From the NCBI GenBank assembly GCA_035546535.1, contig DASZWQ010000050.1, positions 62,001 to 126,000 on the forward strand: a stretch of DNA of 64,000 bases, in the 5' to 3' direction. Source of the DNA: Pirellulales bacterium. Its GTDB lineage: Bacteria; Planctomycetota; Planctomycetia; Pirellulales; JACPPG01. The notes beneath the pieces are model-generated. The model was not told the origin of the DNA and ran no database searches. It saw nothing but the letters and a program-made list of their open reading frames with translations. Shown here in pieces: positions 1 to 64,000 of the stretch; position 1 is the stretch's first letter, and each line of letters opens with the position of its first letter. The translations under genes were made by a program, and so were the position numbers.

Positions 1-1
1 G

Positions 2-469
2 CCACGATCCGGCGACACGCCCGACATCTGGATCAATGTCGACACGCAAAAGCCTGCGGGCCGCATCGTGTCAGCCGCGGCGGATGCGAGCGCACCGGGC
101 ACGCTCGTCATTCGCTGGGAAGCCGGCGATTCGTTCCTGGCCGCGCAGCCCATCTCACTCTATTGGAGCACGACGGCCACCGGCCCTTGGGCGCCGATCG
201 GACTGGACCTGGCCAACAGTGGCACGCACGCCTGGCAGCCCAACGCGAACACACCTGGCCCGGTCTTTCTGCGGCTGGAAATCCGCGACCGGGCGGGCAA
301 CTTGCACGTGACAGACACTCCCTCGCCCGTACCGCTCTCACCCGCTCGTCCGAAAGTTCGCATTCGCGACGCGCGCCCGGCGGCAGCGCCCGCGGCTCAA
401 TCGCCTGCTGTCCCAGCGACAGCACCTGCGGCGCAGGCACAGCCGGTGTGGCAGGAATTCCGCCGCTAG
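2..469 (+). CDS. C-terminal part of a secreted or surface protein (5' truncated by window edge)
   Basis: The reading frame is open from base 2 and ends at TAG 467-469, so the start lies upstream of the window; the GTG at 68 is probably only an internal valine. About 155 residues are visible. The first 110 resemble a beta-sandwich of the kind that follows fibronectin-like or bacterial Ig-like domains: a W-E-A-G-D strand, then Y-W-S, then L-R-L-E-I-R-D-R-A-G-N, a phrase common in such modules. The last 45 residues are Pro/Ala-rich with scattered Arg, like a flexible tail. I cannot name the family. It converges on the ceramidase-like gene to its right, with about 40 bases between the stops. An extracytoplasmic location is inferred from composition only. 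Confidence 0.6.
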   Translation, partial: PRSGDTPDIWINVDTQKPAGRIVSAAADASAPGTLVIRWEAGDSFLAAQPISLYWSTTATGPWAPIGLDLANSGTHAWQPNANTPGPVFLRLEIRDRAGNLHVTDTPSPVPLSPARPKVRIRDARPAAAPAAQSPAVPATAPAAQAQPVWQEFRR

Positions 470-508
470 CGTGCCGCGCTTGTTAAGTTCCACGCAAGCC
501 AAGGGCCG

Positions 509-1873
509 CTACTTCAAGAGCTTTTCCATGGCCCGCAGCAACACGGGCTCGACGCTCGGCGCCACGCGCGAGGCGATACCCGTTTCGTAGCCTCCCTGCG
601 AATAGGATATTTCGGTGCCGATGTAGCCGGGACCGTAATCGCCGTAGGCCGCCATGGCCACGATCGATTGCGGACGCATCCGCTGGGCGGCCAATTGGTA
701 CTCGATAAATAGCTCCGCCGGCATGTGCATCACGTAGGTGTCGCCCAGCCGCAGGCAGCCGATATCGACCGGGTCGCGGCGCTGCGAGCGCGCGAGCCAA
801 GCCAGATCCATGCCCGCCCGCACACGCTGCTTGATGTCCGCCGCCGCATTGCTCAACTCTTGACGTAGCGAGTCTTCGTTCATGCGCGGGCTGACGGGCA
901 GGGTCACCGGCTCAAAAGTCCAGGCTACGTCGGCGCCTTTGATCGGCCGCCGCTCGACCGCCTCCCACGCCTGGCGCATTCCGGCGGCGACCCGCTCGGC
1001 CAGTTGATCGCGGCTCTCACGCGTGCCGTCGTAATACTTGCCGACCGTGACGTTGCCCGAGGCCCCGTCGAAATGAATGTGCGCCACGCCGGGAAGCGCG
1101 CGCTCGCGCATCGCGCGGGCCAGCCCCACCGTGTCGCCGCTGACAGCTCCTTTGCCGTGATAGCTCTGCGGGTGTGTCGCGTAATACGTCACAAGGACGA
1201 GCGGCCGGTCGCCGTCCCAAAAGCTGATGAGCTGCATGTAAGGGTCAATCAAGCCCTCGGGCGCGTCGCGCGCCTCGCGATCGGCCGTGAAGCTCCAGCG
1301 GACATGCTTGACGTTGCCGTCCGGCCCGAGGATGCGGCGGTTCGCGGCAACTTTTTCGACCTTCGCGCGCCCCAACCCCAAGTGGCTCACCGGCTGAGGA
1401 TGTTTGATGCAATCGCGAATGGCGTCGGCCGTAGCGGCAATCGTCCGGCGCGCGAAATCGGCATCGAACATCTTGTTAGCCAGGCCAACGCCCGCCAGGA
1501 TTTCATCGGCCAGAAAATCGCAACCCGGCGCGTCGTGCTGGTGTAGCGTTTGCACGGCCACGCGATGAATATCGGTGCCGGCGGCGTCGGCCAAGGCCTG
1601 GCGCCAGGCGCGATGCCCGTCGTTGCCGATGCCGACCCAATCCACGGCACACAGCACGATCGGCTTTTCATCGGTCAATAGCACCACGCCGCGCGCCGAG
1701 AGCGGATCGTCGATCTTTGCCACCGGCGGCACGGCAGCGTCGCACAGCGGAGTTCCCAAGGGGGGCGTCGCGTCGACGCGGAATGTGGCAATGCGCAACG
1801 TTCCTTCCGCGGCCACCACGGCGCCGGCGACAAGGCCGCAAAGCACGAAGACGGCGGGCACAACTCGGCGCAT
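509..1873 (-). CDS. Neutral/alkaline ceramidase-like secreted hydrolase
   Basis: This 454-residue protein has a signal peptide: MRR, a hydrophobic stretch, and a likely cut after AVVAA near residue 22. The body matches the N-terminal domain of neutral/alkaline non-lysosomal ceramidases, zinc amidases that in characterised members cleave the N-acyl bond of ceramide. Visible landmarks are the LHQHDAPG segment, equivalent to the HTHSGPG metal motif, THPQSYHGKGAVSGD (a second metal/substrate loop), PAELFIEYQL and YGDYGPGYIGTE near the C terminus. At about 450 residues it lacks the C-terminal domain of the roughly 650-750-residue classical enzymes, as is usual for planctomycete paralogues, so the true substrate may not be ceramide. 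The ATG at 1871-1873 follows an AGGTGA Shine-Dalgarno. It is transcribed away from holA. Confidence 0.82.
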   Translation of the reverse strand: MRRVVPAVFVLCGLVAGAVVAAEGTLRIATFRVDATPPLGTPLCDAAVPPVAKIDDPLSARGVVLLTDEKPIVLCAVDWVGIGNDGHRAWRQALADAAGTDIHRVAVQTLHQHDAPGCDFLADEILAGVGLANKMFDADFARRTIAATADAIRDCIKHPQPVSHLGLGRAKVEKVAANRRILGPDGNVKHVRWSFTADREARDAPEGLIDPYMQLISFWDGDRPLVLVTYYATHPQSYHGKGAVSGDTVGLARAMRERALPGVAHIHFDGASGNVTVGKYYDGTRESRDQLAERVAAGMRQAWEAVERRPIKGADVAWTFEPVTLPVSPRMNEDSLRQELSNAAADIKQRVRAGMDLAWLARSQRRDPVDIGCLRLGDTYVMHMPAELFIEYQLAAQRMRPQSIVAMAAYGDYGPGYIGTEISYSQGGYETGIASRVAPSVEPVLLRAMEKLLK

Positions 1874-2025
1874 GAGGTCACCTTTCGAAAGAGCGGGGTT
1901 ACCGAGCCTTGGGTCACCTTCGGGATTGTCCTAACGCCACGGCGGAGTATGAACCATGCACGAGCGATTGCAAGCGCGCCGCGGTTGCCATCGCGTAACC
2001 CGCAGACGCGTCGACACGGTCCCGA

Positions 2026-2031
2026 TACAAT
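2026..2031 (+). promoter_or_regulatory. Possible -10 box (TACAAT) upstream of holA
   Basis: TACAAT lies inside GATACAATGAGC, about 70 bases before the preferred holA ATG. Nearly the same string, GGTACAATGAGC, precedes the TlpA-like gene at 33099-33110. No convincing -35 hexamer sits at the right spacing here, so this is a weak call. Confidence 0.3.
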
Positions 2032-2100
2032 GAGCGGCGACGATTGAGCGTTGCAAATCAGGTCGGCCAATTTACTTTCTCGCTGCCAGCGAATCACCGC

Positions 2101-3159
2101 ATGCCGGGCGTCACTCTCACAGGACTGGAGTTTCTCGACAAGCCTCCGGCCACGATCCCGGCCGTGTGCGTCGTCTTTGGCGACGAAGCATTTCTGAAGC
2201 GCGAGTCGCTCGAACATTTGCGCGAAGCGGTGCTGGGCACGGAAGACGCCGATTTTTCGTTTTCCGAGTTCGACGGAGAAGACGCCGAGGTTCACGAAGT
2301 CTTCGACTGCCTTTCAACCGTGGCGCTGTTTGGTGGCGGGCGACGGCTGGTCGTCGTGCGCAAGGCCGACGACTTCGTCTCACGCAATCGGCCGGCGCTT
2401 GAAGATTACGTCGCGCACCCAAAGGCAAGTGGCGTGCTCGTACTGGAAGCCGGCACCTGGCCGGCGAACACCAAGTTGGCCAAGGCGATCGCGGCCGAAG
2501 GGTTGTCGATCGAATGCAAAACTCCCGCGCCGCAGGCAATTGCCAAATGGCTGGTCAGCCGCGCCACGAAAAAACACCAGGCCAGGCTTGATCGGCAAGC
2601 CGCCGATCTGTTGCTCGATAGCGTCGAGCCTGATCTGGGACTGCTCGACCAGGAGTTGGCGAAGCTGGCGCTCGCGGCCGGTGAGAATGGCGCGATCGAC
2701 GCGGCGCTGGTGCGCGAAATGGTCGGCGGCTGGCGCTCGAAAACGACCTGGGACATGCTCGACCTGGCTGCGGGTGGTCACGCCGCGGAAGCCATCTTGC
2801 AGCTCGATCGGCTGCTCTCGTCGGGCGAAAGCCCCGTGGCGATACTCGCGCAAATCGGCTCCACGCTGCGGCGCTTTGCCGCGGCGGCCCGCACGGTAGA
2901 GCAAGCGGAGTGCGCCGGGCGCCGCACGACGCTCAAGCATGCGTTGGAGGCAGCCGGCTTTCGCTCCTTCGTCGTTGCCAAGGCGGAGAATCAGCTACGG
3001 CAGCTCGGCCGGCAGCGTAGCGCGGGTCTGTATCGAGCGATGCTGGAAGCCGACCTGGCGCTCAAAGGATCGAGTTCCGCGCCGACGCGCGCGCGGATTG
3101 TGCTCGAGCAGCTCATTGCGCGCATGTCGCGCGCCGCCGACACGGCTGAAGCCCGCTGA
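2101..3159 (+). CDS. holA: DNA polymerase III delta subunit
   Basis: This is the clamp-loader delta subunit, which opens the beta sliding clamp as part of the DnaX complex. The protein of about 352 residues has the family layout: an N-terminal RecA-like fold beginning with VCVVFGDEAFLKRESL (the degenerate P-loop region of delta), a middle domain with LLLDSVEPDLGLLDQELAKLAL, and a C-terminal helical collar domain. The frame is open from a TTG at 2044, but the ATG at 2101 puts the conserved start about 20 residues before the first beta strand and leaves a normal leader after the TACAAT box at 2026-2031, so I prefer 2101. It is divergent from the ceramidase-like gene, and no operon partner is evident. 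Confidence 0.88.
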   Translation: MPGVTLTGLEFLDKPPATIPAVCVVFGDEAFLKRESLEHLREAVLGTEDADFSFSEFDGEDAEVHEVFDCLSTVALFGGGRRLVVVRKADDFVSRNRPALEDYVAHPKASGVLVLEAGTWPANTKLAKAIAAEGLSIECKTPAPQAIAKWLVSRATKKHQARLDRQAADLLLDSVEPDLGLLDQELAKLALAAGENGAIDAALVREMVGGWRSKTTWDMLDLAAGGHAAEAILQLDRLLSSGESPVAILAQIGSTLRRFAAAARTVEQAECAGRRTTLKHALEAAGFRSFVVAKAENQLRQLGRQRSAGLYRAMLEADLALKGSSSAPTRARIVLEQLIARMSRAADTAEAR

Positions 3160-3296
3160 GCCAGTGCCAGCATCCACGATAGCGAACCAACGATTCTCAC
3201 GCCTGCGCAGCTTCTCGCGCGGGCCATCACCCGTTTTGCCCTGTTTATCGCAACCGCGCAGCTCATGGTCCGGCAAGACGGCTACCGGGCCATGCC

Positions 3297-3325
3297 TTGC
3301 GGCAAAATCGGGTTTCTCCTATCCT
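3297..3325 (+). promoter_or_regulatory. Sigma-70-like promoter candidate for the lipoprotein gene
   Basis: TTGCGG (3297-3302) and TATCCT (3320-3325) are separated by exactly 17 bases. They lie in the 308-base gap between holA and the lipoprotein gene, about 140 bases before its likely start. The rest of that gap shows no gene or other recognisable element. Confidence 0.35.
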
Positions 3326-3467
3326 CTCGCGGCCAATTGCGGAGGAGCAGGCGTTACACGACCGGGCCTCATCGGTCGCCGCAGCGCCCTCGATGGCCTT
3401 GCCTCTATCCACCTCGTCGGCTGAAGGTTCGTCTGCAAGGGTCCCGAACGATATGCCTGGGCTTTCA

Positions 3468-5078
3468 ATGATCAGGTTCGCCTCCTGCCGCGGGACATGG
3501 CTCGCCGCATGCCTGCTGGCAGTCGCGCTCGCCGGCTGCTCGCTTGCGCCGCCGCCGCCACTGGCCACCGGAAATGTTCCGCGACGCGGCTTCGGTTGGT
3601 TCGGCGGGCGCTCAGCCACGAACGATCCCTTGCTCGACGCCGATCAAGACGACCCTCGCGCCGGCAGCACGCTGGCGAAGGGAAAGAGCGCGTCGAACTC
3701 CACTGCCGTCGATCCTCGGGCTCTCAATGACGTGATGACGCAGCTTCGCGCGGTCGGCGCCGTCGATCCGGCCGTGCAAGCCAAGCTGATGGAGGACATG
3801 CAACGGACCGATCCGTCGCTATGGCCGCTGTTGATGCAGACATACCGCTCGTCGCTGGCGTATCAGAATCAGAGTCGGACGGCGGGGATCGGGGCAAAAC
3901 CTGGCGTAAATGGTGCAACTTCCTCGCTCGCGCCTGGCGCCACTCTGCCCTCTGAAATTCGCGACGGGCGCGCCGTCGCGCCCGCGCCCAATTCGCAAGC
4001 AGCACAAACGCTGGACCTAAAATCGCCGGCCACGGCGCTTGTCCCGCCGGCCAAGGCGCCCGCCGACCAGGTCGTGCTGGCAAGCGTCGCGTCCGCGCCG
4101 CCACCACCGGCTGCGAACCCGCCCACCCCCCCTGCCCCGCCACCGGCGACGGCCATCGCTGCGTCGCCAGCATCAGCCGCGCCGTCACCTGCTGCCCCGA
4201 CGCCTGCTGCGCCCGTAATCGCATCGGCAACCGCGTCATCGGCGCAGTCGCCGGCCGAACCTCCTCCCTTGCCCACGACAACGGCGACGCCGATTGCTCA
4301 GGCCACGGCCGCGCCAGCAACCGCATCTGATGGAAAAGTCGAGCAGGCCGCGTTCACCGCACCGGCGCCGAATGCGGCCGCTGCGCCTGACCTGGCCGGA
4401 ACGATCGCGATGCTCGAGAAGCAGGCCCAGTCGCCGGTGAAGGATGCCGGAGACGTGTCGCGCCAGGTGAGCTTGCGGATGCTGTATCTATCGGCCGGGC
4501 GGCGCGACGATGCGCTGCGCCCGATCGACGGACTTAGCGCGCCGGAGCAGGAGTATTGGAACAAACAGTTGGCGAGCGTGGCGGCCCTGCTCGACGCGAG
4601 CGGCGAACCCGACGCTGAAAAACGTGCCTCGCTCGCCAGTCAGCAACTCTACGAGGCCGCCGGCCGCCTGGCACAACTCAGCCCGTTGGCCGTGCGAAAC
4701 ATCGCCTTCTGCACAGAGGTGGTCAGCTACGGCGTGATTACGCCATTCAAGGAAACCGAGTTCACGCCGGGGCAGCAGGTCCTGCTGTACGCCGAGGTCG
4801 ACAATTTCAAGATCGAGCAGGCTCCCAAGGGTTATCGCACCGCGCTCAAGGGCAGCTACCAGGTCGTCGACAAAGACGGGACGAAGATGGCGGGCACCGA
4901 GCCGCAGACGATGGAAGAGGTGTGCCAGAATCCGCGGCGCGACTACTTCGTGCGCTATCGCATGAACCTGCCCAAGCCTCTCCCCGACGGCGCCTACAAG
5001 CTACAATTGACGATCGAAGACACCTTGAGCCAGAAGACGGCCAAGGCGTCGCTTGATTTCACGATCAAGAACAAGTAG
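3468..5078 (+). CDS. Proline/alanine-rich lipoprotein of unknown function
   Basis: The ORF is open from a TTG at 3297, but residues before the ATG at 3468 look non-coding, and a classical lipoprotein signal starts there: MIRFASCRGTW, a hydrophobic core, then the lipobox LAGC at about residues 21-24. The mature protein is probably lipid-anchored in the cell envelope. After a short conserved N-terminal part comes a Pro/Ala-rich low-complexity linker of about 120 residues. A C-terminal globular domain of about 200 residues follows and includes AFCTEVVSYGVITPF, an immunoglobulin-like Y-A-E-V-D-N strand and a terminal L-D-F-T-I-K-N-K strand. The C-terminal domain looks like a planctomycete-conserved beta domain, but I cannot assign a family. 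The ATG at 3453 is an alternative start five codons upstream. Confidence 0.75.
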   Translation: MIRFASCRGTWLAACLLAVALAGCSLAPPPPLATGNVPRRGFGWFGGRSATNDPLLDADQDDPRAGSTLAKGKSASNSTAVDPRALNDVMTQLRAVGAVDPAVQAKLMEDMQRTDPSLWPLLMQTYRSSLAYQNQSRTAGIGAKPGVNGATSSLAPGATLPSEIRDGRAVAPAPNSQAAQTLDLKSPATALVPPAKAPADQVVLASVASAPPPPAANPPTPPAPPPATAIAASPASAAPSPAAPTPAAPVIASATASSAQSPAEPPPLPTTTATPIAQATAAPATASDGKVEQAAFTAPAPNAAAAPDLAGTIAMLEKQAQSPVKDAGDVSRQVSLRMLYLSAGRRDDALRPIDGLSAPEQEYWNKQLASVAALLDASGEPDAEKRASLASQQLYEAAGRLAQLSPLAVRNIAFCTEVVSYGVITPFKETEFTPGQQVLLYAEVDNFKIEQAPKGYRTALKGSYQVVDKDGTKMAGTEPQTMEEVCQNPRRDYFVRYRMNLPKPLPDGAYKLQLTIEDTLSQKTAKASLDFTIKNK

Positions 5079-5149
5079 CTTCCAAAAGCCGCGATTCGAC
5101 GATTTCTTGCGGCCTGTACCTCTCTGACTGACGAGACGCTGCGCGCGGT

Positions 5150-6292
5150 ATGTCAACGTTTGACGTGATTGTGCTGGGAACGGGCGGCATCGGTAGCGCC
5201 GCCCTGGCGATGCTTGCCCGGCGCGGGGCCAAGGTGCTGGGACTGGATCAATTTCCGCCGGCGCACGATCGCGGCAGCTCGCACGGCCGCACGCGTATCA
5301 TCAGGCAAGCGTATTTCGAGCATCCGGATTACGTGCCGCTGCTGTTACGTTCCTACGAATTGTGGCGCGAGCTCAGCGAGCGCACCGGAGAGCGTCTCTT
5401 TCAAGAAACGGGGTTCCTGCAAGTCGGCCCGGCCGATGGCGTCGTGGTGCCAGGCGTGTTGGCAAGCGCCGCCGAACATGGGCTAAGCGTGGAACGGCTC
5501 GCAGCGAACGAAATCACGCGGCGCTGGCCCGGCTTTGCCGTCGCCGAAAGCGCCGTGGGCGTTTACGAGCCGCGAGGCGGCGTCTTGGCGGTCGAAGCGT
5601 GTGTGGCAGCGCACTTGCGCGACGCGCAAGCCGCGGGCGCCGCACTGAAAACCGACGAACCGGTCGTTGAGTTTCAACCGACGACGAGCGGCATCGTCGT
5701 GCGCACCGCGCGACAGGAGTACTCCACCCAGCGATTGATCGTCACGGCCGGGCCGTGGGCTGGGCGGTGGCTGGGCGACCTGGGCACGCGACTGGTCGTG
5801 CGGCGGAAGCCGCTCTTCTGGTTCGCGACCAATTCGAACGTGTATCGGGCGGAGAACGGATGTCCGGCGTTCCTTTACGAAATGCCGGAAGGCGTTTTCT
5901 ATGGCTTCCCGGAAGTCGACCCGGGTGAAATCAAGATGGCCGAACATAGCGGCGGCGAACCGGTCGATGACCCACTGGCGGTCGATCGCGAGTGGCGAGC
6001 CGAGGACCAGGCGCGGTTGGAATCGTTCATCGCGCGTGCGTTGCCCGACGTGTCATCGACGCGAACCGCACACGCCGTGTGCATGTACACGATGAGTCCC
6101 GACGAACACTTTATCGTCGACCATCACCCGCGCGACGAAAGAATCTGCTTCGCCGCCGGCCTGTCAGGACACGGATTCAAGTTCGCGCCGGTGCTGGGCG
6201 AGGTGCTGGCCGATCTGGCGCTTGCGGGGCAGACAAAGCTGCCGATCGCGTTTCTCTCTTGCCGCAGACCGGCACTCACGTCGAGCCGCTAG
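5150..6292 (+). CDS. FAD-dependent sarcosine / N-methyl-L-tryptophan oxidase family
   Basis: This 380-residue flavoprotein belongs to the monomeric sarcosine oxidase / MTOX (SolA) family, which oxidises N-methyl amino acids to the free amine, formaldehyde and H2O2. The N terminus carries the dinucleotide fold signature VIVLGTGGIGSA (residues 6-17) followed by GLDQF. SSHGRTRIIRQAY is the conserved flavin/substrate loop. Near the C terminus VCMYTMSPDEHFIVD contains Cys311, which aligns with the cysteine that covalently holds FAD in characterised members. GLSGHGFKFAPVLGE is the terminal FAD-binding loop. The length equals that of the family. The last 15 residues are less conserved. It stands alone, convergent with the small membrane-protein gene on the right, so its physiological substrate is not indicated. 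Confidence 0.88.
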   Translation: MSTFDVIVLGTGGIGSAALAMLARRGAKVLGLDQFPPAHDRGSSHGRTRIIRQAYFEHPDYVPLLLRSYELWRELSERTGERLFQETGFLQVGPADGVVVPGVLASAAEHGLSVERLAANEITRRWPGFAVAESAVGVYEPRGGVLAVEACVAAHLRDAQAAGAALKTDEPVVEFQPTTSGIVVRTARQEYSTQRLIVTAGPWAGRWLGDLGTRLVVRRKPLFWFATNSNVYRAENGCPAFLYEMPEGVFYGFPEVDPGEIKMAEHSGGEPVDDPLAVDREWRAEDQARLESFIARALPDVSSTRTAHAVCMYTMSPDEHFIVDHHPRDERICFAAGLSGHGFKFAPVLGEVLADLALAGQTKLPIAFLSCRRPALTSSR

Positions 6293-6301
6293 CCACTCGC
6301 C

Positions 6302-6541
6302 TTAAGGTTGCGGTGCTGGGGAAGGACTAGGCGCTCTCGGGCCATTGATGTGGCACGGATATTGAAGTGCGACGTTCTTCAGTCTCGCAATTTTTGCTTC
6401 CAGCGCTTGCTGGGCGGCCCGTTGATCCTGCCATCTTCCGACGGCATCTCGCCCCAACGGCAAAACTACTGCCGCCAATGTGATCGCCACGATGAGCGCC
6501 CGTAATGAGAACTGCAACCATCGTCGTCGGGCGTGTGGCAT
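6302..6541 (-). CDS. Small single-pass membrane protein, planctomycete FSLRAL type
   Basis: The predicted protein has 79 residues. It starts MPHARRRWLQFSLRALIVAIT and continues with a hydrophobic segment up to about residue 28. The pattern of a basic cluster, W-x-Q-F-S-L-R-x-L and one transmembrane helix is a very common N-terminal module in planctomycete proteins of unknown function. The rest is a short amphipathic helix (AAQQALEAKIARLKN) and a Pro-rich tail. The basic residues before the helix suggest an N-in orientation by the positive-inside rule. The gene is on the minus strand directly downstream of another small membrane-protein gene (6572-7069), with only about 30 bases between them, so the two are probably co-transcribed. 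Confidence 0.6.
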   Translation of the reverse strand: MPHARRRWLQFSLRALIVAITLAAVVLPLGRDAVGRWQDQRAAQQALEAKIARLKNVALQYPCHINGPRAPSPSPAPQP

Positions 6542-6571
6542 GGGGTGTGTCGTGGCGTCGCTAGGTAACCT

Positions 6572-7069
6572 TTACCACGCGTAGTACAAAACGTATGTCG
6601 TATTTTGGGCGTGGAACACGCGCAGCTGCTTACCGCTGGGCTCCCGTTCCGTAGCAAAGGCCTTTCCTGCGAGACCACTTCCCAGCCACTCTTGTTCATC
6701 GGGATTGTACAACGCGTCCGATGTGTACGGTTGAAGTTTCCACGGATGCGCGCCGACCCATTGATCGAATTCGGGCTCCGTCATTTTGTATTTCGCGTGC
6801 AGAGTATTGAACCCCGGCTCGTACTCAATGCAGGGGAAGTCGCTCGGCACAATGGTGTTTTGCGCTTGATGCCACCAAACGAAGAAGCGCTGGTGGAAAA
6901 CCGAGTTTGACGCATACATCAGTACCGGAGCCAGCAACACAACGCACAAAATGGCCAACTCTCGCGCTTTAGTCACCCGCATTAATACATAGGCGGTCGC
7001 TACCGATAGCAATACGGATAGAACACATAGGATCAGGAACGACTTAAACGCGATCGCGCCAAGGTTCAT
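6572..7069 (-). CDS. Two-pass membrane protein of unknown function
   Basis: The frame is open from 7225, but the ATG at 7067-7069 (MNLGAIAFKSFLILCVLSV) starts right before the first hydrophobic helix and is the better choice, giving about 165 residues. Two transmembrane helices lie at about residues 8-28 and 38-56. The remaining 105 residues, predicted outside, are aromatic-rich (HQRFFVWWHQ, then VGAHPWKLQPY) and end in Y-Y-A-W. No known domain is recognised. It lies upstream of the small FSLRAL-type gene on the same strand and is divergent from the giant haem protein gene. Codon use looks normal for the window, although the local GC content is a little lower than in its neighbours. Confidence 0.55.
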   Translation of the reverse strand: MNLGAIAFKSFLILCVLSVLLSVATAYVLMRVTKARELAILCVVLLAPVLMYASNSVFHQRFFVWWHQAQNTIVPSDFPCIEYEPGFNTLHAKYKMTEPEFDQWVGAHPWKLQPYTSDALYNPDEQEWLGSGLAGKAFATEREPSGKQLRVFHAQNTTYVLYYAW

Positions 7070-7275
7070 AGTTAAGAATGCGGGCGGATGCTTGGTGGAC
7101 TGGTTCAAACACCATTTTACGCGGCCTTCAGAGCGAATCGAACACCGCGTTGTCGGTCCGACCTGCTCTGGCGCAGCGATTGGTGGCATTTCCCGTCGCC
7201 ACGGCTTATCCTGCGGGTTGTCCACGCAGTCGCTGTTTCTCGCCCCCCTGCCCTGCCCCGTTCCTGAAAATCCCC

Positions 7276-10200
7276 ATGCGCTCTACGTCCGCTTCGATAT
7301 CCTTGCGAGACTGGTTACTGGCAAGCCTTTACGTTGCTGCCGTGGCGGCGACGACCGCGGCCGATGACCGGCTATCGGTGCTCTTCTTGGGCGACCAGGG
7401 GCACCATCGCCCGGCCGCGATGCACGAGTTGGCCGCGCAGGCGCTCGGCAAAGAGGCAATCGACCTCACGTATACCGGCGACGTCGCGACATTGACGGCC
7501 GAAAGGTTGGCCAAGTACGACGCGCTTTTGATCTTTCGCGACAGTGGCGATCTGCCGGCTGAAAACGAGGCAGCGCTATTATCTTTCGTAGAAGCTGGCA
7601 AAGGACTGGTCGCCGTACACTGCGCGTCGCATTGCTTTCGCAACAGCACGAAATACACGGCGCTGGTCGGTGGGCGTTTTTCGCATCACGACTCGGGCAC
7701 ATTCCGCGCGAAGATCGTCGACGCCCAGCATCCGGCCCTGCGCGGCGTTGAAAGTTTCGAAAGCTGGGACGAAACCTACGTCCACAACGAATTGACCGAT
7801 GATCGCCGCCTGCTGATGGTGCGCGAGCAGGAGGGCGGCTACGAGCCCTACACCTGGGCGCGCGAGCAAGGTCAGGGACGCGTTTATTACACGGCGCTCG
7901 GTCATGACGAGCGCACCTGGCGCAACCCAGCGTTTGCCAAACTGCTGGCAGCGGCGCTGCGCTGGACCGCGGGCCGCGTGAAAGACGACCTTCCTCCGGT
8001 GGAATACGTCGACGCGGGCGACGGACTGCCAAACTACATCGCCGGCAAGAAATGGGGGACCGAAGGAGACCGTCTCAAACGGATGCCGAGGCCGCTGGCC
8101 CCCTCCGAATCGCTGCGGCAGATGCACACGCCCGAGGGTTTCGACGTCGAGCTGTTCGCGGCCGAACCGGACATCGCCAAACCGATCGCCATGTCGTTCG
8201 ACGAGCGTGGTCGGTTGTGGGTGATCGAGAGCGTCGATTACCCGAACACTCTGCGGGACGATCCGCACGAGAACGGCGAAGATCGGATCAAAATCTGCGA
8301 AGACACCGACGGTGACGGTCGGGCTGACAAGTTCACAATCTTCGCCGATCGGCTGAATGTTCCGACGAGCGTGCTGCCCGTGCGCAACGGAGCGATCGTG
8401 GCCGTGGCGCCGCACCTGGCCTATCTCGAGGACACCGACCAGGACGGAAAAGCCGACCGGCGCACCATTCTCTTCACGGGCTTCGGCCGCCGCGACACGC
8501 ATGCCGTGACGTCGAACTTGCACTATGGGCTGGACAACTGGATCTACGCGGCGGTCGGCTATAGCGGCGGAACGGTAAAAACGGGCGACATCGCGCACAG
8601 CTTCAAGCAGGGCATCTATCGCTTCCGCCCTGACGGCAGCGCCTTCGAGGTCCTTACTTCGACCAGCAACAACACCTGGGGCTTGGGCTTGTCGGAAAGC
8701 GGCGAAATCTTTGCATCGACCGCGAACAACGAGCATTCCGTGTTTCTCGCCATACCGAACCGGTATTTCGAGATGGTGCGCGGCTGGCACGGAGCCGGTA
8801 GCGCCGGAATCGAAGATCACAAGCATTACGATCCGATCGCGGCCGACGTGCGACAGATGGATTGGCACGGCGCTTTCACGGCAGCGACCGGGCACGAGCT
8901 GTACACGGCGCGAGCTTTCCCACGCGAGTACTGGAATCGTGCGGCGCTCGTTTGCGAGCCGACCGGGCACCTGGTGCATCTCGATTGGCTCGTCCCGCGA
9001 GGAAGCAGCTACGTCGCTCGCGATGGCTATAACCTGCTGGCGAGCACCGACCCGTGGAGCGCGCCCATCGCCGCGCAAGTCGGTCCGGACGGGGCCGTAT
9101 GGGCGTTGGATTGGTACAACTACGTGGTCCAGCACAATCCGACGCCGCAAGGTTTTGAAACCGGTCCTGGCAACGCTTACGAGACGCCGCTACGCGATCG
9201 AACGCATGGCCGGGTCTATCGCGTTGTGGCGCGCGACGCTAGCGCTAGCGCGGCGCCGCATCTGGATCGCAATGATCCAACTCAACTCGTGGCCGCGCTG
9301 GGGCACGACAACTTGTTCTGGCGTTTGCAAGCGCAACGATTGCTGGTCGAGCGTGGCCTGGCCGACGTCGTGCCGCAACTGGTGAACCTGGTCGGCGCCG
9401 CCGAACAAGCGCCGGCAGTTCTACACGCCCTGTGGACGCTAGCCGGATTGCGCGACGGCGGCGCCATCGCCCGGGAGCCGGATCCGTTCTCGCAGCTAGG
9501 GCTGATCGCTTTGAAGAGCGCGGATTCTGCAGTCCGCCGTGCGGCCTTGAAGTTGTTGCCGCGCACCGGCGACTCGGGGGCTGCCATCCTCGCCGCCGGC
9601 TGCCTGAGGGATGCCAGTCCCGGAGTGCGGCTCGACGCTCTCTTGGCACTGAGCGAGATGCCGGCCTCGGCCGCGACGGCGGGCGCACTCGTCGAATTCC
9701 TGTCGTCGCCTGACGTAGCTCAGGATCGCTGGCTGCCGCTGGCGGCAACCTGCGCCGCGGCGCGTAACGACGCACCGTTTCTCGACGCGATTGCAACGTT
9801 TAACGGAGCGCCGCCGGCGCCCTTGCTAACCGCCGCGCGCGTCGTCGCTGAACACTTTGCGCGTGGCAAGCCGGGAGATGCCGTCGCGCCGCTCCTGGCT
9901 CGTTTGCCGGAGGCCGACGTCGCGATCAGTACGGCGCTGATTGGCGGCCTGGCGGCCGGATGGCCCGAGGGCGCACCGCCGACGATCGGCAAGCCGCTGG
10001 AAGAAGCGCTGGCGGCCACGTTGCGCGCGCTCCCTGGCTCGGCCGGTTTGCCCGTCATCACGCTTGCGAATCGCTGGGGCGCTGGCGACAGTCTCGCTGC
10101 CGTGGCGGACGAAATGAAAACGGCTCTGTTGCGCGAAGCGGCCGATGCTGCGCTCGCTGACGAAGCGCGCCGGCAAGCCGTGGTCGGGCTGCTGGCTCTC

Positions 10201-11577
10201 GATCCGGCGGCCAAGAACGCCGCGCAGATCATCGCCCTCATCACGCCACGCACGAGCCCTGAGCTGGCGGCAGACCTTCTCGACGCTCTTGGGCAATCGA
10301 CCGCGGCCGAGGTAGGGGCCACGATCACGGCCGGCTGGTCGCAATACACGCCTGCCACGCAAGCCAAGGCGGCGGCCGTTTTGCTGCGCCGGTCCGAGTG
10401 GACCAAGGCGCTACTCGACGGCATCGAGAATGAATCGGTCGCGCTTGCCAACTTGTCGGTCGAAACCGAGCAGCGCTTGGCGCAACACCCTGACAGCAAT
10501 TTGCGCGAGCGAGCGGCGAAACTGCTCGCGGGCCGTGGGCGGCTCGCAGATCCCGACCGGCAGAAAGTCTTTGACGCGTTGCGCCCGCTCGCCGATCGCC
10601 GCGGCGATGCCGTGGCCGGCAAAGTCGTGTTCGAAAAGAATTGTGCGAAGTGTCATCGTCACAGCGGCGAAGGCGGAAACGTCGGCCCCGACCTGACCGG
10701 CATGGCGGCCCGCAAGCGTGCCGATATCTTGTCCGATGTGTTGGATCCGAATCGGTCGGTAGAAGGGAACTTTCAGCAATACACGGTGACCACGACCGAC
10801 GGGCGAATTCTCTCGGGCCTGTTGGCCGCCGAGACGCGCACCACGATCGAACTGGTCGATGCCGAGGCCCGCAAGCAAATCATCTTGCGCGAGGACATCG
10901 ACGAGCTCGCCGGCTCGAAGCGATCGCTCATGCCCGAGGGTTTCGAGAAGCTGCCGGCGGATGAGCTCGTCAATCTGTTGGAGTTCCTGGCCGCGCGCGG
11001 GCGTTATTTTCCGCTGCCGCTCGACAAAGCGGCGACGGCCGTCAGCACGATCGGCATGTTCTACGACCACGCGGCGACGGCCGAGCGATTGATTTTTGCC
11101 GATTGGAAACCGCGCACGTTGTGTGGCGTGCCGTTTTATCCGATTGACCCTCGGGATGACCGGGTGCCAAACGTCGTGCTGCTGTACGGCCCGCAGGGCG
11201 CGTTTCCTCCGCAGATGCCGAAGTCGGTCAGCGTGCCGTGCAACGCCACGGTGAAGGCGATTCATTTATTGAGCGGCGTAAGCGGGTGGGGGTATCCGCT
11301 GGGGATGAAAGGATCGCTGACGATGACGGTGCGGCTGGTGTACGCCGATGGAGAGAGTGAGGATCATCCTCTTTTGAACGGCGAGCACTTTGCCGATTAC
11401 ATTCGCCGCGTGGATGTGCCCGGCTCGAAATTCGCGGCCCACCTGCGCGATCAACAGATTCGCGTCATCACGATCGAGCCGGCTCGGCACAGCGCAATCG
11501 ATCATGTGGAACTGATCAAGGGGGACGACGCCACAGCGCCCGTCGTCATGGCCATGACAGCCGAAGCCGGAGAATGA
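7276..11577 (+). CDS. Giant secreted ThuA / PVC dehydrogenase-like / HEAT / cytochrome c fusion protein
   Basis: The ATG at 7276 opens a signal peptide (MRSTSAS ... ATTAADD), giving 1433 residues; the upstream open frame is unlikely to be translated. Domains in order: a ThuA-like domain at about 30-240, starting LSVLFLGDQGHHRPAAMHELA, a family tied to carbohydrate utilisation; a planctomycete/verrucomicrobial membrane-bound-dehydrogenase-like beta-propeller at about 275-660, containing Asp-rich loops such as DTDGDGRAD; alpha-helical HEAT-type repeats at about 670-1110; a PVC-type haem c domain with NCAKCH, Cys1123, Cys1126 and His1127; and a C-terminal beta domain at about 1250-1433 of unknown type. 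The haem implies a periplasmic redox role, probably in sugar or polysaccharide oxidation by analogy with PQQ-glucose dehydrogenases. It appears to be monocistronic. Confidence 0.9.
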   Translation: MRSTSASISLRDWLLASLYVAAVAATTAADDRLSVLFLGDQGHHRPAAMHELAAQALGKEAIDLTYTGDVATLTAERLAKYDALLIFRDSGDLPAENEAALLSFVEAGKGLVAVHCASHCFRNSTKYTALVGGRFSHHDSGTFRAKIVDAQHPALRGVESFESWDETYVHNELTDDRRLLMVREQEGGYEPYTWAREQGQGRVYYTALGHDERTWRNPAFAKLLAAALRWTAGRVKDDLPPVEYVDAGDGLPNYIAGKKWGTEGDRLKRMPRPLAPSESLRQMHTPEGFDVELFAAEPDIAKPIAMSFDERGRLWVIESVDYPNTLRDDPHENGEDRIKICEDTDGDGRADKFTIFADRLNVPTSVLPVRNGAIVAVAPHLAYLEDTDQDGKADRRTILFTGFGRRDTHAVTSNLHYGLDNWIYAAVGYSGGTVKTGDIAHSFKQGIYRFRPDGSAFEVLTSTSNNTWGLGLSESGEIFASTANNEHSVFLAIPNRYFEMVRGWHGAGSAGIEDHKHYDPIAADVRQMDWHGAFTAATGHELYTARAFPREYWNRAALVCEPTGHLVHLDWLVPRGSSYVARDGYNLLASTDPWSAPIAAQVGPDGAVWALDWYNYVVQHNPTPQGFETGPGNAYETPLRDRTHGRVYRVVARDASASAAPHLDRNDPTQLVAALGHDNLFWRLQAQRLLVERGLADVVPQLVNLVGAAEQAPAVLHALWTLAGLRDGGAIAREPDPFSQLGLIALKSADSAVRRAALKLLPRTGDSGAAILAAGCLRDASPGVRLDALLALSEMPASAATAGALVEFLSSPDVAQDRWLPLAATCAAARNDAPFLDAIATFNGAPPAPLLTAARVVAEHFARGKPGDAVAPLLARLPEADVAISTALIGGLAAGWPEGAPPTIGKPLEEALAATLRALPGSAGLPVITLANRWGAGDSLAAVADEMKTALLREAADAALADEARRQAVVGLLALDPAAKNAAQIIALITPRTSPELAADLLDALGQSTAAEVGATITAGWSQYTPATQAKAAAVLLRRSEWTKALLDGIENESVALANLSVETEQRLAQHPDSNLRERAAKLLAGRGRLADPDRQKVFDALRPLADRRGDAVAGKVVFEKNCAKCHRHSGEGGNVGPDLTGMAARKRADILSDVLDPNRSVEGNFQQYTVTTTDGRILSGLLAAETRTTIELVDAEARKQIILREDIDELAGSKRSLMPEGFEKLPADELVNLLEFLAARGRYFPLPLDKAATAVSTIGMFYDHAATAERLIFADWKPRTLCGVPFYPIDPRDDRVPNVVLLYGPQGAFPPQMPKSVSVPCNATVKAIHLLSGVSGWGYPLGMKGSLTMTVRLVYADGESEDHPLLNGEHFADYIRRVDVPGSKFAAHLRDQQIRVITIEPARHSAIDHVELIKGDDATAPVVMAMTAEAGE

Positions 11578-11610
11578 TCTCAAACGCCGCCAAGCGACTC
11601 GTGCCGCGCA

Positions 11611-13392
11611 TCAGCCAGCCGCTTGGATCGGTGGCGCCGGGCACTTGAGTCGGAACAGGCCGAAAATCTCTTCCTGCGACATGCCGAGCCGCGGCGTGGC
11701 GGCGTCAGAGAAAATGGTATCGAACAGCTCGCGCTTGTCGCGCAACACCTGATCGATGCGTTCTTCGATCGTGCTGGCGGTGAGAAAGCGCGTTACGATC
11801 ACCGGCCCGGCCGCGCCGATGCGATGCGCACGATTGATGGCCTGGTCCTCGACGGCCGGATTCCACCAGCGATCGAAGAGAAAGACATAACCGGCGAACT
11901 GTAGATTCAGCCCCACCCCCCCTGCCCCGTAGCTCATCAGCAGCACGTGGCGGCGGCGGTTCTCGCGAAACTCTGCGAGAATATCGTCGCGCTGCGCCGC
12001 CGGGATTCCACCGTGATACTCCAGCGGCTTGAAGCGCCCGAGCCGGTCCTTCAGAGTCTTGAGCGTGTCGACCCACTGGCTGAAGACGAGCGCCTTTTGT
12101 CCGCTGGCGGCAACCTCGGACAGATCGGCGGAAAGCCGTTCGAGTTTCGCGCTGGCGCCGGTGGCGCGATCGAAATTGCAGATCTGTTTCAGCCGTAGCA
12201 CCAGCTCGAAAACATGGTGAATCGTGGCGGCGTCCCCCATCTCGGTCAGACGCAAGACCCCTTCCTCTTCGGCCAAACGGTACGACTCGCGCTGCTCGGG
12301 CGTCAGTTGCAGTTGCGGATCGCGGAACAGCTTCGGAGGCATGTCCGTCAGGACTTCCTCCTTGGTGCGCCGCAGGATGTAATCGCCGGCCAGGCGGCCC
12401 ATGCGCCGCGGCTTCATCCCAGGGTTCAAATGGCCCGGGCGAAGAAAATCGAAGATGCCGACTAAGTCCTCAGGGCTGTTCTCGACCGGCGTGCCGGTGA
12501 GCGCCCAACTGCGCGAGCGCGACACGGCACGAATGATTTGCGCCGTGGTGCCCGAGCGGTTCTTGATTCGCTGCGACTCATCGAGCACGACCAGGTCGAA
12601 GTGCAAGGCCGGATCGTTCACGATGTCGCCATCGCGCCGCAGAATCTCGTAGTTGGCCACGACCACCGGCGCGTCCGTCTGTTGCCACTGCCAGCGCCGC
12701 TTGGCGCGGTCGCCTTCGATCACGAGCACCGGTAGCTCGGGAGCCCAGAAGCTGAACTCGCGCTGCCAGTTGGTCACCAGCGGCTTGGGACAAACGAAGA
12801 GCACGTGCCGCACTTCGCGGGTATGGACCAGCAATCGCACGGCCGTGATGGCCTGCATCGTTTTTCCCAGGCCCATTTCGTCAGCCAAGAGAGCCGCCTG
12901 ACGAGGATAGAGGAAAGCCACGCCCTGCATCTGAAACGGAAACGGCTGCGCGGGAAACTCGAGGCTCGATCGATTCAAGAGCAGCTCCAGCGGCGGCTCC
13001 AGGAGCATCGAGAGCCGATCGCTCAATCCCACAACGTCCTCGGGCGGAGCGACGCGCGTGTAGCGGCGCGACGCGCCGCGGGTGCTGCTCTCCCGCTCGC
13101 AGATCGAGGCGGCCGCCGAGGTTTCCGGCGTGGCGAGCGGTTTTTCGTCCGCGCGCGGCGTGAAGTAGTAACTCCGCACGGCGATGCGCGAGGCTCGAAA
13201 ATCGCTGGATGTAACGACGATCGGCGCCGCGCTGGCGCTGGCTGTGTCAGTCCCCAAAAGTGCGGCAAGAGGTTGAGGGCCGGCTACTGCTGCGCCGTCG
13301 ATCGACTGCTCTGCCGGCGCCAGGACCAGCGAATGCACGATGGGCGCTGAACTGGCCGCGGCGTACCAGGAACTGGCGATGCCGGCGCTCAT
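11611..13392 (-). CDS. SNF2-family DEAD/DEAH-box helicase
   Basis: This protein of about 593 residues has the two RecA-like domains of Swi2/Snf2 ATPases. The N-terminal 140 residues are a non-conserved region. Motif I is ADEMGLGKTMQA. Motif II reads LDESQRIKN, so the canonical DEAH/DEGH box is DESQ here. Motif III is ALTGTPVENS. Helicase_C follows with ALVFSQW, SYGAGGVGLNL (motif V) and DQAINRAHRIG (motif VI). Such proteins are double-stranded-DNA translocases that remodel protein-DNA or RNA polymerase complexes (compare RapA). The ATG at 13390-13392 overlaps the upstream gene's stop as ATGA, which fixes the start and indicates translational coupling; the TTG at 13398 is not needed. No zinc-finger SWIM domain is seen in the protein itself. 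Confidence 0.88.
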   Translation of the reverse strand: MSAGIASSWYAAASSAPIVHSLVLAPAEQSIDGAAVAGPQPLAALLGTDTASASAAPIVVTSSDFRASRIAVRSYYFTPRADEKPLATPETSAAASICERESSTRGASRRYTRVAPPEDVVGLSDRLSMLLEPPLELLLNRSSLEFPAQPFPFQMQGVAFLYPRQAALLADEMGLGKTMQAITAVRLLVHTREVRHVLFVCPKPLVTNWQREFSFWAPELPVLVIEGDRAKRRWQWQQTDAPVVVANYEILRRDGDIVNDPALHFDLVVLDESQRIKNRSGTTAQIIRAVSRSRSWALTGTPVENSPEDLVGIFDFLRPGHLNPGMKPRRMGRLAGDYILRRTKEEVLTDMPPKLFRDPQLQLTPEQRESYRLAEEEGVLRLTEMGDAATIHHVFELVLRLKQICNFDRATGASAKLERLSADLSEVAASGQKALVFSQWVDTLKTLKDRLGRFKPLEYHGGIPAAQRDDILAEFRENRRRHVLLMSYGAGGVGLNLQFAGYVFLFDRWWNPAVEDQAINRAHRIGAAGPVIVTRFLTASTIEERIDQVLRDKRELFDTIFSDAATPRLGMSQEEIFGLFRLKCPAPPIQAAG

Positions 13393-14033
13393 CGCCAACC
13401 TCGTTGCGATTCCTGGATGGCGGCGCGAATCCGCTCGAAGGGTTCCAAGAGATCGATCGTGGCGGCAAACTCGGGGAGTCGCTGCTCCAGGCTTTCGGCG
13501 GATAGGCGTGCAGGAAGCTTCGACACAGGCGCTGGAACAAGAACATTGTCGCCGCAGCGAACGGGAGCCGACGGTTCTGACGAGATAGCAGTCGACGTGG
13601 GAACCGTGCGATCGTCGGTGTGAAGCGCCCTCGCCCTGCCCTCTCCCGGAGGGAGAGCGTTTTTGTTGGGAATGCTAAGCTTCTCGCCCTCAACGCCAGC
13701 CGGGCGCGGTATCACCCACCACAGTGGCGCCAGGATATGATCGGCCGCAGCCAGCGCCGGTTGGCAGTCGGTAAATACCGCGAGGGGCGAAAGCCGAGAA
13801 GCTTTGATCAATGTCGCGCCGATTTGTTCGCCGTACAGATACGGCTCGAGCGTCGCCCCGTAGAGAACTTCTTGTGCGCGGTTTGCGCGAACCGGCGCGG
13901 TGCAATGAAACTCGAGCGGTCGGGCGTGCGCGTTGAGCAGCAGGTAGCCACCGATCAACCCCTGCGAAGGCAGCTCGATGACGGAGAGGAAGCCGAGCGC
14001 CGCCGGAGACGCGTCAGTCGTTTCGATCTTCAT
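13389..14033 (-). CDS. Protein of unknown function coupled to the SNF2 helicase
   Basis: The predicted protein has 214 residues and starts at ATG 14031-14033 (MKIETTDASPAALGFLSVIEL). The first 110 residues look like a compact alpha/beta domain: GLIGGYLLLNAHARPLEFHCTAPVRAN, then AQEVLYGATLEPYLYGEQIGATL, then VFTDCQPAL. The latter half is poorly conserved in appearance and contains the translation of a dispersed palindromic repeat (ALPPGEGRAR, encoded around 13623-13660), so part of this linker may be repeat-derived. The C terminus has one helix, LLEPFERIRAAIQE. The stop overlaps the helicase start by ATGA, so the two products are made together and probably work together. I do not recognise a family. 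Confidence 0.72.
   Translation of the reverse strand: MKIETTDASPAALGFLSVIELPSQGLIGGYLLLNAHARPLEFHCTAPVRANRAQEVLYGATLEPYLYGEQIGATLIKASRLSPLAVFTDCQPALAAADHILAPLWWVIPRPAGVEGEKLSIPNKNALPPGEGRARALHTDDRTVPTSTAISSEPSAPVRCGDNVLVPAPVSKLPARLSAESLEQRLPEFAATIDLLEPFERIRAAIQESQRGWR
13623..13660 (-). repeat. Dispersed palindromic repeat inserted in coding sequence
   Basis: CTCTCCC (13641-13647), GGA and GGGAGAG (13651-13657) form a hairpin, flanked on the left by a C-rich arm CCCTCGCCCTGCC. Read on the minus strand, this is the widespread bacterial repeat of the form TCTCCCTCCGGGAGAGGGC followed by a GGGCGAGGG arm. Its tell-tale translations are present: LPPGEGRAR in the gene frame and LSLRERAGRG in another frame. 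It falls inside the 214-residue gene upstream of the SNF2 helicase and keeps that frame open. Confidence 0.6.
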
Positions 14034-14296
14034 GGATGGAACGTCAGGCGCGTGCTGCGTGGGAAGCTGTCCGGGGCGACTGCCCCTCGTGTGGCAGGAT
14101 GGAGGCGTTATTGAGTCCTATCGAACCGACCTTCCTCGGACTTGATCGCCGGCACCGCCAGGAGCGCAAACCGCTCTAAGCCGAGTTGTGCAAATGAACA
14201 CCGACTGCATTACCAGCATCCGGAATCTCGGGGGGAGTGACCGGCTTGGACCACGTTCATTAAGTCCAAGCGGCGCGGGGCTTAGGCGCGAAATGC

Positions 14297-14326
14297 TCGA
14301 CTTTATCCCCCCGAACTGCTTATACT
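14297..14326 (+). promoter_or_regulatory. Promoter candidate for the conserved coiled-coil gene
   Basis: TCGACT (14297-14302) and TATACT (14321-14326) are 18 bases apart. The predicted transcript would start near 14333, about 30 bases before the ATG at 14365. That supports the shorter start over the upstream in-frame ATG at 14188. Confidence 0.45.
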
Positions 14327-14364
14327 GGACGCAGTTCCACCTGCCCCCGGGAAAGGTATTTTTG

Positions 14365-14859
14365 ATGCAAGACCGCCAGCCCACGCCCCCGCTGTTTACC
14401 CAGGTCGAGATTTCCGCCGGCACACTGAGCAGTGCCCCGATTCAGGACCGCTCGGATAGCGAGCAAGTGCGCCTGTTACGGGACCTGGTGGCCGCGCAGG
14501 ACCGCCAGAACGAGCTTCTGGAAGAGTTGGTCGGTCAGGTGACCACGGCCGTGAATCAGTTCAGCGCATCGCAGCGGCAGCGCACGCAGGAACTAACGCA
14601 GTGGAAAGACGCCAACCCGACACTGGCCCGGGATTGCCGAACGGCGGCCGAGGCGTTGTGCCGGGTACAGACCGAGTTCCTCAACACTCTCACGACGGAA
14701 GTGAACGAGAATGCCGAGGCTCTGGCCGACGGCGAGTTCATGCTCACTGAGTTCGTGGACCGTTTCGGGCCGCGTTTGGCCCATCTGAACGGCGTCTTGC
14801 AAGTGCTGGCGCAATTGGGGAGCGCAGGCACTGCGCAATCAGGGCAAGCAGGCTCGTAA
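14365..14859 (+). CDS. Conserved planctomycete coiled-coil protein
   Basis: From ATG 14365 (MQDRQPTPPLFTQVEI) the product has 164 residues. The frame is open from 14188, but the extra residues are not convincing and the promoter-like sequence lies within them. Residues about 30-70 form a heptad-rich amphipathic helix (LLRDLVAAQDRQNELLEELV), followed by RQRTQELTQWKDANP. A highly regular C-terminal helical part follows: LADGEFMLTEFVDRFGPRLAHLNGVLQVLAQLG. I recognise this pattern as one conserved among Pirellulales, with no assigned function. No signal peptide or membrane segment is present, so it is probably cytoplasmic and may form an oligomeric scaffold. Confidence 0.72.
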   Translation: MQDRQPTPPLFTQVEISAGTLSSAPIQDRSDSEQVRLLRDLVAAQDRQNELLEELVGQVTTAVNQFSASQRQRTQELTQWKDANPTLARDCRTAAEALCRVQTEFLNTLTTEVNENAEALADGEFMLTEFVDRFGPRLAHLNGVLQVLAQLGSAGTAQSGQAGS

Positions 14860-14925
14860 GCGACGATTCGTTCAAGTAGCGCCAAACGTCGACCCACTTC
14901 GCGCACGCGCGATGCCGCGGCTACT

Positions 14926-14954
14926 TTGCGCGCCGCGGATGCGGCAGGTATGAT
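14926..14954 (+). promoter_or_regulatory. Sigma-70-like promoter for the alpha/beta hydrolase gene
   Basis: TTGCGC (14926-14931) is followed after exactly 17 bases by TATGAT (14949-14954). Transcription would start near 14961, about 45 bases before the TTG start at 15005. It may also be the main promoter for the co-directional genes that follow. Confidence 0.55.
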
Positions 14955-15004
14955 TCACCGCGGCGTGTAACACTTCGCCCGCGGCCTGTGTCCGGAGCGC
15001 GCGC

Positions 15005-15874
15005 TTGCTCGTCGATCTAATTAATGTGACGACCGAAGACGGCCTGCGGCTCGACGGCGCGCTGCGCGCCCCCGCCGCCGAGGCCCGTCCGTCGCTGGGG
15101 GCCGACGCGGTGCTCTGCCTGCACGGGACGGGGAGCAACTTCTACGCCTCGAACATGATGGCCAGCCTGACGGCGGCCTTGGTCGCCAACGGCGCGGCGG
15201 CGCTCGCCGCCAACACACGCGGGCACGACGGCATTAGCTCGACCAACGCGCCCGTTGGGCGACGGCTGCAAGGCGCCGCGTACGAGATCATCGACGCATG
15301 CTGCCACGACGTAACGGCCTGGCTCGCGCTACTGGGCGAGCGCGGCTATCGGCGCCTGGGCATCCTGGGACACAGCCTGGGCGCCGTGAAAGCGATCTAC
15401 GCACAGGTGCATCGCGCACATCCGGATGTCGCCTGGGTCGTCGCGATCTCACCGCCGCGCTTGTCGTACTCGGGCTTCCTCGATGACTCGCGCGCGGAAG
15501 AGTTCTTGCGCGACTATGGCCGCGCGCACGACCTGGTGCGGCAAGGGCGCTCGCGGGAGTTGATCGAAATCCTGTTTCCGTTGGCGTATGCGATTTCGGC
15601 CGAAGGCTTTCTCGACAAGTACGGTCCCGAGGAACGCTACGACGTGCTGAAGCTGATTCCGCGCGTCGCTTGCCCCTTGGTCATCACCTATGGCACGGCG
15701 GAACTGCCCACGAGCGCGGCCTTTCGCGGCATGCCCGAGGCGATTGCCGAACTACCCGGCGGCGAACGTCGGCAACTTTTTCTAGTCGGCGGGGCTGATC
15801 ACTTTTATGCAGGGATGTACTCCGAGCTGTGGGCCAGGATCGCGTTGGGCCTTGGCCGGTTGCCACGCGTTTGA
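15005..15874 (+). CDS. Alpha/beta-hydrolase
   Basis: The 289-residue product starts at TTG 15005. It shows the alpha/beta-hydrolase plan: the LCLHGTGSNFY oxyanion-hole segment, the nucleophile elbow LGHSLGA with Ser124, ITYGTAELPTS after strand 7 (acid region), and GGADHFY carrying the catalytic His near the C terminus. There is no signal peptide, so it is cytoplasmic. The closest recognisable type is the serine esterase/lipase group that includes DUF1749-like (SidJ-like) proteins; the substrate is unknown. It is first in a ten-gene co-directional run, followed after about 220 bases by an adenylate-forming enzyme. It could therefore release or recycle an acyl intermediate of that pathway, which is inference. 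Confidence 0.78.
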   Translation: MLVDLINVTTEDGLRLDGALRAPAAEARPSLGADAVLCLHGTGSNFYASNMMASLTAALVANGAAALAANTRGHDGISSTNAPVGRRLQGAAYEIIDACCHDVTAWLALLGERGYRRLGILGHSLGAVKAIYAQVHRAHPDVAWVVAISPPRLSYSGFLDDSRAEEFLRDYGRAHDLVRQGRSRELIEILFPLAYAISAEGFLDKYGPEERYDVLKLIPRVACPLVITYGTAELPTSAAFRGMPEAIAELPGGERRQLFLVGGADHFYAGMYSELWARIALGLGRLPRV

Positions 15875-16093
15875 GCTCCTGCGCCATCCAAGTTCGGGCT
15901 GTCGCGTTCGGCGTTTTCGGCCAGGTTTCCCCCATCGGTAGGACTCCTCCTCTGCTGGCCAGCCGGCAGCCGAGCAGTTACAACTAAGGGGTTGATCGAT
16001 CGGAGGTTTGAGCCAGCCGGCAGGCTGTGTTCGCTTCCCCTGCCTTGCCCCGCCTGAATCCCGCGCCTTTCATTGTTCCCGCTGGAGTCGAGA

Positions 16094-17209
16094 ATGAGCG
16101 TTACCGAATCGGCCAAGAGCACCGCTTCGCCGGCCGCCGTCAAAGCGGCTCGCGACAAGCTCGATGCCCACACGCACGAAATCGTGCAATGGCATTTTCA
16201 TGAATCAACGGGCTGTCCTTTCTGGCTGGAATATGCCAAGAGTCTGAAGTTCGATCCGCTCACGGAGATCAAGGGATTCGGCGACCTGGCGAAGTTCGAG
16301 CCGTTTCAAGACGAATGGCTGCGCGGCGGCCCTGTGCGGCGGTGGGTGCCGAAGGCATTTGCCGACAAGCCGATTTACGTGTTCGAAACCGGCGGCACGA
16401 CGGGCATTCCCAAAAGCCGCATCGCGATCGACGACTTCCGCACGGACTACTCGCTCTTCAGCGACACGCTGCCGGACGAATATTTCCCCAAGGGATCGAA
16501 CTGGTTGATGCTGGGCCCGTCGGGCCCGCGCCGCTTGCGTCTCGCGGTCGAGCACCTGGCCCAGCACCGCGGCGGCATTTCCTTTTGCATCGACCTCGAT
16601 CCGCGCTGGGTGATCAAGCTGATCAAGAAGGGGTGGATGGAACATCTCGAGGCCTACAAGGAACATTGCATCGACCAGGCGATCACGATCCTGGGCGCGG
16701 GGCACGACATCCGCTGCATGTTCACGACGCCCAAGCTGCTCGAAGCCCTGGCCATAGCACTCGAAAAACGTGGCTCGAGCATTCGCAAGGCGGGCATCAC
16801 GGGCATCTTTTCCGGCGGCACGGAATTCACGCCGCAATGGACGCGTTTCGCCACCGAAGAATTCCTCGACGGCGTCTACATGACCCCCACCTACGGCAAC
16901 ACGCTGATGGGCCTGGCCTGCTCGAAGCCGGTCACGGCCGCCGAAGGCTACAAAATCAGCTACTACGCCCCGCAGCCGCGGGCCGTGGCCGAAGTGGTCG
17001 ATTTCAAGGATTCGAACCGGGTCGTCGGTTACGGCGAGACCGGGCGCGTCAAGCTGACGACGCTGACCAAGGAGTTCTTCGTTCCGGGCTTTCTCGAACG
17101 CGACGAAGGCGAGCGCGAGCCCCCCTACGAGAAATACCCGTGGGACGGTATCAGCGGCGTTCGCCCTTTCCACGAGTTGGCCGAAGCGACGACGGTGGGC
17201 GTGTATTGA
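16094..17209 (+). CDS. Adenylate-forming enzyme, LuxE / phenylacetate-CoA-ligase-like
   Basis: The 371-residue protein starts at ATG 16094. It contains the AMP-binding loop FETGGTTGIPKSR at about residues 97-109 and the later motif TPTYGNTLMG, equivalent to the Y-G-x-T-E motif of the ANL superfamily. The length matches LuxE acyl-protein synthetases (about 370) and is shorter than PaaK (about 430), because little of the mobile C-terminal domain is present. It should activate a carboxylic acid as acyl-AMP and pass it to CoA, a protein cysteine or the neighbouring reductase. It is followed by an aldehyde dehydrogenase/acyl reductase and an Fe-alcohol dehydrogenase. That order suggests acid to acyl-AMP to aldehyde to alcohol. 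The substrate cannot be read. LuxE versus PaaK affiliation is uncertain. Confidence 0.75.
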   Translation: MSVTESAKSTASPAAVKAARDKLDAHTHEIVQWHFHESTGCPFWLEYAKSLKFDPLTEIKGFGDLAKFEPFQDEWLRGGPVRRWVPKAFADKPIYVFETGGTTGIPKSRIAIDDFRTDYSLFSDTLPDEYFPKGSNWLMLGPSGPRRLRLAVEHLAQHRGGISFCIDLDPRWVIKLIKKGWMEHLEAYKEHCIDQAITILGAGHDIRCMFTTPKLLEALAIALEKRGSSIRKAGITGIFSGGTEFTPQWTRFATEEFLDGVYMTPTYGNTLMGLACSKPVTAAEGYKISYYAPQPRAVAEVVDFKDSNRVVGYGETGRVKLTTLTKEFFVPGFLERDEGEREPPYEKYPWDGISGVRPFHELAEATTVGVY

Positions 17210-17331
17210 CCGCCGGCGGGCCGCTGCAATGATTCGTCTGCCCACGACAGACGCGACGCACACGACAACGATTTCGCCGGAGACTCATTTGATCTTCGGC
17301 CAAAAATGCCACGCCCAGGGAGATTTGTGAC

Positions 17332-18795
17332 GTGTTGAACCTGCCCATCCTGCGTTGGGGAAAGCCCTACGATTCGCTCGAGGTCGACCAGGTCCTGCAC
17401 TTCGTTACCGGCGAGCCGATCGCCAAGGTTAGCCAGGCCAACGGCGGCTTGTTGCAACGCGACATGCGTTTCGCCCAGCGGGCACGGGACGTGCTACGCG
17501 AGTTGTCTCCGGAGGATTTGATCTCTCGCGTCAAGAAGGCGGCCGACCTGTATCTCAACGGCACGCTGCCGATGGGTGACGGGCAGCAAAGCCCCCAGGA
17601 ATTTGCCCGCCAGCAAAGCGCCTCGACCGGGTTGCCCGAGCACATGTGCACTGGCAACATGCAGAAGAACTATTTCGTGCTGACGAATATGGATCGCATG
17701 CTCGACGCGTTGACGCGCGGGCTTGATTTGTCGATCCTGTCGCGCGGCTACGGCGTCGAAGGGCGCGGCGTGGTCGTCAGCTATCAGGCGCAAGCGCCGG
17801 CCGTGGGCCTGGTATTGCCATCGAATTCACCGGGCGTACATACGCTGTGGATGCCGGTGATCCCGATGCAAGTCGGTCTGGTCCTCAAGCCGGGTCCGCA
17901 AGAGCCCTGGACGCCTTACCGCATGGCAGCGGCGTTCGCCGAGGCGGGCATCCCGCGCGAAGCGATTTCGATCTATCCCGGTGGCGGCGACGTCGGCGCC
18001 GCGGTGCTGGCGAATTGCGATCGCAGCATGATCTTCGGCGGCACGGCGACCGTCGAACGCTACAAGGGGGACCCGCGCGTGCAGGCGCACGGACCGGGCT
18101 TCAGCAAGATTCTGCTGGGCGACGACGTGGTCGATGACTGGGAAAAGTATCTCGACATCATGGCCGACAGCGTGTACCTCAACAGCGGTCGCGGCTGCAT
18201 CAACTGCTCGGGCATCTGGGCCTCGCGACATACCGAGAAGATCGCGGCCGCGCTCGCCGAGCGCCTCGGCCCGATCGCTCCCTTGCCGCCCGAGGATCCG
18301 AAATCGGGCCTGGCGGCCTTCACCGTGGCGGGCGTCGCTCCGGCCGTGTGGAAGGCGATCGAAGCCGACCTGCGCGAGTCGGGCGTGAAGCACTCGACCG
18401 AGAAGTTCGGCCCCCGGCTGGTCGAGCAGGAACGCTGCGCATACTTGCGGCCGACCGTCGTCGAATGCGATTCGCCGGAACGGGCCATCGCCAAGAAAGA
18501 ATACATGTTCCCCTTCACGACGGTCGTGAAATGCCCACAGGAAAAGATGCTCGAATCGATCGGGCCGACGCTGGTGTGCAGTGCCATCACCGAGGACGCG
18601 AAATTCCAGCGACAATTGACCGACGCGGTTCACATCGACCGTTTGAACATCGGACCGATCCCCACCATCAAGCTGGATTGGCTGCAGCCGCACGAAGGGA
18701 ACATCGTGGAATTCCTGTTCCGCGCGCGGGCCTACCAGCTCGTCCCCGAAGCGGTGAAGCGCGTCGAAAAAGAGATGGCCGCCGCCCACGCCTAG
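17332..18795 (+). CDS. Aldehyde dehydrogenase / acyl reductase (LuxC-like)
   Basis: The 487-residue protein starts at GTG 17332. It has the aldehyde-dehydrogenase fold: a cofactor-binding region around LVLPSNSPGVHTLWMPVIP and LVLKPGPQEPWTP, the MIFGGTATVERY segment (position of the GS-T motif), and an active-site region SGRGCINCSG with Cys289 and Cys292, one of which should be the nucleophile. The length and the lack of the usual catalytic E-L-G-G segment fit acyl-CoA/acyl-enzyme reductases such as LuxC better than classical aldehyde oxidation, but I cannot prove this. Between an adenylate-forming enzyme and an alcohol dehydrogenase, it would reduce the activated acyl group to an aldehyde with NAD(P)H. 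It is separated from the ligase gene by about 120 bases. Confidence 0.8.
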   Translation: MLNLPILRWGKPYDSLEVDQVLHFVTGEPIAKVSQANGGLLQRDMRFAQRARDVLRELSPEDLISRVKKAADLYLNGTLPMGDGQQSPQEFARQQSASTGLPEHMCTGNMQKNYFVLTNMDRMLDALTRGLDLSILSRGYGVEGRGVVVSYQAQAPAVGLVLPSNSPGVHTLWMPVIPMQVGLVLKPGPQEPWTPYRMAAAFAEAGIPREAISIYPGGGDVGAAVLANCDRSMIFGGTATVERYKGDPRVQAHGPGFSKILLGDDVVDDWEKYLDIMADSVYLNSGRGCINCSGIWASRHTEKIAAALAERLGPIAPLPPEDPKSGLAAFTVAGVAPAVWKAIEADLRESGVKHSTEKFGPRLVEQERCAYLRPTVVECDSPERAIAKKEYMFPFTTVVKCPQEKMLESIGPTLVCSAITEDAKFQRQLTDAVHIDRLNIGPIPTIKLDWLQPHEGNIVEFLFRARAYQLVPEAVKRVEKEMAAAHA

Positions 18796-18798
18796 GTT

Positions 18799-18826
18799 AA
18801 TGCAGAATGCAAAATGATGAATGATG
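18799..18826 (+). repeat. Heptanucleotide tandem repeat (4 units)
   Basis: Directly after the stop of the aldehyde dehydrogenase gene come four 7-base units: AATGCAG, AATGCAA, AATGATG, AATGATG. They resemble the short tandemly repeated heptamers known from cyanobacteria. A second heptamer array of different sequence lies at 42314-42355. Confidence 0.6.
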
Positions 18827-18903
18827 CGCAATAGCCGCGTTGCCCGAGGGCGCGTGCTTCTGCCGCTTATTGTTCATCAACATCGTTCAGCGCTTGTGCC
18901 TGC

Positions 18904-20052
18904 ATGGACTCTTTTGATTTTCAACCACGAACGCGCATCGTCTTCGGCGCCGGGCGGCTCGCCTCGTTGGGCGAATTGGCCAGCGAACTGGGGGCACGGC
19001 GGGCGCTCGTCGTAAGCGATGCGGGCATCGTGGCGGCCGGCCATACGGCGCGGGGCATCGCGGCTCTCGAAGCGGCCGGCATCGAAACGCACTTATTTAG
19101 CGACGTCGGCGAGAATCCCACCACCGATCACGTCGAGGCCGGCCTGGCGGTCGCCAAGCGCTATGAGCCGGAGTTGCTCGTCGGCCTCGGTGGTGGCAGC
19201 TCGATGGATTGCGCCAAAGGGATCAACTTCGTCTACTCCGGCGGCGGCCGCATGCAGGACTACTGGGGCACCGGCAAGATGACGCGCCCCATGCTTCCCA
19301 TGATCGCCGTCCCCACAACGGCCGGCACCGGGAGCGAGACGCAATCCTTCGCCCTCATCTCCGACGCCAAGACGCACACCAAAATGGCGTGCGGCGACAA
19401 GAAAGCGACCTGTCGCGTGGCGCTTTTGGACCCCGAGCTGACCGTGACTCAGCCGCGGCGCGTGACGGCACTGACCGGCATTGACGCGATCGCGCATGCT
19501 CTCGAAACATACGTGACGAAACGACGCAACCCGGTCTCGACCGCTTTTAGCCGAGAGGCGTGGCGTTTGCTATCGGCGAACTTCACGCGGGTGCTCGACC
19601 TGCCGGATGATTTGGAAGCGCGTGGCGGCATGCAACTGGGTGCGTGCTTCGCGGGGTTGGCGATCGAAAACTCGATGCTGGGCGCCACGCATGCGCTGGC
19701 GAATCCCTTGACCGCTCGGTACCAGGTACCGCACGGCCAGGCGATCGCGCTCATGCTACCGCATGTTGTGCGGTTCAACGCCGTAGAAGTCAGTCGCTGG
19801 TACCGCGAGCTGGTCGAGTCGGTGCCTGTCAATGGTAAGCCGCGCCCGGCCGCGATCGCCGAGGATCTGGCAGAGACGATTTCCGAATTCGTCGCGAAGG
19901 CCGGGCTGGCGCAACGGCTGGCGGATTGCGGCGTCGAGCGCGAGCGCTTGAGCGAACTGGCAACGGCGGCCACGCGCGAATGGACCGGCGGTTTTAATCC
20001 CCGCACCGTGACCGAAAGCGACTTGCTGGAGCTGTACCGGGCCGCTTATTGA
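18904..20052 (+). CDS. Iron-containing alcohol dehydrogenase
   Basis: This 382-residue group III (Fe-dependent) alcohol dehydrogenase starts at ATG 18904. Signatures: IVFGAGRLASLGEL at the N terminus, the NAD-binding GLGGGSSMDCAK at about residues 95-106, VPTTAGTGSETQSFALI, and the metal ligands in GIDAIAHALETY, ATHALANPL and VPHGQAIALMLPH. The enzyme interconverts an aldehyde and an alcohol with NAD(P)H. It follows the acyl reductase gene after about 100 bases that hold the heptamer repeat, and it would complete reduction of an activated acid to the alcohol. The C-terminal TREWTGGFNPR is the conserved end of the family. The substrate is unknown; the family accepts short diols, butanol and longer alcohols. 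Confidence 0.9.
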   Translation: MDSFDFQPRTRIVFGAGRLASLGELASELGARRALVVSDAGIVAAGHTARGIAALEAAGIETHLFSDVGENPTTDHVEAGLAVAKRYEPELLVGLGGGSSMDCAKGINFVYSGGGRMQDYWGTGKMTRPMLPMIAVPTTAGTGSETQSFALISDAKTHTKMACGDKKATCRVALLDPELTVTQPRRVTALTGIDAIAHALETYVTKRRNPVSTAFSREAWRLLSANFTRVLDLPDDLEARGGMQLGACFAGLAIENSMLGATHALANPLTARYQVPHGQAIALMLPHVVRFNAVEVSRWYRELVESVPVNGKPRPAAIAEDLAETISEFVAKAGLAQRLADCGVERERLSELATAATREWTGGFNPRTVTESDLLELYRAAY

Positions 20053-20076
20053 GTCGGAAGGAAACAAGGCGAATCG

Positions 20077-21291
20077 ATGGCTAGTCGCACGACATTGCTC
20101 GGGCTGGGTTTGATGCTCGTCGTCGGTTGCACCCCGGCCACGCAAGCACCGAAGCCGGAACCGGCGTCAGCGACATCCACTTCCGATGTCAAAGCCGGGG
20201 GACCCTCCGCCACCGCCGGGCCACAAGCGGCTGCAGAGGATACCGGCGAGTGGCCCGTCTTCCGCGGCAACGCGCTGTCCGACGGTGTCGCCCAAAGCAG
20301 CCTGAGCGAGAACCCGATGCTCGTATGGAAGAAGTCGTTCAAGGAAGGGATGTTCGAATCGACGCCCGTGATTGTCGACGGCGTCATCTATGTCGGTGGT
20401 CTCAACGGCTACTTCTACGCGCTCGACCTGGCCACGGGTGACGAGAAATGGAGTTATCACTCCGAGCTGGGATTTCGCGCACCGGCGGCCGTGCGCGATG
20501 GGTTGGTCTTCGTGGGCGACACCGAAGGGCTGTTCGTCTGCCTCGACGCGGCAACCGGCGAAAAGAAATGGAGCCTGTCGACCGATGCCGAAATCAACGC
20601 CGGCGCGAACTTCTACAAAGACAACGTGCTGATCGGTTCGCAGAATGGCTCTCTCTATGCGCTCAATGCCAAGACGGGCGAGCAGGCCTGGAAATACTCG
20701 ATCGACAACATGATCCAGTGTTCGCCGACGATCGTCGAGGATCGCATCTTCCTGGCGGGTTGCGACAGCATTCTGCACATCATCAACGTCGAGACGGGCG
20801 AGCGCGTGGCGCAAGTCGATATTCAAGACCCGACCGGCGTCACGCCGGCCGCCAGCGGGGACATGATCTATTTCGCCACCCAAGGCGCGCGGGTGTTTTG
20901 CGTCAACTGGCGCGAAGCCAAAGTGGTGTGGGTCTACGAGCACCCGAAAAAGAAATCACCCTACCAGTCGTCACCGGCAATTGCCCAAGGGGTCGTAGCC
21001 ATTGGCGGCCGCGACCGGATGATTCATGGGCTGAAAGCCGCCGATGGCGAAGAACTGTGGACGTTTCCCACTCGCCGGAATGTCGACGCCTCCCCCGTCA
21101 TTGTGAAAGACCGCGTTTACGTGGGCACAGGCGACGGGCGGATCTACGGGTTGAATCTGGCCAGCGGAGAGAAAGTATGGGAGTATGAAGCAGGCGGGGA
21201 TTTTGTCGGCTCGCCAGCGGTGGCATCCGGGCGGATGGTGGTTGCCAACGGCGGCGGCGACGTGCTCTGCTTTGGCACGGCCGCGCCTTAA
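20077..21291 (+). CDS. PQQ-type beta-propeller lipoprotein (BamB-like fold)
   Basis: The 404-residue product starts at ATG 20077, 25 bases after the alcohol dehydrogenase stop, with GGAAGGAAAC upstream. The signal MASRTTLLGLGLMLVVGC ends in a lipobox (Cys18), so it is probably a lipoprotein facing the periplasm. After a Pro/Ala-rich linker come repeated propeller blades with the pattern G-x-x-x-A-L-D-x-x-T-G-x-x-x-W: FYALDLATGDEKWSY, VCLDAATGEKKWSL, LYALNAKTGEQAWKY, IYGLNLASGEKVWEY. Such propellers either scaffold proteins (BamB) or, with other residues, bind PQQ; no clear quinoprotein catalytic set is visible. Adjacency to an alcohol dehydrogenase is suggestive, but a structural role is equally possible. 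Confidence 0.82.
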   Translation: MASRTTLLGLGLMLVVGCTPATQAPKPEPASATSTSDVKAGGPSATAGPQAAAEDTGEWPVFRGNALSDGVAQSSLSENPMLVWKKSFKEGMFESTPVIVDGVIYVGGLNGYFYALDLATGDEKWSYHSELGFRAPAAVRDGLVFVGDTEGLFVCLDAATGEKKWSLSTDAEINAGANFYKDNVLIGSQNGSLYALNAKTGEQAWKYSIDNMIQCSPTIVEDRIFLAGCDSILHIINVETGERVAQVDIQDPTGVTPAASGDMIYFATQGARVFCVNWREAKVVWVYEHPKKKSPYQSSPAIAQGVVAIGGRDRMIHGLKAADGEELWTFPTRRNVDASPVIVKDRVYVGTGDGRIYGLNLASGEKVWEYEAGGDFVGSPAVASGRMVVANGGGDVLCFGTAAP

Positions 21292-21335
21292 AACGTGAAA
21301 GGCCGTGAAAGATCGTCCCGAGCGTAGTGAGGATT

Positions 21336-22640
21336 ATGTCTACCGAAACGGTCAAAACCGAAGTCGGCAGTTACTTCATCGCCAACTATCCGCCTTTTTC
21401 GCAGTGGACGACCGACGGGCTGGCCGACGTCCGGCGCGCACTCGAAAGCCCGCCGGCTGACGTGCCGCTGGGCTTGTACTTGCACATCCCGTTCTGCCGC
21501 AAGCGCTGCAAGTTCTGCTACTTCCGCGTCTACACGGACAAGAACGCCGAAGGTGTCGAGCGGTACGTGGCGGCGCTCGCGCGTGAGATCGAGCTCGTGA
21601 GCCGGCTGCCGGTCATGGGGGGGCGGCCGTTCCGCTTTGTTTATTTCGGCGGCGGCACCCCATCATTCCTAAGTGCTCGGCAGTTGACCTCGCTCGTGGA
21701 CCGGTTGCGCGCGAACATCAATTGGGATCATGCCGAGGAAGTCACCTTCGAGTGCGAGCCGGGCACGCTGTCGCAGCCGAAGCTGGCCACGCTCAAGGAG
21801 CTGGGGGTCACGCGGCTCAGCCTGGGCATCGAGAATTTCAGCGACGCCGTGCTGGAAGAAAACGGCCGCGCCCACCTGTCGGGCGAGGTCTACAAAGCGT
21901 GGGACTGGATCACGGCCCTCGGCTTTCCGAACACGAACATTGATCTGATCGCCGGCATGGTCGGCGAGACCGAGGCCAACTGGCGAGACTGCGTCCGCCG
22001 CACCATCGACCTGGGGCCCGACAGCGTCACGATCTATCAGATGGAGTTGCCCTTCAACACCGTCTACTCGCAGGACATCCTGGGCAACAAGATCGAGACA
22101 CCGGTGGCCGACTGGCCGACGAAACGCGCGTGGGTCGATTATGCGTTCGACGAGCTGTCGGCGGCCGGCTACTCGGTATCAAGCGCCTACACGATGGTGC
22201 GCGACACGTCGAAAGTGAATTTCAGCTATCGCGACAATCTGTGGCGCGGCAGCGATCTGCTCGCGACGGGCGTGGCCAGCTTTGGGCACGCTTCGGGCGT
22301 TCATTATCAGAACCTGCCTGACTGGGATGGCTACTTGAGCACGCTCGAACGGGGCGAGCTGCCGCTATCGCGAGGGCTAAAACCCAGCCGGCATCAGCTG
22401 CTGGTGCGCGAGTTGATCCTGCAGCTGAAGACGGGCAAGATCAACGCGGATTACTTCCGCAAGAAGTTCGGCGTCGACGTGCTGGCCGATTGGCGGCACG
22501 TCTGGCAGCATTATCAGGACGAAGGCTGGCTGTCCGTGGACGGCGATCGCGTGACTCTGTCGCGCGAGGGGCTACTGCGAGTCGACTCTTTGTTGCCGCC
22601 GTTTTTCGAGCCGGAACACCAAGGGGTCAGATACACGTAG
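21336..22640 (+). CDS. Radical SAM enzyme of the HemW / coproporphyrinogen-oxidase family
   Basis: The 434-residue protein is given from ATG 21336; a GTG at 21327 is in frame but not needed. LHIPFCRKRCKFCYFRVY carries the CxxxCxxC cluster motif for the SAM-binding [4Fe-4S] centre. VYFGGGTPSFL is the glycine-rich SAM motif. FECEPGTLSQPKL and TRLSLGIENFSDAVLEENGR follow the HemN/HemW pattern, and the C-terminal HemN-type domain contains ELPLSRGLKPSRHQLLVRELILQ. HemW proteins are haem chaperones, HemN makes protoporphyrinogen, and several relatives (HutW, ChuW) act on other substrates. The place next to a UbiC-like gene and an acyl-reduction module, not with haem genes, favours a divergent function. 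Aromatic or lipid modification is one possibility, by inference only. Confidence 0.85.
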   Translation: MSTETVKTEVGSYFIANYPPFSQWTTDGLADVRRALESPPADVPLGLYLHIPFCRKRCKFCYFRVYTDKNAEGVERYVAALAREIELVSRLPVMGGRPFRFVYFGGGTPSFLSARQLTSLVDRLRANINWDHAEEVTFECEPGTLSQPKLATLKELGVTRLSLGIENFSDAVLEENGRAHLSGEVYKAWDWITALGFPNTNIDLIAGMVGETEANWRDCVRRTIDLGPDSVTIYQMELPFNTVYSQDILGNKIETPVADWPTKRAWVDYAFDELSAAGYSVSSAYTMVRDTSKVNFSYRDNLWRGSDLLATGVASFGHASGVHYQNLPDWDGYLSTLERGELPLSRGLKPSRHQLLVRELILQLKTGKINADYFRKKFGVDVLADWRHVWQHYQDEGWLSVDGDRVTLSREGLLRVDSLLPPFFEPEHQGVRYT

Positions 22641-22739
22641 ACCTATTCAGGCGCAAGCGCGCCCCTGCACTCCCCTGCTCTGCAACCATCGCACGCCCAC
22701 CAGAGCCCTGCCCCGAGTAACCCCCGCCGAGACGAAACT

Positions 22740-23297
22740 GTGTTGGAAACCGATGCTCCGCAACCGTTGACGCCGGATCTGGCGACGCTCGTCGCGCTGT
22801 TCTATGAGTCACCGCAGATCCTCGGAACCTTTGACGTTGTTCAGCCGGCCGAGATGCCGGCGCGCTACGCCAGCCTGCTCGCCCACGAAGCCCATATGAC
22901 CGTGACGGTCGAGCGGTTTCACAAGAGTCCTGTAGACGTGGCGGTGCTGGATCGCCAGGTGACCGACTCGCATTACGCCCGCAAAATCCTGCTGTCGCGG
23001 CAAAGCGACGGCCGTGTCGTACAATATGGCATCATGCGGGTGAATTTCGCGTACCTCGAACCAGCCGTGCGCCGGCAGATCGAGGCCGAGGACACGCCGC
23101 TCGGACGCGTGCTGATCAATAACAACGTGCTGCGCAGCGTGCATCTGGCGAGCCTGTGGCGCGTGGCCGCGGGCGAGGAGTTGGCCCAGCTTTTCGACAT
23201 GGCGCCGGGCGAGATCACCTACGGTCGCACAGCGCTGATTATGTGCAACGAGGAGCCGGCCGTAGAATTGTTGGAAATCGTCACGCCGCTCGACTAG
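22740..23297 (+). CDS. UbiC-like / DUF98 chorismate-lyase-superfamily protein
   Basis: The 185-residue product starts at GTG 22740. The core LLAHEAHMTVTVERF, then HYARKILLSRQ, VVQYGIMRVNFAYL, DTPLGRVLINNNVLRSV and RTALIMCNEEPAVELLEIV, follows the chorismate-lyase-like fold of the DUF98 family. UbiC and archaeal DUF98 members release 4-hydroxybenzoate from chorismate. The conserved Arg before the I-L strand and the P-L-G-R-V-L segment match, but I cannot confirm all catalytic residues. It lies 100 bases downstream of the HemW-like enzyme and upstream of a glycosyltransferase and a hotdog thioesterase, a setting consistent with aromatic or phenolic product synthesis. The family call is by pattern, without a search. 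Confidence 0.6.
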   Translation: MLETDAPQPLTPDLATLVALFYESPQILGTFDVVQPAEMPARYASLLAHEAHMTVTVERFHKSPVDVAVLDRQVTDSHYARKILLSRQSDGRVVQYGIMRVNFAYLEPAVRRQIEAEDTPLGRVLINNNVLRSVHLASLWRVAAGEELAQLFDMAPGEITYGRTALIMCNEEPAVELLEIVTPLD

Positions 23298-23377
23298 CCC
23301 GACTTGCGAGCCAACGAGCGCGTGCGGGAACAACCGAGTCCATCGAGTGCGCTTTGGTACATCGCGCTATTCGCGGT

Positions 23378-24697
23378 ATGAAAATCGTCTATCTAGCCGC
23401 CGGGGCGGGAGGCATGTATTGCGGCAGTTGCCTGCACGACAATACCCTGGCCGCGGCGCTGATGCGGCTGGGCGAAGATGTTTTGCTCGTGCCCACCTAC
23501 ACGCCCATCAGGACCGACGAGCCGGACGTCAGCCAGAAGCGCGTCATGTTCGGCGGCATCAGCGTGTACTTGCAGCAGAAATGGGCGCTGTTCCGGCGCA
23601 CTCCTTGGTTGCTCGACAAGCTGTGGGACCGCCCGCGGTTGATTGATTGGCTTGCCAAGCGCAACATCAGCACCGCCGCTGAAGAACTGGGAGATATAAC
23701 CGTCTCGATGTTGCGCGGCGAGGAGGGAAACCAGCGCAAAGAAGTCGAGAAGATCGTTTACTGGCTCGAACATGACGTGCGGCCCGACATCGTTCACCTC
23801 TCGAACTCGATGCTGGTCGGCATGGCCCGCGAGATTCGCCGCCGGTTGAACGTGCCGATCGTCTGCACGCTATCGGGCGAGGACATTTTTCTCGAAAAGC
23901 TATCGGCCCCCTGGTATCAAAAAGCGCGGGATGCGCTGCGCGAGCGCGTGCAGGACGTAACGGCCTTCGTCGCGCTCAACCGATACTATGCCGACTTCAT
24001 GGTCGACTACGCGGGAATCGAGCGCGAGAAGATCCACATCATCCCACACGGATTGAATCTCACCGGACACGGCACACGGTCCCGCGCGGAAAATCAGCGC
24101 GAATTTCGTATCGGATACTTCGCGCGGATTTGCGAGGACAAGGGACTGCATCATTTGGTCGATGCGTTCGCACTCTTGGCGCAAGACGGCGATCTGCCGC
24201 CCGTTGTCCTGCGCGCGGCGGGCTATATGGGCCAGGCCGATCGGCCGTACCTGGAACGCTTGCAGGCCAGATTGCGGGCCGCCAACTTGCACGACCGCTT
24301 TGAATATGTTGGCGAGCTCGATCGCGCGGGCAAGATCGATTTTCTCTCGTCGCTGGACGTAATGAGCGTGCCCACGGTCTATCACGAGAGCAAGGGCCTG
24401 AGCATTCTCGAAGCCTGGGCCAACGCCGTGCCGGTCGTCCTGCCCGCGCATGGTACTTTCCCGGAGTTGATCGAGGACACAGGCGGCGGCATTCTGCACG
24501 AGCCCGAAAACCCGCGAGCCTTGGCCACGGCGCTGCGGCAGATGATCCTCGATCCGGCGGCGGCGGCGCGCCAGGGGCTTGCGGCGCAGCAGGCGATTCG
24601 CGATCGTTATACCGACGACGTGATGGCCCGCCGCACCCTGGATTTATACCGCAGCCTGGTGCGCACTTCCGTACCCGAAAGGGCAATGCTGACGTGA
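23378..24697 (+). CDS. GT4-family glycosyltransferase
   Basis: The 439-residue protein is taken from ATG 23378 (MKIVYLAAGAGGMYCGSC), the start expected for a GT-B enzyme; the open frame upstream overlaps the preceding gene and is dismissed. The N-terminal domain carries the acceptor loop GAGGMYCGSC and VHLSNSMLVGMAREIRRRL. The C-terminal nucleotide-sugar domain has FRIGYFARICEDKGLHHLVDAF and the E-x7-E motif ESKGLSILE, followed by AWANAVPVVLPAHG and GGGILHEPENP, all typical of GT4 retaining transferases. It is cytoplasmic or membrane-associated. Its stop overlaps the thioesterase start as GTGA, so the two are translationally coupled. It would add a sugar to a lipid or small-molecule acceptor in the pathway of this cluster. 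Confidence 0.88.
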   Translation: MKIVYLAAGAGGMYCGSCLHDNTLAAALMRLGEDVLLVPTYTPIRTDEPDVSQKRVMFGGISVYLQQKWALFRRTPWLLDKLWDRPRLIDWLAKRNISTAAEELGDITVSMLRGEEGNQRKEVEKIVYWLEHDVRPDIVHLSNSMLVGMAREIRRRLNVPIVCTLSGEDIFLEKLSAPWYQKARDALRERVQDVTAFVALNRYYADFMVDYAGIEREKIHIIPHGLNLTGHGTRSRAENQREFRIGYFARICEDKGLHHLVDAFALLAQDGDLPPVVLRAAGYMGQADRPYLERLQARLRAANLHDRFEYVGELDRAGKIDFLSSLDVMSVPTVYHESKGLSILEAWANAVPVVLPAHGTFPELIEDTGGGILHEPENPRALATALRQMILDPAAAARQGLAAQQAIRDRYTDDVMARRTLDLYRSLVRTSVPERAMLT

Positions 24698-25158
24698 GCC
24701 GATCGACGAAACGCCCGCCCGCCGGACCGCTGACCTATCAAACTTCGCGGCGCGTCGAATTCCGCGATACCGACGCCGCGGGCATCATGCACTTCTCGGC
24801 CTTCTTCAATTACATGGAGCAGGTCGAGCACGAATTTCTGCGCCACCTAGGTCTGAGCGTCATCACGCACGACGAAGAGGGCACCATCAGTTGGCCGCGC
24901 GTCAGCGCCAGTTGCGACTATCGTGGCGCCGTGCAATTCGAGGACGTGCTGGACGTCGAAGTGCAGGTCGTGCGCCAGGGCGAGAAGAGTATGACCTACG
25001 GATTCGTCTTTTCTCACGACAAACGCCCCGTCGCCCAGGGCCAACTCACCACGGTCTGCTGCCGATTGGACGCCAAGGCGCCGCCGCGGTCGATTCCGAT
25101 TCCGGATTGGATCCTGGCGAAGTTGGCCGGCGGCACGCGGCGCAAGCGCCGCGGCTAA
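24694..25158 (+). CDS. Hotdog-fold acyl-CoA thioesterase (4HBT/YbgC type)
   Basis: The 154-residue protein begins at GTG 24694, which overlaps the glycosyltransferase stop (GTGA). The catalytic loop VEFRDTDAAGIMHFSAFFNYMEQVEHEFLRHLG has the Asp-x-x-G-x-x-(H/F) arrangement and the long hot-dog helix of the 4-hydroxybenzoyl-CoA thioesterase/YbgC family. VSASCDYRGAVQFEDVLDVEVQV is the following strand pair. It hydrolyses acyl- or aroyl-CoA thioesters in the cytoplasm. The C terminus is basic (RRKRRG). Coupling to a glycosyltransferase and proximity to a UbiC-like protein and a CoA-ligase-like enzyme support a shared route through thioester intermediates. Confidence 0.87.
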   Translation: MSRSTKRPPAGPLTYQTSRRVEFRDTDAAGIMHFSAFFNYMEQVEHEFLRHLGLSVITHDEEGTISWPRVSASCDYRGAVQFEDVLDVEVQVVRQGEKSMTYGFVFSHDKRPVAQGQLTTVCCRLDAKAPPRSIPIPDWILAKLAGGTRRKRRG

Positions 25159-25224
25159 ATAGTCCATGCACGTGTACGTCGTTAGTTATTATCCGCCGCG
25201 CCCTAGCCCCGGACTGTTCGTTTC

Positions 25225-25905
25225 ATGCCCGACTTGATCGTTCAAGACCTGGTTCGTTCCTTTCCGACGCGCGGCGAGCCACTGGTCGTGCTGCGGGGCT
25301 GTTCCTTGGAACTCAACGGCGGTGACAGCGCAGTGATCGTCGGGCCGAGCGGATCAGGCAAGAGCACGTTTCTGTACATTGTCGGCACGCTCGATCGCCC
25401 GACCGGTGGAACGGTCACGCTGGCCGGCGAAAATCCTTTCGCGCTCGACGAGCCCCGCCTGGCGGCCTTTCGTAACGAGCGCATCGGCTTTGTTTTTCAA
25501 GATCATCATCTCTTGCCGCAGTGTACGGTGCTGGAAAACGTGCTGGTGCCGGCGCTGGCCACGGGAGGTGTTTCGCCCGAACTGACCGAGCGGGCCCGTG
25601 AGCTACTCGCGCGCGTGGGCCTGGGCAACCGGCTGGAACATCGGCCCGCCGAGCTATCGGGAGGAGAGCGTCAGCGCACGGCCGTGGCCCGGGCGCTTTT
25701 GCGCCGTCCGCGATTGGTGCTGGCCGACGAGCCGACCGGAAACCTTGACCGCACCACGGCGGCGGCGATCGGCGACCTGCTGTTGGAAATGCAAGCCCAA
25801 GAGGGGACGATGTTGATCGTCGTCACCCACAGCGTGGAACTGGCGCGGCGTTTTGAGCGGAAATACGAGCTCGACGACGGGCGACTGAAGTCGATCGAAT
25901 TGTAA
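25225..25905 (+). CDS. ABC transporter ATP-binding protein, LolD/MacB type
   Basis: This 226-residue ATPase has Walker A GPSGSGKST, Q-loop FVFQDHHLLPQCTVLENV, signature LSGGERQRTAVARAL, Walker B LVLADEPTGNLD and H-loop VVTHS. The NLD after Walker B and FQDHHLLP are typical of the LolD/FtsE/MacB group, which drives extraction or extrusion of lipoproteins and hydrophobic compounds from the inner membrane. No permease gene lies on either side: the next gene on the right is on the other strand. The partner must be encoded elsewhere. It starts at ATG 25225 about 65 bases after the thioesterase stop and is the last gene of the co-directional run. Confidence 0.9.
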   Translation: MPDLIVQDLVRSFPTRGEPLVVLRGCSLELNGGDSAVIVGPSGSGKSTFLYIVGTLDRPTGGTVTLAGENPFALDEPRLAAFRNERIGFVFQDHHLLPQCTVLENVLVPALATGGVSPELTERARELLARVGLGNRLEHRPAELSGGERQRTAVARALLRRPRLVLADEPTGNLDRTTAAAIGDLLLEMQAQEGTMLIVVTHSVELARRFERKYELDDGRLKSIEL

Positions 25906-25921
25906 GTCGCATTGCGAACCG

Positions 25922-26470
25922 CTACGCCACGAACGCCAGCACGTAGAAAATCCAGCCCGTAAGCGCCGTGAAGCCCATGTCGATGGCCGCCAGCCAGGCC
26001 CAGAACTTGTGCTGGGGGCTGTAATCGTTGGGCGCGGGGGGCTTGGGAAAGCGCCGCAGCGCCTGCACGATCACGCCAATCCACAACAGCGCCGTGGTCA
26101 CGGCGAAAAACAAGTGGACCGCGAGTGACGTGAAGACCAGGCCCGGCACTTCGGGTCTGTGCAGCAACTTCAAATACACGGTCGACAGCAGCCACGGCGG
26201 CGACTGCATTGGTCCGTAGAACTTCGACGCCGCGGCACGGTCCATCCAGCCGTTGATGCGCATGTCGGCCTCGAACAGCGCGACCGTGACCAGTAACACG
26301 ATGCCCAGGAGCAGTTGGATGCGCTTGTGCCAGACATAATGACGGCGGTAACGAACCAGGTAGATGCTGGCCGCCAGGATGACCAGCACGGCAAACATGG
26401 CCAGAAACACCACGTCGAGCATCAGCGACGCACGGGTCCCCAAGAAGCCGTCGAAACGGAGGTGTTCCAT
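25922..26470 (-). CDS. DUF420 integral membrane protein
   Basis: The open frame starts at 27091, but the protein proper begins at ATG 26468-26470 (MEHLRFDGFLGTRASLMLD), giving 182 residues; the upstream part is antisense to the methyltransferase gene. Four hydrophobic helices are visible: VVFLAMFAVLVILAASIYLV, LLLGIVLLVTVALF, LAVHLFFAVTTALLWIGVIV and MGFTALTGWIFYVLAFV. The layout, with RYRRHYVWHKRIQ between helices and conserved His near the third, fits DUF420, whose members occur near cytochrome oxidase genes and are thought to help oxidase assembly. No oxidase genes lie nearby. It converges with the ABC ATPase gene only 16 bases away. Confidence 0.75.
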   Translation of the reverse strand: MEHLRFDGFLGTRASLMLDVVFLAMFAVLVILAASIYLVRYRRHYVWHKRIQLLLGIVLLVTVALFEADMRINGWMDRAAASKFYGPMQSPPWLLSTVYLKLLHRPEVPGLVFTSLAVHLFFAVTTALLWIGVIVQALRRFPKPPAPNDYSPQHKFWAWLAAIDMGFTALTGWIFYVLAFVA

Positions 26471-26601
26471 GAAATCCGTCGTTCGAATCAGAGGATTGCC
26501 CACGACCGGGCGCGGACGTTGTGCCGCGATTTTATCGCCACAAGACGCAGCACCATAGGGGGGCTTTCGCCGGTACGGCGTACCTCCCTGACGTGAAATC
26601 C

Positions 26602-27486
26602 TCAAGCAGAGCGCGTCTCCGCGACCGCGATGCGGTAGAACTCGTAACCGCGCAGCAGCCGGGGTACGGCTGGCAAGTAGAGGGCGCGATAGTCGACCGA
26701 GCCAACGTCTTCGAGCAAATGAAAACCTCGCGACGCCAGGTACTCGGGCAACTCGGCCGGATCGAGACCGAAGGTCCACACTTCGCCGGCTTGCGCCAGG
26801 GTCTTCTGCAAAGCGGCCTTTCCAGGAAACTCGGCGACGCCGTCCAGAGCGCCGCGATGCACGTACGTGAAAACCAGGCGGCTCCGCGGCGCCGACGTGC
26901 GCATGGAATCGAGCGTGGCGCTGACGGCCTCGCCGGAGAGATAATTCGTGACGCCTTCCCAAATCCAAAACGTAGGGGTATCGGCAGAAACTCCCTCCTC
27001 GGCAAGGCGAACGTCCAAGCCTTGCGAGTTGAAATCGACGGCGACGAAGCGCACGTGACCGGGCAACGCATCGAAGCATCGCCCGAGGCACGCGCGCTTG
27101 GCACGCTGCGTCGCCGGATGATCGACTTCAAACACCCGGGTTCGAGAAAGTTGTGGCAAGCGGTACGCGCGGCAATCGAAACCCGCCCCCAGGATGACCA
27201 CCTGACTCATGCCCTCATCGAGTGCTGCGATCAAGCGATCGTCGATGAAGCGTGTCCGGGCGACGGCCGAGGTTCGCGCGCCTGGCCAGCGCCCATCGAT
27301 CAGCCATGGAATCCACGAGCCGAACACGGGCAGCCGCGCGGCGCTCACGACGCGCCGCAAATTCGGGCTGAGAAACTCACAGGCGAACGGATCATCGAAT
27401 AGCCGGTCCTGCGGTGCGCGGCCCGACTCCAAGGCGCGAAACAGCGCCATGTATTCGGCTGTCCTGCTCGCCTGGTTGGACTTCAT
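26602..27486 (-). CDS. Class I SAM-dependent methyltransferase, leucine carboxyl methyltransferase family
   Basis: The 294-residue protein matches the LCM/PPM1-like family (PF04072). It starts MKSNQASRTAEYMALFRALE, then RLFDDPFACEFLSP, a phrase diagnostic of this family. SAM motif I is QVVILGAGFDCRAYRLP at about residues 95-111, followed by VFEVDHPATQRAKR and, later, WIWEGVTNYLSGEAV. In bacteria such enzymes often O-methylate carboxyl or hydroxyl groups of small molecules, including polyketides; the natural substrate here is unknown. It lies upstream of the DUF420 gene on the same strand with about 130 bases between. The start at ATG 27484-27486 fits family length. Confidence 0.87.
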   Translation of the reverse strand: MKSNQASRTAEYMALFRALESGRAPQDRLFDDPFACEFLSPNLRRVVSAARLPVFGSWIPWLIDGRWPGARTSAVARTRFIDDRLIAALDEGMSQVVILGAGFDCRAYRLPQLSRTRVFEVDHPATQRAKRACLGRCFDALPGHVRFVAVDFNSQGLDVRLAEEGVSADTPTFWIWEGVTNYLSGEAVSATLDSMRTSAPRSRLVFTYVHRGALDGVAEFPGKAALQKTLAQAGEVWTFGLDPAELPEYLASRGFHLLEDVGSVDYRALYLPAVPRLLRGYEFYRIAVAETRSA

Positions 27487-27590
27487 GCTTGCCGATCTCA
27501 GACTCCGCGCACCTGGCGAATCGCCCGGGACGAATTACGAATTCTGCGTGACTCACAGCTACTTCGCTCGTGAAGCCAGAATCTTGGCCA

Positions 27591-28595
27591 CTACGAAGTG
27601 AAGAGTTCCGGATACGCGAATAGTCCCGCCGAGCCGCCGGTGTGCCAGAAGACAACGGTATCGCGCGAAGTAAAACCGCCTTTCCGCACCAGGTCGATCA
27701 AACCCGCCATCGCCTTGCCCGTGTAGACAGGGTCGAGCAGGATACCTTCCAACTCGGCAACGAGGCGTACGGCTTCGATCATACCGGGTGTCGGCTGCCC
27801 GTAGCCGGCGCCGATGTACTGGTCGAGAATACGAACGCGCGCCGCAACCGCCGCCGGATCGAGGGCGTGACCCGCCAAGCCAAGTGCGTCAACGGCCAGT
27901 CGCGTCACGAGCGGTGTACGCTCAGCCGCCGCGCCCGAGACCGAGATCCCGGTGACCGGAACCGCATGGCCGTCCGCGATCAAACCGGCGACGATGCCCG
28001 CGTGCGTGCCACCGCTGCCGCTGGCGACGACGATCGCCGTGGGGTTGCAGTCGGAAGCGTGCGCCTGGGTGAAGAGTTCAGGCACCGCCGCCATGTAGCC
28101 AAGGGCTCCGAGCGCGGTCGATCCGCCGATGGGGATGAAATACGGCTTTCGGCCCGCGGCACGCAGGCGCTCGAGCGCGGCGTCAAACGTCTCGGGCTTA
28201 AAATCCTCTTTGGCGAGAAACTGCACGTCGGCGCCGAACAGTCGATCAAGCAGCACGTTGCCCGACTCTTCATAGGCGGGCGAACGTCCGGCGACGAGCC
28301 GCGGCAACAGCAACTGGCATTTCAGCCCAAGGCGGGCCGCGGCCGCGGCCGTTTGGCGCGCATGGTTCGATTGGGGGCCACCGGTGGTCACCAGCGTGTC
28401 GCAGCCCTGGGCCAGGGCGTCCGCGACGAGGAATTCGAGCTTCCGCGCTTTGTTGCCGCCGGTGGCCAGCCCAGTTTCATCATCGCGCTTGATGTAGATA
28501 GCCGGTCCGCCCAGGTGCGCCGAAAGTCGCGGCAAGGACGCAAACGGCGTCGGCAAGTGTGCCAACGAGACGCGTGGAATTTTCGACAGGTCCAT
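27591..28595 (-). CDS. dcyD: D-cysteine desulfhydrase / ACC deaminase family PLP enzyme
   Basis: From ATG 28593-28595 (MDLSKIPRVSLAHLPTPF) the protein has 334 residues, the usual size of the family. IYIKRDDETGLATGGNKARKLEFL contains the PLP lysine, Lys49. TTGGPQSNHARQTAAAAARLG is the substrate loop of tryptophan-synthase-beta-fold enzymes, and VASGSGGTHAGIVAG is the phosphate-binding glycine loop. D-cysteine desulfhydrases release pyruvate, H2S and ammonia; ACC deaminases open a cyclopropane ring. The two are close relatives, and choosing between them needs a few active-site residues that I cannot place securely, so the symbol is tentative. The open frame upstream of 28595 is not used. It is divergent from the amidohydrolase gene. 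Confidence 0.8.
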   Translation of the reverse strand: MDLSKIPRVSLAHLPTPFASLPRLSAHLGGPAIYIKRDDETGLATGGNKARKLEFLVADALAQGCDTLVTTGGPQSNHARQTAAAAARLGLKCQLLLPRLVAGRSPAYEESGNVLLDRLFGADVQFLAKEDFKPETFDAALERLRAAGRKPYFIPIGGSTALGALGYMAAVPELFTQAHASDCNPTAIVVASGSGGTHAGIVAGLIADGHAVPVTGISVSGAAAERTPLVTRLAVDALGLAGHALDPAAVAARVRILDQYIGAGYGQPTPGMIEAVRLVAELEGILLDPVYTGKAMAGLIDLVRKGGFTSRDTVVFWHTGGSAGLFAYPELFTS

Positions 28596-28762
28596 AAGGT
28601 CCTTCTTTTGCGCGGGCGAGAGCCCCCTTTTCGTGGGCAAGCATGCCGCAGATATACCGGCCCGCCCGCGTGCCGACAATCGGGCCGCCTGGGCCACGAA
28701 GCGCTCGAGTCCGCCAGGACGCGGCGAAGCCGCCTCCGCAAGCAGCCCGCGCCAGCCGCGGT

Positions 28763-28768
28763 TATACT
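28763..28768 (+). promoter_or_regulatory. Possible -10 box (TATACT) of the amidohydrolase gene
   Basis: TATACT lies about 40 bases before the ATG at 28810 in the divergent spacer. No good -35 hexamer is found at the expected distance, so confidence is low. Confidence 0.3.
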
Positions 28769-28809
28769 CCGCTCATCCCTGCCTACGGCCCCACCTGGAA
28801 GCCTCTGCT

Positions 28810-30204
28810 ATGCAGCGCACCCTCGGTAAGCGGCTTGTTGTCAGCGTCTACGTTCTGGCCATAGGCGTGTTCCTGGCCGCGTCACAACGGACGACGGCCG
28901 CGGACATCAAACAAACGCCCCTGTATACGCGGATCAAGGCCACGATCGACGCGGTCCCGGCGATCGACACGCACGACCACCTGCGCCCCTTCGATCAGTT
29001 GCCGAATAAAGACGAGACCGACCGCGGACCGGGCATGACGCTGCACAGCATTTTTGCCGGGGGTTACTACCCTGGCATCAATCGGCTCTCTCCCTGGCCG
29101 GCCGGAAAATCGTTCGACGCCTGGTGGAAGGTCGCGAAGCATGATTTCGACGACGCCCGCGCGACCAGCTTTTATCGCTATCTGCTGCCAGGCTTTCGTG
29201 ACCTCTACGGTGTGGACTTCGACACAATTACCGACGAGCAGGCGCGCGCGTTGAACGACAAGATCTTCGCCAATTACCAGAACGACGCCTGGCTGCTGGA
29301 CGTCATCACGCGTCGCGCCAATATCGAGCTGATGTTCATCGACCCCTATTGGAACCGCCTGCAATTCGCCCGGGCGTACAAGTTCTCGGTGCCCGTTTTG
29401 AACGTATCGATGATGATCGGCGGAACGCACCCCAGCCGATTCACGAGTGCCAACGACAGCCCTTACGCGTTCGCGGAGAAGCAAGGCAAAAAGGTCGCGT
29501 CGCTGGATGATTATTTGGCAACGATCGAAGAGATTTTTCAACAGGCCGTGGCGGCCGATACGGCTTGCCTGAAATCCACGCAGGCCTACCAGCGGACGCT
29601 GCGCTACGAGGATGTGCCCAAGGAGCGCGCGGCGAAGGCCTTTGGCCGCAAGGCCGACGAACTGACGGACGCCGAATTCAAGGACTTCGAGGATTTCATG
29701 TTCTGGCAGATCGTCAAGCTCAGCGCCAAGTACGACCTGCCGTTTCAGATTCACACCGGGCAAGCGCGCATCCAGGGCTCGAACCCGATGCTGCTCGTGG
29801 ACCTGATCCAGGCCAACCCACAAACCAAGTTCATCCTCTTTCACGGGGGCTATCCGTGGGTCGGCGAGACAGCCGTCATCGGCATGAAGTATCGCAACGT
29901 GTGGATCGATTCGTGTTGGCTGCCGACGCTCAGCTATACGATGGGCAAGCGCGCCTATCAGGAATGGCTCGAGGCCATGCCGTCGGATCGGATCATGTGG
30001 GGCGCCGACACCGCGCAGGCCGAGGGGATCTACGCCGCGACCGAATTCACGCGACAGTGCCTGGCCGAAGCGCTCGCTGAAAAAGTCGAACGCGGCGAGC
30101 TGCGCGAAGAACACGCCGCGCGCATCGGCCGACAGGTGATGCGCGACAATGCGCTTAAGCTTTTTCCGAAATTGCGCCGGCAATTATGGCGATCGACCGA
30201 TTGA
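28810..30204 (+). CDS. Secreted amidohydrolase-family metal-dependent hydrolase
   Basis: From ATG 28810 the 464-residue product has an N-terminal hydrophobic signal (MQRTLGKRLVVSVYVLAIGVF) ending near ADIK, so export is likely. The TIM-barrel amidohydrolase motifs are present: DTHDHLRPF (the H-x-H metal pair), FQIHTGQAR (third His), FILFHGGYPW (fourth His) and IMWGADTAQA (the terminal Asp). The fold is that of PF04909 and is distantly related to uronate isomerase, which the LNDKIFANYQND region and overall length recall. An exact substrate is not evident. The frame is open from 28633, but the signal peptide start is the better choice. The gene is alone on its strand up to a small ORF at 30409. 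Confidence 0.82.
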   Translation: MQRTLGKRLVVSVYVLAIGVFLAASQRTTAADIKQTPLYTRIKATIDAVPAIDTHDHLRPFDQLPNKDETDRGPGMTLHSIFAGGYYPGINRLSPWPAGKSFDAWWKVAKHDFDDARATSFYRYLLPGFRDLYGVDFDTITDEQARALNDKIFANYQNDAWLLDVITRRANIELMFIDPYWNRLQFARAYKFSVPVLNVSMMIGGTHPSRFTSANDSPYAFAEKQGKKVASLDDYLATIEEIFQQAVAADTACLKSTQAYQRTLRYEDVPKERAAKAFGRKADELTDAEFKDFEDFMFWQIVKLSAKYDLPFQIHTGQARIQGSNPMLLVDLIQANPQTKFILFHGGYPWVGETAVIGMKYRNVWIDSCWLPTLSYTMGKRAYQEWLEAMPSDRIMWGADTAQAEGIYAATEFTRQCLAEALAEKVERGELREEHAARIGRQVMRDNALKLFPKLRRQLWRSTD

Positions 30205-30408
30205 TCGTTCCCCAACCATTTCGCGGCCTTTGCAACCTGGCGGAGCACGGCCACGACAGGGCTTCAAACCAGTGGCCTGGCCGAAAAATGGCCATTTGCT
30301 AGCTGCGGTCTTTGCTCAAAGGCCGTCGTGAGATAGGCTTAAGTCAGAGGGACATACCGCCAGTGACGCCACGGCGGGCAGCGGCATCCAATACAAGGAG
30401 GTACAGTC

Positions 30409-30699
30409 ATGCAAAAGATCGAAATTCTCGACCGCGTGCTCGCCTTCTGCGATGTCCGCGGCGATACATTCTTGTGGCGCAACGAGCCGTTCCGTAGCGA
30501 GCTGTTCGCCTTGTTCCAGGAATCGCACTGCGGGCCGGCCGTCAGCGGCGATGAGATCATGGCTCACGTGCGCTGCCACATGGAGCCGGCCGGTCGTTGG
30601 CACGTCCCCATGCAGGAGCGGGTCGCCGACATTTGCACGGCGTGGGACGATTGGGACTACGCGGCCCAGCAGCTTCTGGAGACGGTCGACAACCGCTAG
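30409..30699 (+). CDS. Small hypothetical protein with a strong ribosome-binding site
   Basis: The 96-residue ORF starts at ATG 30409, preceded at 7 bases by AAGGAGGT, the best Shine-Dalgarno in this part of the window and good support for expression. The protein is acidic with many aromatic residues (RGDTFLWRNEPFRSELFALF, then WDDWDYAAQQLLETVDNR) and three cysteines, and has no signal or membrane segment. I do not recognise a family. It follows the amidohydrolase gene after 204 bases in which I see no feature other than a weak TTGCTC/TAGGCT pair at 30312-30339. Confidence 0.6.
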   Translation: MQKIEILDRVLAFCDVRGDTFLWRNEPFRSELFALFQESHCGPAVSGDEIMAHVRCHMEPAGRWHVPMQERVADICTAWDDWDYAAQQLLETVDNR

Positions 30700-30851
30700 A
30701 GGCGGGCGGCCCCTCGTGCTGGCGCGTGCGCTTCAGGCGCTGCGGCACGCGATACGCGGCGTTTCTTCGAACTTCTTCGCGTCCGCCGCGGGAACGGCGC
30801 CCATTCCTAGCGTGCCGCAGATGATCCGCGCCGCGATATGTCCGGCCGGCT

Positions 30852-31055
30852 TCATGGTTTGTGCTTGAGCTCGACCAGAATGGTCACTTCCGCGGCCGTA
30901 GCGGATTCGTTCGGCGCGATGCGCACGTCCGCCACCATGGCACCGGGCGGCAGCAATTCGTTCATCTTGCCCGATCGAAATGCCAGCAGCGCGGCGTTTT
31001 CAGCCGTGTGCGGAACTTTGAACTTCAGACTACCACCCAAAAACTTGGCATTCAT
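30852..31055 (-). CDS. Small hypothetical protein
   Basis: The 67-residue ORF MNAKFLGGSLKFKVPHTAENAALL...VTILVELKHKP reads like a compact beta-rich protein. It has sensible codon use, and a better amino-acid balance than the opposite-strand ORFs over the same bases, which are rich in Arg, Ser and Pro. It is convergent with the small gene ending at 30699 and about 150 bases downstream of the YjbR-family gene on the same strand. I do not recognise a family. The opposite-strand reading is the main alternative. Confidence 0.45.
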   Translation of the reverse strand: MNAKFLGGSLKFKVPHTAENAALLAFRSGKMNELLPPGAMVADVRIAPNESATAAEVTILVELKHKP

Positions 31056-31209
31056 CGCAATTGAGCTCGCTGTCTCAATTGCCCCTGATATCTCTACGCA
31101 AGCATATCATGCCCGCGCAATCTCGGCTTTGGACAATCGGCAAATACGATAGAACCGTGCGAGCGCAGCAAGGATTTCGGCGGCAAATCCACTGTGTCTC
31201 CGCAGATTG

Positions 31210-31548
31210 TTACGCGTCGAGCGCTTCGAGAAGCTTTTTCGGAGCCCTGTTGGCCCAGGCCGCAACGAGCGCGGGAAGGAGCGTGGCCTTGGTGGCTTTC
31301 TTCAGCAGCACATTGGTGCTCCCCTTCCGGCCCCACGCACCTTTGACAGGCACAAACACGTCCGCATTCAAAGCGACGAAGTACGTCTGCTGCTTCGGCG
31401 TCAGTTTGACCATTCCCCAATGCGCGTCAGGGTAGCCGAGTGTGGCAAAGATTTTTCCGGCGACGCGCAGATCCTCGTGGCCTTGGTGCGCGCCCGCGCA
31501 CGTTTCGGGCAGCGTAAGCGTCAAGCGGCGAAATTGATCGGCTGTCAT
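31210..31548 (-). CDS. MmcQ/YjbR-family DNA-binding-like protein
   Basis: From ATG 31546-31548 (MTADQFRRLTLTLPETCAGAHQGH) the product has 112 residues, the usual size for YjbR. Family landmarks are the opening helix with L-x-L-P, GHEDLRVAGKIFATLGY, WGMVKLTPKQQ, and the terminal WANRAPKKLLEALDA helix. The CyaY-like fold of this family has been suggested to bind DNA, but no cellular role is established. The open frame continues upstream to 31776 without support. It is divergent from the outer-membrane-type gene at 31838, with about 290 bases between; that spacer holds a near-palindrome, ACCCAAATTTGGTG, at 31771-31784 but no clear promoter. Confidence 0.82.
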   Translation of the reverse strand: MTADQFRRLTLTLPETCAGAHQGHEDLRVAGKIFATLGYPDAHWGMVKLTPKQQTYFVALNADVFVPVKGAWGRKGSTNVLLKKATKATLLPALVAAWANRAPKKLLEALDA

Positions 31549-31837
31549 CGAATTCCCTTGTGTTGGTCGGCGAGCGGCGTCGCGCGCTAGCGGCATTTTA
31601 CCGCGTATGTAAATCGGCCCTCGGTAGCCCCGTCGCCTGTCACACGAACGTCGCCGTGCCGCGAAACTTGAGCGCCCCGTCATGGCAGCGGCAAACTCTT
31701 CGCTGAGCGCTGGCTTTATCGTTCGAGCATGCCCACTTAAGGACTTACTCACCGCACTCGCCCTGCTATCACCCAAATTTGGTGCCTTGCTTGAATCGTG
31801 GTCAAAAATCGGCCGATAGGCAAAGACTAGTGTGTAT

Positions 31838-32947
31838 ATGGCAAATATGGCAAATCAAGGGCTCGGAAAAATGTGCCGGTGGTCGATTGTGATTTTGGTG
31901 GCCTCGATCTTGGGATTGAGCACTAATCTTGCCGCGGACGTCGTGGACAATCTTGCGATCGCGAACGCGGCGGCTGGAAACGGGGCGATCGACAACAGTG
32001 CGATCGCCGAGGACGCGTCCGCAGGCGATAGCGACTCGTGCGATTCGACCGGCTGTTGCGAGCAGGCAATCTGTGACTCGTGCGGCTGCTCGAACGATTT
32101 TGCCGAATGCTGCGACTCCTTCAACAATCGTAAGCGCTTCCTCGGGTTCTTGCCGAGCGACCATTGCTTCGACAATTTCATCAGTCCGATTTCGAATCCC
32201 TTCTTCTTCGAAGATCCGCGCTCGCTCACGGAGTTCCGCGGAATCTTTATCGATAACGCTTTGCCGGCGGGGCAGGTCGGCGGCGGGGATGCACAAATCT
32301 GGGCCGGCCAGTTCCGCGGCCGGGTCACGGATCGCTGGAGCATTATCGCTCCGCGCCTCGCTTACTTCACCGTCAACCAGGCCGACAGCGGTGGCAGTCC
32401 GGTCGGCTTCCTCTCCGCACCGGTCGGCGCCAAATACAATTTGATCCGCGACGTGCAGAATCAGTTTCTGGTATCGATCGGGCTGACGTACTTCATTCCC
32501 GGCGCGCCCAGCGCGCTAGCCAACTTCGGCAACGGCGATTTTCACCTGTTCTTGACCGGCGGTAAGCAGATCCTCGGCAACGGTCATTGGCTAAGCGGCA
32601 CGGGCTTTCGCCTGCCCGAGGATCGCAACTGGGGCACGCAGCTCTGGTACTGGTCGAACCAGTGGGATTACCGCTTGCCGGGCGGCATTTATCCGCTCAT
32701 TGGCGTGAACTGGTTCCACTACATGGATAGTGGCGCCGTGCCGATAGGCGTTCCGTTCGGGACGCTCGACATCTTGAACCTGCCCTCGAGCGGCGTTGCC
32801 GGTTCGAATGTGGTGACCAACGTCATCGGAGCCCGCTGGAAGCCTGGCGGCCATTTCGAACTCGGCTTTGGCTGGGAATACCCGATGACACAGCGCGAGG
32901 ACGTGCTGAAGAACCGCGTCTACACGGACTTCATCCTGCGCTACTAA
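31838..32947 (+). CDS. Cysteine-rich exported protein with an outer-membrane beta-barrel-like C-terminal part
   Basis: The reading frame starts around 31832-31871. I take ATG 31838; ATG 31871 (MCRWSIVILVASILG) is also plausible as the signal-peptide start. Mature sequence begins near AADVV. Residues about 65-95 hold eight cysteines, including C-C and C-D-S-C-G-C groups, in an acidic context. The rest, about 240 residues, is rich in alternating strands with aromatic ends: WAGQFRGRVTDRWSIIAPRLAYF, FLVSIGLTYFIPG, HWLSGTGFRLP, QLWYWSNQWDYRLPGG, FELGFGWEYPMT, ending Y-T-D-F-I-L-R-Y. This is the pattern of a transmembrane beta-barrel whose last residue is aromatic or preceded by one. The exact family is not recognised. 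It may be a planctomycete envelope protein. Confidence 0.72.
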   Translation: MANMANQGLGKMCRWSIVILVASILGLSTNLAADVVDNLAIANAAAGNGAIDNSAIAEDASAGDSDSCDSTGCCEQAICDSCGCSNDFAECCDSFNNRKRFLGFLPSDHCFDNFISPISNPFFFEDPRSLTEFRGIFIDNALPAGQVGGGDAQIWAGQFRGRVTDRWSIIAPRLAYFTVNQADSGGSPVGFLSAPVGAKYNLIRDVQNQFLVSIGLTYFIPGAPSALANFGNGDFHLFLTGGKQILGNGHWLSGTGFRLPEDRNWGTQLWYWSNQWDYRLPGGIYPLIGVNWFHYMDSGAVPIGVPFGTLDILNLPSSGVAGSNVVTNVIGARWKPGGHFELGFGWEYPMTQREDVLKNRVYTDFILRY

Positions 32948-33100
32948 GAGCGCCCCGGCGTACCTGCCCTCCGGTAGAAGGCGTGCTGCTAGCCGCGGCT
33001 CCCTCGACCATCGACGACCAGGTACAGGGGTTCCTGCCGCCTTTCTCGGCCTGGATCCAGCCTTCGCGGCGCGCGCTCACCTTGCATGGCGCCGATGCGG

Positions 33101-33106
33101 TACAAT
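33101..33106 (+). promoter_or_regulatory. Possible -10 box (TACAAT) of the TlpA-like gene
   Basis: The hexamer sits in GGTACAATGAGC, 117 bases before ATG 33223. The best -35-like hexamer (TTGCAT at 33082) is too close at 13 bases, so this rests on the -10 box alone. Confidence 0.3.
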
Positions 33107-33222
33107 GAGCTTCCGGTCCGCGCCCGGTGTGCCGCCGCCGGACGGCGTTGGCGCTTTTGCTTCGGGCGCGACCACTCGCTACTAATCCCCCGATACCCAA
33201 ACACCGTATCAGGAGCCTTGCG

Positions 33223-34332
33223 ATGTCATTTCGAATCGCCGCCGTTGTGACTCTCGTATGCCTCGCTCCTATTGCTGCCAAAGCCGACGAAATCCTCAAC
33301 ATCGGCGATCCGGCGCCCGCCCTAAAAGTGTCGGGCTGGGTCAAAGGGGACAAAATCGAACGCTTCGAGCCCAAGAAGATCTACGTCGTCGAATTCTGGG
33401 CAACCTGGTGCGGACCCTGCCGCGCCAGCATTCCCCATCTGACGGAACTCGCGCACAAGTTCAAGGAGCAAGGCGTGCAGTTCGTGGGCGTTGACGTCTT
33501 CGAGCATGACGTGCAACTGGTCGAACCGTTCGTCACCGAGATGGGCGACAAGATGGACTATAGCGTGGCCCTGGACAGCGTCCCTGCGGACAGCGAACCC
33601 AAAGACGGCGCCATGGCCAAGGCATGGATGGACGCGGCTGACGAGCATGGTATCCCCACGGCCTTCGTGGTTCACGATGGCACGATCGCCTGGATCGGCC
33701 ACCCTCTCAGGCTTGACGAACCGCTGGCTAAAATTCTTGCCGACGACTGGGACGCCGGTGAGATGGCCAAAAAGCGGCTCGTCGATAAAGCCCAGGAGCG
33801 CGCGGTCCGGCTCGTGCGCCAAAAGATTTACGGACCGTACCGCGCGCACGACTATCAGGGCACGCTCGCGGCCATCGAGGAGGTGACCAAGGAGAGCCCG
33901 GAGCAAACCGATCGCTACGAATCGCTGAAATTCATCTGCCTCGCCAACAGCCACAACGTCGAGGCGGCCCTGACGCTCGGCCACGCGCTACTCGAAAAGT
34001 ACGATGACCAGGCCGACAACCTGAATAACATCGCCTGGGAAGTGATCGATCCGAACTTAAAGCGGGATCCCGATCCGCGAGTCGCACAACTGGCGCTGAA
34101 GGCGGCTCAGCGCGCGGTTCAATTGACCGAAAGCGGCAACCACTATTACCTCGACACCTTGGCCGAAGCCCAGTTCCGCACGGGCGACGCGAGCGCGGCC
34201 ATCGCGACCGAGGAGAAGGCCATCGCGCTGCTCAAAGCCGACAAAGATGGCGGTTCGCCGGCGAACGCCAAAGAACTCGAGCAGCACCTCGAGCGCTACC
34301 GCCGCGGCACGAAAGACGCGGCCGGCGGGTAA
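33223..34332 (+). CDS. TlpA/ResA-like periplasmic thioredoxin with TPR-like C-terminal domain
   Basis: From ATG 33223, preceded by AGGAG at 33211, the product has 369 residues. The signal peptide ends near AAKADE. The thioredoxin domain at about 25-190 contains the redox motif WATWCGPCR (Cys63, Cys66), GVQFVGVDVFEHD, and the cis-Pro region GIPTAFVVHDGTIAWIGHP. The second half, about residues 200-360, consists of helical pairs like tetratricopeptide repeats (FICLANSHNVEAALTLGHALL, LNNIAWEVIDPN, LAQAQF-type pairs, AIATEEKAIALLK). Such proteins reduce or isomerise disulfides outside the cytoplasm. The neighbouring upstream gene encodes a cysteine-rich envelope protein, a conceivable client, but the pairing is inferred from position only. 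Confidence 0.88.
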   Translation: MSFRIAAVVTLVCLAPIAAKADEILNIGDPAPALKVSGWVKGDKIERFEPKKIYVVEFWATWCGPCRASIPHLTELAHKFKEQGVQFVGVDVFEHDVQLVEPFVTEMGDKMDYSVALDSVPADSEPKDGAMAKAWMDAADEHGIPTAFVVHDGTIAWIGHPLRLDEPLAKILADDWDAGEMAKKRLVDKAQERAVRLVRQKIYGPYRAHDYQGTLAAIEEVTKESPEQTDRYESLKFICLANSHNVEAALTLGHALLEKYDDQADNLNNIAWEVIDPNLKRDPDPRVAQLALKAAQRAVQLTESGNHYYLDTLAEAQFRTGDASAAIATEEKAIALLKADKDGGSPANAKELEQHLERYRRGTKDAAGG

Positions 34333-34408
34333 ACCGATCGCGCATCGAAATGCACTAGATGAACCGGCGATTCGCGACCGCCCGCGGCCTGGTCATCGCG
34401 CGGACATG

Positions 34409-34690
34409 TCACGGCGCGAAAGCCTTCTGTAGCGCGGACGTGATCGACTTCGACATGCTGTAACCCGGCAAGCCGGGCTGCGGTTTGAGCGGCGGCAGCG
34501 GAGGCCTCTCCTCGGCCTCTTGGTGCCATTGGCTCTTGTATTTTGCGACGTCGATCGGCATGGCGTTCCGCTTGACGTCTTCTTCCCAATAGGCATTGTG
34601 TTTCGTCGCGCCGGCGGCCACCACAATGCCCACGACGATGGTTCCCAGAGTGAACCACCCAAGACCGATCCCTGCACTCTGCTCACGCAT
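34409..34690 (-). CDS. Small single-pass membrane protein
   Basis: The 93-residue ORF starts MREQSAGIGLGWFTLGTIVVGIVVAAGA: one hydrophobic helix at about residues 10-28. It is followed by an acidic/aromatic stretch (KHNAYWEEDVKRNAMPIDVAKYKSQWHQEAEERP), a Pro-rich linker and a short terminal helix (SKSITSALQKAFAP). The balanced composition and the clear membrane helix make it more credible than overlapping ORFs. It converges with the TlpA-like gene. The family is not recognised. Confidence 0.55.
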   Translation of the reverse strand: MREQSAGIGLGWFTLGTIVVGIVVAAGATKHNAYWEEDVKRNAMPIDVAKYKSQWHQEAEERPPLPPLKPQPGLPGYSMSKSITSALQKAFAP

Positions 34691-35599
34691 GTGCGTCCCT
34701 CTTCCACGTGTTCCGTTCCATTCCGCAGTGAATAGTACAGTGCGAGGCGGAAATTAATTAGGCCCTCGTTGGGGTGGCTACTAGCGCGCTGAAATATGGG
34801 GCGACACTCGCTGTGCGATGTGCAATCTACAGTTACCGGCGCTGCTGTTGTCTTTCGTCTGTCGCGCGAAATTCTTAACGATTTGTCACGAGAAACGATG
34901 AAATCCAAATCGATGCACCGGTGTTGCGAGCGCGCAATACGAGCTATCGCGAGCTCAATACGATGAGCAATCCCACGAAGCGCGAATAATCAAAGAAGCG
35001 AATGGATACGGCGCTAATGGAATCCGCCGCTTAACTGTGCTCAGAGACCCGTCGCCGTACCTTTATGTTCGCGCGCATTCGGGAACGAACGTTTGTGATT
35101 CGTGGCCAGTTTTCGACGGACTCTTAAGCTCGTGCTCCGACTCGTGAAAAAATCGAAGCGCCTAGCGCGGCGAAGACGATCGCCGGATAACGCCTCTCGG
35201 CGCGGGCATGCGAACAGGAATCGTTCGCGCGGCTAACCAAGCGAGCGCCGCCGCCATGCGTAACGTCGAGAGATCATCGGCATGCGCGATGTCGCCGCCT
35301 TTCGATGTCGTCGCCTTGCGTGGTCGAACGGTGCGACGAGGTAGAACAAGCGTTCGTGCAGTCGATTTGACGATCAGCAAGCAACGCTAATAGCTAGCAA
35401 CGCTGGAAGAGTCGGGGAGGGCTTCGCCTGCCACGGCATATGGGGGGCGTTGTCAATTTCTCCGGCAATCGATAGACTCCTCCGCGGATGCTGGCGGGAC
35501 CTTCGACGATCCCCACTCCACCTTCGTCGTCGCGTCCCGGCGTTTTTTCTTGCCTTGGTGACCAAGGCGCCGATGGAACGCTCGCACGTCGCTCTTTTT
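34691..35599. other. Intergenic stretch with no convincing gene
   Basis: About 900 bases lie between two minus-strand genes. Short ORFs on both strands (for example 35162-35380 minus and 35208-35390 plus) have Arg/Ser-rich, unpatterned translations and no ribosome-binding sites. A partial direct repeat, CAATACGA, appears at about 34937 and 34958. I see no RNA gene or clear hairpin. Confidence 0.5.
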
Positions 35600-36313
35600 T
35601 CAGTCGATTTCGACCCGGTCGTCGCGGTCCTCCAGCTTTCCCGCGATCGGAGAAGATGACGTGGCGCCGACCCATGCCATGTCCATTCTTGGCAATCTGA
35701 ATTGCATCGCCAGCTCGTTATGGCGCGTGAGATAAGCAATAAGGGACTCGCGGTCCCTCACCTGACTTTGCAGCGTATATAACGACTCGAGTTCTTCTCT
35801 ATCTGCGACTGCCCTTAGCCATGTTTCGGTTCGCTCGATGTTGAATCTGATTTGTGCGACGGCGGCAGCGTCCCAGGGAATGAGGGCGAACAATGCGATT
35901 GCTGCGACGCTCATTGCCGACATAAACGAATACGTCGTTACGTAACTCCGAAAAGGAAGGTCGTCCACTTCCCTCTGTAATTCCTCAAGGGTCATGGACG
36001 ACGCACGGCCCCGCGCGATGTCCACGTTTGCCTGAACCCGTTCAGTCCTTAAATGCAGAGAATACGCCATAAGAGCGGTTGCGATCAGGACGGACGCCAA
36101 GAGCAATGCTGTCGGTAGCCGAATGAAATAGGCAGTGGACCCTGCGTCCGCGCTCGTGACCGCTCGAAGGACGAGTCGAGCTAGCCACCAGCGCCCGAAC
36201 CTTCCAAGCAGAAGGAGGGCTCGCGGACTGATCCGCCTTAACATCCACAGGAGCGCGAAAAAAAGGACCGTGACCAGAAACTTGTCGAATAACTCGCGCG
36301 CATAGTCAAGCAT
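35600..36313 (-). CDS. Integral membrane protein of unknown function
   Basis: From ATG 36311-36313 (MLDYARELFDKFLVTVLFFALLWML) the product has 237 residues. Hydrophobic helices lie at about 10-28, 65-87 and 125-147, with a basic loop after the first (RRISPRALLLLGRFGRWWLARLVLR). The C-terminal 90 residues form an amphipathic, probably coiled-coil segment (NIERTETWLRAVADREELESLYTLQSQVRDRESLI) and a short tail. The family is not recognised. It lies 20 bases downstream of the GYF_2/TM2 gene on the same strand, so the two very probably form an operon. GC content is slightly lower than average for the window. Confidence 0.65.
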   Translation of the reverse strand: MLDYARELFDKFLVTVLFFALLWMLRRISPRALLLLGRFGRWWLARLVLRAVTSADAGSTAYFIRLPTALLLASVLIATALMAYSLHLRTERVQANVDIARGRASSMTLEELQREVDDLPFRSYVTTYSFMSAMSVAAIALFALIPWDAAAVAQIRFNIERTETWLRAVADREELESLYTLQSQVRDRESLIAYLTRHNELAMQFRLPRMDMAWVGATSSSPIAGKLEDRDDRVEID

Positions 36314-36333
36314 CTTCTTGCGTGGCCCTGTAG

Positions 36334-37122
36334 CTATCGGTAAGGATCGCCTGACGCTGCGCCGAGGATGCAGCAGAGGTGCAGCACCAAACCGGGAACG
36401 ATGAGGGCAGCATAGCCAACCAGGACGACTATGCACCATATGACTCCATTAAGGAGTTGACCCTTATAGAGTTGGCCGAGTCCCGGAAAAATGAGGCTGA
36501 GCAGCGCCGCGACCGCCGGGCTCCAGCGCTTATAGCCCTGTTGCTGTCCGATTACATTCGTGTTCACGTTGGTGATGTTAATCACTGGTTGCTGGTAGCC
36601 GGGCGGCATCTGCGCCATTACTTGTGGCTGCGGGGCGACGGGCGCGGGCTGTTGTTGCTTGGCTAGCTCGCGATCGCGTTCGGCTGCTATTCGTTCGTTA
36701 GCCAGCTTGGCCAGCTTGATTTCATGGCGACGCTGCGAGCTTACAGCGATGGCACTTTTAGTGGCAGATGCGGCTTTGACGATTGGCTGTGTGACGACCC
36801 GCGCCGTGACCTTCGATGCCCGCAAGATGGCGAACACCGGTCCCGCTAGCTCTTGCATATCAGTAGGCGGCGCCGCCGGGGCTTCAACGACTGCCGGCAC
36901 CTGAACTGACGCAGCTTGCTGTTGCTGCGGCACCATCGCTGTCGATGCGGCGGGGAGTGCCTGCGCGAGCTTTGTCTTAGCGACTACTGACCACGGGCCG
37001 CCTGGCTCCTTGGCAATCTCGTCAGTGGGCAATAGCTTGCCCTCGCTGGCCCACAGTTTCAGTTGATCGGTCGAGTTGGGACCAGCGACCTTGTCGCCTC
37101 GGCGAATGTAGTAACCGGCCAC
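36334..37122 (-). CDS. GYF_2 (DUF4339) and TM2-domain membrane protein
   Basis: The 262-residue product starts at GTG 37120-37122, with an AGGGGTG element a few bases upstream. Residues 1-55 match the GYF_2 domain (YYIRRGDKVAGPNSTDQLKLWASEGKLLPTDEIAKEPGGPW), a bacterial peptide-binding-like domain usually attached to membrane modules. A Gln/Ala/Pro-rich and then charged helical region (about 60-190) follows. The C terminus carries a TM2-like module: RWSPAVAALLSLIFPGLGQLYKGQLLNGVIWCIVVLVGYAALIVPGLVLH, with the family's P-G-x-G-x-x-Y-x-G turn between helices. The GYF_2 part should face the cytoplasm. The function is unknown. It is followed by another membrane-protein gene, probably in one operon. 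Confidence 0.82.
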   Translation of the reverse strand: MAGYYIRRGDKVAGPNSTDQLKLWASEGKLLPTDEIAKEPGGPWSVVAKTKLAQALPAASTAMVPQQQQAASVQVPAVVEAPAAPPTDMQELAGPVFAILRASKVTARVVTQPIVKAASATKSAIAVSSQRRHEIKLAKLANERIAAERDRELAKQQQPAPVAPQPQVMAQMPPGYQQPVINITNVNTNVIGQQQGYKRWSPAVAALLSLIFPGLGQLYKGQLLNGVIWCIVVLVGYAALIVPGLVLHLCCILGAASGDPYR

Positions 37123-37459
37123 GCGTTACACCCCTGTATCGCGAAGAGCACTGGCGAATGCCTCAGCGGGTAATTATATGCCAGCAACTTCTCACCGCTC
37201 CACTGGGGGGAGCGAACTTTCTTCGATCTCGGCGCGGGGCATGAACATACGTCCCGCATAGCTAACTGTAGGTAGTTGCTAATTAGATAATATCTCATTA
37301 TTCGCAACGCATTTGCGCGAGCACAATTCGCGCCTCGCGCGTAGGATGCCCTAACGACAGGGACACCAGCCGCGGGGACTATTGCTCCTCCGGCTCACCT
37401 GGCCCAGCAATTGGGGAACGGTAGGACAGTCAGGCGACTTCTTTTCTAGGAATCGATGA
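37123..37459. other. Divergent intergenic region
   Basis: About 340 AT-richer bases separate the GYF_2/TM2 gene from the frameshifted metalloprotease gene. No ORF is convincing. The segment around 37265-37310 is notably AT-rich (runs of TTAGATAATATC type) and could hold promoters, but I cannot fix hexamers. Confidence 0.35.
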
Positions 37460-38009
37460 ATGCACGACGACGAGGACGGCACGATGCTGACCGATCGGGC
37501 AGTCGCTCTCCACGAGGCAGCGCACGCTGTAGCGGCTTGTGCCTCACGGCATCGCGTTTCGGCATGTGACTGTCGCTTTCTACCGCAGTAAGGGACCACG
37601 ATGTGAGCTGTTGAGCGAAAAGCACTGCGACGCGGAAGCCGATAGTCCCGAGTGGCCAGCGTGCAAGGATGGTCATTTTGTGATGTTGCTGGCCGGCGGC
37701 GCGGCCGTGAAGAAGTTTGCTCCAAAAGCAGCACACGATGGCGGCTCATGCGACGTTGTGGAGGCTCGGAAACTCATTCACTCTCGCTATGGCGCCGAAG
37801 CGGTTGAAGCGCAATTGCGCCGGTTGCTGGCCCGAGCGAGGGCATTTGTTGCCGTCTGGCAGGGGCCGATGGACCGAGTCGCGCGTGATCTTGCGGATGA
37901 CGGGATCTTATCGTCAGAAGATTTGCAGTCGCAATGCGAAAGTATGCTGCGCGAGCCCTGGAGAAATGAAGTGGGAAGGGTCGCGAAGGGATCAGAGAGC
38001 GACGAATGA
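37460..38009 (+). pseudogene. Frameshifted M41 (FtsH-peptidase-like) zinc metalloprotease domain gene
   Basis: Two overlapping frames together make one recognisable protein. Frame A, from ATG 37460, reads MHDDEDGTMLTDRAVALHEAAHAVAAC and contains the HExxH zinc motif (HEAAH), but it stops at TAA 37589-37591. Frame B, one base later and open to 38009, supplies the expected continuation GIAFRHVTVAFY, then GHFVMLLAGGAAVKKFAP, a helical region, and FVAVWQGPMDRVARDLADDGILSSEDL. That order matches stand-alone planctomycete peptidases of the FtsH M41 fold (HEAGHAV, then R-V-T-I, then L-A-G-x-A-A, and a terminal L-L-x-x-G-x-L-S-x-x-E-I). The switch lies near 37532-37545. It is either a real mutation or a one-base sequencing error; the region is not a homopolymer. 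Confidence 0.6.
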
Positions 38010-38120
38010 AAGCCCTCCTGCGCCACCTACTCGTCCTGCAGGCATCCCCCAAGGCGCTGGCCATTACGTCGCCGGCAAACTCCCTTTCGTCCTCGGTAGC
38101 GAGGTGTCGCGAAGCTCATC

Positions 38121-38164
38121 CAAAAAGGAAAAAGCCAGGACCGACATAAATGCCGTCCTGGCTT
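38121..38164 (-). terminator. Factor-independent terminator of tRNA-Cys
   Basis: On the minus strand, AAGCCAGGAC (38164-38155) pairs with GTCCTGGCTT (38141-38132) in a perfect 10-bp stem around a 13-base loop. It is followed by T-rich CTTTTTCCTTTTT (down to 38121). It lies about 17 bases after the tRNA 3' end. Confidence 0.8.
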
Positions 38165-38180
38165 AGCCTTGAATAGAAAA

Positions 38181-38251
38181 GGCGCTGGTGGGAGTCGAAC
38201 CCACGGTGGCGGATTTGCAATCCGCTGCCTTAGCCACTTGGCTACAGCGCC
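38181..38251 (-). tRNA. tRNA-Cys (anticodon GCA)
   Basis: The minus strand folds as a complete 71-base cloverleaf. The acceptor stem GGCGCTG pairs with CAGCGCC, the D arm is GCCAAGTGGCTAAGGC, and the anticodon stem-loop is GCGGATTGCAAATCCGC with anticodon GCA. The T arm TGGGTTCGACTCCCA contains the invariant TTCGA. The discriminator/CCA is not encoded: the genomic base after the stem is not C. There is no long variable arm. It is flanked by its own promoter and terminator, so it is a monocistronic tRNA gene. Confidence 0.95.
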
Positions 38252-38265
38252 CAGAATTCCTCGGT

Positions 38266-38294
38266 AACTTAGGGGAACTGGCCGGAAGGGTCAA
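38266..38294 (-). promoter_or_regulatory. Promoter of tRNA-Cys
   Basis: On the minus strand TTGACC (38294-38289) and TAAGTT (38271-38266) are exactly 17 bases apart. Transcription would start about 7 bases later, a few bases before the tRNA 5' end at 38251. This is the best sigma-70-type promoter in the window. Confidence 0.75.
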
Positions 38295-38673
38295 GTCGAG
38301 CTGGCAATGACGCTGCCAGGCTCTGGCGCGAACGTAACCCTCAGTCCCCCAAAGTCATCTCCCCCAAAGTCATGGCGTCGCCACGACGCCATCGCTCGCC
38401 GACGGTGCGACTCTGCCGACGCTAGCAGAACGGCTGAAGATTATCACCGCGCGAATCGATCTGTGGATACTGACGGAGCGCACAAGGCGGCCGCCGCGAT
38501 TTCAAAGCGGCGCGGCCATGGCAAGGAGGCCACCGTTGGGGCAGAACGAACAAGCGACGTTGCGTCGCGCGGCCGCGGGTTGATTTCCGGCCGTCAACAC
38601 AAGGTGCCGCCGGCCGCGCCTCACGCGCGTCCGGAGGGCACGGAAGTCTTTCTTGGGAAAGGAATCCGGACGA

Positions 38674-39009
38674 ATGCCATTGCTCACCTTCCTTGCTGAT
38701 TTGCGCGCCGCCCGTATCGTCGATGAATTCACGCAAAACCTCGCCCGCCAGACGTATGGCACGCTGCGCCACATGTGCGAGCGCCGTGTGTTGACGATGA
38801 CGCACGCCGAGGCGCGCGGGTACGTCTGGGCCAAAGCGCGGCCCGTCGTCACGACCGAAGTGGCGGCAGTCGCCGTGGCCCACCCGACCTTGAATGCACG
38901 CACCCTGCAGATGCTCAGCGAACAGACGCACGATCGTCTGGTGCGCTCGGTCGTGAGCGACCTGATGCGCGAGCGCGTCGAGCAGGCGCGGTCTCGTCGG
39001 GCCGCGTAG
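38674..39009 (+). CDS. Small helical protein of unknown function
   Basis: From ATG 38674 (MPLLTFLADLRAARIVDEFTQNLARQTYGT) the product has 111 residues. A start at 38653 adds seven residues. It is largely alpha-helical by pattern, with repeated Leu/Arg/Glu spacing and two cores, RGYVWAKARPVVTTEVAAVAV and RTLQMLSEQTHDRLVRSVVSDLMRERVEQ. No signal peptide or membrane segment is seen. The family is not recognised. The 420-base stretch before it, back to the tRNA, shows only the tRNA promoter. It converges with the acetyltransferase gene over a strong hairpin. Confidence 0.55.
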   Translation: MPLLTFLADLRAARIVDEFTQNLARQTYGTLRHMCERRVLTMTHAEARGYVWAKARPVVTTEVAAVAVAHPTLNARTLQMLSEQTHDRLVRSVVSDLMRERVEQARSRRAA

Positions 39010-39054
39010 CACATCGGCGACGGCGCAAAGCTTGAGATGGGCCGGGAACCGTTG

Positions 39055-39084
39055 CGCGCCGCCTCGTCGGGAGGAGGCGGCGCG
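39055..39084. terminator. Hairpin between convergent genes (possible bidirectional terminator)
   Basis: CGCGCCGCCTC (39055-39065) pairs perfectly with GAGGCGGCGCG (39074-39084) around an 8-base loop. It lies between the stop at 39009 on the plus strand and the stop of the minus-strand gene at 39085. No T-run follows on either side, so termination is inferred from strength and place. Confidence 0.5.
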
Positions 39085-39621
39085 TCAGATCTCGGGCCAA
39101 GACTGCGGACCGTCGTCGACGTCACGCTCGATCGTCTTCTGGTCGTACAGGCGGAAGCCGCGCGCCTGGTAATGGGCGAGGGCCCGAGGATGATCGAGCG
39201 TGCAGGTGTGCAGCCAGACGCGCTTTGCGCCGCGCTGCCAGCCGCGCTCGACCGCGTGTACGAGCAGATGCCCACCGATCCCCTGCGCGACGAAGTCGGG
39301 CAGCATGCCGAAATTCACGATCTCGGCGTTGCCCTCGGGCTGGAGATCTTGCTCGTAGTAGCCGGCCGGCGTGCCCGCGACGTACAGGACCCAGGTTTCG
39401 AGCTCGGGGCGTCCCATGTAGGCGAGCCACCGCTCGCGCGACCATTTGAGCCGCTCGCGCCAAAAATAATCGCGTCCCACGGCGACGTACAGAAACCGGT
39501 TCAGTTCCGGCAGCGGCCGTTCGGCCTGGCGAATGTCGATCGGCACGGTGGGATGGCGCGCCGGCCGTAGCGCCGCGCGATCCGTGATTTCCAGGTAGTA
39601 GGTCGTGACTTCTCTGCGCAT
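39085..39621 (-). CDS. GNAT-family N-acetyltransferase
   Basis: The 178-residue protein is taken from ATG 39619-39621 (MRREVTTYYLEITDRAALRP); the frame is open upstream to 39978 without support. The acetyl-CoA-binding loop is MLPDFVAQGIGGHLLVHAVERGWQRGA, with the Q-x-x-G-x-G/A pattern reading Q-G-I-G-G. Beta strands NAEIVNFGM and VWLHTCTLDHPRALAHYQARGFRLY are the classic motif A to B region. It transfers an acetyl group from acetyl-CoA to an amine of an unknown substrate. A TATACT box on its coding strand at 39734-39729 may be part of its promoter. It converges with the small gene ending at 39009. Confidence 0.83.
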   Translation of the reverse strand: MRREVTTYYLEITDRAALRPARHPTVPIDIRQAERPLPELNRFLYVAVGRDYFWRERLKWSRERWLAYMGRPELETWVLYVAGTPAGYYEQDLQPEGNAEIVNFGMLPDFVAQGIGGHLLVHAVERGWQRGAKRVWLHTCTLDHPRALAHYQARGFRLYDQKTIERDVDDGPQSWPEI

Positions 39622-39744
39622 GCGCTGCGGCGTCCTCCGTCTTAAAGGCCTTGCTCCGGCGCAGCCGTGATTTGCCGCGCACTCATCGGTCGAGGCTGCG
39701 GCCGCCGATCTTTCTCCGTCGCGCCAACAGTATAGAGTCTGTCG

Positions 39745-39800
39745 GGTGCCCTGTGGCACCATGACCCGAACACTTTCGTTCGTGGTGCGCATTGCGCACC
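39745..39800. repeat. Pair of REP-like palindromes in intergenic DNA
   Basis: GGTGCC-CTGT-GGCACC (39745-39760) and GGTGCGCA-T-TGCGCACC (39784-39800) are two perfect inverted repeats 23 bases apart. The second, continuing into CTACA, has the look of a dispersed palindromic repeat (a G-T-G-C-G-C core followed by C-C-C-T-A-C) met in many bacterial genomes. They lie in the 436-base divergent region upstream of the phosphofructokinase gene, which otherwise holds only its promoter. Confidence 0.55.
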
Positions 39801-39891
39801 CTACAATTCCCGACCTCACTGGGGCCGACAACAGAAGGCACGTTCGCAAATTATCGACTTTGCAGTTCTCCTGCGCGCGTCCGTCGCATCG

Positions 39892-39920
39892 TTGCTCACG
39901 GGCGGCAGCGGGGGTACAAT
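39892..39920 (+). promoter_or_regulatory. Promoter of the phosphofructokinase operon
   Basis: TTGCTC (39892-39897) and TACAAT (39915-39920) are 17 bases apart. The transcript would start near 39927, leaving a leader of about 130 bases before ATG 40058. Confidence 0.62.
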
Positions 39921-40057
39921 CGCGGGCTTTGAAACGGGCGGAAAAAGGCCGTCGGGCCCCGGATCTCTGTCGGCACATTCGCGGCAGCCGCGCTCGATGG
40001 ACTAGAAGTTCCCCTGCCCCAGCACTCGAACATCATCTGCGTTAGCAAGCAATCCTC

Positions 40058-41347
40058 ATGACGCGCCCTCGCAATATGGTCATCGCCCAGAGCGGTGGCC
40101 CTAGCCCGGTCATCAACAACAGCCTCCGCGGCATCATCGAGACGGCCCGCGAGCTCGACGAAGTGGTCACGGTCTACGGCGGCCGGCACGGCATCGAAGG
40201 GGTACTGAAAGAAGAGCTGCTCGACCTGTCGGCGCAACAGCCCGAGGAAGTGGCTTTGCTGCGTTGCACACCGGCGGCCGGTTCGATCGGCACGTGCCGC
40301 TATAAGCTGCGCGAGCATCAAAAGGAGGATTTCGACCGCGTGATCGACGTCTTCCGCGCGCACAACGTCGGCTATTTCTTGTACATCGGCGGCAACGACT
40401 CGATGGACACCGCCAACAAGATCGCCGCCCTGGCGCGTGAACGTGGGCTGGACCTGGTGGCGGTCGGCGTTCCCAAGACGATCGACAACGACGTCGGCGA
40501 CAGCGCGTTCAAGCTGATCGACCACACGCCGGGCTATGGCTCGGTGGCGAAATACTGGATGCACGCCGTCCAGAACGCCAACGAAGAGAACGCCGGCTCC
40601 TGCCCGGCCGATCCGGTGCTCGTGATGCAGGCCATGGGACGCAAAATCGGGTTCATCCCGGCGGCGGCTCGGCTGGCGGATCCGGCGCGCGAGATGCCGC
40701 TTTTGATCTATCTGGCCGAAAGCCCCTGCTCGCTTGCGCAACTGGCCGACCAGGTGAACGACCGGCTGAAAAAGCACGGCCGCTGCCTGGTCGTGGTGAG
40801 CGAAGGGTTCGACGTCGGCGAGCTGGGCGCGGTGAAAGATTCCTTCGGGCACGTCATGTTCAGTTCGAGCCAGACGACCGTCGCGCAGACCGTCGTGAAT
40901 TATTTGAATCGCGCGGGGCTGGCCGCGAAGGGAGCGGCACGCGGCAACGTGTCGGGCACCGATCAGCGACACTCGATGGCTTACGCCTCGACGGTCGACC
41001 TTGAGGAGGCGTACCGCAGCGGGCAGATGGCGGCTTTACTGGCCGCGCGCGGTGAAAGCGGCTACATGTCGACCATCCTGCGCGAGGCAGGCGACATCTA
41101 TTCGGCGCGTTACGACAAGGTGCCGCTGGCCGAAGTGGCCAACAGCGAGCGTGCGTTCCCCACCAGGTGGATCACGCCCGACGGCTGCGACGTGACCGAC
41201 GATTTTATCAAGTACGCGCAGCCGCTGGTCGGCGAGGACATGGTGAGCCTGCCGATGATCGGGGGGCGTCAGCGTTTGACGCGATTCTCGCCGATTTACG
41301 CCGATCAGAAGTTACCCCAGTACACGCCCGAGGCAGATCGAAAGTGA
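40058..41347 (+). CDS. 6-phosphofructokinase, PPi-dependent type
   Basis: The 429-residue enzyme phosphorylates fructose 6-phosphate to fructose 1,6-bisphosphate in the cytoplasm. The nucleotide/PPi region NMVIAQSGGPSPVINNSL opens the protein. The phosphoryl-donor motif is GGNDSMDTA (Gly111-Gly112-Asn113-Asp114), where ATP enzymes have GGDGS, and the catalytic loop is PKTIDND (139-145). The Lys in PKTIDND together with a bulky acidic residue at position 114 is the known mark of PPi-dependent enzymes, so PPi, not ATP, is the likely donor and the reaction would be reversible. MGRKIGF and SEGF segments bind the sugar phosphate. It is first in a cluster with a HAD phosphatase and 6-phosphogluconate dehydrogenase. 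Confidence 0.9.
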   Translation: MTRPRNMVIAQSGGPSPVINNSLRGIIETARELDEVVTVYGGRHGIEGVLKEELLDLSAQQPEEVALLRCTPAAGSIGTCRYKLREHQKEDFDRVIDVFRAHNVGYFLYIGGNDSMDTANKIAALARERGLDLVAVGVPKTIDNDVGDSAFKLIDHTPGYGSVAKYWMHAVQNANEENAGSCPADPVLVMQAMGRKIGFIPAAARLADPAREMPLLIYLAESPCSLAQLADQVNDRLKKHGRCLVVVSEGFDVGELGAVKDSFGHVMFSSSQTTVAQTVVNYLNRAGLAAKGAARGNVSGTDQRHSMAYASTVDLEEAYRSGQMAALLAARGESGYMSTILREAGDIYSARYDKVPLAEVANSERAFPTRWITPDGCDVTDDFIKYAQPLVGEDMVSLPMIGGRQRLTRFSPIYADQKLPQYTPEADRK

Positions 41348-41418
41348 GCCTGCGCGTGGCGCCGGCTCGATGGATTTCACTGTCCGCAGAACATCCACGG
41401 ATTTAACCACAGCGACGC

Positions 41419-42282
41419 ATGTTTGACCTCACGCCCAAGCATAAGTATCTGGTTGGCATCGACTCGGACGGCTGTGCCTTCGACACGATGGAGCTGAAGC
41501 ATAAAGAATGCTTCATCCCGAACATCATCAACAGCTACGAGCTGCAGGGCGTGAGCAAGTACGCCCGCGAGGCAGCCGAGTTCGTCAACCTGTATTCGAA
41601 GAGCCGGGGGATCAATCGCTTTCCGGCGCTCATTGAAACGCTCGAATGGCTGCAAAAGCGGCCCGAGGTGACGGCGCGCGGCATCAAGATTCGTGTGCCC
41701 GACGGACTGGTCGCGTGGTTGAAAGTGGAAACGAAGCAGGCGAACCCAGCGTTATCCGCGGCGGTGGAAAAAAGCGGCGACGCGGACCTGCGGCAGGCCC
41801 TTGCCTGGTCGAAAGCCGTGAACGAGACGATCGCCAACGTGGTCCGCGGCGTCCCCCCCTTCCCTTTCGTGCGCGAATGCCTGGAAAAGCTGCAGGGCAA
41901 GGCGGACGTGCTCGTCGTGTCGGCCACGCCGAACGAGGCGCTTGTGCGTGAATGGGAGGAGCACGGCCTCGATAAGTACGTGGCGGCAATTTGCGGCCAG
42001 GAAATCGGCACCAAGAAAGAAACGCTAGCCAACGCCGCCAAGTATGCGGCGAACCATACGCTGATGATCGGCGACGCGCCGGGCGACCATAAGGCGGCCA
42101 TCGCGAACCATGCGCTGTTCTTCCCGATCAACCCGGGCGCCGAGGAAGCAAGCTGGCGACGCCTGTACGAAGAAGGCATCGATCGCTTCTTCGCCGGCAC
42201 CTTCGCCGGCGACTATCAGCAAAAGCTGCTCGACGAGTTCGACAAATGCCTGCCGGAACACCCGCCCTGGCAAAAGCGCTAG
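41419..42282 (+). CDS. HAD-superfamily hydrolase
   Basis: The 287-residue protein starts at ATG 41419. HAD motif I is VGIDSDGCAFDTME (nucleophile Asp and general acid Asp). Motif II is VLVVSATP, and motif IV is MIGDAPGDHKAA, with a Lys-containing loop GTKKET before it. A helical cap of about 110 residues lies between motifs I and II (EFVNLYSKSRGINRFPALIETLEWL). The large cap and the cluster with phosphofructokinase (71 bases upstream) and 6-phosphogluconate dehydrogenase (75 bases downstream) suggest a sugar-phosphate phosphatase. The substrate is not identifiable. The spacer before it carries a degenerate ACGGATTTAACCACAG element (41393-41408). Confidence 0.85.
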   Translation: MFDLTPKHKYLVGIDSDGCAFDTMELKHKECFIPNIINSYELQGVSKYAREAAEFVNLYSKSRGINRFPALIETLEWLQKRPEVTARGIKIRVPDGLVAWLKVETKQANPALSAAVEKSGDADLRQALAWSKAVNETIANVVRGVPPFPFVRECLEKLQGKADVLVVSATPNEALVREWEEHGLDKYVAAICGQEIGTKKETLANAAKYAANHTLMIGDAPGDHKAAIANHALFFPINPGAEEASWRRLYEEGIDRFFAGTFAGDYQQKLLDEFDKCLPEHPPWQKR

Positions 42283-42313
42283 GAACGGATCACCGAATAT
42301 CGCAGCGCTACGC

Positions 42314-42355
42314 GTCAACTGACTACTGTCTACCGACTACTGACTACTGCTACTA
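42314..42355 (+). repeat. Heptanucleotide tandem repeat (6 units) abutting the gnd start
   Basis: Six 7-base units run without interruption: GTCAACT, GACTACT, GTCTACC, GACTACT, GACTACT, GCTACTA. The array ends two bases before the ATG at 42358 and occupies the place of the ribosome-binding site, so no Shine-Dalgarno is present. Copy-number change could affect translation of gnd. Confidence 0.65.
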
Positions 42356-42357
42356 CC

Positions 42358-43800
42358 ATGAAAGAAACTTGCGACATCGGCCTGATGGGCCTGGCCGTGA
42401 TGGGCGAGAACCTGGCCCTGAACATCGAAAGCCGGGGCTTCAAGATCGCCGTCTTCAACCGCACGACCAAGGTGGTCGACGAGTTCGTGGCCGGCCGCGG
42501 CGCCGGCAAGCAGGTCGTGGGCGTCCATACGATCGAGGACCTCGTCGCCAGCCTGAAGCGGCCACGCAAGGTCATGATGATGATCAAGGCTGGTCCGGCG
42601 CTGGACGAGGTGATCGACCACCTGATTCCGCTCCTGGCGCCCGGCGACGTGATCATCGACGGCGGCAACACGCACTATGCCGACACCGAGCGGCGCACGC
42701 GCTACGTCGAATCGAAAGGCTTGCTGTACATCGGCACGGGCGTCTCGGGAGGCGAAGAAGGCGCGCTCAAAGGACCGAGCATGATGCCCGGCGGCAGTCA
42801 GGCGGCCTGGCCGCTGGTGAAGCCGATCTTCCAGGCGATCGCCGCCAAGGTCGGCCCCAAGAACGATATTCCGTGCTGCGAATGGGTGGGCCCGCGCGGC
42901 GCCGGCCATTACGTAAAGATGGTGCACAACGGCATCGAGTACGGCGACATGCAGTTGATCTGCGAAGCGTACGCGCTCTTGAAGAACGTGCTCAATCTCT
43001 CGAACGACGAGTTGTACGACGTCTTCGCCGAATGGAATCGGGGCGAGTTGGACAGCTATCTGATCGAAATCACGCGCGACATCTTCAGCGTCAAAGACGA
43101 TCAGACCGGCAACAGCCTGGTCGATATGGTCCTCGATACCGCGGGCGCCAAGGGGACCGGCAAGTGGATGAGCCAATTGGCGCTTGACCTGGGCGTGCCC
43201 AGTACACTGGTGACCGAGGCCGTGTACGCCCGCTCGCTGTCGGCCCTCAAAGAGCAGCGCGTGCATGCGAGCAAAGTGCTGCCCGGCCCGACGGCAAAGT
43301 ACAGCGGCGACCGCAAGAAGTTCGTCGAGCAGGTGCGGCAAGCACTCTACGCGGCCAAGATTTGCAGCTACGCCCAGGGCTTCGTGCAAATGCGCGCGGC
43401 CGCCAAGGAGCACGACTGGCCACTCGATTACGGCAACATCGCGATGTTATGGCGCGGCGGGTGCATCATTCGGGCCCGCTTCTTGGACCGCATCAAGGAA
43501 GCCTTCGACGCCGACAAGGCGCTCGAGAATCTGCTGCTCGCTCCGTATTTCACCAAGGTCGTTTCGAACTCGCAGGAAGCGTGGCGCCACGTGGCAGCCA
43601 CGGCGATCGAGTTGGGAGTGGCAGTGCCGGCCCTGACGACGGCGCTAACCTATTACGACGGCTACCGCAGCGAACGGCTGCCGGCCAACCTGTTGCAAGC
43701 GCAGCGCGACTACTTCGGCGCCCACACCTACAACCGAACCGATCGGCCTGGGACGTTCCACTCCGATTGGCTGGGCTTGCGCCGGCAGCCGCAGCAGTAG
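42358..43800 (+). CDS. gnd: 6-phosphogluconate dehydrogenase, decarboxylating
   Basis: This 480-residue enzyme of the oxidative pentose phosphate pathway converts 6-phosphogluconate to ribulose 5-phosphate and CO2. IGLMGLAVMGENLALNIESRG is the NADP-binding Rossmann loop. FNRTTKVVDEF, VMMMIKAGPALDEVID and GGNTHYADTERR follow the family pattern. GVSGGEEGALKGPSMMPGG is the substrate loop, and GAGHYVKMVHNGIEYGDMQ contains the catalytic Lys and Asn. The C-terminal helical domain and the G-T-F-H-S-D-W tail are complete. The length is that of the long (dimeric, E. coli-like) form. It lies 75 bases after the HAD gene, with a heptamer repeat directly in front of its start. Confidence 0.95.
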   Translation: MKETCDIGLMGLAVMGENLALNIESRGFKIAVFNRTTKVVDEFVAGRGAGKQVVGVHTIEDLVASLKRPRKVMMMIKAGPALDEVIDHLIPLLAPGDVIIDGGNTHYADTERRTRYVESKGLLYIGTGVSGGEEGALKGPSMMPGGSQAAWPLVKPIFQAIAAKVGPKNDIPCCEWVGPRGAGHYVKMVHNGIEYGDMQLICEAYALLKNVLNLSNDELYDVFAEWNRGELDSYLIEITRDIFSVKDDQTGNSLVDMVLDTAGAKGTGKWMSQLALDLGVPSTLVTEAVYARSLSALKEQRVHASKVLPGPTAKYSGDRKKFVEQVRQALYAAKICSYAQGFVQMRAAAKEHDWPLDYGNIAMLWRGGCIIRARFLDRIKEAFDADKALENLLLAPYFTKVVSNSQEAWRHVAATAIELGVAVPALTTALTYYDGYRSERLPANLLQAQRDYFGAHTYNRTDRPGTFHSDWLGLRRQPQQ

Positions 43801-43853
43801 TCGCGCGGACTGATAACGTACTCTTCGATTCTTGCGACGCGGCGGCGATTGCC

Positions 43854-44639
43854 ATGGCCAACGAATATCTCGACCAGTTGTTTGGACTTGCCGGGCAGGT
43901 GGCCGTCGTCACCGGCGGGACCGGCGTCCTGGGGGGCGCGCTCGCCGAAGGGCTGGCCCGGGCGGGCGCCGCGGTCGTCGTCGCCGGGCGAAATGCCGAG
44001 CGCGGGCAAGAGCGCGTGCGGTCCATCCAGGCCGCCGGCGGCACGGCGTCGTTCGTGCCGGTCGAAGTCAGTGAGCGGCTATCGGTCGAGTCACTGCTGG
44101 CCGCCGTGCTCGCACGGCATGGACGCGTCGACATGCTGATCAACGGCGCCGGAGTCAACGCGGCGAGTGCGTACCTTGACGTCGCAGACGAGGATTGGAA
44201 CCGCGTCTTGGCGAGCAACCTCACGGCCGTACACCGGGGGTGCCAAATCTTTGGCCGACAGATGATCGAGTCAGGCACAGGGGGCGCGATCCTCAACATT
44301 GCCAGTGTGACGGCCGACAAGCCGCTGTCGCGCGTTTTCGCGTACTCGGCCACGAAGGCGGCCGTCGTCAACCTGACACGCAATGTGGCGCGCGAATTCG
44401 CACCGCACAACGTGCGAGTGAACGCCTTGTGCCCTGGCTTCTTCCCCGCCGAGCAGAATCGCAAGATCCTCGATGCCGAACGAACGGCAAACATCATGCA
44501 GCAGACGCCGATGGCCCGTTTTGGTAAGCCGGAAGAGTTAGTCGGCGCGACTCTGCTCTTACTGTCGCGCCAAGCCGGCAGCTTCATCACCGGCGCGACG
44601 TACTACGTCGACGGCGGCTTCACGGGGATGCGGCTGTAG
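43854..44639 (+). CDS. Short-chain dehydrogenase/reductase
   Basis: From ATG 43854 the product has 261 residues; the open frame upstream overlaps gnd and is rejected. The cofactor motif is VVTGGTGVLGGALAE near residue 20, NGAG is at about 90, and the catalytic triad lies in NIASVTADKPLSRVFAYSATKAA, with Tyr164 and Lys168. NVRVNALCPGFFPAEQN and ITGATYYVDGGF complete the classical SDR pattern. The N-terminal FGLAGQVAVVTGGTG and the F-F-P-A-E-Q-N segment resemble sugar-acid oxidoreductases (D-mannonate or gluconate 5-dehydrogenase type). This fits its place 53 bases behind 6-phosphogluconate dehydrogenase. The exact substrate is uncertain. Confidence 0.88.
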   Translation: MANEYLDQLFGLAGQVAVVTGGTGVLGGALAEGLARAGAAVVVAGRNAERGQERVRSIQAAGGTASFVPVEVSERLSVESLLAAVLARHGRVDMLINGAGVNAASAYLDVADEDWNRVLASNLTAVHRGCQIFGRQMIESGTGGAILNIASVTADKPLSRVFAYSATKAAVVNLTRNVAREFAPHNVRVNALCPGFFPAEQNRKILDAERTANIMQQTPMARFGKPEELVGATLLLLSRQAGSFITGATYYVDGGFTGMRL

Positions 44640-44670
44640 CCGCCCTCGTCCATCCGCTTGAGCGGCAATG

Positions 44671-44717
44671 GAAAAACAAAAGCGACCGCTCGACGGTCGG
44701 CTTCTCGCACCGGTCGC
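44671..44717 (-). terminator. Factor-independent terminator downstream of the HU-family gene
   Basis: On the minus strand GCGACCG (44717-44711) and CGGTCGC (44688-44682) close a stem-loop whose 22-base interior contains a further GACCG/CGGTC-like pair. It is followed by TTTTGTTTTT (44681 down to 44671). It is about 130 bases beyond the HU stop. Confidence 0.55.
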
Positions 44718-44780
44718 CCATTTGGGCGAAGTACCGCGAAAAAGCCTACTGCCGAGCGGCCGCGTCGTGTGGGCCGCCTG

Positions 44781-44802
44781 AGGACCGCGCGGGCGCGGTC
44801 CT
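44781..44802 (-). other. Hairpin in the 3' region of the HU-family transcript
   Basis: AGGACCGCG and CGCGGTCCT form a perfect 9-bp stem with the 4-base loop CGGG, about 40 bases past the stop. A smaller 6-bp hairpin (AGGGAT/ATCCCT, 44821-44836) lies between. Neither is followed by a T-run, so they look like 3' stabilising structures, not terminators. Confidence 0.5.
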
Positions 44803-44843
44803 TAGTGGATTCTGACTACAAGGGATTTTGATCCCTCGAGAAG

Positions 44844-45176
44844 TTAGACCATGTCCTTCAGGTTCTTCAGAGCGCGGATGGCGACCTTGTTGTAGGCCGG
44901 ACGCGCCTTGACGTCCATCAACTCTCCCGGCTTGAAGGGGTTGGGCACACCCTTCTTCGCAGGACGAGCGGGAACCTTCTTCTTCGTGATCTTGACCAGG
45001 CCAGGAATGCCGAAGACACCCGGACCACGATTGCTGAGCGCCTTGCGCACTTCGCCGGCGAGGGCTTCCAGAACAGCCGAGACGTCCTTGCGGCTCACGT
45101 CGGTCGCGGACGAAATGTTGTTCAGGATCTCGCTCTTGCTCGGTGCTTTCTTGGCAGCGGTTGCGGCTTTCGCCAT
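44844..45176 (-). CDS. HU/IHF-family DNA-binding protein
   Basis: The 110-residue basic protein bends and compacts DNA. It starts with a lysine/alanine-rich extension of about 12 residues (MAKAATAAKKAP), then the HU core: SKSEILNNISSATDVSRKDVSAVLEALAGEV (dimer helices), GVFGIPGLVKITKKKVPARPAKKGVPNP (the saddle strands and the DNA-intercalating arm with its conserved R-P-A-x-K-G-x-x-P-P/F) and the closing strand KARPAYNKVAIRALKNL. HU chains are usually about 90-95 residues, so this one has a longer basic N terminus. AAGGAGGTT lies 12 bases upstream of ATG 45174-45176. A strong palindromic control region precedes it. Confidence 0.92.
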   Translation of the reverse strand: MAKAATAAKKAPSKSEILNNISSATDVSRKDVSAVLEALAGEVRKALSNRGPGVFGIPGLVKITKKKVPARPAKKGVPNPFKPGELMDVKARPAYNKVAIRALKNLKDMV

Positions 45177-45219
45177 GACTGGGTGAACCTCCTTGCAAAT
45201 GGGTAGGTAATGGGCTTTT

Positions 45220-45238
45220 GACCGCCGCGGCGGCGGTC
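45220..45238 (-). promoter_or_regulatory. GC hairpin at the 5' end of the HU-family mRNA
   Basis: GACCGCCGC-G-GCGGCGGTC is a perfect 19-base inverted repeat. It begins directly at the predicted transcription start (about 45239) and lies upstream of the Shine-Dalgarno. A stem at the extreme 5' end is a known way to protect mRNA from decay; alternatively it is an operator. Confidence 0.5.
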
Positions 45239-45245
45239 GTGACTG

Positions 45246-45274
45246 ATTAAAAATAGACTAAAACAAAAAAGCAA
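45246..45274 (-). promoter_or_regulatory. Promoter of the HU-family gene
   Basis: On the minus strand TTGCTT (45274-45269) and TTTAAT (45251-45246) are 17 bases apart, within an AT-rich tract. The predicted start is near 45239, about 60 bases before the ATG. Confidence 0.55.
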
Positions 45275-45277
45275 CCC

Positions 45278-45324
45278 AAAAAACCCGGGTTTTTTTCAAG
45301 AAAGTGGCAAATTTCCCGGGAAAT
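45278..45324. promoter_or_regulatory. Two CCCGGG-centred palindromes (putative operator) upstream of the HU promoter
   Basis: AAAAAACCCGGGTTTTTT (45278-45295) and ATTTCCCGGGAAAT (45311-45324) are both perfect palindromes with the same core and A/T flanks. Their centres are 31 bases apart, about three helical turns. The first ends four bases from the -35 hexamer, a position suited to an activator or co-operative repressor. Confidence 0.5.
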
Positions 45325-45682
45325 AAGCCATTTCAGCGTGCAAAATCGGCGTGAACCAGCGCACGCACGCGCCGCAAAAGGCGCACAACACGCACGACCG
45401 TCCGCGCGAGTGGTGATGATTTGTGCCGAGCGCGGGTGGGGTTGAGAAAGGCAAATTCGCTCTCCTGTCCCCCTCCTCACCCACACGCGCCGGTCGGCAA
45501 GCTTGGCTGGCGGCCGCGTAGGCAGGAGCGATCCTCCTGCGGCGATACGGTTGTGGAGCGCAGGTGTCTGGTTCATGCCCGCCGCGTAGGCGTACGCGAC
45601 GTCGCTCGAAGGAAACGGGCCGAACATGTCGGTCGCACCGGTCGTAAGCGCTTCGGAGCGCGCTGGCCGGGGGTCGAGAAAC
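45325..45682. other. Intergenic region with no gene
   Basis: About 360 bases lie between the HU control region and the promoter of the following operon. ORFs on either strand are low-quality shadows rich in Arg, Pro and Cys. No RNA or repeat is recognised. Confidence 0.45.
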
Positions 45683-45711
45683 TTGCTGGACCAGTGCTCT
45701 TCATGTAAGAT
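45683..45711 (+). promoter_or_regulatory. Promoter of the PQQ-MoxR-VWA operon
   Basis: TTGCTG (45683-45688) and TAAGAT (45706-45711) are 17 bases apart. The transcript would start near 45718, giving a leader of about 270 bases before ATG 45988. The leader contains a CCGCGC/GCGCGG stem-loop (about 45779-45803) with a TTTTT in its loop. Confidence 0.6.
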
Positions 45712-45987
45712 ATTGCTAAGGCTTGTCTTACGACGTGCCGGTAGCGGCGCCAGCTTACCTGCAGGGCTTCTGGACCCGGCGCCGCGCTCGGTTTTTCTCC
45801 GCGCGGAGCGAGAACTCGAGTGCCGTGAAACCTATCTAACCCTTACGGAGTCGGGGAGCGGTAGTTGGCGGAACATTGAGCACGCCCAGCTAGGCACACA
45901 TCGGCGTGGTTCGGCGAACGCGTTCGTCGACCACGACACAGCTTGACCAGCAAGAACGGGCCTTGATCGGCAGGAAAGGGAAGGCGC

Positions 45988-48900
45988 ATGGATCATGGTG
46001 GATACAGGGGCTGGCGAGCTCTTTGCGTCCTGGCCCTCTTCGTAGCGCTACTGGACGGCGGCGGGTATTTGCTGGCCGAGGAACCGGCGGCTGCGGACCC
46101 TTTCGGTACCGAGAAGCCCGCAGAGAAGCCTGCTCAGGCGGACAAAGCCAAGCGGGAGCCGGCCCCTGCCAAGACTCCGCCGCAGGCCGAACCTCCCAAG
46201 GTCCGTCCGCTGCCGGGCCAGCTTCAGATGCGCGGCGGCGCCGTGCCGCTGATCCGCGGTCGCATCGCCATCGGCCGGCCTGACGCAGTAGACGACGACC
46301 CGATCTTTTTTCCCGCCGATCGCGCCACCTTGCAACGACTGTCCAAAGCCGAGGAGCTGCTGAAGGAAAAGCGATTCGGCGAAGCCGTGCGACTGCTGGG
46401 CGACATCCTCGAAGCGCCGGAAGACTTCTTCTTTCAGCCGAAGCGCGACGAGCCGATCCACCGCAGCCTGAAGGCCGAGGCGCAGCGCTTGATCGGCGAA
46501 CTACCGGCCGAGGGGCGCGAAGCGTACGAATTGCTGTTTGGCGAGATGGCACGCCGGAGTCTCGACGGTGCGGTTGCCAGCGGCGACACCTCGGCGCTAA
46601 CCGAAGTGTCGCGCCGCTTTTTCCACACGAGTGCCGGCTACGAAGCGACCTACCTGCTCGCCGCTCAGCAGATCGATCACGGTCAGCCGCTGGCCGCGGC
46701 GCTGTCGTTGAAAAGATTGCAAGGCACGCCGGCCGGTGCGAAGTTCGAGCCGGCGTTGTCCGTCAAGCTGGCGGCTTGCTGGTTGCAGGCTGGCATGAGC
46801 GACAACGCGCGCGAAACGCTCTCCCAGCTCCTCCAGCAGGATCGGGCGCAGCGAGTGATTCTCGCCGGCAAGGAAGTGCCGCTGTTCCATCGCGATGACG
46901 AAGCCTTGAGCTGGTTGGCACAGGTGGCCCACGTCGAATCCACGACGCCGGTCGACGGCAGCGACCAATGGCCGATGTACCGAGGTAGCGCCAGCCGCAA
47001 CACGATTTCCAGCGGCAGCAGCCCGTTGCTGAGCCGCCGCTGGGCGATTCCGACTTCCGACACGTTCGGCCCACCGGTCGAGGAGATGGTCCGGCAACTG
47101 CGCGAAACGTCGCAGGATCAGGGGAGCCTGCTCTTGTGCAGCTTGCACCCGCTGGCCGTGAAGGACCTGGTACTCATGCGCACGGTCGGCGGATTGTTGG
47201 CGGTCAATTTCACGACGGGAAAACGCGTCTGGCCGGGCCCGGTCGACGAATCGATACGCCACTTGCTCGATCCGGGCGCCCCTTCGCACTCGATCAATCA
47301 GCCGATGCGCGTCGGCGCCGCGCGGCAGGTGCCGAATCCGGCGCTGGCGAATGGTCCGCGCTGGCTCAGCCATCGGCTGTATGAGGACACGACGTACGGC
47401 ACGATGAGCAGCGACGGTCTGCGCGTCTTTTGCATTGAGGACCTCGACTCCGGCCTGGGCGTGACCGACCAATGGCAGGTTGTGAACCCCAACGGCCGCC
47501 GCGTAACGCAAACCGTCGGTGCGCGATCGTTCAATCGCCTGGCGGCCTACGACATTGCCACCGAGGGAAAATTGAAATGGGAAGCGGGCGGCCCGCTCGG
47601 CGAGCCACAGTCGGAGCTGGCCGGCGCGTTCTTTCTAGGACCACCGCTTCCGCTGGCCGACAAGGTCTACGCACTCTCGGAGCTCAAGGGTGAAATTCGC
47701 CTCGTGGCGCTCGATGCGGCGACCGGCAAGGTCGAGTGGACGCAGCAACTGGCCGTGCTGGAAACCATTCTGGGCGCCGAGCAGGTGCGCCGCTCGGCCG
47801 GTTTGTGCCCGTCGTATTCCGACGGTGTCCTGGTCTGTCCGACGGCCGCCGGAGCCGTCGTAGCGCTCGACCTCACCACGCGCTCGCTCTTGTGGGGTTA
47901 CCAATACGCGCGCAATGACGGCAACGCGCCGGAAGCAGTGCGCTTGGGCATGATCCGCAATCCGGCGCTGGCCGCCAACAACGTCGGCAACGGACAGCGC
48001 TGGACCGACGCCAGCGTCACGATTGCCGCCGGACACGTGCTGCTCACGCCGCCGGAATCGAATCAGCTCCACTGCCTGAACCTGCTTGATGGCAAGCTGC
48101 TGTGGCAAAAGCCGCGCGACGACGGGCTTTACGTCGGCTGCGTTCATGAAGACAAGGTTCTCGTGATCGGCCGGAATTCGCTCCGAGCATTGGCTCTGCG
48201 CGACGGTTCGTCGTGCTGGAACGAAGCCTCGTTGCCGCTGCCGGTGGGCAGCATTCCGACGGGCCGCGGCTTTTTTAACGGTAAGCGCTATCACCTGCCG
48301 CTCAGCACCGCCGAGGTAGCGGCCATCGACGTCACGACCGGGCAGATCGTGGCCCGCTCGAAGTCGCGGACCGGCACCGTCCCCGGCAATTTGATTTGCC
48401 ATCGGGGGGCGGTGATCTCGCAAAGCGTCGACGTGATCGAGCGATTCGACCAGCGCGACGATCTTTGGCAGCAGATCGGCGCCGCGATCGAAGCCGATCC
48501 CAAGGATGCCGCGGCGCTAGCGCGGCGCGGCGAATTGCTCTTGGACGAAGGGAACTTCCGCAAAGCCACCGAAGACCTGCGGACGTCGTTCGATATCGCG
48601 CCGGACGCCCGCACCCGCGACCTGCTGGTCGATGCGCTGCTCGAGGGTTTGCGGGCCGACTTCCCCGCCTACCGTGACCAGTTGGCTGACATCGAAAAAC
48701 TCATCGATCAGTCGGCGCAGCGGGGCGAGTTTCTGCGGTTGGTGGCCGTCGGCTGGCAAAAGGCAGGCAACGTGCCGGCAGCGTTTGACGCCTACATGAA
48801 CATCGCCAGTTTGGGAGCAAATGCCAACGATCTGGAACGAGTGGACCACGTGCTGTCGGTCCGTCGCGATCGCTGGGTGCAGGCGCGGCTGAAGGAATTG

Positions 48901-50928
48901 CTCGAGGCCGCCTCGCCCGCCGATCGCGCCGCGATGGAGAAAACGATCGAGGAGCGACTGGCGACGGCCGTGCAAGCCGCCGGCCCGATCCCGCTGCGCA
49001 CGTTCCTGACCTATTACGGAACGCTACCTATCGGAGACGTCGCCCGCGAAGCTTTGGTGGCGCGACTGGAGGAAGAAGGATCCTTCGCCGAAGCCGAGCA
49101 ACTGCTGCGGCGGCTGGAGGCCTCGGGCGACCCGCGCCGGGCGGCCCGCGCCACGGCGCAGTACGCGGCCCTGTTGCAGTCGGCCAAGCGCTACGACGAT
49201 GCGGCGATCTACTACCGGCGATTGGCCGATCGCTTCGCCGACGAGGAGTGCCTGGACGGCAAATCGGGACGGCAGATCGTCGAAGCGCTGCCGGAGAAAT
49301 CCGATGTGAACAGGCTGCTGGCGATGACGAACCCCTGGCCCGTCGGGGTCGTCGAGCGCGAGGAAGGCAAGAGCCCGGTGGGCGTGGTAACGCGTCACTT
49401 CGCGTTGGATTTAAGCGGCCCGCTCGCTCCTTTTTATGACAATTCGACCCTCTGCGTGGATCAGCAGCAGCAATCGTTGGTCGGGTTCGATGGGGTCGGC
49501 CGTGAACGTTGGCGCGTGCCGCTTCGTGATACGACCTCGAACAATAACAACAACCACACGTTCTTCGGCAACGGCCAGATGAACCCGGCCCGGGTTAGCG
49601 GCCACGTCGTGCTCGTATCGATGGGTTACCAGGTTTTGGCGATCGACACCTTGGGCGGTCCCGGGACGGACGGCGCCCGCGTCTTGTGGCGGCACGACTT
49701 GATCGATCGCGCTCCGGCGGTCCCCTTTCAGCCGCAGCCGCACGTCATTCAAGTTCCGTGGGCGGTCCCGCGCCTGGTGGTAGCCGATCAATTGGGGCGC
49801 CCGCTGGGGAGCATCGGCCCGATCACGCCGGAGTTGGCCTGCTACCAGCGTATGCGTTCGGTGATTGCGGTACATCCGCTGACCGGTGAATCGCAATGGA
49901 CGCGCAGCGACACCGAACCGGGCAGCGACATCTTCGGCGACGACGAAATGCTGTTCATCGTGGCGCCCAACAGCGAAGACGCCCTGGTCGTGCGTGCTCT
50001 GGACGGCTGCGAGTTGGGACGACGCAAAGTCGCCGCTTCGCCGCAGCGCATGCTGACCATGGGGCGGCGTGTGGTGAGCTGGGTCCTCGAGCGTGGCCAC
50101 GTCACGCTGGAAGTCAAGGACGCGTGGGCGGAAAAGTCCATCTGGCAGCGCCAGTTCCATGCCAACGCCAAAGCCTGGGTCGTTCACGACGAGGCGGTGG
50201 GCGTGATGACGCCCGACGGCAAGTTCACACTCTTGAACCTGGCCGATGGCCAGGCGCTCGTCGACGAAAAACTCGATGCCGAACTGAACTTGAGCGAGAT
50301 TTACGTGCTCCGCAGCCCCGACCAGTACATCCTGGCCACGAACCGGCCCATTCAGGTCCGCAACAACATCAATCGCCAGCCCGTCACCAGCAGCATCGGC
50401 AATCCTTTGATCACGGGGCACGTGCATTTCTTCGACCGCTCGTCGGGCAAGAAGATCGGCTCGCTGGAGGTCGATCGTCAGGGTTTGCTCCTTAGCCAAC
50501 CCGCGTCGCTGCCCGTGCTGACCTTCGCCACGCACGTCTATGACCAGCGGAAAAACCGCTCACAAAACGTCGAGGCGGAATTGCTGTTCGTCGACAAGCG
50601 TACGGCCAAAATCGTCCACGAGGAAAAGCTGGCGCAGCCGGTTCAGCAGGGAATAGATATCTCGGGCGATCCAGAACTTCACGAAGTACTGGTCCGCGCC
50701 CATGGTGTCTCGCTGCGGTTGAAGTTCACCGGAAAGCCTCTGGCTGATGAAGCCGCGGCTCCCGCCAGCAACGATGACGCGAAGGAGTCCGACACCGCGC
50801 GCGCCGGCAAGGCCGTCATGCGCGGGTTCCAGAATTGGCTGCAGATCCTGGCTCCTCGACCACAATCGCCGGGGCCTCAACCGCAGGTGCCGAAGCCGGC
50901 GGCGCCCATGGGGGAGGCACCAAAATGA
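45988..50928 (+). CDS. Large secreted PQQ-type beta-propeller / TPR protein
   Basis: The 1646-residue protein starts at ATG 45988 behind AAAGGGAAGG. A signal peptide (WRALCVLALFVALLDGGGYLLA) is followed by a Pro/Lys-rich linker (to about 90). A helical repeat region (about 110-320) contains AEELLKEKRFGEAVRLLGDIL, and a first propeller (about 325-820) has blades such as LLAVNFTTGKRVWPG and VVALDLTTRSLLWGY. A second helical/TPR block (about 830-1090) includes AALARRGELLLDEGNFRKATEDL. A second propeller (about 1110-1570) contains VIAVHPLTGESQWTR. The C terminus is Pro-rich. It is probably periplasmic and a scaffold. The stop overlaps the next gene by ATGA. It heads a ten-gene operon with MoxR and VWA proteins. 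Confidence 0.85.
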   Translation: MDHGGYRGWRALCVLALFVALLDGGGYLLAEEPAAADPFGTEKPAEKPAQADKAKREPAPAKTPPQAEPPKVRPLPGQLQMRGGAVPLIRGRIAIGRPDAVDDDPIFFPADRATLQRLSKAEELLKEKRFGEAVRLLGDILEAPEDFFFQPKRDEPIHRSLKAEAQRLIGELPAEGREAYELLFGEMARRSLDGAVASGDTSALTEVSRRFFHTSAGYEATYLLAAQQIDHGQPLAAALSLKRLQGTPAGAKFEPALSVKLAACWLQAGMSDNARETLSQLLQQDRAQRVILAGKEVPLFHRDDEALSWLAQVAHVESTTPVDGSDQWPMYRGSASRNTISSGSSPLLSRRWAIPTSDTFGPPVEEMVRQLRETSQDQGSLLLCSLHPLAVKDLVLMRTVGGLLAVNFTTGKRVWPGPVDESIRHLLDPGAPSHSINQPMRVGAARQVPNPALANGPRWLSHRLYEDTTYGTMSSDGLRVFCIEDLDSGLGVTDQWQVVNPNGRRVTQTVGARSFNRLAAYDIATEGKLKWEAGGPLGEPQSELAGAFFLGPPLPLADKVYALSELKGEIRLVALDAATGKVEWTQQLAVLETILGAEQVRRSAGLCPSYSDGVLVCPTAAGAVVALDLTTRSLLWGYQYARNDGNAPEAVRLGMIRNPALAANNVGNGQRWTDASVTIAAGHVLLTPPESNQLHCLNLLDGKLLWQKPRDDGLYVGCVHEDKVLVIGRNSLRALALRDGSSCWNEASLPLPVGSIPTGRGFFNGKRYHLPLSTAEVAAIDVTTGQIVARSKSRTGTVPGNLICHRGAVISQSVDVIERFDQRDDLWQQIGAAIEADPKDAAALARRGELLLDEGNFRKATEDLRTSFDIAPDARTRDLLVDALLEGLRADFPAYRDQLADIEKLIDQSAQRGEFLRLVAVGWQKAGNVPAAFDAYMNIASLGANANDLERVDHVLSVRRDRWVQARLKELLEAASPADRAAMEKTIEERLATAVQAAGPIPLRTFLTYYGTLPIGDVAREALVARLEEEGSFAEAEQLLRRLEASGDPRRAARATAQYAALLQSAKRYDDAAIYYRRLADRFADEECLDGKSGRQIVEALPEKSDVNRLLAMTNPWPVGVVEREEGKSPVGVVTRHFALDLSGPLAPFYDNSTLCVDQQQQSLVGFDGVGRERWRVPLRDTTSNNNNNHTFFGNGQMNPARVSGHVVLVSMGYQVLAIDTLGGPGTDGARVLWRHDLIDRAPAVPFQPQPHVIQVPWAVPRLVVADQLGRPLGSIGPITPELACYQRMRSVIAVHPLTGESQWTRSDTEPGSDIFGDDEMLFIVAPNSEDALVVRALDGCELGRRKVAASPQRMLTMGRRVVSWVLERGHVTLEVKDAWAEKSIWQRQFHANAKAWVVHDEAVGVMTPDGKFTLLNLADGQALVDEKLDAELNLSEIYVLRSPDQYILATNRPIQVRNNINRQPVTSSIGNPLITGHVHFFDRSSGKKIGSLEVDRQGLLLSQPASLPVLTFATHVYDQRKNRSQNVEAELLFVDKRTAKIVHEEKLAQPVQQGIDISGDPELHEVLVRAHGVSLRLKFTGKPLADEAAAPASNDDAKESDTARAGKAVMRGFQNWLQILAPRPQSPGPQPQVPKPAAPMGEAPK

Positions 50929-51959
50929 AGTCGTTACGATTGCTGCTTTGTGCCCTGGTGGGCGTTGTGCTCGGTGACGCGTCCTTACCTCCGCGCGCCG
51001 CGGCCGAACCAATCAACGATCCCAAGGTGCGCGCCGCCATTCATCGCGGCCTGGATTGGATCGCGAATTCCCAATCGCGGTTGGGCCACTGGTCGGCCAA
51101 CGATGGTCGCTACTCGACGGCCATGACGGCCCTGGCGGGCATGGCTCTCTTGGCCGAGGGGTCGACCACCACGCAAGGCAAATACGCCCCCAACATTCGC
51201 CGCGCCGTCGATTACCTGGTTAGTCGGGCGCGCCCCAACGGGCTGATCGGCGAGCAGCGCGACGACCGCTATACCTACGGGCACGGCTACTCGATGCTCT
51301 TCCTCTCGCAGGTGCTGGGGGAGGAAGAGGATCTGGACCGCCGCGAAACATTGATCGAGGTCCTCACCAAAGCCGTGCAATTCACGGGTGAAGCCCAGAC
51401 ACAGGCCGGCGGTTGGGGCTACGTGAGCGCCAAGGACGGGCACGATTTCGACGAAGGGTCGACCACGATCACGCAAGTGCAGGGATTGCGCGGCTGCCGC
51501 AATGCCGGCATACCCGTGCCAAAAGAGATTATCGACAAGGCCATTAAATACATCCGGCAATGCACCCTGCCGGATGGAGGCGTGCAGTACAGTTCGAAGG
51601 GCGGTGGCGGCCGGCCGGCCATTACGGCGGCGGCCATCGCCTGTTTGTTCAATGCCGGAGATTACGACAGCGAGTACGTGCCCAAGCTGTTGGAGTACGC
51701 CAATCGGAACCTGGCGAACATCGGCAACGAGGGTTTTGGCCATTGGCATTACGCTCATTACTACTACGCCCAAGTGAAATACCGCGAAGGGGGCAAGATC
51801 TGGTCCGAGTATCGTGACAAGATTTTCGGCCGCATCGTTTCGGAAGCGAGCCCCAACGGCTCCTGGAACCAGGGCTACATCGGCACGATCTACACCACGG
51901 CCATCAACTTGACGATCCTGCAGCTGGAAGACGCCATGCTGCCTATTTATCAACGCTAG
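50925..51959 (+). CDS. Secreted prenyltransferase/squalene-oxidase-repeat protein
   Basis: ATG 50925 overlaps the preceding stop (ATGA), with GGGGAGG upstream. The 344-residue product has a signal peptide (MKSLRLLLCALVGVVLGD) cut near RAAAE. The mature protein is an alpha/alpha-toroid with repeats typical of the squalene-cyclase/prenyltransferase superfamily: IHRGLDWIANSQSRLGHW, TAMTALAGMALLAEG, AVQFTGEAQTQAGGWGYVSAK, IKYIRQCTLPDGGVQYSS, ITAAAIACLF and YTTAINLTILQLED. The catalytic D-x-D-D motif of squalene-hopene cyclases is not seen, so it is more likely a binding or scaffold toroid than a cyclase. Such proteins are abundant in planctomycetes next to MoxR/VWA genes. Confidence 0.85.
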   Translation: MKSLRLLLCALVGVVLGDASLPPRAAAEPINDPKVRAAIHRGLDWIANSQSRLGHWSANDGRYSTAMTALAGMALLAEGSTTTQGKYAPNIRRAVDYLVSRARPNGLIGEQRDDRYTYGHGYSMLFLSQVLGEEEDLDRRETLIEVLTKAVQFTGEAQTQAGGWGYVSAKDGHDFDEGSTTITQVQGLRGCRNAGIPVPKEIIDKAIKYIRQCTLPDGGVQYSSKGGGGRPAITAAAIACLFNAGDYDSEYVPKLLEYANRNLANIGNEGFGHWHYAHYYYAQVKYREGGKIWSEYRDKIFGRIVSEASPNGSWNQGYIGTIYTTAINLTILQLEDAMLPIYQR

Positions 51960-52001
51960 AAGCGCCGCACTTAGACACCGCAGCACCTTGAGGAATCGTG
52001 C

Positions 52002-53057
52002 ATGACCGCCGACAGGACATCCATGAGCGACGCGTCCGCCATCCGGCAATTGGGACAGGCGCGCGAGAAGATTCTGCAGCAGCTTTCCGAAGTGATCGTC
52101 GGTCAGCATGAGGTGATCGAGGAGCTGTTGATCTCGCTTTTCAGTCGCGGCCACTGCCTGCTGGAGGGGGTGCCGGGGCTCGCCAAGACGTTGATGATCA
52201 GCACGCTCAGCCGCACGCTCAACCTGTCCTTCAGCCGCATTCAGTTCACGCCCGACTTGATGCCGGCCGACATCACGGGCACCGAAATCCTGGAAGAGAA
52301 CCGCTCCACGGGGGCCCGCGAATTCCGTTTCCTACAAGGTCCGCTGTTCGGCAACGTGATTCTGGCCGACGAAATCAATCGCACGCCGCCGAAGACGCAA
52401 GCTGCGCTTTTGGAAGCGATGCAAGAACGACAGATCACGGCCGGGCGGGTGCGGCACCGGCTGCCTGATCCGTTTTTCGTGCTGGCCACGCAGAACCCGA
52501 TCGAACAGGAAGGAACGTATCCTCTGCCCGAGGCGCAGCAGGATCGCTTCATGTTCAAGGTGTACGTGAAGTACCCGTCGTTCCAGGAAGAATTCGAGAT
52601 TGCCCGCCGCACTACGAGCACCGTAACCGACCACGTGGTGCCGGTGCTGACGGCCGAAGAGATCATGGCCCTGCAGCGGTTGGTGCGCGAGGTTCCGGTT
52701 TCGGACCACGTGGTGCGCTACGCCCTGTCGCTGGTCCGACAGACGCGCGTCCGCGAGCTGGGTGCGCCCGACTTCGTGCAGGACCAGTTGAACTGGGGCG
52801 CGGGGCCGCGGGCCGTGCAATTCCTGGTGCTGGGGGCCAAGGCGCGGGCCCTGCTGCACGGCCGCACGCACGTCACGACCGACGACATCCAGGCCCTGGC
52901 CAAACCGGTGTTGCGGCACCGGTTGATCGTGAACTTCGCGGCCGAAAGCGAAGGGGTCACCACGGACCACGTCATCCAACAACTGCTCGAAGTGACACCA
53001 ACGAAGGAAGACGAACTGACCAATGACGTCCGCTTCCAAAAGATTTTTGCATCCTGA
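52002..53057 (+). CDS. MoxR-family AAA+ ATPase
   Basis: The 351-residue protein starts at ATG 52002 (an ATG at 52023 is possible). Walker A is [65 protein letters not shown] (Walker B D-E and pore region), [25 protein letters not shown] (sensor 1 and arginine finger region) and the C-terminal lid with [16 protein letters not shown] are all family hallmarks. MoxR ATPases work with VWA-domain partners as chaperone-like machines that activate or assemble target complexes. Its 3' end overlaps the DUF58 gene by 35 bases. It belongs to the large operon starting at 45988. Confidence 0.96.
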
Positions 53058-53928
53058 GGCGATCGCCCGTATCGCGCACCTGGAAGTGCGCGCGCGGCAC
53101 GTCGTCGAAGGCTTTCTCTCCGGCATCCACCGCAGCCCCTACTTCGGTCAGTCGATCGAGTTCGTGCAGCACCGCGAATATACGCGCGGCGACGATCCGC
53201 GGCACATCGACTGGAAAGTGTGGGCCAAGCAAGACCGCTACTACGTCAAGCAGTTCGAGGAAGAGACGAACCTGCGCTGCACGCTGCTGGTCGATGTATC
53301 GGCCAGTATGCGGTACGGCTCGCAGCCGCTGAACAAGTACGCCTATGGCTGCACCATCGCGGCCAGCCTGGCGTATTTGCTGTTGCGCCAGCAGGATTCG
53401 GTGGGCTGCGTGTCGTTCGACGCCGCGGCGCGCGTCACGGTGCCGCCGCGCAGCAAGCGCACGCATCTGCAATCCATCATTCAAGCCCTGGAGGTCAGCG
53501 AGCCCGAGGAAAAAACCGATCTGTTCCGCGTCCTGCGGCACATGGCCGAGCAGGATCCGCGCCGCGGCATGGTCGTTTTGATCTCGGACCTGCTGGTCGA
53601 CCGCAGCGGACTGTTCAAGGGGCTGCGACTGCTCAAGCAGCGCGGACATGACGTCCTGGTCTTTCACGTCATGGACGACGACGAGCTGGATTTCGAGTTC
53701 AACGGGCCGATGCGCTTCGACGGGCTCGAAACCGCCGATCGCTTGACCTGCAATCCCCGGGCACTGCGCGAAGGATATTTGCAAGCCTTGCAGACGTATC
53801 TCGACGAAGTACGGCGCGGCTGCGCGCAGCACGTCGTCGACTACGCGCTGGTGCGCACCAGCCAGCCCTTGGACGTCGCCCTCACCACCTACTTGAACAA
53901 TCGCCTGGGCATGCACCACCGCAACTGA
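53023..53928 (+). CDS. DUF58 / VWA-like partner of MoxR
   Basis: The 301-residue protein overlaps moxR by 35 bases. The DUF58 signature is [35 protein letters not shown] at about residues 48-82, followed by a VWA-type fold with MIDAS-like [12 protein letters not shown] (D-x-S-x-S), [13 protein letters not shown] and [13 protein letters not shown]58 proteins are the constant companions of MoxR ATPases and are thought to present or receive the client. There is no signal or membrane helix, so it is cytoplasmic. The start at ATG 53023 ([30 protein letters not shown]) matches the family N terminus. Confidence 0.94.
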
Positions 53929-53978
53929 AAGATCGAATTCCTCGAAATAGTTCCAACTGCGTGATCGGTTAAAGCGTT

Positions 53979-56180
53979 ATGGCCTCGTTCGTTCATCCAG
54001 GGCTTCTGTGGGGTTTGGCGATCCTGGCCGTGCCAATATTGATCCACTTGATCAATCTGGTGCGGCACCGCCGAGTCCGTTGGGCGGCCATGGAGTTCCT
54101 GCTGGCCAGCCAGCGGAAGAACAGCACGTGGATCCGGCTGAAGGAAATGCTGCTCTTGGTCCTGCGCTTGGCCATTGTCGCCGGCATCGTGCTGGCGCTG
54201 GCGCAGCCGCTCTTGCAGAACCAATGGGGCCGCCTGTTTGGCGCCGTCAAAACGCATCATATCGTGTTGTTGGACGACAGCTTCTCGATGTCGGATCGTT
54301 GGGGAAACACCAACGCCTTCGAAGAAGGGCGGCGGTTGATCGGGCGATTGGCCGTTCAAGCTTCGCGGCAGTCGACGCCGCAGACCTTTACGCTGCTACG
54401 TTACAGCCAGGCCAAGCGCGACAGTGGCCAGCGCTTCGATCTGCTCCAAGAGCGCGTCAACACAAGCTTCGACCAGGAGCTCGATTCCCGCTTGCGGCGC
54501 ATGGAACCCTCGCAAGAGGCGGTGGGCGCCGGTCCGGCGCTCGAGCGCGTGGAAGAGCTGCTGCCCGAGTTGACTGGTGACGACGTCGTCGTACACATCG
54601 TGTCGGATTTTCGTGCCCGCGACTGGCAAGATCCAGGCCCCGTGGCGGACAGCCTGGCCCGCATCAGCCAGGTGGCGGCGCAAACCTACCTGATCAATTG
54701 TGTCGACGCCGCGCGACCGAACCTGGCCATCACGGATGTCGCGCCGCTCGCGGGCACTCGCGCGGCGGGCGTGCCGGTGGCGATGGAAGTCACCGTACAC
54801 AATTACAGCAGCGCGCCGGTCGAGAACCTGGCTGTGCTCTTGGCCGAGGATGGCCGCGAACGTCCGGCGATCACGATCGACCAGGTCGGCGCAGGCCAGA
54901 GCGAAACACGACGCTTCGAAGTGTTCTTTACCACCGCCGGAACCCATCAGGTCGAGGCGCAACTGGCCAGCGACGCGGTCTCGGCCGACAACGCGCGCTA
55001 CTGTTTAGTCGATTTGCCCTTGGCGGTGCCGGTGCTGATCATCGACGGCGATCCCGACAATCGCAACGCCCATTTCCTCACCACCGTGTTTCAACCGGGC
55101 GGGTCGGCGCACACCGGCCTTCAGCCACAGGTCGAACGCCCTGATTTCCTGAACAAGCACGCGCTCGGGAAGTTTCAAGCGATCTACGTCACCGACGTCG
55201 ACCGTCTTGATCCGCCGGCCGTGACGGCCTTGGAAAAGTATGTCGAGGCGGGCGGAGGGCTGATGTTCTTCGTCGGCCCGCGCACGCAAGCAAAGTTTTA
55301 CAACGATCGCTTGTATCGCGACGGCGAGGGGGTATTTCCGCTGCCTTTGTTGCGCGATGCGCAACTGCTGGTCGATCGGCTGGAGAAAGCCGCCGATATC
55401 GAGCCGGCCGCCGACGGCGCCCTGAGCATCTTTTCGGGCGAACGAAACAGTTATCTGGCCGGCGTCACCGTCGAGCGATATTTTCTGGCCCCAAAAGGTT
55501 GGTCGCCGGCGCCCGACTCGGGCACAGAGGTAATCGCCCGGCTGCGCAACCACGATCCGCTGGCCGTCGAACACGAGTTCGGCAAGGGGCGATGCGTGGC
55601 GATGCTAACGACAGCAGCGCCGGTTTGGAACAACTGGGGGCGCAACCCGAGCTTCGTGGTGGCGCTGCTCGAGTTGCAATCGCACCTGGCGCAGGGGAGC
55701 GCGCCGCGGGAAACACGCCTGGTGGGTGCCCCCATCACGGTCGATCTCGACGCGTCGCGCTATCAGCCGCAAGTTCGCTTCCAGCCGCCAGGGGGCGATG
55801 TCGTACCAGTCACGGTCGATGCCGTGAACACGGCCCAAGGCTTATCGGCCTCGCTTTCTCCGACCACCGTAAGCGGCATCTATGAGGCGCAGCTGTCGAC
55901 CGCCGAAGGGCAGCCCGAGCTGCGTCAGTATGCCGTGAACGTCGAGGCCGACGAAGGCGACCTGGCCCTTATGCATCGCGATCAACTCGCGGCGCGCTTG
56001 CCGGACGTCCACTACGAGTATCGTGCGGCGAGCGACGTGCAGGTCACGGCACAACAGTTGGCCGGCTCGAATCTGAGCGATTGGATTCTATACCTCTTGA
56101 TCGGTATTCTCATCGGCGAGCAGTTGTTGGCCTACTCGGCGAGCTACCATCCCCTGGCCCGGAAGGAGGTGCGCTCATGA
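53979..56180 (+). CDS. BatA-domain membrane protein with VWA-like and glutamine-amidotransferase-like domains
   Basis: This 733-residue protein opens with the BatA/DUF N-terminal double transmembrane unit: MASFVHPGLLWGLAILAVPILIHLI, the RHRRVRWAAMEFLLAS loop, then MLLLVLRLAIVAGIVLALAQPLL. A VWA-like domain (about 90-235) carries IVLLDDSFSMSDR (D-x-S-x-S) and VVVHIVSDFRARDW. Ig-like strands follow (about 250-345). A class-I glutamine-amidotransferase-like fold is at about 350-520 (AIYVTDVDRLDPPAVTALEKYVEAGGGLMFFVGP), with no obvious catalytic Cys. A last helix, WILYLLIGILIGEQLLAY, anchors the C terminus. Its stop overlaps the next start (ATGA). It is probably the membrane partner of the MoxR-DUF58 pair. 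Confidence 0.9.
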   Translation: MASFVHPGLLWGLAILAVPILIHLINLVRHRRVRWAAMEFLLASQRKNSTWIRLKEMLLLVLRLAIVAGIVLALAQPLLQNQWGRLFGAVKTHHIVLLDDSFSMSDRWGNTNAFEEGRRLIGRLAVQASRQSTPQTFTLLRYSQAKRDSGQRFDLLQERVNTSFDQELDSRLRRMEPSQEAVGAGPALERVEELLPELTGDDVVVHIVSDFRARDWQDPGPVADSLARISQVAAQTYLINCVDAARPNLAITDVAPLAGTRAAGVPVAMEVTVHNYSSAPVENLAVLLAEDGRERPAITIDQVGAGQSETRRFEVFFTTAGTHQVEAQLASDAVSADNARYCLVDLPLAVPVLIIDGDPDNRNAHFLTTVFQPGGSAHTGLQPQVERPDFLNKHALGKFQAIYVTDVDRLDPPAVTALEKYVEAGGGLMFFVGPRTQAKFYNDRLYRDGEGVFPLPLLRDAQLLVDRLEKAADIEPAADGALSIFSGERNSYLAGVTVERYFLAPKGWSPAPDSGTEVIARLRNHDPLAVEHEFGKGRCVAMLTTAAPVWNNWGRNPSFVVALLELQSHLAQGSAPRETRLVGAPITVDLDASRYQPQVRFQPPGGDVVPVTVDAVNTAQGLSASLSPTTVSGIYEAQLSTAEGQPELRQYAVNVEADEGDLALMHRDQLAARLPDVHYEYRAASDVQVTAQQLAGSNLSDWILYLLIGILIGEQLLAYSASYHPLARKEVRS

Positions 56181-58615
56181 CGAGCTTCCTTCTGCTGGCT
56201 GCCGGAAATTTGCGCACGACGTTTGAGTGGGGGCGCATCGACAGCGGCGTCGATTGGCTGCTGCCCGTGGCAGCGATGATCGGCCTTGTCGCGTTTACGG
56301 TTTACATGTACCGGCGCGACAGCGTGGATCTACAGCGGCCGGTCGCCGTTTTGCTCACCGCGCTACGGCTGACGGCGCTCGGCGTGCTGGCTCTGGTTTA
56401 CTTGCAGCCGCAATGGCGCAACGAACGCGAGATGGTGACGAACTCGCGCGCTGTCGTCATGGTCGATACCAGTCTGAGCATGGGGCTGCACGACGCTGAC
56501 GCTTCCCCCATTCCGGCCGAGCCCAGCCGTGCCCAGCAAATTCAAGCGGCGTTGGCCGGCTCCTCCTTTTTGCGTGACCTGCGGCGCACCCACGACGTGG
56601 TGCTCGTCCGTTTTGATCAAGACTGCGCGCGGGTCGCGACGTTGAACAAAGTTACTGCCGACGCCGCAGCCACGGGCGCGGCGACTGACGACGACGCGCT
56701 GGAACACTTGAAGTGGGACGAGCTGTTCGCACCGCACGGAGCGGAAACGCGCTTGGGCGAGGCCCTGGCCCAGGTCCTGAACGAGGAACGCAGTGAGCCG
56801 GTCGCGGGCATCATCGTATTCACCGATGGACAGCAGAACGCCGGCGTCGAACCGGCCGCCGTGCTCGCGAGTGCCCGCGAAGCGGGCTTCCCCATTTACC
56901 CGATCGGGGTCGGCTCGAACCGGCAGAACGTGAACGTCCGTGTTAGCGATTTCGTCGCTCCTGCCCGCGCTTATCCCGGTGATAAATACACGGCCACCGG
57001 CTACCTGCAAGCGCAAGGGCTGGCCGGGCAAACCGTGACGGTCGAACTGCTCGCAAGCGACGCCGCCCCCGGCGCACGCGACGCAGGTGCCAAGGCCGGC
57101 ACCGTGGTCGCCACGCGACAAGTCGTCTTGGGCGGAGACGGCGAAGTGGTGCCGGTCGCTTTTGAAATGGTGCCCGATGCCGTCGGGCGCAAGACGCTCT
57201 CGCTGCGCGTTGTCCCGCCGCGCCAGGACAGCTACGCCGGCGACGATCTGCAAGAAGTCGATATCGAAATCGTGGATCGCAAGACCAAAGTGCTGCTGTT
57301 CGCCGGCGGGCCAACGCGCGAATATCAGTTTCTGCGCAACCAGCTGCGCCGCGACAAGGACATGATCGTCGACGTGCTGCTGCAGACCGGCGAAGAGGGA
57401 ATGTCGCAAGACGCCAACGAAATCCTCGACGCATTTCCAAGCACGCGCGAGGAGCTGTTCGAGTACGACTGCATCGTGGCGTTCGACCCCGATTGGCGCG
57501 TATTGTCCACGGCACAGATCGAAGCCGTCGAGCGCTGGATCAGCGAGCAGGCGGGAGGCTTGATCGCCATCGCCGGCCCGATCTATAGCGACGCGCTGGC
57601 GCAGGATAATCGTCTGGCCAAGATTCGTTCGCTCTATCCGGTCGAGTTCAATCGCCGGTTGTCGCTCTTGGACGACGGGCGCTACGGTTCGAAAGAGCCG
57701 TGGCCGCTGGAGTTCACCCGCGATGGCAGCGACGCCGATTTCTTGTGGATCGAGGAGTCGGGCCCGACGAGTGCCCAGGCCTGGAGCGAATTCAAGGGCG
57801 TGTACGGCTATTTCGGGGTCAAAGGGCCGAAGCCGGCGGCGACCGTTTTTGCGCGCTTTTCCGACCCGCGCGCCCGCGAGGGGGACCAGCAGCCGGTTTA
57901 CCTGGCCAGCCAGTTCTTTGGCGCAGGACGCGTCTTCTATTTGGGCAGCGGCGAGATGTGGCGCCTGCGGGCCCAGAGCGAAGCGCAATTCGAGCGTTTC
58001 TACACCAAGCTGATTCGTTTCGTCTCGCAGGGACGCTTGCTCCGCGGGTCGAATCACGGGGTCTTGCTGGTCGAGCGCGATCGTTACCTGTTGGGCAATA
58101 CCGTGGCCGTCCGCGCGCAGCTCAACGGCGCGCAGCTGGAACCGCTCGTGGCGCCGCAGGTCACGCTGCAGGTCTATCTGCCGGATACTACCGAGCAGAA
58201 CGTGACGCTCGTGGCCGATCCGAGCCGGCCAGGCAACTTCGCGGGCCAGTTCACCGTGCGCAAAGAAGGGGTCTACCGTCTCGAGCTACCCGTGCCCGAG
58301 GTGGCCGACGAGCGACTGTCGCGGCGGATTCAGGTCAAGGTACCCGACCTGGAACGAGAGAAGCCACAGCGCAACGATGCACTACTTACCGAAATCGCGA
58401 CAAAGACCGGCGGCAGCTATTACATGGGGATCGATGCGGCGCTGGGAAGTGTCGCGGAACCGGGCGCGCTCGTCAAACAACTGCGCGACCAGAGCCGCGT
58501 GACGATCGTTTTGGATACGCCGGCCCGCCTGTGGGACAACGGCTGGGTGCTGGGAATCGTGTGCGGTTTGTTCTGCACGGAATGGTTCATTCGCCGGCTG
58601 GTGAAGTTGGCATAA
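56177..58615 (+). CDS. VWA-domain membrane protein with amidotransferase-like domain
   Basis: ATG 56177 overlaps the preceding stop, with AAGGAGGT six bases before it. The product has 812 residues. Two N-terminal helices (LLPVAAMIGLVAFTVYMY and a second at about 55-75) are followed by a VWA domain with VVMVDTSLSMG (D-x-S-x-S) and GIIVFTDGQQN. Ig-like strands (about 265-370) precede an amidotransferase-like fold at about 375-600 (KVLLFAGGPTREYQFLRNQL, then CIVAFDPDWRVLSTAQIEAVERWIS). After a further beta domain, a C-terminal helix (LGIVCGLFCTEWFIRRLV) returns to the membrane. The architecture parallels the preceding gene, and the two may be ancient paralogues. The large extracytoplasmic part suggests action in the periplasm. 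Confidence 0.9.
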   Translation: MTSFLLLAAGNLRTTFEWGRIDSGVDWLLPVAAMIGLVAFTVYMYRRDSVDLQRPVAVLLTALRLTALGVLALVYLQPQWRNEREMVTNSRAVVMVDTSLSMGLHDADASPIPAEPSRAQQIQAALAGSSFLRDLRRTHDVVLVRFDQDCARVATLNKVTADAAATGAATDDDALEHLKWDELFAPHGAETRLGEALAQVLNEERSEPVAGIIVFTDGQQNAGVEPAAVLASAREAGFPIYPIGVGSNRQNVNVRVSDFVAPARAYPGDKYTATGYLQAQGLAGQTVTVELLASDAAPGARDAGAKAGTVVATRQVVLGGDGEVVPVAFEMVPDAVGRKTLSLRVVPPRQDSYAGDDLQEVDIEIVDRKTKVLLFAGGPTREYQFLRNQLRRDKDMIVDVLLQTGEEGMSQDANEILDAFPSTREELFEYDCIVAFDPDWRVLSTAQIEAVERWISEQAGGLIAIAGPIYSDALAQDNRLAKIRSLYPVEFNRRLSLLDDGRYGSKEPWPLEFTRDGSDADFLWIEESGPTSAQAWSEFKGVYGYFGVKGPKPAATVFARFSDPRAREGDQQPVYLASQFFGAGRVFYLGSGEMWRLRAQSEAQFERFYTKLIRFVSQGRLLRGSNHGVLLVERDRYLLGNTVAVRAQLNGAQLEPLVAPQVTLQVYLPDTTEQNVTLVADPSRPGNFAGQFTVRKEGVYRLELPVPEVADERLSRRIQVKVPDLEREKPQRNDALLTEIATKTGGSYYMGIDAALGSVAEPGALVKQLRDQSRVTIVLDTPARLWDNGWVLGIVCGLFCTEWFIRRLVKLA

Positions 58616-58682
58616 CGCAAATTGCAGAGACTCAGAAACCTCATCCTGAAAACTCCGCTCGCGATCGAGATCTTTCAAGTCG

Positions 58683-60941
58683 ATGGCCACGATCACGGAA
58701 CGACCACAACTGGAATCGCACGTCACCGCACTTTTTGAGCGGCTGCGTGCGAGAATCCGCCGCTACGTCGCCCTGGAAGGGGTGGGATTGTGCGTCGTCG
58801 CGCTGTGCTTGGCGTTCTGGTCGTGCCTGGCCTTGGACTGGGTGTTCGAGCCCGTCGCCTGGGTTCGCCGTGGGCTGCTGATTGCGGGCGCCGTCGCGAC
58901 GGGCGCGGTGTTCTATCAACTGGTCGTGCGGCGGCTGGCCGTGCCGCTACCCGATTCGCGATTGGCGCTACTACTCGAACGGCGCTTCCGCTCGTTCGAC
59001 GACAGCCTGCTGACCTCGGTCGACATGACGCAATCGGATCGGGAGTTGGGCGACCTCGCGCGCGAGATGCTCGACAGCACGCTCGGCGAGGCCGGCCGGC
59101 AGGCACAGCACGTGAAACTCGACGACGTCTTCCGGCGCGAGCCATTGCGGCGGGCCATCGGCAGCGCGGGATTATCCGCCGCTACGCTTGTCGTCGCCCT
59201 GCTGACCGTGCCTGGCACACTGCTGTTCGGCGTCGAACGATTGACCGGCATGACCAATGATCCCTGGCCACGGCGCGTGCGGCTCGTGGTGCCCGGTTTT
59301 GAGGATGGCGTGAAGGTCGTGGCTCGCGGCGACGACGTCGACGTGCTGGTGCAGGCCGATTTGTCGATGCCTTCGGTGCCGGAGGTCGTGCAGATTCGTT
59401 ATGTGACGGACGAGGGAGTGCGCGGTCGCGAGACCATGACCCGCACCGGGAACGCCGTGGCCAATCAGGACGCGTTCCAGGATTTTCGTCACACGTTTAA
59501 CAACGTGCTCTCTTCGTTGACTTTCGAAGTGGCCGGCGGTGACGCGCGCGTGCGCGACCTGGCGATCCACGTCGTCGACAGCCCGACGATCGCTGAAGCC
59601 ACGCTGGTCTGCGAATACCCCGGCTACATGAACCGCAGCCCCCGCGAGCTGCGCGTGACTGGCGCGATGCAGGTGCCGCTGGGGACGAAGGTGACCGTAC
59701 GGGCCCGGGCGAGCAAGGACCTGCGCCGCGCCGAGATCAGCTACCCGATCGACGCATCGACGAATCACACCGAGTCGATCGATCTGCCGCAGCAAGGAAA
59801 TGACCTGCGGACGATTCAATTCCAACTGCCCGATCTGGCGGCCGACACGACGCTGAACTTCACGCTGTTCGATACCGATGGCATTCACAATCGGCGACCG
59901 TTTGTCGTGTCGCTGTCGGCCGTCGCGGACGAGCCGCCGCAATTGTCGTTGCAATTGCAAGGGATCGGCTCGGCGATCACGCCGCTGGCCAGGCTCCCCT
60001 TGGTGGGCCAGATGGTCGACGATTACGGAGTGGCGTCAGCAGCGTTCCAGCTCACCGTAGATGACAAGGAGACCGTACGGGCGCCGCTGGCCGACGCGCC
60101 CGCGGGCCGTAGCGAGATCGAAGTCGACGAGGCGTTCGAGGTTCGTGATCTTGGCCTGAAGGCCGGGCAAAAGGTCCTCTTCGGCGCCGAGGCGCAGGAT
60201 GCCTATCACCTGGCCGACGGCGACCAGCCACACACGGCCACGAGCGAACGCTTTCAGCTCGACGTGGTCACGCCCGAGACGTTGCGCACCATGCTCGAAT
60301 CGCGCGAGCTCAACCTGCGGCAGCGGTTCGAGACGATCATCTCGGAAATGAGCGAAACGCGCGACTCGCTGGCCCAACCGCCGGAGTCCGGCGGGCAGCC
60401 AGCGGATGAAGACAAAAGCGATGCCGAATCGCCTGCCGACCAGGCGGCCACGGACCAACCGCCAAGCGCCGAGCACGCGGCTCAGCGGCATCCGAAACTC
60501 GATTTGCGCGTCGAGCGAGCCAAGCAAAATTGCGAGAAAAACGGGCAGGAAACGCTGGGCGTGGCAACTGGATTTGACGAGATCCTTGAAGAATTGGTTA
60601 ATAACCGCGTAGACACCGAAGAATTGCGGGTACGCTTAAGAAATAGGATCGCCGAGCCATTGCGCGGGATCGGCGAGCAGATGTTCCCCGAGTGCGACCG
60701 CCGGTTGCAGGCCTTGTTGACGGCGCCAGGCGACGCGACGGCCAGAACCGCGGCGATCGAACAGGCCGACGCGATCCTGGTGGCGATGGAACAAATCCGC
60801 GATCAAATGCTGGAGCTGGAGAGTTTTAACGAAGCGGTCGACATGCTGCGTTCGATCATCGGCTCGGAAAAGGCGTTGCAAGAACAGGTGCGCGAGCGTC
60901 AAAAGCGCAAGGTGCGCGACCTGCTGGAGGATTCGGAATGA
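58683..60941 (+). CDS. DUF4175-like membrane protein with C-terminal coiled coil
   Basis: The 752-residue protein starts at ATG 58683. Three hydrophobic helices occur in the first 190 residues: GLCVVALCLAFWSCLALDWVF, GLLIAGAVATGAVFYQLVV and AGLSAATLVVALLTVPGTLLFG. Between helices 2 and 3 a cytoplasmic-looking loop (ALLLERRFRSFDDSLLTSVDM) is typical of DUF4175-type proteins. Beta-rich Ig-like domains follow (about 195-530), including VDDYGVASAAFQLTVD. The last 220 residues are coiled coil broken by an acidic low-complexity linker (ADEDKSDAESPADQ). Its stop overlaps the next start (ATGA). It is probably an envelope component that contacts the coiled-coil product of the next gene. Confidence 0.82.
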   Translation: MATITERPQLESHVTALFERLRARIRRYVALEGVGLCVVALCLAFWSCLALDWVFEPVAWVRRGLLIAGAVATGAVFYQLVVRRLAVPLPDSRLALLLERRFRSFDDSLLTSVDMTQSDRELGDLAREMLDSTLGEAGRQAQHVKLDDVFRREPLRRAIGSAGLSAATLVVALLTVPGTLLFGVERLTGMTNDPWPRRVRLVVPGFEDGVKVVARGDDVDVLVQADLSMPSVPEVVQIRYVTDEGVRGRETMTRTGNAVANQDAFQDFRHTFNNVLSSLTFEVAGGDARVRDLAIHVVDSPTIAEATLVCEYPGYMNRSPRELRVTGAMQVPLGTKVTVRARASKDLRRAEISYPIDASTNHTESIDLPQQGNDLRTIQFQLPDLAADTTLNFTLFDTDGIHNRRPFVVSLSAVADEPPQLSLQLQGIGSAITPLARLPLVGQMVDDYGVASAAFQLTVDDKETVRAPLADAPAGRSEIEVDEAFEVRDLGLKAGQKVLFGAEAQDAYHLADGDQPHTATSERFQLDVVTPETLRTMLESRELNLRQRFETIISEMSETRDSLAQPPESGGQPADEDKSDAESPADQAATDQPPSAEHAAQRHPKLDLRVERAKQNCEKNGQETLGVATGFDEILEELVNNRVDTEELRVRLRNRIAEPLRGIGEQMFPECDRRLQALLTAPGDATARTAAIEQADAILVAMEQIRDQMLELESFNEAVDMLRSIIGSEKALQEQVRERQKRKVRDLLEDSE

Positions 60942-62830
60942 GCTGTAGCTCAAGCGCGCGACGAACGGGTAGCCCCCTGCCCTGCCTGGCGGCAATGCTT
61001 GTCGCGGTGGTTGGATGGAGCGTTATGGCGCGTGCCGACGAGCCCACCCCGCACGACGAGCAACAGCAGCAACCGGCCCCCGGCTCGGCCGCGGAGCTCG
61101 CCCGCGAACAACAGCAACTTGCCGAGAAATACAAGCGCTTCGAAGAAGTGCTCTTGCGCATGGCCGAGCTGACGGCTCCCACCGACCCGAAGCGGGCGGC
61201 ACTTCTGCGCAAAGCCGTGGCCGAGAGCAAGCACCAACTCATCGGCATGCAGCTCGACAAATTGGCGGAATTGCTGGGCCAGGATCGACTCTCGGTCGCG
61301 CTCAACAGCCAGAACGACGTCAACAAGGACCTGGCCGAGCTCTTGGATTTGCTGCTGACCGAGGAACGCGACAAGAGTCTGAAAGACGAGCGTGCCCGGC
61401 TGAAAGAGCAAATCCGCAAAGTCGGCGAGCTGATCAACAAAGAGCGGCAACTGCAAGGTCAAACCGCCGGCGGCGGCGAAATGCGCGAGCTGGCCCAGGG
61501 ACAGGGGAAAGTCGCGGAAGACGCGCGCAAACTGGCCGAGGAAATGAAACCGGCCGGTGAGAAAGAATCCAAGAACGGCAACGGCGAAAAGGGCAAAGAC
61601 GACGCGCAACAGGGAGACAACGAAAAACAAGATGCAGCCGACGGAAAACAAGGCCAGGGCGGCGACAAGTCCGACGACAAGAATCCAGGAGACAAATCCT
61701 CGGGCGATAGGGGCTCCGATCAATCCGGCAAATCGGGCGCGAAGAAGCCGTCTGACGACAATCAAAAGCCCGGTGACGAGAAGGGCAAGAAGCAGGACGC
61801 CGAGTCCGACGGCGAAAAGACCGACGACGAGAACGAAAAATCGCCGCAAGACGACAAAACGCCCGCGGAGTCGGGCCAAGGTCAACAAAGCAAAGGCGAC
61901 AAAAAGAGCGACAAGAAACAGGGACAGCAGAAACCCAACGAAGGTCAGCCCGGGCAACAAGGCGAGTCGCAAGACGGGCAGCAGCAGGATCAGGAGTCGC
62001 AGAAGCAGGACTCGTCCGCCTCGGCCCGCAAACGTGTCCAGGCAGCCCAGGAAAAAATGGAAGCGGCCCGACAAAAGCTGGAAAAAGCCCAGCGTGAAGG
62101 GGCCACCGAAGAGCAAGAAGCCGCGATTCGCGAGCTGGAGCAAGCCAAGGCCGAGCTGGAAGAGATCCTCCGTCAGCTCCGCGAAGAAGAACTGGAACGG
62201 ATGCTGGCCATGCTCGAAGGGCGCTTCCGTAAAATGCTGCAGGCCCAGGTCGAGGTTTACGAAGGAACCAAGCGCGTCGACCAGACGCCGCCAGCGGAAC
62301 GCGATCGCGACGACGAAATCGAGGCCGGTCGCTTGAGCCGTAAGGAATCGCAAATCGTGCTCGAAGCCGAAGGCGCCCTGGCCATCTTGCGTGAGGACGG
62401 TTCGGCCGTGGCCTTCCCCGAGGCAGTCGAGCAGATGCGCGAAGACATGGAGCTGATCGTCGGGCGACTCGCCAAGGGAGACGTCGGCGACCTCACCCAG
62501 GGCATCGAGGAAGACGTGATCGCGGCGCTGGAGGAGACGATCGAATCGCTGCAAAAGGCCCAGCAGGACATGGAAAAGCAGAAGCAGCAACAGGCGCAGG
62601 AGGGTGAGCCGCAGGAGCCGCCGCTGATCGACGGCCTGGCCGAGTTGAAAATGATCCGTTCGCTGCAAATGCGCATCAACCTGCGCACCAAGCGGCTGTC
62701 GCGGTTGGTCGAAGGCGAGGTTGGCCAGGCCGACAAGCCCGAGTTGCTCGAACAACTCGAGCGCCTCGCCGAGCGCGAAGAAAGCGTGTTCCGCGTCACG
62801 CGCGACATCGTTACAGGGAAGAACAAATGA
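60938..62830 (+). CDS. Secreted coiled-coil protein with a hydrophilic K/D/Q/G-rich domain
   Basis: ATG 60938 overlaps the previous stop (ATGA). The 630-residue product has a signal peptide (PLPCLAAMLVAVVGWSVMARA). Residues about 40-190 are coiled coil (AREQQQLAEKYKRFEEVLLRM, then KDERARLKEQIRKVGELI). Residues about 195-360 are extremely hydrophilic and repetitive: Lys, Asp, Glu, Gln, Gly, Ser with G-D-K, K-S-D and G-Q-Q motifs, and almost no hydrophobic residue. A second coiled coil (about 365-450: ARKRVQAAQEKMEAARQKLEKA) and a helical C-terminal domain follow. The middle is probably disordered. The reverse strand shows a 644-residue hydrophobic shadow frame caused by this composition. Confidence 0.85.
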   Translation: MSCSSSARRTGSPLPCLAAMLVAVVGWSVMARADEPTPHDEQQQQPAPGSAAELAREQQQLAEKYKRFEEVLLRMAELTAPTDPKRAALLRKAVAESKHQLIGMQLDKLAELLGQDRLSVALNSQNDVNKDLAELLDLLLTEERDKSLKDERARLKEQIRKVGELINKERQLQGQTAGGGEMRELAQGQGKVAEDARKLAEEMKPAGEKESKNGNGEKGKDDAQQGDNEKQDAADGKQGQGGDKSDDKNPGDKSSGDRGSDQSGKSGAKKPSDDNQKPGDEKGKKQDAESDGEKTDDENEKSPQDDKTPAESGQGQQSKGDKKSDKKQGQQKPNEGQPGQQGESQDGQQQDQESQKQDSSASARKRVQAAQEKMEAARQKLEKAQREGATEEQEAAIRELEQAKAELEEILRQLREEELERMLAMLEGRFRKMLQAQVEVYEGTKRVDQTPPAERDRDDEIEAGRLSRKESQIVLEAEGALAILREDGSAVAFPEAVEQMREDMELIVGRLAKGDVGDLTQGIEEDVIAALEETIESLQKAQQDMEKQKQQQAQEGEPQEPPLIDGLAELKMIRSLQMRINLRTKRLSRLVEGEVGQADKPELLEQLERLAEREESVFRVTRDIVTGKNK

Positions 62831-63870
62831 AGCGACGTGCAATATTGACACTGCTGCTGCTTGTGGTTGCGCGCGGTGCTGCACGCGCCGACTCGCACCC
62901 CGACGCGCTTGGCCAGATTCCCGTGATCAAGGCCGCGACCAACGACGAGGTGCAGAAGCGCGCGCTGGCCTACCTGACCGAGCGCCAGGCGGCGCCGGAG
63001 GTCAACACGGCGGCCGCGGCGATTTGGGCCGGCGACACGAGCGCCGCGACGGCGCTCGATCGGCTCGTGGCCACGATCGCCCTGGTTGAACCGCGGGCCA
63101 AGGCGCTTTTGGAACTCTGCGCTCATCAGCGCGAAGCGCGGGCCCTGGCCGCCCAGGATTGGCTCACGGCCGACGACACGCCCGCCTGGGTGCGCAACAA
63201 TCTCCGCTTGTATTACGGGCGCTGGTTGTCGCAGCAACGACTCTACGACGAATCGCTCGAGCAACTGGCCGGACTCGAACCAACGGACGTCGTCGATCCC
63301 GCCGCACTCTTGTTCTATCAGAGCGTGGCGCATCATCGTCTGCTGAACAAAACTGATGGGCTGCGTACGATCGACCGGCTTTTGAGTCAGGTTGTCGAAG
63401 GGCCCTCGCGCTATGTGACCGTGGCTGGGTTGATGCGCGAAGACCTCAAGGGGCTCGAAGATGATTCGCTCGATCACATCGCGCGGCGCATGGACGACAT
63501 TCGTCGGCGGCTGGATTTGGGCCGAGCGGGCGAAAAAGTGCGCAAAGAAGAAGACGGCGTCATCGCCTCGCTCGACAAACTCATCGAAGAGATGGAAAAA
63601 CAGCAGCAGCAACAACAGCAAAAGAACGCCGGCGGCGGCACCGCTCCCCCGTCCCAGCCCATGCCCGACAGCCGCATCGCCGCGGCCAAGGGACCTGGCG
63701 AAGTCGATCGCAAGAAGCTCGGCAACACGGCCGGGTGGGGCGACCTGCCGGCCAAGGAACGTGAAGAGGCCCTACAGCAGATCGGCAAGGATTTTCCCTC
63801 GCATTATCGAGATGTTATCGAGCAATACTTCAAGAAGCTGGCCACCGAAAAGGAACCGTCTGGTAAGTAG
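62827..63870 (+). CDS. Secreted helical-repeat protein with a glutamine run
   Basis: ATG 62827 overlaps the preceding stop (ATGA). The 347-residue product has a signal peptide (MKRRAILTLLLLVVARGAARAD). The body is all-helical with TPR-like pairs (LRLYYGRWLSQQRLYDESLEQLAGLE, then PAALLFYQSVAHHRLLNKTDGLRTID). Next comes DSLDHIARRMDDIRRRLDLGRAGEKVRKEEDGVIASLDKLIEEMEK, and a run of seven Gln. The C-terminal 80 residues contain RKKLGNTAGWGDLPAKEREEALQQIGKDFPSHYRDVIEQYFKKLA, a motif that I recognise as recurring at the ends of planctomycete operons of this type. The function is unknown. It is the ninth gene of the operon and is followed by one more gene at the window edge. Confidence 0.8.
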   Translation: MKRRAILTLLLLVVARGAARADSHPDALGQIPVIKAATNDEVQKRALAYLTERQAAPEVNTAAAAIWAGDTSAATALDRLVATIALVEPRAKALLELCAHQREARALAAQDWLTADDTPAWVRNNLRLYYGRWLSQQRLYDESLEQLAGLEPTDVVDPAALLFYQSVAHHRLLNKTDGLRTIDRLLSQVVEGPSRYVTVAGLMREDLKGLEDDSLDHIARRMDDIRRRLDLGRAGEKVRKEEDGVIASLDKLIEEMEKQQQQQQQKNAGGGTAPPSQPMPDSRIAAAKGPGEVDRKKLGNTAGWGDLPAKEREEALQQIGKDFPSHYRDVIEQYFKKLATEKEPSGK

Positions 63871-63938
63871 CATTGGGCCCTGACGTGAAACATCGACCGG
63901 ACCGATAGTCCGCCAAAAAGTCGAAGGAATATTCGCGC

Positions 63939-64000
63939 GTGGATTTTTTGATCGTAACAGTGTTGTTGATGGCATCGCCCGGCGTCCAAGTGCAGACGCT
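63939..64000 (+). CDS. Start of a further exported protein (truncated by window end)
   Basis: GTG 63939 opens MDFLIVTVLLMASPGVQVQT, a short hydrophobic signal peptide with a plausible cut after S-P-G or the following residues. GAAGGAAT lies about 10 bases upstream. Only 20 residues are visible. It is 68 bases behind the Gln-rich protein gene on the same strand and is probably the tenth gene of the operon. The gap between them holds no feature. Confidence 0.5.
   Translation, partial: MDFLIVTVLLMASPGVQVQT

Follow-up and report, generated by a model that had tools for sequence, protein, structure and literature searches.

What does a long, unidirectional gene run built around moxR do in a member of the Pirellulales, and do its genes serve a single machine? 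The run starts in the last third of the window, i.e. the whole stretch of 64,000 nucleotides that was analysed (contig G000:C50). Based on the ORF list, nine complete genes (g1 to g9) and the start of g10 lie on the + strand between 45988 and the window end, and the operon runs ~6.3 kb further with the rest of g10, g11 to g13 and g14. The first-pass annotation had proposed a ten-gene operon encoding a complete trans-membrane machine. Nine genes are indeed whole in the window and the tenth begins there, but the count stops too early, as the operon comprises 13-14 genes. 'Complete' was wrong because the window ends within the NPCBM gene, most of which is outside together with the HtrA trio and g14.

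The ORFs, gene order and junctions described earlier were all recovered when the ORF list and the sequence were re-read. All 13 junctions of g1-g14 fall between -35 and +68 bp (g1-g2 -4, g2-g3 +42, g3-g4 -35, g4-g5 +50, g5-g6 -4, g6-g7 +67, g7-g8 -4, g8-g9 -4, g9-g10 +68, g10-g11 -4, g11-g12 +2, g12-g13 +12 and g13-g14 +7 bp). Upstream of g1, a promoter-like block on the + strand (45683..45731) consists of TTGCTG-N17-TAAGAT (45683-45711) and an overlapping inverted repeat, GTAAGA-N15-TCTTAC (45705-45731). In 3/3 aligned congeners, this block stands out as identical sequence within an upstream stretch that has otherwise diverged. The pairing of the repeat is 6/6 in the genome itself, G001 and G003, and 4/6 in G004, and an 18-mer of the block occurs once in the genome with up to two mismatches allowed. 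A consensus promoter scan returned no site on the + strand and one on the - strand, versus 2.7 expected by chance. The 'good promoter' first noted is backed by conservation in the three congeners, but not by the consensus scan. An upstream out-of-frame ORF used as a query ('up_HU') had matches in relatives that reflect DNA conservation only.

The core of the operon is of the bat type, with adjacent moxR, DUF58 and BatA genes on one strand. g3 (52002..53057, +, 351 aa) codes for a MoxR AAA+ ATPase, matching PF07726 (AAA_3, 2.9e-63, 212 bits vs a cut-off of 27) and PF17863 (AAA_lid_2, 70.2 bits vs 22.7), with a P-loop that reads GVPGLAKT. g4 (53023..53928, +, 301 aa) is a DUF58 protein (PF01882, 9.3e-52) with a VWA-type match (VWA_2); both are cytosolic by prediction. 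g5 (53979..56180, +, 733 aa) is a BatA-type membrane protein that matches PF07584 (2.4e-18) in Pfam and TIGR02226 in NCBIfam, with weak CARDB and GATase1-like matches. g6 (56177..58615, +, 812 aa) is a second membrane VWA protein (VWA_2, VWA and a weak ThuA match). For these four genes, the Pfam families agree with the initial reading. bat operons are known for BatA-E. The MoxR, DUF58, BatA and VWA genes occur in the same order here as in bat-type operons, but this operon adds the DUF4175, propeller and toroid proteins, g8-g10 and the HtrA trio. No BatD/BatE-type families were detected in Pfam scans of g1-g13 or in the NCBIfam scan of g1-g9.

The DUF4175-like nature of g7 (58683..60941, +, 752 aa) was borne out in part. 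In the genome search this membrane protein exceeded the PF13779 cut-off only just (29.7 vs 27.3 bits), but a Pfam scan of g7-g9 yielded no family at E 0.1, DUF4175 on g7 included. The model (pLDDT 82.4, pTM 0.47) is composed of transmembrane helices, tandem Ig-like domains and a helical C-terminus. Fold searches returned generic Ig- and macroglobulin-like tandem domains, with TM-scores of 0.09-0.22 by query length among the 50 matches listed. A g7 homologue is present in 40/40 genomes, the genome itself counted.

A MoxR protein with VWA partners might also belong to a ternary MoxR-vWA system for conflict (defence). Such systems occur in planctomycetes according to the available text of PMC7159879, in which they comprise a vWA protein with a C-terminal propeller and a MoxR protein whose P-loop is often GXXXTAKS. 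The bpMoxR family does match g3 (6e-11, 42.2 bits vs a cut-off of 27), but AAA_3 is far better, the P-loop is not of the GXXXTAKS form, and no propeller family was found on g5 or g6 with Pfam. Furthermore, the composition of the operon is stable across lineages, and a PADLOC analysis of ten proteins (all but g1 and g12-g14) matched only g11, with two RT-Protease_XI models and, weakly, PDC-M35A. The MoxR-vWA-beta-propeller ternary system is disfavoured, and a role in conflict is highly improbable.

The first two genes fit the PQQ/TPR propeller and squalene-repeat toroid originally described. The exported g1 protein (45988..50928, +, 1646 aa) matches PF13360 (PQQ_2, 1.6e-30) in four stretches and TPR_19. 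It scores below every curated NCBIfam cut-off (BamB 43.1 vs 285.2 bits, quinoprotein models far under theirs), and for this reason we did not adopt a quinoprotein enzyme or BamB as its identity. The exported alpha/alpha toroid g2 (50925..51959, +, 344 aa) matches the squalene-hopene-cyclase-type family PF13243, and its predicted structure (pLDDT 83) has AprG and type II terpene cyclases as top PDB matches. We did not retain a terpene cyclase, since the modelled fold matches the AprG transaldolase, terpene cyclases, glycoside hydrolases and the complement TE domain, and therefore no activity is assigned. Across 12 orthologues, 140 residues of g2 are invariant (the G021 row was left out as a cross-hit or non-neighbour); at 41% versus 44% for MoxR in the same 12 genomes, g2 is not better conserved than MoxR.

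Alternatively, the operon might encode a cofactor- or metal-inserting machine comparable to NorQD, a MoxR/VWA pair, or to the mxa genes for methanol dehydrogenase, with the g1 propeller as its client. The position of a PQQ-family propeller as first gene and the presence of g3, g4 and VWA proteins are consistent with this, and NorQ/NorD are required for iron insertion into an enzyme, as stated in the part of PMC9976466 available. Nevertheless, g1 falls short of the quinoprotein and BamB cut-offs, only 12/1646 of its residues are invariant in 12 rows (one truncated row lowers the count), and no g1 precedes g3-g13 in the five genomes with this run that belong to f21, a family of the same class. 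An insertion machine would also leave the HtrA trio unexplained, and we consider it improbable.

The products of g8 to g10 follow the core. g8 (60938..62830, +, 630 aa) is an exported protein rich in K, D, Q and G whose ends read as helical, and its orthologue has the same position in relatives. g9 (62827..63870, +, 347 aa) is a probably exported helical protein with a C-terminal motif of the WGxLP...YRxxIExYF type that is conserved in an alignment of 18 rows; a strict regular expression found it in 0/80 named loci, a result of little weight since many of these end before g9. g10 (63939..65123, +, of which 63939..64000 in the window; 394 aa) is an NPCBM protein (5.7e-31). Using a hydropathy script, signal-type hydrophobic segments were detected at the N-termini of g1, g2, g8, g10, g12 and g13, and none in g11. 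The g9 protein of this genome is under the threshold, and 12/18 g9 rows pass. The same script predicted 2-3 transmembrane segments in each of g5-g7 and none in g3 and g4; among orthologues, g4 has none in 17/17 rows and g5 has three in 14/16. K/R counts are clear for g5 and weak for g6, whose inner loop is no more conserved than the rest of the protein.

Beyond the window, one HtrA protein with an intact triad is encoded beside two conserved HtrA-like proteins without it (all + strand, window numbering, contig G000:C50). g11 (65120-66970) is an HtrA/DegP-type protease with a PDZ domain (Trypsin_2 112 bits, PDZ 27.5 bits); its best PDB matches are DegP-like chains, and the His-Asp-Ser triad is kept in 28/28 sequences. 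g12 (66973-68022) is a pseudo-HtrA, and g13 (68035-70029) combines a pseudo-HtrA, a PDZ domain and an alpha/beta-hydrolase-like end that lacks its nucleophile. At the triad positions, g12 has His in 0/27 and Ser in 1/27, and g13 has neither (0/26 each), with Tyr replacing Ser in 26/26, so that both are predicted to lack HtrA activity. The g12 protein of G265 has Ser at the nucleophile position and has lost the His; in those of G063, G168 and G190, a His is found one residue past the catalytic position. Rows for G144 (g12 and g13; the g13 match is far from the G144 g11) and G008 (g13) were left out of these counts as cross-hits or non-neighbours. g14 (70037-70354) codes for a small membrane protein.

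To compare gene order around moxR, as the first-pass annotation had suggested, we read the region in 28 relatives, which are not a random sample because they were picked for matches to g7, g11 or g13 and for having long contigs. The genes g1-g13 are in the same order in 14/28; g1 and g3-g13 are present in 2/28, with only g2 missing, and g3-g13 in 5/28, and the operon is split or absent in 7/28 (absent in G021). Several families of the class share the order of this tightly packed run; in the other families it reaches, sequence identity is 22-49% for the proteins apart from MoxR and DUF58. Flanking genes without moxR had been set beforehand as evidence against a single system. In part they do occur: the closest g1 and g2 homologues are away from the moxR operon in the four f21 genomes searched (G063, G087, G144, G190), and the HtrA trio is present without the other genes in G168.

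That the module can come apart, in G168, G144 and the four f21 genomes, speaks against one machine. It could instead represent two neighbouring functions behind one promoter, a MoxR-DUF58-BatA-VWA-DUF4175 assembly and an independent periplasmic HtrA quality control with no energy coupling. Consistent with this, G168 has g11-g13 without the rest, G144 has only g11 at the place read, fragments g7-g13 and g9-g13 are found in G238 and G255, respectively, and in a second cluster the core is present but no HtrA match was found. Nevertheless, at least g3-g13 are in order in 21/28 relatives, albeit relatives chosen by hits, and g9 and g10 sit between both halves in all 21. We regard two separate functions as somewhat unlikely.

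The second cluster, cluster B (G000:C61), shares nine component types with the operon. It was traced in relatives via its NPCBM protein; among nine stretches read, five relatives in addition to this genome have it in co-linear form, and another two have nearly all of it. No HtrA match follows it within ~11 kb in five genomes, and therefore such machines need not include HtrA. In contrast with the operon, its toroid follows the g9-like gene, its PQQ protein is shorter (826-aa frame), its DUF4175 frame has 1258 aa, and a quick tree places its MoxR in a different group. Where matches overlapped by more than half, only the better was retained, which probably hid the cluster B DUF58 in G003. DUF4175 matches in G005, G009, G010, G016 and G019 belong to clusters other than cluster B.

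The operon as one unit is well supported, and the conserved gene order together with the conserved cluster B supports the single trans-membrane machine proposed at first. With a confidence somewhat short of even, we propose that g1-g13/14 form one envelope machine maturing or quality-controlling exported proteins, with MoxR-DUF58 coupled to the HtrA trio. Based on families and on the topology given by the hydropathy script, g3 and g4 would be a cytosolic ATP-driven remodelling pair, and g5, g6 and g7 would reside in the inner membrane with short inner loops and with their VWA and Ig-like domains on the outer side. g1, g2, g8, g9 and g10 may form a periplasmic substrate-binding and scaffold layer. 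g11 would be the protease, and g12 and g13 might be non-catalytic partners that present substrate or switch g11 on, by analogy with the pseudoprotease MamO acting on MamE. ATP cycling by MoxR would set the BatA/VWA/DUF4175 proteins in motion and thereby gate substrate hand-over to the HtrA assembly, deciding between folding or assembly and cleavage of envelope proteins. Building an envelope structure, as initially suggested, may be the purpose, but maturation or quality control of proteins is the purpose that the conserved trio of protease and pseudoproteases suggests instead.

Known systems offer partial parallels. NorQ/NorD and RavA/ViaA associate a MoxR AAA+ protein and a VWA partner on a dedicated client, in the texts available, as the MoxR/VWA proteins of the operon may do. 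To our knowledge, these pairs have no membrane VWA/DUF4175 layer and no proteases. In the accessible part of PMC3893208, MoxR proteins are described as maturation factors of dedicated complexes. Like MamE/MamO of magnetotactic bacteria, the operon has an active and a pseudoprotease HtrA in one gene island, a likeness that we state for the fold alone; MamO activates MamE without catalysis, according to the available portion of PMC4794232. Unlike that island, the operon encodes a second pseudoprotease as well as a membrane core of the MoxR/VWA kind, and no match to a MamO-like TauE transporter domain was found with Pfam in the g10-g13 region proteins scanned. Searches of the open-licence literature returned nothing on planctomycete MoxR with DUF58, and this operon is not described in the titles and abstract starts of the MoxR/planctomycete matches listed. 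The available text of an R. baltica stress paper mentions a single von Willebrand gene and a single htrA, without linking them.

HtrA proteases are known to act independently of ATP, and MoxR proteins to act in the cytosol. A stronger reading, which we consider unlikely, is that MoxR, via BatA/VWA/DUF4175, drives a hetero-oligomeric periplasmic protease with one active and two pseudo-HtrA subunits, as an envelope machine ancestral in the planctomycete class. If true, this AAA+-powered trans-membrane HtrA system would be an energised protein-processing device for the ATP-less periplasm. A conserved operon that pairs HtrA and MoxR with a membrane VWA/DUF4175 layer would bring ATP-coupled control of periplasmic proteolysis within direct experimental reach. 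Both the envelopes and the division of planctomycetes are unusual. A P. limnophila TraDIS study, as available, counts 108 essential proteins that are specific to the phylum and have no known function; its main text has 0 occurrences of 'von Willebrand', 'AAA' and 'serine protease', and it shows that single deletions can be obtained in this species (PMC10632474). With an order common to several families of the class, the 13-gene operon is a good candidate for that planctomycete biology.

The co-directional gene run proposed by the first-pass annotation is real and continues past the end of the window, which spans 62001–126000 of contig C50 in an assembly of 6.36 Mb. Genes g1 to g9 are complete within it, all on the + strand, and Pfam assigns PQQ_2/TPR to g1, a squalene-hopene-cyclase toroid to g2, AAA_3 and AAA_lid_2 (MoxR) to g3, DUF58 to g4, BatA to g5 and VWA to g6. 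The single-protein scan found no Pfam family for g7 to g9; in a genome-wide DUF4175 search, g7 scored just above the curated cut-off. The run proceeds on the same strand, in continued window numbering, with g10 (63939–65123; NPCBM), g11 (65120–66970; HtrA-PDZ), g12 (from 66973, with GTG chosen as start; HtrA-like), g13 (68035–70029; HtrA-like, with two PDZ stretches and an alpha/beta-hydrolase-like end) and g14 (70037–70354; a 105-aa membrane protein). All 13 junctions have gaps of −35 to +68 bp. Just beyond g14, a SecA-like gene of 668 aa with SecA_DEAD, P-loop and preprotein cross-linking domains lies on the − strand, convergent with the operon (8495–10501 of the downstream stretch L010). 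It is likewise adjacent in the congener G003 (89% identity), and no match was present in the other 19 of the first 20 relatives' stretches. The divergent gene upstream of the operon (window 44844–45176, − strand) resembles, by eye, one for an HU-type DNA-binding protein.

A promoter had also been proposed at 45683. The consensus promoter scan listed no site on the + strand, but conservation across congeners favours the proposal. When the g1 5′ region of the source genome was aligned with those of three congeners (G001, G003 and G004), the island TCATGTAAGATATTGC was identical in all four, and a TTG-led hexamer (TTGCTG in the source genome), 17 bases and then TAAGAT were present in each. An inverted repeat, GTAAGA-N15-TCTTAC (window 45705–45731), overlaps the island and the −10-like element, with 6/6 pairing in three of the four genomes and 4/6 in G004; it is possibly a dedicated operator. 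A search of the genome that allowed up to two mismatches hit the 18-mer TGTAAGATATTGCTAAGG a single time.

We compared the regions of 28 relatives (20 + 8), selected by homologue matches. Fourteen of them carry g1 to g13 in the same order, all on a single strand, namely relatives of the same genus or order (G001, G003, G004, G005, G007, G009, G010, G016, G017, G027 and G032) and members of another family of the class, f100, possibly Gemmatales (G249, G265 and G283); g1 is incomplete at a contig end in G007 and at the edge of the stretch examined in G249 and G283, and g13 aligned only in part in G010 and G027. In the three f100 genomes, MoxR is 69–73% and DUF58 54–59% identical, and the remaining matches only 22–49%; thus, the order has been kept over a long divergence. 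Only g2 is missing at the locus in G018 and G019, both of which have a homologue elsewhere. Five genomes of family f21 (G087, G190, G282, G285 and G316) retain g3 to g13; this family is likely Planctomycetales, as it groups with L056 (Planctomycetales) and L057 (Planctomyces sp.) in the MoxR tree, where the window MoxR groups with L051 (Pirellulales). The run is broken in the remaining seven, namely G063 (g6–g13), G238 of f101 (g7–g13), G255 of f100 (g9–g13), G008 (g7–g12, with g1–g2 on another contig), G168 (g11–g13), G144 (g11 only) and G021 (none). A g7 homologue was detected in 40/40 genomes, source included, at E 1e-3, and in all except G021 at 1e-25. At E 1e-50, 85 of 118 class genomes, source included, have a g13 match; none belongs to f99, which is possibly Isosphaerales and accounts for 16 of the 20 misses listed. 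G021 and the f99 genomes, which belong to the same order or class but lack a g13 match, are useful for phenotype comparison.

Homologues of the flanking genes without moxR, which had been named as evidence against a single system, do occur in part, for g1 and g2 in f21 genomes. The closest g2 homologues in G063, G087, G144 and G190 (57–63% identity) have no moxR match in the 20-kb stretches examined, and that of G144 lies beside HtrA-like and DUF58-like matches. These genomes have several g1-like proteins each; two such places were examined, and at one of them, in G087, moxR is weakly matched on the opposite strand. The operon core is of a known kind. At 80 named MoxR loci, the neighbours include DUF58 (57), g5 (35), g6 (29), g7 (9), g1 (7), g2 (5) and g8 (3), with late genes under-counted because flanks were at most 10 kb; the MoxR-DUF58-BatA-VWA core is therefore widespread. 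Toroid-first versions occur in Phycisphaerales (L059) and Verrucomicrobia (L061) records. We came across no account of the 13-gene assembly in the open-licence literature searched.

The source genome has eight MoxR-type ATPases above the AAA_3 cut-off, in clearly different neighbourhoods. One belongs to a second cluster, B (contig C61, 44001–64000; L163), where genes for a PQQ protein, MoxR, DUF58, BatA, VWA, DUF4175, a g9-like protein, a toroid and NPCBM stand in a row. Of nine stretches examined in relatives, five have the full nine-gene row co-linear (G005, G009, G017, G019 and G021). In G003 no DUF58 match is seen, probably because the overlap filter masked it, and G010 (from DUF58 on), G008 (last three genes) and G087 (toroid and NPCBM only) have partial clusters. 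In a quick tree of 110 MoxR rows, the 16 window-type rows fall into one group and the 7 B-type rows into another, both at 99% support. This tree does not place the two groups as sisters, but several intervening branches are supported at just 80–92%. That the same set travels together twice is good evidence that the shared component types work together. The g9 C-terminus (window about 63730–63867) and its cluster-B counterpart (L159) share the motif WGxLP...R...YxxxIxxYF, which might be a docking element. No HtrA match was found in the ~11 kb past the cluster-B NPCBM gene in the source genome, G005, G009, G017 and G019, and the HtrA trio is a special feature of the window operon relative to cluster B.

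Hydropathy, computed with a simple script, gave no membrane segments for g3 and g4, three for g5 (14/16) and g7 (17/18), and two or three for g6 (17/18). From K/R counts, the TM1-TM2 loop of g5 is predicted to be inside and its large domain outside; the counts suggest, less clearly, the same orientation for g6. The inner loop is better conserved than the rest in g5 (0.70 vs 0.54) but not in g6 (0.47 vs 0.55). The g7 model (pLDDT 82, pTM 0.47) combines membrane helices with tandem Ig-like domains (~200–530) and a helical end, and that of g2 is an alpha/alpha toroid (pLDDT 83, six sequences). Over the same 12 genomes, 140/344 residues of g2 are invariant, about as many as in MoxR (154/351) and far more than in the other exported proteins, of which g11 comes next at 21%; a pocket for binding or catalysis is therefore probable in g2.

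Within the trio, g11 retains His, Asp and Ser in 28/28 aligned orthologues. The GxSxG pattern and register with g11 were used to infer the catalytic positions. In g12, the His position holds S, N, T or G in 27/27 and the Ser position is non-Ser in 26/27, the exception (G265) having lost His; in G063, G168 and G190 a His lies one residue past the catalytic position. In g13, Phe or Tyr replaces His and Tyr replaces Ser (26/26), an NYGG motif is invariant, and none of the 24 rows with letters at the expected nucleophile of the hydrolase-like end has Ser. That the triad stays lost across this range, together with the invariant NYGG of g13, points to a non-catalytic role under selection. To our knowledge, the nearest precedent is MamO/MamE: MamO is described as promoting MamE proteolysis without a triad of its own (PMC4794232).

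A MoxR-DUF58 ATPase coupled through BatA/VWA/DUF4175 membrane proteins to HtrA and two pseudoproteases is, in outline, a plausible though tentative mechanism. What is observed is the run of genes, how it is conserved, and the catalytic-residue losses; co-transcription, complex formation, the location of the components, energy coupling, MamO-like activation and a client are inferred steps. The operon genes probably serve one process; true ATP-coupled control of HtrA seems rather unlikely.
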